From: a virus
Virus record (IMG/VR): IMGVR_UViG_3300010883_007862
Location: 1 to 22,450 of that record
Strand: one strand, 5' to 3'
DNA length: 22,450 nucleotides
In this document: in pieces, positions 1-22,450 of the stretch
Layout of the letters: every line of letters starts with the position of its first letter
How positions within the stretch are numbered: the stretch's first letter is position 1
Notes under the pieces: generated by a model
Databases searched by the model: none
Seen by the model: only the letters and a program-made list of their open reading frames with translations
What the model was told of the DNA's origin: nothing
Made by a program: the position numbers and the translations under genes

Positions 1-9
1 AATTTGTTA

Positions 10-441
10 CTACGGCTTAGCGTGATACATCAGTATCTTGGTTACAGTACGAAGGTATGTTGCTAGCTTATAGCCTTCAACATAATCATCTGTAGTTCTT
101 TCTACTTCTGCTTCTGACCAATTTTCACCATCAGTAGCTAGAACATCACATAGATGATTCCAAAATTTGTACCAATCTGTGCTGTAACAGAGAGATTCTG
201 TACCATCAATAGTATCAACAAACAATCTACATTGTTTCAGATAGTATTTAAGGTATGCATCTTCTGAAAAGAGTGTGAACTCATAACTTCTCTCTTCATG
301 AATACACTCAGATTCAAAACCACGCTCTACTATCAACTCACGCAAGTGCACTAAACTGATTACATCGAACTCTTCATACTGTGAATCAGTACTAAAGTCA
401 ATCATCTGTGACTTGCTTTTGTTTCTGTTGAAACTTGACAT
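10..441 (-). CDS. Hypothetical protein, paralogue of the next gene
   Basis: A 143-residue acidic protein of no family I recognise. No signal peptide, membrane segment or catalytic motif is visible. The start is well supported: a strong Shine-Dalgarno sequence (AAAGGAGG on the - strand, positions 448-455) lies 6 bases before the ATG. Residues from about 48 onward align with its upstream neighbour: both have an E-F-T-x-F-S-E element, a Y-L-K-x-x-R-L-x-[IV]-D-x-[IV]-D element, F-W-x-H-L-C-D-[MV]-L and Y-L-R-x-V-x-K-I-L near the C-terminus. The pair therefore looks like a tandem duplication that has diverged. It lies in the leftward, probably early or regulatory, module and is preceded by an RNA-type hairpin at 471-502. 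Many phage small proteins of this kind interfere with the host, but nothing here shows that. Confidence 0.75.
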   Translation of the reverse strand: MSSFNRNKSKSQMIDFSTDSQYEEFDVISLVHLRELIVERGFESECIHEERSYEFTLFSEDAYLKYYLKQCRLFVDTIDGTESLCYSTDWYKFWNHLCDVLATDGENWSEAEVERTTDDYVEGYKLATYLRTVTKILMYHAKP

Positions 442-470
442 GCTTTGCCTCCTTTCATTTATATTTGTAG

Positions 471-502
471 TGAATATGTGCAGGTATTACTGCACACATT
501 CA
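471..502 (-). promoter_or_regulatory. Leader hairpin before the 143-aa gene
   Basis: TGAATATGTGCAG (471-483) and CTGCACACATTCA (490-502) form a 13-bp inverted repeat around a 6-base loop. The single non-Watson-Crick position becomes a G-U pair in the leftward transcript but would be A-C in the rightward one. It ends 29 bases before the ATG at 441. There is no U-tract after it, so an intrinsic terminator is unlikely. An RNA processing or translation-control element, or a DNA operator, are the alternatives. Confidence 0.55.
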
Positions 503-511
503 CGCGTTGTT

Positions 512-533
512 ACACTTTAATTATATAAAGTGT
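512..533 (-). other. Small inverted repeat across the stop codon of the second gene
   Basis: ACACTTTA (512-519) and TAAAGTGT (526-533) pair perfectly over 8 bp with a 6-base AT loop. The leftward gene's stop codon (517-519) is inside the stem. The stem is AT-rich and no U-run follows, so a terminator role is only possible. It could also be an mRNA 3'-end stabiliser. Confidence 0.3.
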
Positions 534-903
534 TACATCGTTGTAGCTTTAATATCTTGACTACATTACGCAGATAAGTAGTTGTATTCTCACAACCCTC
601 ATCTTCGTATGCACGAAACTGAATTGACTTATCAGTTTCTAGCATATCACATAAGTGAACCCAGAATTTCTCAAACCCCGGATTGAAGTACAGATATTTT
701 GTATCATCGATGACATCAATGTACAATCGAGCTTCTTTTAAGTAAGAAGCAGGATAGCTTTGATAACGAGCTTCTGAGAATGCTGTAAACTCACAACACT
801 CATCGAAGTTGTATTCTTGATTTAAAGAATACAAATCATCGAGATTAATTCTGAACATTTCTTCTGCCCAGTAATCTTTCTCTACAATGATTTTATCTAT
901 CAT
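517..903 (-). CDS. Hypothetical protein, paralogue of the 143-aa protein
   Basis: About 128 residues from the start chosen here (MIDKII...). An in-frame ATG at 960 would add 19 residues. I prefer 903 because a purine-rich ribosome-binding stretch (AAGAAAGAGAAAAGC) directly precedes it, because the similarity to the neighbour begins after it, and because the 928-964 hairpin would then lie in the leader, as it does for the neighbouring gene. The C-terminal part carries the shared elements F-S-E, Y-L-K-x-A-R-L-Y-I-D-V-I-D, F-W-V-H-L-C-D-M-L and Y-L-R-N-V-V-K-I-L. It is acidic and rich in Tyr and Cys. No known domain, signal peptide or membrane helix is seen. It is probably co-transcribed with the small HTH gene upstream. 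Confidence 0.7.
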   Translation of the reverse strand: MIDKIIVEKDYWAEEMFRINLDDLYSLNQEYNFDECCEFTAFSEARYQSYPASYLKEARLYIDVIDDTKYLYFNPGFEKFWVHLCDMLETDKSIQFRAYEDEGCENTTTYLRNVVKILKLQRCNTLYN

Positions 904-927
904 GCTTTTCTCTTTCTTTCTTGTAGA

Positions 928-964
928 ATGTATATCTATCGACATTATGACGATAGACATACAT
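928..964 (-). promoter_or_regulatory. Leader hairpin before the 128-aa gene
   Basis: ATGTATATCTATCG (928-941) and CGATAGACATACAT (951-964) form a 14-bp inverted repeat with a 9-base loop. The one mismatch becomes a G-U wobble only in leftward RNA. It ends 24 bases before the ATG at 903, close to the spacing of the equivalent hairpin before the paralogue. If translation began at 960 the hairpin would cover the start codon itself. Confidence 0.55.
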
Positions 965-1053
965 TCTCTTATTTCTTCTTATCAAGTCAATGATTTCTGT
1001 TTACAAGTAGAGAACTAACTACTCAGTGTCTTACACAAGCACGAAGACTATAA

Positions 1054-1227
1054 TTACTTCTTAACGAAGTGCTTAGTGACTTCAGCGATAACTTCGTTAT
1101 CACTCAATACTTCGTCCCAGCTTGAACTCTTAAGTTTAGCTGTACGAGTATGAGCAACACGCAAGTAAGCGCGAAGTGTCTTCGGGCTAATTTCTAGCTT
1201 CTCAGCTAGTAAACGAGCTTTGGACAT
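1054..1227 (-). CDS. Small basic helix-turn-helix-like DNA-binding protein (57 aa)
   Basis: Translation from the ATG at 1227 gives 57 residues and a TAA at 1054-1056. The N-terminal part reads A-R-L-L-A-E-K-L-E-I-S-P-K-T-L-R-A-Y-L-R, which fits a helix-turn-helix: a first helix, the I-S-P-K turn, and a recognition helix with basic residues. This resembles the short Lsr2-C-terminal-like domains (L-G-[IV]-x-P-K-T-[LV]-R-x-x-L-R) that are common in small phage proteins; the resemblance is from memory. The second half is Ser/Asp/Glu-rich and ends in Lys-Lys. It is the first gene of the leftward group, downstream of an extended -10 promoter at 1342-1350. A regulator of the divergent control region or a DNA-coating protein would fit. 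The ribosome-binding site (AAGATGAG region) is weak. Confidence 0.65.
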   Translation of the reverse strand: MSKARLLAEKLEISPKTLRAYLRVAHTRTAKLKSSSWDEVLSDNEVIAEVTKHFVKK

Positions 1228-1341
1228 TACTCATCTTTCTACTGATTACTTATGTTTCATCAGATTATTAGTTGTGAAGATAAGAACATGTATAACTATA
1301 TATAAATATAATTAATCTCACTCTCTTTTTCTTCATACTTC

Positions 1342-1350
1342 ATTATATCA
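1342..1350 (-). promoter_or_regulatory. Extended -10 promoter element, leftward
   Basis: On the - strand the bases read TGATATAAT, a perfect extended -10 (TGnTATAAT). No good -35 hexamer lies 16-18 bp upstream (GATTTG at best), which is typical of extended -10 promoters. Transcription would start near 1335, giving a leader of about 110 bases before the small HTH gene. Confidence 0.5.
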
Positions 1351-1494
1351 TATTTGAATAAATGCAAATCTATCTGACATACTAAATCTTTTGAAATTGC
1401 TAGTCATCAAAAAATAATCTGAAATAATTTTGAATTATCTGATAATTATTTTGCTTTTAATTCGTTTTGACTAAGCTTGTTAATAACTTTTCAC

Positions 1495-1505
1495 AGTACA
1501 GTACT
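1495..1505. promoter_or_regulatory. Short palindrome upstream of the late promoter
   Basis: AGTACAGTACT is a perfect 5+1+5 palindrome centred about 38 bp upstream of the rightward -35 hexamer. The position suits an activator or repressor half-site pair. No second copy was found in the window. Confidence 0.25.
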
Positions 1506-1537
1506 TTACCAAACTAGGGGTATATCCTGGATTTAGG

Positions 1538-1566
1538 TTGACTTATAAAGAGGTGCCTACTATGCT
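1538..1566 (+). promoter_or_regulatory. Sigma70-type promoter for the virion operon
   Basis: TTGACT (1538-1543, 5 of 6 consensus) and TATGCT (1561-1566, 4 of 6) are separated by exactly 17 bp. The predicted start point, around 1573, lies about 85 bases before the terminase ATG. It is the only convincing rightward promoter seen before the operon. Confidence 0.5.
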
Positions 1567-1583
1567 ATTGCTAGTATAGTAGG
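1556..1583 (+). promoter_or_regulatory. 28-bp palindrome over the -10 region: operator or RNA hairpin
   Basis: CCTACTATGCTA (1556-1567) and TAGTATAGTAGG (1572-1583) pair over 12 bp around the loop TTGC. The one imperfect position is G-U in rightward RNA. A flanking AGAGG (1549-1553) can pair with CCTCT (1590-1594). Because the left arm contains the -10 hexamer, a repressor bound here would block the promoter. The 57-aa HTH protein encoded next door is a candidate ligand, by inference only. Confidence 0.5.
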
Positions 1584-1596
1584 ACTTATCCTCTAC

Positions 1597-1638
1597 AGTA
1601 GCTTTCTTTATGAAAGAAAGTGAGTAAGAAAAGCTACT
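1597..1638 (+). promoter_or_regulatory. Structured leader of the terminase mRNA with competing hairpins
   Basis: AGTAGCTTT (1597-1605) pairs perfectly with AAAGCTACT (1630-1638). Inside it, CTTTCTTT (1602-1609) can instead pair with AAAGAAAG (1613-1620). A third possible stem is AGTAAG (1623-1628) with CTTACT (1637-1642). The three are mutually exclusive in part, so the leader could switch between folds. The outer stem ends 19 bases before the terminase start, which has no Shine-Dalgarno sequence. Confidence 0.4.
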
Positions 1639-1657
1639 TACTAAAATTATAACAGAT

Positions 1658-3850
1658 ATGGGACAGAAAGCAACACACATACCCCAACATAGCAAAGGTG
1701 TTCACATAGAGAGTGAGCCTGAAGTTAAAGCCTATTTCTATGAAAGAGTTAGAAAAGGCATGAATCCTTACCAAGCTGGGGAGTTAATGGGCATGAGAAG
1801 AAGCCTGGTTAAACGCCTGCTTAACGACATGTCAAATCAATCTAAAGAGCAGAGCCCAACAGAGATAGCAGAAAAGTTATACTCAGGTGAGATCCCCTCT
1901 CAGGATGAGCATGATTTTCCGGATCCAAAAGATTATAAAGATTTAAATGACGCCGCTAAAAGGGCTTATGATGATTTTGCTTATTTTAGACAGAGATACT
2001 TCAATAGGCGCCACATTTCCTGGCAAGTAGATATGTGTGATATATTAATGGATTGGATAAAAACAGGACAGAAATCTAAAGAAGAGGGTTTACCTGAAGT
2101 AGTAAAAGGTATTATTAATACGCCACCCGGAGGTGGTAAAACTACAACAATTACCCATGATTTTGTGATATGGCTAATGTGTAGGAATCGTAATGTTCGT
2201 ATAGGATTAGGTTCAAGAACTACTGGTCAGAGTGAGAAGTATGTAAGGAGAGCAAGAACTACATTAGAGAAGAATGTTTTATTAAATTTAGAGTTTGGTA
2301 GGTTTAAACCACTAGAACCTGAACTATGGAGAAAAGACGCCTTTTTAATTGATGGTGTATTAGGTCATTCAGCTTCACTTCATTATAAATTATCTATGGC
2401 TGGATTTGACCCTGAGAGCTTAGAAGTAGTAAAAAGACTAGAGGATCCACAAGATGATATCCATGATATCCTTAAACAGTTAGAGAGTGTATTCGTAACA
2501 GGTGAAAAAGAACCTACTTGTTCAGCACTATCTCAGGATATGGGTTTCTTAGGAGGCCGTTTTGAGATTAATTTATGGGATGACTTGTGCGATAGGTCCA
2601 ATTCAAGAAATGCAACCCAGAGGGAGAGTTTAACTGAATGGTGGCATGCAGAAGCAGAAAGTCGTTGTGAGCCAGGTGGAATTGTAGCATTAATTGGTAC
2701 AAGATTTGGTAAGTATGATTTATATAGGCATTGTAAAGAATTAGTGTATTCAACTGATGATGACCTAGATGAAATGATTATGAAAAATGTTTCTGCAAAT
2801 ATGGCCCCAGAACAAATTCAGGCCGCAAGAGAAGAGGCCGAGAAATTAATGAAATTAAGATATGGTGATGATTATGACACCTCAGAGAGAAAACAAAACC
2901 CTATTTATAAATATGCAAGGTTTCCTGCCCATGATGATGATAAGTGTGAAAATCCTAATTCATTAAAAAATACAGACCATGTGAAATGTGTTCTGGATCC
3001 ACAGAGATTTACTTTTAGACATATTCAGAAAGTTCAAGCTTCGGATCCTAGAAAATTTGCTTTAACATACCAACAGTTAGATGATGAAACTGTATCTTCT
3101 TTAGTTCAAGAAGTATGGCTAACAGGTGGTATGGATAAAGAGGGATTATTATTACCAGGGTGTTTTAATTACCAAAGAGAGCTTTTAGAGATACCAGACA
3201 TAGAGAGGGGTAACTGTTACTCATTAGTTACTGTTGACCCCTCAGCCAATAACTGGTGGTCTATCCAGTGGTGGATTTATGATGCTGTAGAGGATAGAGA
3301 TTATTTAGTTGACCTTTTAAGAATAAGATTACAAGCTGGTAACTTTTTAGAGTGGAATAAAAATACAAACTCTTTTAATGGTGTTATGGAGGATTGGCAG
3401 AGAAGAAGTTCTGAAATGGGATGGCCAATATCTTTATGGATTATTGAACAGAACGGCGCTCAGAGATATTTATTACAATATAAATTTGTAAAAGATTGGA
3501 TGCACAAACATAAAACCTTAGTTAAAGGCCATGAAACTTCAAGAAATAAATCAGACCCAGAGTTTGGAGTAGAGACCCTAAGCCCTAGATATAAACAGGG
3601 TTTAGTAGATTTACCTTACTCAGAACAGTCATTAAAAACTAGAGTTGTGGTTAATGAGTTTAAAACTGAGTTAATGGAATATCCAGATGGATTGACTAAT
3701 GATATGGTTATGGGACATTGGTTCTTGCATTTTAACAGATACTCGCTACCATCATCATTAAAGGTTGGGGAAAATATTTTAAGCGAAAAACAACATCCTT
3801 ATGGAGATACAATGCCAGAATCCATGAGGGGGGATTTAGGGCGTGGCTAG
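1658..3850 (+). CDS. terL: Terminase large subunit with N-terminal HTH-like segment
   Basis: 730 residues. This is the ATP-driven motor and nuclease that packages phage DNA through the portal. Walker A is T-P-P-G-G-G-K-T at 155-162, Walker B with its catalytic acid is I-N-L-W-D-D at about 304-309, and the coupling motif is A-L-I-G-T-R-F-G at 343-350. The RNase H-like nuclease follows: V-T-V-D-P-S with Asp527, W-I-I-E-Q-N with Glu597, and G-L-T-N-D with Asp682. Residues 22-58 look like a helix-turn-helix (helix, G-M-N-P-Y-Q-A-G-E-L-M-G, then a basic helix R-R-S-L-V-K-R-L-L), which is unusual for TerL and resembles terminase small subunits. No separate small terminase is visible. The ATG at 1658 is the first possible conventional start after an in-frame stop at 1625, and it lacks a Shine-Dalgarno sequence. 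The stop overlaps the next gene by 8 bases. Confidence 0.93.
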   Translation: MGQKATHIPQHSKGVHIESEPEVKAYFYERVRKGMNPYQAGELMGMRRSLVKRLLNDMSNQSKEQSPTEIAEKLYSGEIPSQDEHDFPDPKDYKDLNDAAKRAYDDFAYFRQRYFNRRHISWQVDMCDILMDWIKTGQKSKEEGLPEVVKGIINTPPGGGKTTTITHDFVIWLMCRNRNVRIGLGSRTTGQSEKYVRRARTTLEKNVLLNLEFGRFKPLEPELWRKDAFLIDGVLGHSASLHYKLSMAGFDPESLEVVKRLEDPQDDIHDILKQLESVFVTGEKEPTCSALSQDMGFLGGRFEINLWDDLCDRSNSRNATQRESLTEWWHAEAESRCEPGGIVALIGTRFGKYDLYRHCKELVYSTDDDLDEMIMKNVSANMAPEQIQAAREEAEKLMKLRYGDDYDTSERKQNPIYKYARFPAHDDDKCENPNSLKNTDHVKCVLDPQRFTFRHIQKVQASDPRKFALTYQQLDDETVSSLVQEVWLTGGMDKEGLLLPGCFNYQRELLEIPDIERGNCYSLVTVDPSANNWWSIQWWIYDAVEDRDYLVDLLRIRLQAGNFLEWNKNTNSFNGVMEDWQRRSSEMGWPISLWIIEQNGAQRYLLQYKFVKDWMHKHKTLVKGHETSRNKSDPEFGVETLSPRYKQGLVDLPYSEQSLKTRVVVNEFKTELMEYPDGLTNDMVMGHWFLHFNRYSLPSSLKVGENILSEKQHPYGDTMPESMRGDLGRG

Positions 3851-4139
3851 TAGACATAAAACAACTTCAGTAGGCACCTCAGCTACGGCTTTAGTAGGAA
3901 CAGAGTTTCCAAATTTTATAATTCAAAACAAATCAGGTGCCACAGTTTTTATAGGTGGTTCAGATGTAACTACTTCTAGTACTACCGCAGGATTTCAATT
4001 AGTAGATGGTTCAACCTTTGAACCAGGGGTAGAAGCCTCAAAATCTCTTACAGGGTCGACAAGTGACCGATTATATGGTATAGTTGCTAGTAGTACGGCA
4101 AATTTAACTGTATTGGTCAAAGGCAAGGTATTAAGTTGA
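3843..4139 (+). CDS. Small beta-rich virion-type protein
   Basis: 98 residues, rich in Ser, Thr, Gly and Val. The pattern N-K-S-G-A-T-V-F-I-G-G-S-D-V-T ... G-F-Q-L ... L-Y-G-I-V-A-S-S-T-A-N-L-T-V-L-V resembles small beta-sandwich proteins found among phage head genes that end in 'I(A/V)SS(G)ta.V.Vl'. I recall such proteins but cannot name the family. A decoration or head-accessory role is inferred. The start is a GTG overlapping the end of the terminase gene by 8 bases, with a G-rich ribosome-binding stretch about 9 bases upstream. Its TGA stop overlaps the portal's TTG start, so the three genes are translationally chained. Confidence 0.75.
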   Translation: MASRHKTTSVGTSATALVGTEFPNFIIQNKSGATVFIGGSDVTTSSTTAGFQLVDGSTFEPGVEASKSLTGSTSDRLYGIVASSTANLTVLVKGKVLS

Positions 4140-5833
4140 AATTAAGTGTTGATGAAATTTTACAGAAAAAACAACATGGTGAAACCTATTGGGGCCCTGC
4201 TCAAAAGAGATACGACAACCTTATAGATGTTTATCATGGTAACTATCAAAAGGTTTATCCAGAAGCATTTAGGAGAGGTGAACAACCTGTAGTTGCAAAC
4301 TGGATAAAAGTTGCTTGGGATAGGTATGCTAGGATGGTAGGTAAAGTACCCACCCATAATGTTACCCCAACCAACTTATCAAGAAAACAACAAAAAAGCT
4401 CCGATGAAATAGAAAGAGTTTTAGCTCACTATGACCAAGTTTCAAATATGAGTGAACTAATGTTCAGGCATGCTTGGTTCTTAGTAGGGTTGGGAGCTTC
4501 ATGTATGGGTGTAATACCTGACCCAGTTTCTAAAGGACCAAGATTTGTGGTTAAAGACCCAAGAACAGTATTACCATTTCCTGGAGCGGGTTCTGGTTCT
4601 TACACTTCTACTGCTTATTCAACTCTAGCCACCCCAGTAGTTCAAGCACAAAGTATGGAATCCTTAATTATTAATGAAGCGGTAAATCTAAGTTTAGTTC
4701 ATGGAATGTTTCCAGAGGAAAAAGAAAAGATTATAAGAATAGGTGGAGATGGAGATCCATTATCATCACCTAAGAAATTAATAACTTATATGGACAAAGA
4801 ACATTGGATAGTAGTCTTTGAAAATGAGATAATTAAAGAAGTAGAACATGATTTAGGATTTGTGCCATTTAGATATACAACAAATCAAACCCCAGACCAG
4901 TTAGGAGGTACAGGATTATTTGAACAGAACATAGGTCTTGTCTTATCCTTTATGAAAGTTTTAAACCAAAAACTTACTTATAATGAAAACTTAGTATGGC
5001 CATGGTTAGTTATGAGAGGTTTAGCCAATGTAGACCAATCAAATCGAGTGATAGAGATTATGGACAGAGATGGTTCAGCAGATTTCTTATCACCCCCGGC
5101 TGAATTACAAGCTGAGAGAGATTTAGAGATGTTAGACAAACTTATTAGAATAATGAACCATGATACTGAACCAATGAGAGGTGAAAGCCCTTCATCAGTA
5201 GCAACAGGTAGAGGATTACAAGAATTAAATAGAGATGTTTCATCTACTGTACAAGAGTATTGGCAAAAGATTAAACCAGATATTGAATACCTAAAGTCAA
5301 GTGCTTTAATCCTAGATGAAAAATTATATGGGGGATTAACTAAACCAATGACAGGTAGAATTAAAGGTGAATCCTTTGAAAGTACCTATACCCCAGCAAA
5401 AGTTATAAAAGGTCAACATAGTGTATCTGTAGATTTTGGAGTAGGAGTTGGAGGCTCAGAAGGCTTTGTAGAATTAATGCAACTTTCTGCCCAAGGTTTA
5501 GTCGATGAGCAAACTGTTATGGAGCAAATGCCATGGATTAAATCTGTATCAGATACTAGAAGAAAAATTATGATGGATAGATTAGAAACAATAATTTTTG
5601 AAATGACAGGATCCGGTCAACCAACCCCAGTTACTAATCATTTAATTCAGTGGCGTAAAGCCATAGATAGTGGAACAGAACCTTGGGAGTGGTTATCTGA
5701 AAACCCAATCCCAGAACCAGAAGTACCAGAAGAAGGGCCTGGAATGGGCGGGATCCCAGCACCTGTAGGTGCAGAAGGTGGACCCGTACCAGCTCCAAGT
5801 CCCCAAAGTATATTACAACAACTAGGAGGATAA
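4136..5833 (+). CDS. Portal protein
   Basis: 565 residues, the size of portals in podovirus-like phages. The portal is the dodecameric ring at one capsid vertex through which DNA is packaged and ejected. The assignment rests on its place directly after TerL, its length, and its composition: an N-terminal helical segment with W-I-K-V-A-W-D-R-Y-A-R-M-V-G (about residues 56-69), a central region with G-G-T-G-L-F-E-Q-N-I-G-L-V-L-S-F typical of the portal clip/stem approach, and a flexible Pro/Gly-rich tail (about 525-560). I did not find a diagnostic motif. The start is a TTG that overlaps the previous stop (TTGA), with AAGG 7 bases upstream. The next in-frame ATG is about 67 codons later, so TTG is the likely start. 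Confidence 0.72.
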   Translation: MKLSVDEILQKKQHGETYWGPAQKRYDNLIDVYHGNYQKVYPEAFRRGEQPVVANWIKVAWDRYARMVGKVPTHNVTPTNLSRKQQKSSDEIERVLAHYDQVSNMSELMFRHAWFLVGLGASCMGVIPDPVSKGPRFVVKDPRTVLPFPGAGSGSYTSTAYSTLATPVVQAQSMESLIINEAVNLSLVHGMFPEEKEKIIRIGGDGDPLSSPKKLITYMDKEHWIVVFENEIIKEVEHDLGFVPFRYTTNQTPDQLGGTGLFEQNIGLVLSFMKVLNQKLTYNENLVWPWLVMRGLANVDQSNRVIEIMDRDGSADFLSPPAELQAERDLEMLDKLIRIMNHDTEPMRGESPSSVATGRGLQELNRDVSSTVQEYWQKIKPDIEYLKSSALILDEKLYGGLTKPMTGRIKGESFESTYTPAKVIKGQHSVSVDFGVGVGGSEGFVELMQLSAQGLVDEQTVMEQMPWIKSVSDTRRKIMMDRLETIIFEMTGSGQPTPVTNHLIQWRKAIDSGTEPWEWLSENPIPEPEVPEEGPGMGGIPAPVGAEGGPVPAPSPQSILQQLGG

Positions 5834-6010
5834 ATGCCAAAAGGAATGGGATATACACCTAAAAATGGAGGCCAGAAAGGCGTACCATCAGGAGCAGGCA
5901 AAATTATAATTATGTCTGATAATGAAGGAACACCAGCTCATCATGTGGGCGGCAAACCAGGTGTAAAGAACAACAAACATGGTTATAATATCAGTATAGG
6001 CAAGAAGTAA
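5834..6010 (+). CDS. Small basic Gly/Lys-rich protein (58 aa)
   Basis: The ATG follows the portal stop immediately, with AGGAGGA at 5824-5830 as ribosome-binding site. The 58 residues are rich in Gly, Lys and Asn. One hydrophobic patch (K-I-I-I-M) is followed by a His pair and K-P-G-V-K-N-N-K-H-G-Y. No family is recognised. The stop TAA shares its last A with the next ATG (TAATG). The tight packing and strong ribosome-binding site argue that it is a real gene. It could be a small head or connector component. Confidence 0.6.
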   Translation: MPKGMGYTPKNGGQKGVPSGAGKIIIMSDNEGTPAHHVGGKPGVKNNKHGYNISIGKK

Positions 6011-6486
6011 TGCCTACTGAAAATAGAGGTGGTGCCCAAGTACCCGATGGTGTCGCAAGACCCACAGGTATTTTTGGTACTGGTGCTAATCAGAGAACAG
6101 ATATGTCAGAGTTACCTGGTACACCAGGAACACCATTACCACCATCATTAAACGAACCAGATATACAAAGCCAGAAAAGAGCTTTACAAGGATTATCTGG
6201 ATTAAATAAATTTGCCCCAGCAAAAGGTGAAGAGGATTTATTTAGAGGATCCGCTAATGGGGATCCTATTCAAACAGGTATGGCTACGGGTCCAGGTAGA
6301 GGTGAAGAAAGCTTAATAAAAGGTCCAAATGATTTATCAGATGAACAAACACTAAGAGAAGCATATAGGCATTATGGTTTAATGCAAAGATTGGACCAAA
6401 TAAGTGATAGTAGTACTCAAACCAAAGCCATACTCAGAAGATTAAGAAGTAATGCTCCTATCTCACCTTATCAAATGCCCACATAA
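6010..6486 (+). CDS. Hypothetical Pro/Gly-rich protein (158 aa)
   Basis: Residues 1-100 are low-complexity and likely disordered, rich in Pro, Gly, Thr and Ser. The C-terminal 45 residues are helical and charged (L-R-E-A-Y-R-H-Y-G-L-M-Q-R-L-D-Q-I ... I-L-R-R-L-R-S-N-A-P). Such a disordered arm with a short helical end is seen in virion accessory and scaffold-like proteins, but no family is recognised. It sits between portal and the giant protein, with TAATG junctions on both sides, and might deliver or anchor the giant protein at the portal. That role is a guess from position. Confidence 0.7.
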   Translation: MPTENRGGAQVPDGVARPTGIFGTGANQRTDMSELPGTPGTPLPPSLNEPDIQSQKRALQGLSGLNKFAPAKGEEDLFRGSANGDPIQTGMATGPGRGEESLIKGPNDLSDEQTLREAYRHYGLMQRLDQISDSSTQTKAILRRLRSNAPISPYQMPT

Positions 6487-9400
6487 TGGCATTTAAAGAA
6501 AACTTAGAAAATATATTTGGTCACATAAAACAGGGGGTTACAGGCATGTACAAATCCTCCATAGGTTCTACCTTAGGCTTGGGTGAGGACTTGATGTTTA
6601 ATACTTTTGAAGAGGATGAATGGACCGGTGAGGCTGTAAAAGAAACAGTAAGTAAATTTGTGGGTACTACTTTTGATGGTGTAAAAGATATGTATACAGG
6701 GTTTGGTGCAAAGTTTTTAGTTGATAAATTACCATGGCTCAAATCTGGTTTAAAGACAATATTTGATGAAACTGAATTATTGTGGAGCCAAGATTTTCAA
6801 GAAGAACATCAAGATGAAGGTTGGGCAATAAGACAAATTGAAAAATTAACCGGTGAAGATTACGAACCAGGTGAAGTATCAATGTCTAGGGTTATAGGTA
6901 CAGGAATGGGTATAGCGGGACAAACTAGCAGGCTTTTTCAAGAAGGAGTAGATATAAATAACCCCACTCCTTTTAATAGAGAAAAGTATTGGGAGAAATC
7001 CAAAACATACTCCCCGGGTCAAATGGCTATAGAAAGCTACTTAGACATAGATAGCTTACCCCCAGAAGTACAATGGGAAGTTAGAAATAGTGCAAGTTAT
7101 GTTTTACGAACAGGATCCATTGACGCCCTTACTAGGTGGATGTCGGATCCTATTGTGGTAGCAGGTAAAGGAGTTAAAAAAGGTAGTGAGTTAGCTGGAC
7201 ACTTTGTAGGTGTTGATAGTTTAGTTAATAAAGCCGGAAAAATTAGTAAGTCTATTGAAAAATCAACAGGTCATAAATTATTAGATGTAGAAGATGTAAG
7301 ACAGGGTAGTAAAGCTTATGACGCCACAGTTGGTCCAGCCCTAAAAGAAGGCGATAACATGTATGTTGTTATGGATGCTGATGAAGCCAGAGCCGCAGGA
7401 TTATGGGATGACGCCACCGAAATAAATCTAAGAGATGGACAAGGAGCTATATCTGAATTTACCCCAGTTAAAGCTAGAGCGGATGCTTTATTAAAAGAAG
7501 CCCAAAAACATTTACCTTCTGATTCCCCATTATTAGAATGGGCAGATGGTGGTGAAATATATCATTATATGGATTTAGGTAAAGACATAGATGTTTCTAC
7601 AAGAAAAGCCACAGAACTGTTTGATTTCTTTTTAGAGAGCCACGGTAGGACATCTGGAGTAAATAAACTTAGATGGATATTAAATCATGAAAATCCTAAA
7701 CTACCAAATCCTAATGACTTAAAAATAATGTATAAACTAATAGATGAAAATTGGGCTATGTGGTCCACAACTAATAACCCGGGTAAATATAAGGCCGCAC
7801 AATTTAGTGAGGATTTATTAGCCAAAGCGGCAAGAGAAGGTATAGACCCTAGTAGAATTGGTGAATTTGGAAGAAAAACTACTTATGAGGGTAGATTTTA
7901 TGACATGTCAAAACTTAGAGCCAAAGAGATTGCTACAGAATTATTTTTTAGAAAATTAGAATTAGGTTATCCAGGTTCTGGTAGTTTTACTTCAAGAATG
8001 TCCCAACAATTAGGTAAGTCTATTGATGAGGGTGAAAAAGGTAAAATTATATTTAGAAGTAAATCTGAGGCTTTAGCGGGAGCTAAGGCGGATGCTAAAT
8101 GGCGACAAGCCAATCAAAAAACAGAGGCTTCATTGGGTCAATTTAATATAGAAAATCCCTCAGTAGTTGTGGAAATTAGTCCCCAAGGGTTACCTGTTAT
8201 TATACCTAAATGGGATGCAGATGGGGGTTGGTTAATAACAGATGTTAATAGGATTGAAAAATCTCAGATTATATCAAAACAATTACATACATTAGCAGAT
8301 TTAGAGGATGCGGGAGATTTACCTTTAGCTTTTTATTCATCAGAAAAAGGTATGCAATCTCCACGGCTTTTTGAGGATCTTGATGAGGCTAGATTAGCCA
8401 ATGAAAAGATAACTAATACTTATAAAGAAAGAGGTTCTGAACAAGCTGAAAAATTAATCTCCAATGAAATCATGTTAAATAATGAAGGTAATAAAGGTTT
8501 ATTAACCCAGTTGTCTAATCATAAAAGATTGAAACAAACGGTAGAAATAATGGAAGGTAAAAAGTCTGCAGGATTGGGTACACCTAGAGGTAAACCTATG
8601 ACAGCATTAGAAATAGAGAAATACTTCCTTAAAGATGTGCCAGGTGGTGATGACCTTGCATTTATATTATCTAAGGCCCAAGGAACTGAGGCTAAAATGG
8701 ATGTCCTTTTAAGTGCAATGGGGGTTAAAAATGTACCTAAATCTATAAAAGGTGTACCTGGTTATGCTATAGATGACCTATATAGAAGAAACATAGAACT
8801 CCAACAAATGAAAACCCGAATTAATGCTATCAGAAAAGCCTTAGATGAAAATAAGCCTGGTATAGCCAATGTTTCTGAAGAAGCCGCAGGAGGTATTAGT
8901 GTCTTAGGTGAAGCCAATGAACTAGCCGCAGAAACCTTTAGAGTTAATTACATGAGAAGGGTGGGGGATAAATTAGAGGATCTTAGTGATGGTGAGTTAA
9001 ATACTCTTAAAGAAATAGATGAATTTATTGAGGCCCAATTTGTTCATGTACCTTTAAGTACTACAGTAGATGAGTTCTTAAAAATGCACCCAATGGCGGC
9101 AGAGAAAGCCTTTATGAATTTAGAACTTCAAAATGTTTGGTTGAAGAAAGCCAAGATTTTAGCCGGGGATGAATTATACCAAGCTGAGAGATTATCTATA
9201 GTTGAGGATTGGAATGGTGCATTAAAGCATGTGCCTTATCCATCATTAGGTAAAAGGGTACAATATAATATTAGAACTAGTAATTTATATACCCAGGGCG
9301 GGGGTTTTCCAGGTAGAATGGTAAGGTCTATCACAGAGTTTACTCCTAGAAATTGGTTAAACTTATCTGATACCAAAAGTTATATACAAGTTGAAAGATA

Positions 9401-12400
9401 TCTTAAGGATTCTAATGCTAGATTTGGTAGGAAAAAGAAATTATTTACCCCAGAGAAGATTGATAACTGGACTAATGAGTACATGAGTGCAGAAAAAGTT
9501 GGTGATAAATTTGAAATAGCTTTAAACATGCAAGAGGAAGTTATAACCCAAGTTGCTAAATCACATGGTATGAAGGTGGCAGAAATAAATGACATGATAA
9601 CTGAGATGAAATCAGGTGTTGGGGATATATCTTCATTTATAAAAAGCAGAAGATATGGGCCACCTAAGGATCCAGATATACAGAAAATACTTAAACCAGG
9701 TGATGAGCTAAAATCCGCCATAGATAAAAATATGGATATGTTTGAATATGTGGATCCAAGTACTGGTTTAGTACACATACATACTTTACCAAATTTTGGT
9801 ACTCAGTTAGCTAACTGGATACCTTTTACTGATTTAAGATTATTACAAAAAGAAATATCTTGGGCATCCGGTTGGAAAAAGAAATTTGGTATGACCAGAG
9901 CTAGAATTATGGCCGAAGAAATGGGCGATGGATTAATGAGTGTATGGAGACCTTCTGTGCTAATAAGAGGCGGTTGGACTGTAAGATTTTTAATGGATGA
10001 AATACCAAGAATTTTTGCTAAAGGTATGGCTATGTCTGATTATGTGATAGCTTTATCAAAAACTCCATTTGGTTATGGTAAAAAGGTATTTTTTAGTGGT
10101 GAACTTATTAAAGCTGTTAAAGAGGAACAATTTATTAGAGCCGCTGGTTTAATACTAGGTAATGTTATTACTTCACCTATAAAAATAGTATCCGGTGGAG
10201 CAGTAGTCACGAGTAAAGTAATAGCACCCTTCTTAAAATTGAAAGTAAGTAAAAGGGAAATCTCAAAACTTATGGATAGGGTAGACCCGGTGGAAGATTT
10301 GGTTTCAGCTAGAGCTGGATTTACCAGCCCCGCTGATAGTCTTTTTGACCAATTCAGTCCTCTTATAATGAACGAAACTACTACATTACTTAACAAATGG
10401 AAGAGAAAAAGAAGAAGTGGACAATTCGTTGAACAACATCTGAGGTCACCTGATGGTTCATTAAACCCAAATTATCCCGCAAGTTGGTATAGAGCTTTAA
10501 ACTATCAAATGGCCAATGACCCTATTGGTAGAATAACTTTAAATGCTTTAAGGGATGCAATGGATGAAGTAGTAAAGCTATATCCAGAAACTTATGATAT
10601 AGAAAAATTATTGGTCATAGCTCAAAAGAATACCAGGTCTGAATTTAGAAGGTACTTTAATACTTCCCGGGGTAAAGAGTATGTAGAACAAATGCCTTGG
10701 AAAGGTAAGAATGGTGGACCTGATTGGGTAAATAACTGGGCAGATGATACATTAGACCTGACAGCTCAATATACTTCTACATTACAATTAGGTATTAGTG
10801 ATTCCACTAGAGATTTCTTAACCACTATATTAAAAGGTGATTTGAAGATGAAACATTTAGATAATATTCCTGATAGTCTAAGACCCCAAGTAATACATGG
10901 AGAAGAAATATCTCATGTATTTGCTACGGACAATTTTATGTCCCAGGCATTTAAGAGCTTTCTTAAAGAAGGATTTGATGGTTTTGGTAGAATACCCACT
11001 GATGTTCTCTCTAGGAATCCTTTATTCAAACTTGAATTTGCTTATGAGATGAAAAGAAGGATTGACTTAGCAGTAAAACAAGGTAAAAAAGAGTGGACTA
11101 TAGGAGAAATAAACGCTATGACGGTTTCATCTAAAAAGGGAGCTATAGAACAAACCCAAAAATATATGTACAATCTTGCAGAAAGCCCAAGAGCTACTAC
11201 TACAGCAGTAAAATTCGTTATGCCTTTCCTTAGTGCTAATGTGGAAATTCTAAAAGTTTGGTTGGGTTTAATAAGAAGAAATCCTGCTATAATACCTAAG
11301 GCTAATCTTATATGGGAATCACCTAGTAAAGCTGTAAATACTGAAGCAGGTGTATTTGAAGGTGCAGGTGGTGAATATGGAATTATTAAACCTAATCCTT
11401 ATTCAGGTGAGGACGCTTTTACTTTTAGATTTTCTAGTAGAATAACAGAGGATCCAGAATTTTTTGATAAGTTCTGGGTAGAGCCCACAATGAAAGTTTT
11501 TCGTATAGGTAAAAATGAGGCAAAATATTTAATGGATGGAACAGCTTTTACTTTTGATAAAAAGAGTTTGAATATGGTAACTCAGAATCCATTTGGTAGC
11601 GGTGGACCATTTATTCAAATAGGAACAAATGAATATGCCATAAGGAATCCAGAATTAGAAAAAGAAAAGATTGGTGAATTTGTGTTAAGTTATGGTGCAA
11701 AAAGTGGAATAGGTGTGTACGATAGAATATTAAAACATCAATCACCATCAATAAGAAACTTTAGTGAGAGTATGGAGTTCTCTGGTGATTACCAAGGTAA
11801 AAAACAGAAAATTGTACACGATTATGTAACTTATCACCATGTAATGGTGGAGTTAGGTGAAATAGAACCAGTGGGTAGAGAACAATTATTAGCTGAAGCG
11901 GAGGCTCTTTGGGACTTATATGCGTGGGTTCAATATTACTCTCCTGCCGCTCCAGCCATAGAAAGTCCTCTAGCCCCATATAAAGCGGCTTTTCAATCTC
12001 TTATTGATACACATGGTCCAACATTAGCCATAGAGATGTTTATAAAACAATATGGTTCAGAATATAGAGCTGTTACTTATGGTAAGACCAGAAGTCTAAC
12101 AGGGTTACCACCAACATTAGAGGCAGAAGAAGCCAGAAAGAAATTTGCTGATTTAATTATGAAATACCCAGAATTTGCTGTAACAATAGTAGGTGATATA
12201 CCTACAGGTGATTTTTCAAGTACATCTTATGCGGCTCAATTATCAAGCACAGTAGATAGGGATTTCAGAAAAAAGATGGTTGAATATCATGGTGCAGAAA
12301 GAGAATATGTAACATTTGGTAAAGAAGATTTATTACCAAATGGTCAAATTAGATTTGTGGATGTTCAAGAAGGCTGGGAAGAATATGGTAAATTAAGGGA

Positions 12401-12851
12401 TTGGTATGATTCCGAAATAATGCTTAAAGGAATTAATAAGAACTCTGTTAAAAGAGAGGATCCTCAACTCTATGATACTTTTCAAGGGGGATTAGAAAAG
12501 ATAAGGGAAGACCATGTAGGTTGGGCGGAAGAAAAAGATAAAATAGACCTTGGGGCTGATGAGAAAAGGTTGAAAGCTTTAGAAGAAATATTGTTTGCAG
12601 TAATGGATCCCAATATAACTAATGACCCAACTACAAGACCTGATATGTTGGGCCTTGGTTATTATTTAGATTTAAGAAATGAATATAAAATAATACTGAA
12701 AGATACCATTGGTGTATCTACTATAGACGCCGGGGCAGCTTCCTCATTAAAACACGATTTTGATTGGGAAGTTCAAAATATCTTGAAAGATTACCCAGGC
12801 TTTGCTAGTATCTATTATAGATACCTAGAGGATGATAATTTAAATTACTAA
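6486..12851 (+). CDS. Giant virion protein (2121 aa), probable internal/ejection protein
   Basis: A single 2121-residue open frame, over a quarter of the window, with codon use like its neighbours. No enzyme motif was found; T7- or N4-type RNA polymerase motifs were looked for and not seen. It is mostly charged and helical, with a hydrophobic stretch at about 1219-1250 (G-L-I-L-G-N-V-I-T-S-P then I-A-P-F-L). Near 1576-1600, F-V-M-P-F-L-S-A-N-V-E-I-L-K-V-W is preceded by a Y-N-L-A-E-S-P-R-A-T-T-T element. I recall similar arrangements in very large virion proteins of unclassified phages, but not a named family. Size, placement beside a transglycosylase protein, and lack of tape-measure repeats favour an ejected core protein, like T7 gp15/gp16 in role rather than sequence. 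Start and stop are TAATG overlaps, and the start has no Shine-Dalgarno site. Confidence 0.8.
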   Translation: MAFKENLENIFGHIKQGVTGMYKSSIGSTLGLGEDLMFNTFEEDEWTGEAVKETVSKFVGTTFDGVKDMYTGFGAKFLVDKLPWLKSGLKTIFDETELLWSQDFQEEHQDEGWAIRQIEKLTGEDYEPGEVSMSRVIGTGMGIAGQTSRLFQEGVDINNPTPFNREKYWEKSKTYSPGQMAIESYLDIDSLPPEVQWEVRNSASYVLRTGSIDALTRWMSDPIVVAGKGVKKGSELAGHFVGVDSLVNKAGKISKSIEKSTGHKLLDVEDVRQGSKAYDATVGPALKEGDNMYVVMDADEARAAGLWDDATEINLRDGQGAISEFTPVKARADALLKEAQKHLPSDSPLLEWADGGEIYHYMDLGKDIDVSTRKATELFDFFLESHGRTSGVNKLRWILNHENPKLPNPNDLKIMYKLIDENWAMWSTTNNPGKYKAAQFSEDLLAKAAREGIDPSRIGEFGRKTTYEGRFYDMSKLRAKEIATELFFRKLELGYPGSGSFTSRMSQQLGKSIDEGEKGKIIFRSKSEALAGAKADAKWRQANQKTEASLGQFNIENPSVVVEISPQGLPVIIPKWDADGGWLITDVNRIEKSQIISKQLHTLADLEDAGDLPLAFYSSEKGMQSPRLFEDLDEARLANEKITNTYKERGSEQAEKLISNEIMLNNEGNKGLLTQLSNHKRLKQTVEIMEGKKSAGLGTPRGKPMTALEIEKYFLKDVPGGDDLAFILSKAQGTEAKMDVLLSAMGVKNVPKSIKGVPGYAIDDLYRRNIELQQMKTRINAIRKALDENKPGIANVSEEAAGGISVLGEANELAAETFRVNYMRRVGDKLEDLSDGELNTLKEIDEFIEAQFVHVPLSTTVDEFLKMHPMAAEKAFMNLELQNVWLKKAKILAGDELYQAERLSIVEDWNGALKHVPYPSLGKRVQYNIRTSNLYTQGGGFPGRMVRSITEFTPRNWLNLSDTKSYIQVERYLKDSNARFGRKKKLFTPEKIDNWTNEYMSAEKVGDKFEIALNMQEEVITQVAKSHGMKVAEINDMITEMKSGVGDISSFIKSRRYGPPKDPDIQKILKPGDELKSAIDKNMDMFEYVDPSTGLVHIHTLPNFGTQLANWIPFTDLRLLQKEISWASGWKKKFGMTRARIMAEEMGDGLMSVWRPSVLIRGGWTVRFLMDEIPRIFAKGMAMSDYVIALSKTPFGYGKKVFFSGELIKAVKEEQFIRAAGLILGNVITSPIKIVSGGAVVTSKVIAPFLKLKVSKREISKLMDRVDPVEDLVSARAGFTSPADSLFDQFSPLIMNETTTLLNKWKRKRRSGQFVEQHLRSPDGSLNPNYPASWYRALNYQMANDPIGRITLNALRDAMDEVVKLYPETYDIEKLLVIAQKNTRSEFRRYFNTSRGKEYVEQMPWKGKNGGPDWVNNWADDTLDLTAQYTSTLQLGISDSTRDFLTTILKGDLKMKHLDNIPDSLRPQVIHGEEISHVFATDNFMSQAFKSFLKEGFDGFGRIPTDVLSRNPLFKLEFAYEMKRRIDLAVKQGKKEWTIGEINAMTVSSKKGAIEQTQKYMYNLAESPRATTTAVKFVMPFLSANVEILKVWLGLIRRNPAIIPKANLIWESPSKAVNTEAGVFEGAGGEYGIIKPNPYSGEDAFTFRFSSRITEDPEFFDKFWVEPTMKVFRIGKNEAKYLMDGTAFTFDKKSLNMVTQNPFGSGGPFIQIGTNEYAIRNPELEKEKIGEFVLSYGAKSGIGVYDRILKHQSPSIRNFSESMEFSGDYQGKKQKIVHDYVTYHHVMVELGEIEPVGREQLLAEAEALWDLYAWVQYYSPAAPAIESPLAPYKAAFQSLIDTHGPTLAIEMFIKQYGSEYRAVTYGKTRSLTGLPPTLEAEEARKKFADLIMKYPEFAVTIVGDIPTGDFSSTSYAAQLSSTVDRDFRKKMVEYHGAEREYVTFGKEDLLPNGQIRFVDVQEGWEEYGKLRDWYDSEIMLKGINKNSVKREDPQLYDTFQGGLEKIREDHVGWAEEKDKIDLGADEKRLKALEEILFAVMDPNITNDPTTRPDMLGLGYYLDLRNEYKIILKDTIGVSTIDAGAASSLKHDFDWEVQNILKDYPGFASIYYRYLEDDNLNY

Positions 12852-15307
12852 TGAATAGCATAGAATTATATAAAAGTTTAGTCCGTAAAGCATTAAATGG
12901 CTCATTAAGTAAAAATGAGGCAATAACCTTAAAGGCTTTAGATGTATTAATAGAAAGTGAAGATAAGATAGATGAGGGTGTTTTTGATTTATCAAACTAT
13001 GAGGCTTATTTTGGTCCAACGGTTACTGAAATATTATCCCAAGCAGAACCTGACAATAAAATTATGGCTGATAGTTTAGCTTCATTTGGTGGATTTAGTG
13101 ATTCTATGCTTTCATCCCAATTTATACAAAGAACTGGTAGAGACCCTCTTGAAGTATTGGGAGGATTTGAAGATAAAGCTAAATTAATAGATAATCTTAA
13201 TACAGATAACCCACTAGAAAAAGCTATTGGTTATAACGATTCAGTTGGATTTGTGCCTGATGATATAATGAAAGCCGCCGAGGATGCAGTAGAACCCTTA
13301 ACTAGATTATTTGATACACAGAGAGAAATAGAAAAGCATTTAAATAATATACCTCAAACCCCTGCTCCGGGCTTTACTGATGATGAATGGGTAACCCTTA
13401 GAGGTTGGAATAATTTTGAATACGGAGACCAGAGAGTTAATATAGAGGAAAATAAGACAGTAGATGTAATGGTTAAATGGATAGGCTCTTTAGGATTACC
13501 TATATTAGGTGGATTCACAGGTGGTATAGGTGGTGCAATAGCAGGTGGATTAGTAGCTCCAGATTGGCCTATTGCAGAAACTATAGAATTATTTGACCCA
13601 GTAACCCAAGCCTCAATTTGGTCAAGTATGCCCGCATGGTTATTACCTGTTATTGCAAAAGTAAAGCCTGATAGTGGTGTAAATAAAGTTGTAGATTTAG
13701 CAAAGGAAAATGCCAAGACTACTGAGGGACTTGTAGATTTAAGTAAACTTAGTACTGAAAAAGCTGCCGCAGAAATTAAAAAAGGTACTATACTAGGTAA
13801 AGCAGGAAAGGTGGCTTCAAAGAAAACCGCGGCATTTCTTAACAAGTTTAAAGGTTTGAAAACATGGCATAAAGTTGCATTGATAGGTTTTCCCGCCCTT
13901 GTAGGCATTGGGGGGGCAGCTAGTTACGGAGACCAAAGGGTTAGTCCAGATAGCCCAACTATAGAAGAACAAGATAATACTGAAGGGGTAGCTAGTGTAA
14001 CACCAACAACTACAACAACTACAGTACCATCTGGTTCACTTCCAGCAGGTATTGGTCCCCAACAAGAAGAAAAAACAAAAGAAGAAATGTTCGAGGAGGG
14101 AAGGACAAGTGCTGATACACAAATGGCACAAGAGATATGGCAGGACAGTGGAGATTTATGGGGGGCAGATGAAATGTTTACAGTACCCGACCAATATGCT
14201 CCATCTTATTTTGAGGATAGCCCAATATTTAAAGGGTTACATTTTTCAGGTAAAGGCGATTATCAACCGTCTGGAAAATTCACTACGCCAGAGGGTGAAA
14301 TAAAAGATGATTTACTAGTGAAACTAAATAAAGAAAGAGGAATTAAAGATTCAGATTATATGGAACCAATGAGTGTAAGTGCTGGAGGCAAGATAAATAA
14401 AAATGTTTTTCAAAAAGTTACATGGAATAATATTGAAATGACTTTATTGGAATTCATAGGTATTACAGCTAAAAACTATGATTTAGACCCAGCAATAATT
14501 TATGGTTTAATAGAACATGAAACTCAGGGGTCATTTAATCCTTCAGCAGGTATAGGTAATGAGGATGGGGGTCCAGGTTGGGACAGTCTTGGTTTGGGTC
14601 AAATAAATATGAACCCTAACTCTTTCGGTATAGGCGGACCTGCTAATACAAGGGGTGAAGTACCAGGCGACTTAGAATTTATAACACGCGAACAAGCTTT
14701 GGATCCAGTATTTTCTGTGAACTTTATAGGCCATTCTTTATCAAGATACCAGAGATTATTTGGTGGAGGTAGACTTGGATTAATATCCGCATTAGCCGCC
14801 TATAATGGGGGTTTTGACGCCGGTAAAGTAGTTTTTGATAGCAATGGTACCGAAGTTAAAAAAACTAAACATGACCAAAGAAAATATATTAAAGCGGTAT
14901 TAGAAAATTCACAAAACCCTATAACAAAAGAATATTATTCCAAATCTTTGCAAGATGTAATGGCTATGGGTGTTCAGAGAGAATGGGATACATTTTCTCC
15001 TACAGGAACAGAGGCAGTACATAAATTTATAGATGAATTTATAGGAGAAAATTTAGCTGGAGTAAAAGCTACCCAAGAAGATTATGATGAATGGAGGCCA
15101 AGATTTTTAGAAGCTGAGAAATCAATTTTTACAGAAACCCAAAAAGCAAAAGATAAAGATGGACAATATAAAGGATTATCTGTATCAGAAAAACTAGGTT
15201 CACAAATGGAAGATGAACCAGAATATCAATTTGTGGACGAAAGGAAAAAACATCAAAAAGTTCAAGATTGGGCCACTGATAATTTATTAGGAGCATTTGA
15301 TATATAA
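12851..15307 (+). CDS. Virion protein with membrane segments and lytic transglycosylase domain
   Basis: 818 residues. Residues about 210-240 form a glycine-zipper-like hydrophobic segment (L-G-G-F-T-G-G-I-G-G-A-I-A-G-G). A second hydrophobic helix lies at about 340-360 (V-A-L-I-G-F-P-A-L-V-G-I-G-G-A-A). A Thr-rich linker follows (P-T-T-T-T-T-T-V-P). At about 545-665 comes an SLT-type transglycosylase domain: I-Y-G-L-I-E-H-E-T-Q-G with likely catalytic Glu557, then G-L-G-Q-I-N, then A-A-Y-N-G-G at 649-654. This enzyme class cleaves peptidoglycan between MurNAc and GlcNAc. Membrane-active plus wall-cutting parts in one virion protein match an ejection protein that opens the cell envelope for DNA entry, like T7 gp16 in role. 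The start is a TAATG overlap without a Shine-Dalgarno sequence. Confidence 0.87.
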   Translation: MNSIELYKSLVRKALNGSLSKNEAITLKALDVLIESEDKIDEGVFDLSNYEAYFGPTVTEILSQAEPDNKIMADSLASFGGFSDSMLSSQFIQRTGRDPLEVLGGFEDKAKLIDNLNTDNPLEKAIGYNDSVGFVPDDIMKAAEDAVEPLTRLFDTQREIEKHLNNIPQTPAPGFTDDEWVTLRGWNNFEYGDQRVNIEENKTVDVMVKWIGSLGLPILGGFTGGIGGAIAGGLVAPDWPIAETIELFDPVTQASIWSSMPAWLLPVIAKVKPDSGVNKVVDLAKENAKTTEGLVDLSKLSTEKAAAEIKKGTILGKAGKVASKKTAAFLNKFKGLKTWHKVALIGFPALVGIGGAASYGDQRVSPDSPTIEEQDNTEGVASVTPTTTTTTVPSGSLPAGIGPQQEEKTKEEMFEEGRTSADTQMAQEIWQDSGDLWGADEMFTVPDQYAPSYFEDSPIFKGLHFSGKGDYQPSGKFTTPEGEIKDDLLVKLNKERGIKDSDYMEPMSVSAGGKINKNVFQKVTWNNIEMTLLEFIGITAKNYDLDPAIIYGLIEHETQGSFNPSAGIGNEDGGPGWDSLGLGQINMNPNSFGIGGPANTRGEVPGDLEFITREQALDPVFSVNFIGHSLSRYQRLFGGGRLGLISALAAYNGGFDAGKVVFDSNGTEVKKTKHDQRKYIKAVLENSQNPITKEYYSKSLQDVMAMGVQREWDTFSPTGTEAVHKFIDEFIGENLAGVKATQEDYDEWRPRFLEAEKSIFTETQKAKDKDGQYKGLSVSEKLGSQMEDEPEYQFVDERKKHQKVQDWATDNLLGAFDI

Positions 15308-16803
15308 TGACATGGTACGATAAAGAAGGTAAAACTAATCCTACAAAAGAAGGGGAATATCAATACCCGGGTCAACCTGGTACAGGTGAAGGGGCTACTT
15401 ATAACCCTGGTTTATCTGTTGAGGAAAGTAAAGAGAAACTAGAAAGTTCAGATGAAGTCTTTGAATGGTTTAGATATGAAGATGGCTCTTATGGAGTAAC
15501 CTCAGAAGATGAAGCTCCAGAAGGTGCTAAATTTGTAAAGGATATATTTGACTTTAGGGACGCAGTAGCGGCGGGTACAGATTTTACAACCAATACTTTT
15601 ACTTCTGCTGAGGATGTAGCGGCGGAATCAACTGACCCAACAGGCACTAATAAAACCCCAGATAAAACCCCAGAGAGTGAAACAAAAAAGGGTTCGGATC
15701 CTTTAAGACAATTACCTGTAGGGGCTAAAATTGTAAAAGTTGATAATCAATATAGAGCAATCTTGGAGTTAAGTGATGGTTTAGGAGCTATATGGTATGA
15801 TATAACCGATACTCAATATATAAATTTAGGAAACCCAGAACCAGATGAAACTCATAATGAACAAGATTTTGAGCATAAGTATGGTAGCTTTTATTTTGGT
15901 AATATAAATGAAATAGAAGTAAATGGTGATATAGCTTGGTCACAAATGACCAAATCTATATTTGCTGAATTTGGTAAATATATACCTTTAGATTCCCCAG
16001 AGTTAAAACGATTAGTAATGCAGGCCTATTTAGAGGGTTGGGATTCAGACCAAGTAACTGCTGAATATAAGACCACTTCTTATTATCAAAATATGACTAG
16101 TCAAGCACTAGGTTGGTTAGATATGTCTACTAGTGAACAAGCCGCTGAAGTAGAAAGAACTCAATATAAATTATTAGCCCACCATATTTATGAGTTTGGT
16201 GAAGCCCCGACAGAAGGTATAGGTAAATTTAAAAATATAGCAACTCAGGTTTCTAAGGGTGAAATAGGTTTAGAAGGATCCTATTACAGTATCACAGTTG
16301 AGTCTGAAGCCTTAGAGGGTAGTTCTGCTAATAGAAGATTAAATGATTTAAAGTCTGAAAAAAATGCCCAATTAGGTGAAGCTGATGGATGGTATTCAAG
16401 AATACTTAATGCTCATAATACATACGAGGGTAATCACCAGGGTATTGATGAAAGCCATTATAAAGAATTAGCCCAACAACTAGCTACAGAAGAAAAAGAT
16501 TGGAATACAATATTAAATGAAATACAAATGGGTTCTGCCGCAACACATACAGGTAAAGACCCTATATTAACTTGGAATCAATATTCTTCTGGAGCTAAAG
16601 GTAGTATTAAAGATGGCTTAGAATTAGCCAGTATAAGTAATGATGACCCTTTATTAACCAATGTATTAACTAATGAATTATCGGGTAAAGATTTAGATTT
16701 AGCTATAAGAAATGATGGTAGATATTTAAATACCAAAAGAGCAGAAGGGGAGTTAAGTGGTAACCTATCACAGTTAGGCAAATCACTTGGATTTACAGTA
16801 TAA
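15307..16803 (+). CDS. Hypothetical virion-cassette protein (498 aa)
   Basis: Residues 1-140 are acidic and low in complexity, with a Thr/Pro/Lys-rich stretch (about 108-130). Residues 140-200 look beta-rich. The remainder is helical. Around 240-285 it has A-Y-L-E-G-W-D-S-D-Q-V followed by Y-K-T-T-S-Y-Y-Q-N-M-T, a 'x-E-x-[KR]-[ST]-T-x-x-Y' pattern that also appears in the next gene product (E-V-R-S-T-P-A-Y). No catalytic motif, signal peptide or membrane helix is seen. It lies between the transglycosylase protein and the scaffold with TAATG on both sides, so it probably belongs to the same internal-protein set. Confidence 0.72.
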   Translation: MTWYDKEGKTNPTKEGEYQYPGQPGTGEGATYNPGLSVEESKEKLESSDEVFEWFRYEDGSYGVTSEDEAPEGAKFVKDIFDFRDAVAAGTDFTTNTFTSAEDVAAESTDPTGTNKTPDKTPESETKKGSDPLRQLPVGAKIVKVDNQYRAILELSDGLGAIWYDITDTQYINLGNPEPDETHNEQDFEHKYGSFYFGNINEIEVNGDIAWSQMTKSIFAEFGKYIPLDSPELKRLVMQAYLEGWDSDQVTAEYKTTSYYQNMTSQALGWLDMSTSEQAAEVERTQYKLLAHHIYEFGEAPTEGIGKFKNIATQVSKGEIGLEGSYYSITVESEALEGSSANRRLNDLKSEKNAQLGEADGWYSRILNAHNTYEGNHQGIDESHYKELAQQLATEEKDWNTILNEIQMGSAATHTGKDPILTWNQYSSGAKGSIKDGLELASISNDDPLLTNVLTNELSGKDLDLAIRNDGRYLNTKRAEGELSGNLSQLGKSLGFTV

Positions 16804-17690
16804 TGGCATTAACAGATACAGATTGGGTAAATAGATTAATAAGCAATAATCCTTGGTTGGATAAGAATTTCAGCACAGACTTTATTAGTAGTCTTGTGGA
16901 TTTAGTAATTTTACAAGGTATTACAGACCCGGTACAATTATTAAATGAAGTAAGAAGTACCCCAGCCTATGAAGAAAGATTTCCAGGGTTAAAAGAAAGA
17001 CGGGATGCGGGATTTCCACCTATGTCGGAATCTGAATATATCCAATATGAATCTGTAGTATTTTCATTACTAAGAAGTTATAATATATCCGATGTATTTG
17101 GTACAGGGGGTATATCAGGTTCAGAATTTAAATCTAAAATATCAGAATTAATATCTGGTGATGTAACAGCCCAAGAATTTTCAGCAAGATTAGATAAAGG
17201 TTATGCCTCAGTTGTGGATAATATAGATGAAGTAGAAGAAACCTTTAGGTCTTTTTATGGTACTGAGATAGGTGAATCTACATTATTAGCTTACTTCTTA
17301 GACCCAGCTAAAGGTATAGAATTAATAGAGGACCAGGTAGCTACATCACAAGTAGGTGCAGTTGCTTCAAGATTTGGATTAAATATAAATCAAATCCAAT
17401 CTGGAAGATTACAAGAAGGTGGAATAACTCAAAAATTAGCCAGAGAGGGATTTGCCGAAGTGGCTAGAGAGAAAGGGTCCTTGACAAAATTGGCAAAGAT
17501 ACATAATATTGAACCATTAAGCGATAAGGATTTATCAGATTATGTATTTCACGAAGACCCAGAAGTTGCGGCACAGCGGAAACAAATTTTCGATACCGCA
17601 TTATCAGAGTTTCAAGCTGGTGGAACCACCCGCTTCACCCAAGAAGGCGGATTAGCCAGTCTTGGTAAAAAGAAGCGAGGTGGCTATTAG
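16803..17690 (+). CDS. Hypothetical virion-cassette protein with V-R-S-T-P-x-Y motif (295 aa)
   Basis: An all-helical-looking protein. The segment E-V-R-S-T-P-A-Y-E-E-R-F-P-G (about 45-58), then P-P-M-S-E-S-E-Y (73-80) and L-L-R-S-Y-N-I, recalls a recurrent but functionally unnamed family of phage structural proteins. It often continues with an A-Y-F-L-D-P element followed by I-E-x-Q, seen here at about 162-178. The C-terminus is Gly/Lys-rich and basic (S-L-G-K-K-K-R-G-G-Y). The recollection of the family is unverified. Last of four large proteins between portal and scaffold; an internal head or ejection role is inferred from position. It begins at a TAATG overlap without a Shine-Dalgarno sequence. 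Confidence 0.72.
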   Translation: MALTDTDWVNRLISNNPWLDKNFSTDFISSLVDLVILQGITDPVQLLNEVRSTPAYEERFPGLKERRDAGFPPMSESEYIQYESVVFSLLRSYNISDVFGTGGISGSEFKSKISELISGDVTAQEFSARLDKGYASVVDNIDEVEETFRSFYGTEIGESTLLAYFLDPAKGIELIEDQVATSQVGAVASRFGLNINQIQSGRLQEGGITQKLAREGFAEVAREKGSLTKLAKIHNIEPLSDKDLSDYVFHEDPEVAAQRKQIFDTALSEFQAGGTTRFTQEGGLASLGKKKRGGY

Positions 17691-17691
17691 T

Positions 17692-17790
17692 ATGAAAAAG
17701 GGAACCCAGACCCTAAATCTGGCGAAGCGAAATCCTTACCGATTTCTCCAAATTGGTAAGCGTATAAAGGAGGAGACTAAATATGAGTAA
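17692..17790 (+). CDS. Possible 32-aa basic peptide overlapping the scaffold start
   Basis: An ATG two bases after the previous stop opens a 32-codon frame (M-K-K-G-T-Q-T-L-N-L-A-K-R-N-P-Y-R-F...), rich in Lys and Arg, ending in a TAA that overlaps the scaffold start by 8 bases. It contains the scaffold's ribosome-binding site and the 17735-17760 hairpin. Translation through it could unfold the hairpin and so control scaffold and capsid output. It may equally be a chance frame in a leader; there is no clear Shine-Dalgarno sequence of its own. Confidence 0.3.
   Translation: MKKGTQTLNLAKRNPYRFLQIGKRIKEETKYE
17706..17722 (+). other. Small hairpin after the ejection-protein cassette
   Basis: CCAGA (17706-17710) and TCTGG (17718-17722) pair around a 7-base loop. 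The stem is short and no U-run follows, so it is not a clear terminator. Together with the stronger hairpin just downstream it marks the border between the ejection-type cassette and the scaffold/capsid cassette. Confidence 0.3.
17735..17760 (+). promoter_or_regulatory. Leader hairpin before the scaffold gene
   Basis: CTTACCGATTT (17735-17745) and AAATTGGTAAG (17750-17760) form an 11-bp stem with a 4-base loop CTCC. The only imperfect pair is a G-U wobble in the sense strand. A strong Shine-Dalgarno sequence (AAAGGAGGAG, 17766-17775) follows at once, and the scaffold ATG is 22 bases beyond the hairpin. A processing or mRNA-stabilising site that lets scaffold and capsid be made in excess would fit. 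Confidence 0.55.
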
Positions 17791-18391
17791 ATTCGAGGAC
17801 TTAATTCAAGAAGTCGAGAATGGTAACATGGAAGCCTTATCCCAATTAAGGGATGAGTTCAGCGGTTCGGCGCTTAGAGAAAAAGCCGAAAAAGCAACGG
17901 AGCTAGAAGCACAGGTAGAGGCGCTTGCCCCGTTTGCCAAAGAAGCCAAGATAAATGAGCTTCAAGTTAATCTACCCGAACAATATAAGGATGTCCAGTT
18001 ATCTTCAGATGACTTAAAGGATGTTGCACCCTCAGAGATTACTTTAGAAACCCTTATAATAAAGGCTCAAATAAAGCAAGACCAAAGTAAGGTCTTTGTA
18101 GAACAGGCTGCTAAGCAGGCTGGTTTTGAGTCCGTTGAGGCGTATCAAAGTGCTTTGGATAGTGTTAGACCCGAGCCAGCAGTACAGCAACCTGCGGCCC
18201 TTACCGATATGGAGAGTATCGGGAGTGCGGCTACTAATACTTCTATAGGAACATCAGATACTAGAACAGATACTAGAAAAATGAGTAGAGAAACTTATAC
18301 CGAGAGTAAAGAAGGCGGTAAAGCCCACGATTATGCAATGGGCGAAGCTATTGAGGCATTATTTGACAATCAGGTTAATTCAGAGGATTAA
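17783..18391 (+). CDS. Capsid scaffolding protein (probable)
   Basis: 202 acidic, Gln/Ala/Glu-rich residues with a likely coiled coil at about 28-58 (L-R-E-K-A-E-K-A-T-E-L-E-A-Q-V-E-A-L), a disordered Ser/Thr/Asp-rich stretch at about 140-180, and a short charged helical C-terminus (E-A-I-E-A-L-F-D-N-Q). This composition, together with a position two genes before the capsid protein, is typical of phage scaffolds, which shape the procapsid from inside and leave before or during packaging. It carries no protease motif. The ribosome-binding site (AAAGGAGGAG) is the strongest in the operon, which agrees with high expression. The name rests on position and composition, not on a sequence motif. Confidence 0.72.
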   Translation: MSKFEDLIQEVENGNMEALSQLRDEFSGSALREKAEKATELEAQVEALAPFAKEAKINELQVNLPEQYKDVQLSSDDLKDVAPSEITLETLIIKAQIKQDQSKVFVEQAAKQAGFESVEAYQSALDSVRPEPAVQQPAALTDMESIGSAATNTSIGTSDTRTDTRKMSRETYTESKEGGKAHDYAMGEAIEALFDNQVNSED

Positions 18392-18393
18392 TT

Positions 18394-18687
18394 TTGTCAG
18401 TCAGAACATGCCAATTTTGCGGAGAGTTTCAAGACCATACTAGGAATTTCTGTACTAAGTGTAGTTCAGTGGTGGATACTATAGTTATGAACATAGCACC
18501 TTCGGCCATGCCATCGACAAAAAATCATGTACCCCCTAGGAAACCGAACAACTCCTGGGAAAAAGGGATCCGGAAAGATAATAGGGGAGTACCCTATTTA
18601 GATAAAACCGGACAGGAAGTAAGAATGGGTGAGAAGTTTAATAAATATGACTACAAACCCAAACCAATTAATGTAACAAAAAAATAG
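18394..18687 (+). CDS. Small zinc-ribbon protein between scaffold and capsid genes
   Basis: 97 residues. Cys6-x2-Cys9 and Cys20-x2-Cys23 (T-C-Q-F-C-G-E ... F-C-T-K-C-S-S) form a classic four-cysteine zinc-ribbon knuckle pair. The rest is basic and Pro/Lys/Asn-rich, with no known domain. The start is a TTG, supported by AGAGGA 6 bases upstream and by the cysteine motif beginning right after it. Starting at the first internal ATG would delete all four cysteines. It may bind nucleic acid or help capsid assembly. Zinc-ribbon proteins are not standard members of scaffold-capsid cassettes. Confidence 0.7.
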   Translation: MSVRTCQFCGEFQDHTRNFCTKCSSVVDTIVMNIAPSAMPSTKNHVPPRKPNNSWEKGIRKDNRGVPYLDKTGQEVRMGEKFNKYDYKPKPINVTKK

Positions 18688-18699
18688 GAGAAAAAAGTT

Positions 18700-19806
18700 A
18701 TGGCTGTTCAATCAGGAACAAGAAAAACTTATGATTCCACTATCGGGGTTAAACTCGATATGGAAGACGCCATTCATTTAATCTCACCATTTGATGTGCC
18801 ATTTTTAGGAACTTACGGAGCCCAAGGTGGATCTGCTTTCGCTTCAGAAGCCACTTCCAGTAAAAAAGTTGAGTGGATAGAGGACGAACTAGTCCCCGCT
18901 TCGGATTTGATAAATGAATCATTTAACAACTCCGACACAACTCTGACCGTTGATAATGGAGGCTACTTTAAAGTAGGCGACCTTATCAGAATAGAAGCAG
19001 AGTTGTTGCCAATTTCGGCAATATCAGGTAATGACCTCACAGTAGCAAGAGGTTATGGAGATAGTGCCGCTGCCGCTCATGCAGATAACTCTAAAGTATA
19101 TATATTAGGAACAATTCCTGTTGAAGGTGCTGACCCAGTGTCAGGTGTAAACTTCACAAGAGTTGCCAAGTATAATATGACACAGATTTATCAAGATGAA
19201 CTGGAAGTAACTCGTTCAGAAGAAAAAGCAGCCAAATACGGTGTAAGTTCCGAAATCGCATACCAAGGTGGTAAAAGATTAAAGGAAGCGGCTGTTAAGT
19301 TAGAGCAAAATATAATTCTAGGTTCAAGACTAGAAGATACAAGCAACAAGAAAAGGTCTATGGGTGGACTTGACTACTACATTAGTTCTAATGTGGATGC
19401 GTCAACGACTACTATAACCCTTGCAAAAATCAACGACCAAATGCAAAATTCTTTCGATGCCGGAGGAAATGTAGATGTATTGGTAGTTGGTGGGGCACAA
19501 AAGAGAAAGATTAATCTCTTTGATTCCGATGATGTTCGTTTTTCACAAGATGAAAACATCAGAGGTGCAGTTGTAGACTATCTTGACCTTGACTTTGGAA
19601 GAGTATATATAATATTAGATAGATGGGTACCACTAAATTTGGTGTTTGGGTTAGAAACTCAATATATCAATATGGTGTGGTTCGATACCTTTTTCATGGA
19701 GGCACTAGCAAAAACTGGTGACAGACAATCTTACCAACTCGTTGGTGAGTGTTCTATGAAGGTTAAGAATGAAAAAGCTCATTTCAAAATGAACGCTTTG
19801 ACATAA
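18700..19806 (+). CDS. Major capsid protein (SU10/DUF5309-like, HK97 fold)
   Basis: 368 residues. The N-terminus (T-Y-D-S-T-I-G-V-K-L-D-M-E-D-A-I-H-L-I-S-P-F-D-V-P-F), K-V-E-W-I-E-D-E-L at 57-64, and N-F-T-R-V-A-K-Y-N-M-T-Q-I-Y followed by E-V-T-R-S-E-E at 151-175 match what I recall of the SU10 capsid family (DUF5309), an HK97-fold shell protein. Residues about 74-138 form an inserted beta domain (L-T-V-D-N-G-G-Y-F ... V-A-R-G-Y-G-D-S-A-A-A-A-H) that resembles segments in the adaptor and fibre proteins. The ribosome-binding site is AGGAG, 9 bases before the ATG. It follows scaffold and the zinc-ribbon gene. It should be the most abundant product. Arg is mostly AGA, as in the rest of the operon (by eye 2 of 14 are CGT). 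Confidence 0.87.
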   Translation: MAVQSGTRKTYDSTIGVKLDMEDAIHLISPFDVPFLGTYGAQGGSAFASEATSSKKVEWIEDELVPASDLINESFNNSDTTLTVDNGGYFKVGDLIRIEAELLPISAISGNDLTVARGYGDSAAAAHADNSKVYILGTIPVEGADPVSGVNFTRVAKYNMTQIYQDELEVTRSEEKAAKYGVSSEIAYQGGKRLKEAAVKLEQNIILGSRLEDTSNKKRSMGGLDYYISSNVDASTTTITLAKINDQMQNSFDAGGNVDVLVVGGAQKRKINLFDSDDVRFSQDENIRGAVVDYLDLDFGRVYIILDRWVPLNLVFGLETQYINMVWFDTFFMEALAKTGDRQSYQLVGECSMKVKNEKAHFKMNALT

Positions 19807-19819
19807 GGAAATAGATAAA

Positions 19820-19906
19820 ATGGGAGTAAGTAGAGGAACTGTAAATACATACAACAGTAATGCTGTACAAGATAGTTCCTCTAACCCATCAGAGGAAGAG
19901 GAATAA
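19820..19906 (+). CDS. Possible 28-aa acidic-tailed peptide
   Basis: A 28-codon frame between the capsid and adaptor genes (M-G-V-S-R-G-T-V-N-T-Y-N-S-N-A-V-Q-D ... E-E-E-E). AGGA lies about 10 bases before the ATG. The stop is followed by TAATG of the next gene, so it fills the gap exactly as a coupled gene would. The Ser/Asn-rich body with a run of Glu has no known match. Leader-peptide or spacer function is possible. Confidence 0.4.
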   Translation: MGVSRGTVNTYNSNAVQDSSSNPSEEEE

Positions 19907-19908
19907 TA

Positions 19909-20790
19909 ATGGCCGCGGCTAGCACAGTAATAAACCGAATAGTAAAAACTTTTAATAGGCATGATAATGCAGATATATTGGCTTCAGTCATGGATAGCAG
20001 TACAGCAAGTCTTAGTTATACAGGCATATTACCAGCTTGGGGACCAGGATCCGTAGTAGAAATTGAACAAGAATTAATGTTAGTTAAATCTGTGGATACT
20101 TCCCTTAAAACTGCAACTGTTATAAGAGCTTGGTTAAATTCAACCGCCGCAAGTCATAGTGCTAATTTGCCTATTTATGTTAACCCTAGAGTTTCAAGAA
20201 CAGATGTTTTAGATTTATTTAATGATTGTTTAACCGCAATTTTTCCAAGGTTATATAAAGTTTCTACAACCACCGCTACTTATGATGGTAGTGTTATTGG
20301 TTATAATTTACCCGCTAGTACCTCACATATATTATCTGTTCAATACCAAGTAAATTCTAGTGCAAGTCAATGGGAATATGTAGGTGATTATGAATTACAC
20401 CAAAATATGGACACGGATGATTTTGCAGGTGGTAACGCCGTGATGATAAGAAAATCTTTACCTTCTGCTGCCAGTGTTCGTATAACCTATGCAGAACCTT
20501 TTACAAGATTTACGGCAGAAGCTAATGATTTAACTACCGCAGTAGGATTACAAGATTATATGACAGACCTCTTATTTTATTTTGCTATGAATAGATTAGC
20601 TGTTCAGGAAGAGTTAGAAAATACCCAGAAGAAAAATGCCCAACAACATCAGAGAAGTCAGGAATCACCACCATTTTTATCAGTAAGAACAGGTGAATGG
20701 TATCAAGCAAGATTTGGAGAATTATTGAATGACTGTAAGAACCGCTTGAAATTAGAGAATAAGCCGTTTATAATGAGTAGATATGGCTAG
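19909..20790 (+). CDS. Probable head-tail adaptor or neck protein
   Basis: 293 residues. Residues about 22-92 are a beta segment (S-L-S-Y-T-G ... V-V-E-I-E-Q-E-L-M-L-V ... T-V-I-R-A-W-L-N-S-T-A-A-S-H) related by eye to segments of the capsid and fibre proteins. Then comes a helical stretch (V-L-D-L-F-N-D-C-L-T-A-I-F-P-R-L-Y), a beta-rich middle, and a charged C-terminal helix with K-N-A-Q-Q-H-Q-R-S-Q-E. Position directly after the capsid protein and before the fibre suits an adaptor or tail-tube protein, T7 gp11-like in place. No diagnostic motif supports the exact role. The ATG is part of TAATAATG with GAGGAAGAGGA upstream. Its end overlaps the fibre gene by 8 bases. Confidence 0.65.
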   Translation: MAAASTVINRIVKTFNRHDNADILASVMDSSTASLSYTGILPAWGPGSVVEIEQELMLVKSVDTSLKTATVIRAWLNSTAASHSANLPIYVNPRVSRTDVLDLFNDCLTAIFPRLYKVSTTTATYDGSVIGYNLPASTSHILSVQYQVNSSASQWEYVGDYELHQNMDTDDFAGGNAVMIRKSLPSAASVRITYAEPFTRFTAEANDLTTAVGLQDYMTDLLFYFAMNRLAVQEELENTQKKNAQQHQRSQESPPFLSVRTGEWYQARFGELLNDCKNRLKLENKPFIMSRYG

Positions 20791-22450
20791 AAAATATTTT
20801 AGTAACATCGCAGTATCAACCACTCTATCAGCTAGTATTAGCAATAGTGATACCTCATTAACTGTAACTAGTTCTACAGGTTATCCAGCAGTTCCATTTA
20901 CTATGGCAATTAACGCTGGTACTTCAACAGAGGAAGTAGTATTAGTTGGGGCTAAATCTGGTACAACATTTAGTTCATTAACAAGAGGTCATGATAGTAC
21001 CACTGCAAGAGCCCATACTTCTGGAGCAAGTGTTAAGCATGTAGCCACTTCTGAAGATTTTACAGGTTTATGGACACATGACCACGATACCGCAGATGGA
21101 CATACCGCCGTAGATGTAACGGATTCTACTGGCTTATTACCTGCAACTAAAGGTGGTACCGGTCTTAGTTCATTAGGTTCTGCTGGTCAAGTGATGAAAA
21201 TTAATGCCGCCGCTAACGCCTTAGAATATGGTACTGTAGAGGCAGTATTAAATATTGATGGCATGACTGATGGATCAAGTATAACTATTGTGGATGGTGA
21301 TGATTTTGCTATATCAGATGGTGGTACAGAGAAAAAAGTTAATGCCTCACAAATTAAAACTTATGTGGGAGCCGTTAGAACCGATGAGGAAATAGCAGAT
21401 ATAGTTGGTGCTATGTTTACTTCAAATACTGAGACCAGAATTGCGGCTACTTATCAGGACGCGGATAACACTATAGATTTAGTTGTAGATGATATGACAG
21501 CCAACACCCAATTAACTCAGGAACAGGTTGAGGATTTTGTAGGAGGTATGTTAGATGGTACTGAAACATTTATATCTGTATCTTATGATGATGATGGAGG
21601 AGCAAATATAGATTTTGTTGTCCCAGTATTAGATGAAGATAACATGTCCACTGATAGCGCCACACATTTGGCTACTCAACAATCAATTAAAGCCTATGTG
21701 GATTCAGAAGTAAAGACAGAGGAAGAGATAGAAGATTTTGTTGGTGGTATGTTGGGAGGTACTGAAACATTTATTACAGTAACCTACCAAGATAGCACCG
21801 GAGATATAGATTTCGTAGTACCAGTTAAAGATGAAGATAATATGGCTTCTGATAGTGCTACATTCTTAGCAACCCAACAGTCAATAAAGGCTTATGTAGA
21901 TACTCACGCCGCTTTAGGAACACATTTAACCCTCATTGATGAAGATGATATGTCTACTAACTCAGCTACAAGACCACCTTCACAACAGTCTACAAAGGCT
22001 TATTCAGATGGTTTAGTAACTGGTTACAAGACTGAAGAACAAATAACAGATATAGTTGGTGCTATGTTTACTGGTAATACTGAAACTGGTATTACAGCAA
22101 CCTTTCAAGACGCGGATGACACTATAGATTTAGTTGTTTCGGCAGGTGGTGGAAAAGTATTACAAGTTGTCACAGCAACTTCAACAACAGATACAGGTGT
22201 TACTGCAGACACAACTTTTGGGGATACAGGATTAACTGCCGATATAACTTGTTCTGCTACTTCAAGCAAAGTATTGGTATTAATTCAACAGACTTTATCA
22301 TTTACTAGAGATACTGGCGAACAGACAGGATACTACAATCTTATGCGAGATAGCACAGAAGTTGGAGAATGGTATTACTTGGTTGGTTCCAGCATAAAAG
22401 GTAATGGACCACAGGGAGTAGGAACAGTGTTTGTGGATAGTCCTAGTTCT
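20783..22450 (+). CDS. Tail fibre protein with alternating repeats, 3' end outside window
   Basis: 556 codons stay open from the ATG at 20783 to the window edge, so the gene is truncated here only by the window. Residues 8-90 form the beta segment shared with capsid and adaptor (S-L-T-R-G-H-D-S-T-T-A-R-A-H). A His/Asp-rich patch (T-H-D-H-D-T-A-D-G-H) and an A-T-K-G-G-T-G-L-S-S-L-G-like element follow, the latter common in phage fibres. Then two repeat types alternate (see repeat entry). The C-terminal part (about 460 on) looks like a beta-rich receptor-binding head (T-F-G-D-T-G-L-T-A-D-I-T ... K-V-L-V-L-I). The protein probably forms a trimeric fibre that recognises the host surface. It overlaps the adaptor gene by 8 bases. 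Confidence 0.8.
   Translation, partial: MARKYFSNIAVSTTLSASISNSDTSLTVTSSTGYPAVPFTMAINAGTSTEEVVLVGAKSGTTFSSLTRGHDSTTARAHTSGASVKHVATSEDFTGLWTHDHDTADGHTAVDVTDSTGLLPATKGGTGLSSLGSAGQVMKINAAANALEYGTVEAVLNIDGMTDGSSITIVDGDDFAISDGGTEKKVNASQIKTYVGAVRTDEEIADIVGAMFTSNTETRIAATYQDADNTIDLVVDDMTANTQLTQEQVEDFVGGMLDGTETFISVSYDDDGGANIDFVVPVLDEDNMSTDSATHLATQQSIKAYVDSEVKTEEEIEDFVGGMLGGTETFITVTYQDSTGDIDFVVPVKDEDNMASDSATFLATQQSIKAYVDTHAALGTHLTLIDEDDMSTNSATRPPSQQSTKAYSDGLVTGYKTEEQITDIVGAMFTGNTETGITATFQDADDTIDLVVSAGGGKVLQVVTATSTTDTGVTADTTFGDTGLTADITCSATSSKVLVLIQQTLSFTRDTGEQTGYYNLMRDSTEVGEWYYLVGSSIKGNGPQGVGTVFVDSPSS
21386..22138 (+). repeat. Two alternating protein repeats in the tail fibre
   Basis: Unit A is about 33-34 residues (E-E-I-x-D-[IF]-V-G-x-M-x-x-G-x-T-E-T ... 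I-D-[LF]-V-V) and occurs at 21386-21487, 21521-21622, 21722-21820 and 22037-22138. Unit B is 24 residues (D-E-D-[ND]-M-S-T-[DN]-S-A-T ... Q-Q-S-x-K-A-Y-x-D) and occurs at 21632-21703, 21830-21901 and 21938-22009. Order: A, A-B, A-B, B, A. The first and last A copies (V-G-A-M-F-T) resemble each other more than the two inner ones (V-G-G-M-L), so the block looks symmetric. Confidence 0.85.

What the first reader, a model, noticed from the sequence alone, without database searches (positions are those of the whole stretch)
1..22450. GATC is scarce, and almost every remaining copy is GGATCC
Reading the whole window by eye I find 26 GATC sites, where about 60-70 would be expected from the base composition. 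Twenty of the 26 are GGATCC (expected about 2). All six others contain GGATC on one strand (AGATCC twice, GGATCT three times, GGATCA once). No GATC lacks an adjacent G on one side. Other palindromes of the same composition occur at most three times each (GGTACC 3, CCATGG 3, CCGCGG 2, GGCGCC, GGGCCC and CCTAGG 1). Avoidance of a host restriction site is well known in phages, but avoidance of the 4-base core with a 6-base (or GGATC) exception that is strongly enriched is not something I know. It suggests that GGATC/GGATCC is protected or useful, for example by a methyltransferase of that specificity set against a GATC-cutting nuclease.
Basis: partly seen in the sequence, partly recalled or inferred. 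Interest (0 to 1): 0.85.

Follow-up and report, generated by a model that had tools for sequence, protein, structure and literature searches.

The report
Phage keeps only CC-shielded restriction sites
A family of uncultured, apparently marine actinobacterial phages has purged many restriction-enzyme sites except where the site's end cytosine is doubled (CC), as if CC were chemically shielded, and the surviving GATC sites, nearly all GGATCC in this phage, are kept at even intervals in several of its relatives.

Summary

GGATCC is one case of a wider rule. In about 190 kb of coding sequence from relatives, GATC, GCGC, GANTC and GCWGC are nearly absent unless an edge C is followed by another C (equivalently, an edge G is preceded by G); GTAC, GAATTC, GTTAAC and the asymmetric GAAGA and GCATC show it more weakly. 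ACGT and CATATG, which do not begin with G, are absent in every context. Words containing CC are tolerated. T7, P-SSP7 and isolated actinophages lack the rule; independent relatives reproduce it.

Best reading: CC/GG doublets in this phage DNA carry a protective modification. The family encodes two thymidylate-synthase-fold proteins closest to dCMP hydroxylase, but the enzyme acting at CC is unidentified. Asp-Pro GGATCC sites fit avoidance plus exemption.

A second signal does not follow from this: surviving GATC sites are evenly spaced in the complete close relative and the sister lineage, so protected GATC also seems needed. The window alone does not show that.

The parts
1921..1926 (.). GGATCC (both edges doubled)
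   Evidence: Asp-Pro codons G|GAT|CC
2443..2448 (.). GGATCC
2995..3000 (.). GGATCC
3043..3048 (.). GGATCC
5609..5614 (.). GGATCC (Gly-Ser GGA TCC)
5751..5756 (.). GGATCC
6247..6252 (.). GGATCC (Gly-Ser GGA TCC)
6261..6266 (.). GGATCC
7113..7118 (.). GGATCC (Gly-Ser GGA TCC)
7145..7150 (.). GGATCC
9668..9673 (.). GGATCC
9752..9757 (.). GGATCC
11450..11455 (.). GGATCC
12458..12463 (.). GGATCC
12605..12610 (.). GGATCC
14701..14706 (.). GGATCC
15696..15701 (.). GGATCC
16276..16281 (.). GGATCC (Gly-Ser GGA TCC)
18566..18571 (.). GGATCC
20047..20052 (.). GGATCC (Gly-Ser GGA TCC)
1890..1895 (.). AGATCC, one edge doubled
4753..4758 (.). AGATCC, one edge doubled
8375..8380 (.). GGATCT, one edge doubled
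8978..8983 (.). GGATCT, one edge doubled
18829..18834 (.). GGATCT, one edge doubled
21272..21277 (.). GGATCA, one edge doubled
1658..3850 (+). terminase large subunit; used to find the relatives
   Evidence: PHROG 38 E 3e-38; relatives
18700..19806 (+). major head protein
   Evidence: PHROG 1328 E 7e-67

Best explanation
The phage lives under pressure from many restriction specificities and has purged their sites, but CC/GG doublets in its DNA carry (or receive) a base modification that blocks cleavage when the doublet includes the edge base of the site. A GATC, GCGC, GANTC, GCWGC or similar site is therefore tolerated only as ...C|C (= G|G...), and GGATCC is GATC shielded on both strands. Shown: the purge, the exemption, its restriction to a doubled edge G/C, and its presence in independent relatives. 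Inferred: that the cause is a DNA modification, that it lies on the edge C (the G paired to it is not excluded), and that the phage makes it, with its two thymidylate-synthase-fold relatives of cytidylate enzymes, kinase and dUTPase supplying a modified nucleotide and a still unidentified step giving the CC specificity. In addition the shielded GATC sites are retained at even spacing in several relatives, so they probably also serve a density-dependent function; which one is open.
For: Flank tests against a codon-preserving null (group A / group B, observed/expected): GATC without doubling 0/163, 0/98; GCGC 0/42, 0/14 against doubled 45/49, 24/14; GANTC 10/176, 0/109 against 96/104, 83/59; GCWGC 0/84, 1/42 against 34/50, 22/21. 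Unbiased scan of all 5-mers: of words depleted unless followed by one particular base, the pair is C|C in 11 of 17 (A) and 10 of 15 (B). All G-edge palindromes without internal CC: 0.17/0.28 undoubled against 0.89/1.20 doubled, while A-, T- and C-edge palindromes show ratios of 0.95-1.40. The doublet must include the edge base: CC one base away does not rescue, and the base after CC does not matter. 6-bp palindromes containing CC/GG are tolerated (median O/E 0.90/0.72) against 0.30/0.36 for G..C-edge ones without. Controls T7, P-SSP7, Phlyer, Lauer, Emalyn, FF47: G-edge ratios 0.84-1.18. Replication in independent contigs L066-L068 (GATC none 0/68, one 56/53; GCATC|C 18/8 against 0/30) and weaker in distant G013/G014 (GATC none 60/153, one 167/121; GCGC none 4/32, one 27/28). 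Window alone: GCWGC none 0/21 against 7/10, GANTC none 10/41 against 23/22, GCATC|C 11/8 against 3/25. Nucleotide module: TS-like protein with best PDB sequence hits 9iqc/9iqu (E 2e-5), top Foldseek hits dCMP hydroxylase AfhB, MilA and T4 dCMP hydroxymethylase, and an Asp invariant at what I read as the TS Asn position (my hand alignment); p282 model best hit AfhB; both present across the family.
Against: No modification has been measured and the host is unknown. No enzyme with CC specificity was identified. The nucleotide module also occurs in isolated Gordonia phages (Lauer, Emalyn) that avoid GGATCC itself (1/19, 0/14), so the module alone does not give CC protection. Some GG/CC-containing words are still low: GGATG in group A (75/161), GGTACC, GGGCCC, AGGCCT. 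GAATG and CAGTG are rescued by a doubled G at the other side, which a single rule 'first C of CC' does not predict. Even spacing of GATC is not predicted by protection alone. The constrained codon model still leaves GGATCC in excess (93 against 32.5 in group A), although it was fitted on already constrained codons and so probably underestimates.
Confidence: 0.58

Rival explanations
1. The CC shield is made by the host, not the phage: host methyltransferase(s) with CC/GG or overlapping specificities mark any DNA in the cell, and the phage only selects for sites that the host will protect.
For: No phage DNA methyltransferase of three major families was found. The avoided words change between lineages (GAAGA avoided in groups A and B overall but not in L066-68 or the window), as expected if hosts set them. 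The actinophage isolates with the same nucleotide module do not show the exemption.
Against: A weaker form of the rule extends to relatives with about 54% terminase identity and 47% GC, presumably on other hosts; host methylation would have to be conserved across them. A host cannot rely on CC methylation to protect undoubled sites in its own genome, so it would need separate cognate methyltransferases as well.
Confidence: 0.24
2. One reading: a GGATCC/GGATC methyltransferase set against a GATC-cutting nuclease, specific to this one site.
For: GATC shows the largest depletion, and only GATC shows excess of the doubly flanked form (93/24, 40/17) and one-sided depletion in group A (13/144).
Against: GCGC, GANTC, GCWGC, GTAC, GAAGA and GCATC show the same edge-doubling exemption; no methyltransferase found in the phage relatives.
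Confidence: 0.06
3. GGATCC is a selected, HIP-like or Chi-like functional motif (strand mark for mismatch repair, nuclease-attenuating site, or similar) and the loss of other GATC is a by-product.
For: Surviving GATC sites are evenly spaced: G001 CV 0.41, rank 1 of 557 words of similar count; G002, G005, G006 rank 1 of 193-300; independent L067 and L068 have no gap above 942 bp (P <= 0.0001). Long gaps are truncated more than short gaps are depleted. Gly-Ser pairs use GGA-TCC 28 times against 3.8 expected.
Against: Does not explain the same exemption at GCGC, GANTC and GCWGC, nor the total absence of unflanked GATC. Only 37% of GGATCC sites are kept between group A genomes at 77% nucleotide identity. 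The window alone shows no even spacing (CV 0.84, P 0.27). In group B GGATCC itself is not evenly spaced; all shielded GATC together are.
Confidence: 0.1
4. Compositional or codon-usage artefact.
For: Asp-Pro and Gly-Ser codon pairs carry most GGATCC sites.
Against: The null keeps the proteins and codon usage; control phages do not show the pattern; 0 of 261 expected unflanked GATC in groups A+B.
Confidence: 0.02

Closest known systems
Restriction-site avoidance in phages (T7 and GATC)
   Same: A short palindrome is nearly absent beyond what proteins and codon usage require (T7 GATC 6 copies).
   Different: T7 avoids GATC in all flanks, including GGATCC 0/7; here flanked sites are exempt, and for many sites at once.
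Dinucleotide-specific cytosine hypermodification, CmoX in Synechococcus phage S-B43 (GC motif; PMC12783734)
   Same: A phage enzyme modifies cytosine in a dinucleotide context and protects DNA from a restriction enzyme (HhaI) in vitro.
   Different: CmoX acts at GC and is a C5-methyltransferase relative; here the inferred unit is CC and no PF00145 protein was found.
5-hydroxy-dC / arabinosyl-cytosine phages (5-hodCMP synthase, TS superfamily; PMC13390438; structures 9iqc/9iqu AfhB)
   Same: TS-fold cytidylate enzyme of the family closest to our two proteins.
   Different: Those modifications are described as made at the mononucleotide stage and then glycosylated; no glycosyltransferase was recognised among the early genes scanned here, and nothing about a CC context is described in the passages I read.
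Mycobacteriophage subcluster B3 GGATCC excess (PMC4841201)
   Same: GGATCC several-fold over expectation genome-wide in an actinophage, unexplained by its authors.
   Different: In B3 phage Phlyer unflanked GATC is not depleted (431/357).
Cyanobacterial HIP palindromes, GGGATCCC variant in Synechococcus OS types A/B (Elhai 2015, PMC4390886)
   Same: GATC-cored palindrome strongly over-represented; HIPs are linked to methyltransferases there.
   Different: HIP is an 8-mer in host chromosomes; here the hexamer, in a phage, with total loss of other GATC.
Methyl-directed mismatch repair sites (GATC) - from memory
   Same: A function that needs a GATC within roughly 1-2 kb would produce the observed ceiling on gaps.
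   Different: No Dam, MutH or SeqA was looked for by name; the host is unknown and probably actinobacterial, where this pathway is generally absent.

Membership tests
Restriction-site avoidance | site depleted relative to a codon-preserving null | tested here: met
   GATC 25 against 69.8, ACGT 0 against 23.6
Restriction-site avoidance | depletion independent of flanks | tested here: not met
   edge-doubled sites at expectation
GGATC/GGATCC methyltransferase protection | exemption confined to GGATC/GGATCC | tested here: not met
   same exemption at GCGC, GANTC, GCWGC and others
GGATC/GGATCC methyltransferase protection | methyltransferase gene in the phage | tested here: not met
   PF01555, PF00145, PF02086 absent in the relatives searched, several of them fragments
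CC/GG-specific DNA modification | every tolerated copy of an avoided site overlaps CC/GG at its edge | tested here: met
   GATC 0 of 261 expected without, GCGC 0 of 56; GANTC and GCWGC nearly
CC/GG-specific DNA modification | words containing CC/GG are not avoided | tested here: inconclusive
   median O/E 0.90/0.72, but GGGCCC, AGGCCT, GGTACC and GGATG remain low
CC/GG-specific DNA modification | modified base present at CC/GG | not testable with these tools
   no raw long reads or DNA
Cytosine-modifying phage (dCMP hydroxylase/hydroxymethylase type) | TS-fold enzyme closest to cytidylate enzymes | tested here: met
   phmmer 9iqc/9iqu E 2e-5; Foldseek top hits AfhB, MilA, T4 dCH, model pLDDT 72.6
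Cytosine-modifying phage (dCMP hydroxylase/hydroxymethylase type) | enzyme activity on dCMP | not testable with these tools
   needs assay
HIP-like selected palindrome | non-random, maintained spacing | tested here: inconclusive
   met in G001, G002, G005, G006, L067, L068; not met in the window alone (P 0.27)
HIP-like selected palindrome | over-representation beyond what exemption predicts | tested here: inconclusive
   Asp-Pro no (58 against 63.5), Gly-Ser yes (28 against 3.8)

The most novel reading that the evidence does not exclude
This phage family carries a DNA modification confined to CC/GG dinucleotides that shields any overlapping restriction site, so the genome has been rewritten to keep only edge-doubled copies of many sites; shielded GATC sites are in addition maintained at intervals of at most about 1-2 kb because they serve a density-dependent function.
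Probability: 0.4. Interest if true: 0.88.

Novelty: new variant of a known kind. Interest (0 to 1): 0.75.

Why it matters
It shows that a phage's DNA chemistry may be read from sequence alone: sites that must be avoided and sites that are tolerated reveal which dinucleotide is shielded, here CC/GG, in phages nobody has grown. If right, it predicts a modification chemistry or specificity not described in the papers read here, gives a general computational screen for hypermodified phages in metagenomes, and partly explains puzzling GGATCC enrichment. The even spacing of the shielded GATC sites points to a second, unidentified need for GATC in these phages and makes it testable.

Tried and rejected
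(1) GGATCC-specific methyltransferase: rejected as the sole cause because other sites show the same exemption. (2) Pure positive selection for GGATCC: Asp-Pro pairs, the main source, fit avoidance plus exemption. (3) A Gibbs model of synonymous codons with GGATCC exempt left a 3-fold excess; it fits codon usage on already constrained sequences and so double-counts avoidance; the dipeptide analysis replaces it. (4) Conversion of one-sided sites into GGATCC as the source of the excess: only 8 of 91 group A GGATCC sites are one-sided in B orthologues. (5) Host identification: terminase and p282 scans of the species genome collection found nothing; no tRNAs in the relatives' contigs scanned. p282 relatives occur only in actinophages among isolates (85 of 85 records), so an actinobacterial host is likely. 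(6) Mycobacteriophage B3 as the same phenomenon: unflanked GATC is not depleted there. (7) Recognised glycosyltransferase or methyltransferase among the early genes of G001: none in Pfam/PHROG scans of most of them. (8) A two-site nuclease repelling neighbouring sites as the cause of even spacing: in the group B contigs long gaps are truncated more consistently than short gaps are depleted. (9) A scan for the 2121-aa protein in viral contigs found nothing. (10) Paper searches for AfhB/HY126 and for flank-dependent site avoidance gave no direct precedent.
Full report
Observation. The counts are exact: 26 GATC, 20 of them GGATCC, six with one flanking G or C, none with neither. Against codon-preserving shuffles of the window genes GATC is 25 against 69.8, GGATCC 20 against 4.5, unflanked GATC 0 against 31.1 (Poisson chance about 3e-14). 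ACGT is also absent (0 against 23.6). The window is a phage fragment: terminase, portal, major head protein.

Relatives. Nine contigs with 80-89% identical terminase and the complete relative G001, one of them (110-bp terminal repeat), all lack unflanked GATC, and lack ACGT. They form two sets. In group A (window, G001, G003, G004 and shorter contigs) almost all GATC is GGATCC. In group B (G002, G005, G006, L012) one-sided sites occur at expectation (96 against 93.8), while unflanked sites stay at zero. Distant relatives (about 50-55% identity, GC 0.47-0.55) contain unflanked GATC, partly depleted in G013/G014.

A general rule. I compared each short word with a model that resamples synonymous codons while keeping the proteins, codon usage and codon-boundary dinucleotides. 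Words beginning with G and ending with C are missing unless an edge is doubled (G|G... or ...C|C): GATC, GCGC, GANTC and GCWGC almost completely; GTAC, GAATTC, GTTAAC and GATATC partly. Asymmetric words behave likewise: GAAGA survives as GGAAGA, GCATC as GCATCC, GACGA as GGACGA. An unbiased scan over all 5-mers and all flanks picks C|C in 11 of 17 (A) and 10 of 15 (B) cases. ACGT, CATATG, ATGCAT, TCTAGA and TTCGAA are missing whatever the flanks. The doublet must include the edge base of the site: CC one base away does not rescue, and the base after CC is irrelevant. Over all G-edge palindromes without internal CC, observed/expected is 0.17 (A) and 0.28 (B) undoubled against 0.89 and 1.20 doubled; other edges give ratios near 1. 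Six-base palindromes that contain CC or GG are tolerated.

Controls and replication. T7, P-SSP7, mycobacteriophages Phlyer and FF47 and Gordonia phages Lauer and Emalyn show no such rule (G-edge ratios 0.84-1.18); T7 avoids GATC in every flank. Contigs L066-L068, with no near-identical match to the discovery set, reproduce it, although which words are avoided differs: GAAGA is not avoided there or in the window. The held-out group A contigs partly overlap the discovery set and are not counted as independent. The rule is weaker but visible in G013/G014. The window by itself shows it at GATC, GCWGC, GANTC and GCATC.

Why GGATCC looks enriched. Most sites sit in Asp-Pro codons. Group A has 158 Asp-Pro pairs: G|GAT|CC 58, H|GAC|CC 91, H|GAT|CC 5, G|GAC|CC 4. 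Forbidding H|GAT|CC alone predicts 63.5 G|GAT|CC; the window has 13 against 19.1. So this part needs no positive selection. Gly-Ser GGA-TCC (28 against 3.8) is a real residue, and G|GAC|CC is rarer than predicted (4 against 16.5).

Even spacing. In G001 the 44 GATC sites have a gap coefficient of variation of 0.41, lowest of 557 words of similar count (next 0.64); in G002, G005 and G006 GATC also ranks first. G002, G005 and G006 are about 98% identical where they overlap, so they are not three independent cases. Independent L067 and L068 have no gap above 942 bp (P <= 0.0001). The effect lies mainly in missing long gaps. It is specific to GATC, absent where GATC is plentiful, and not significant in the window (P 0.27) or in most short group A contigs. 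This is the sign of a function needing a GATC every 1-2 kb. A strand mark for mismatch repair or a nuclease-attenuating site would fit; neither was tested.

Mechanism. Something shields CC/GG. G001 has a kinase, a dUTPase-like protein and two neighbouring proteins, a TS-like 237-aa protein and p282, the latter two found across the family. The TS-like protein matches 9iqc/9iqu by sequence and by its modest model (pLDDT 72.6); the p282 model (pLDDT 87) also has the dCMP hydroxylase AfhB as best hit, with low TM-scores of 0.49/0.62. By my own reading of alignment A5 the TS-like proteins carry an invariant Asp where TS has the uracil-selecting Asn. All this points to a modified cytosine nucleotide. 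It does not explain CC specificity, and Gordonia phages with the same gene order lack the exemption and even avoid GGATCC. No DNA methyltransferase of three families was found. Phage enzymes with dinucleotide specificity exist: CmoX carboxymethylates C in GC (PMC12783734). Host-made marking remains the main rival.

Limits. No modification was measured; the host is unknown, probably actinobacterial since p282 relatives among isolates are confined to actinophages. Which base of CC/GG is altered cannot be told from sequence. GAATG and CAGTG follow a different side of the doublet, and a few CC-containing words are still low.

Noticed in passing
whole window and relatives: ACGT is absent from the window and from groups A and B (0 against about 263 expected in coding sequence) with no flank rescuing it; held-out L066-68 have 4 against 51.
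   Followed up: partly
groups A and B: GCSGC (GCCGC/GCGGC) is 2.5-3 times over the codon null, and GACGCC about 5-7 times; unlike GCWGC, which is avoided.
   Followed up: no
L084-L086 (Gordonia phages Lauer and Emalyn): GGATCC is nearly absent (1/19, 0/14) while unflanked GATC is normal, the reverse of the present pattern.
   Followed up: no
L039/L040 (mycobacteriophage Phlyer): GGCGCC 0 of 67 and GGGCCC 0 of 22 expected, alongside the known GGATCC excess (101 against 40).
   Followed up: no
G001:25914-26762 and relatives: p282 (PHROG 13667, unknown function) is confined to actinophages among isolates and sits next to a thymidylate-synthase gene in the isolates opened; its model resembles cytidylate enzymes.
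   Followed up: partly
groups A and B: GAATG|G, CAGTG|G (and GGATG|G in A) are rescued by a doubled G at the 3' edge rather than a doubled C, a second class that the main rule does not cover.
   Followed up: partly
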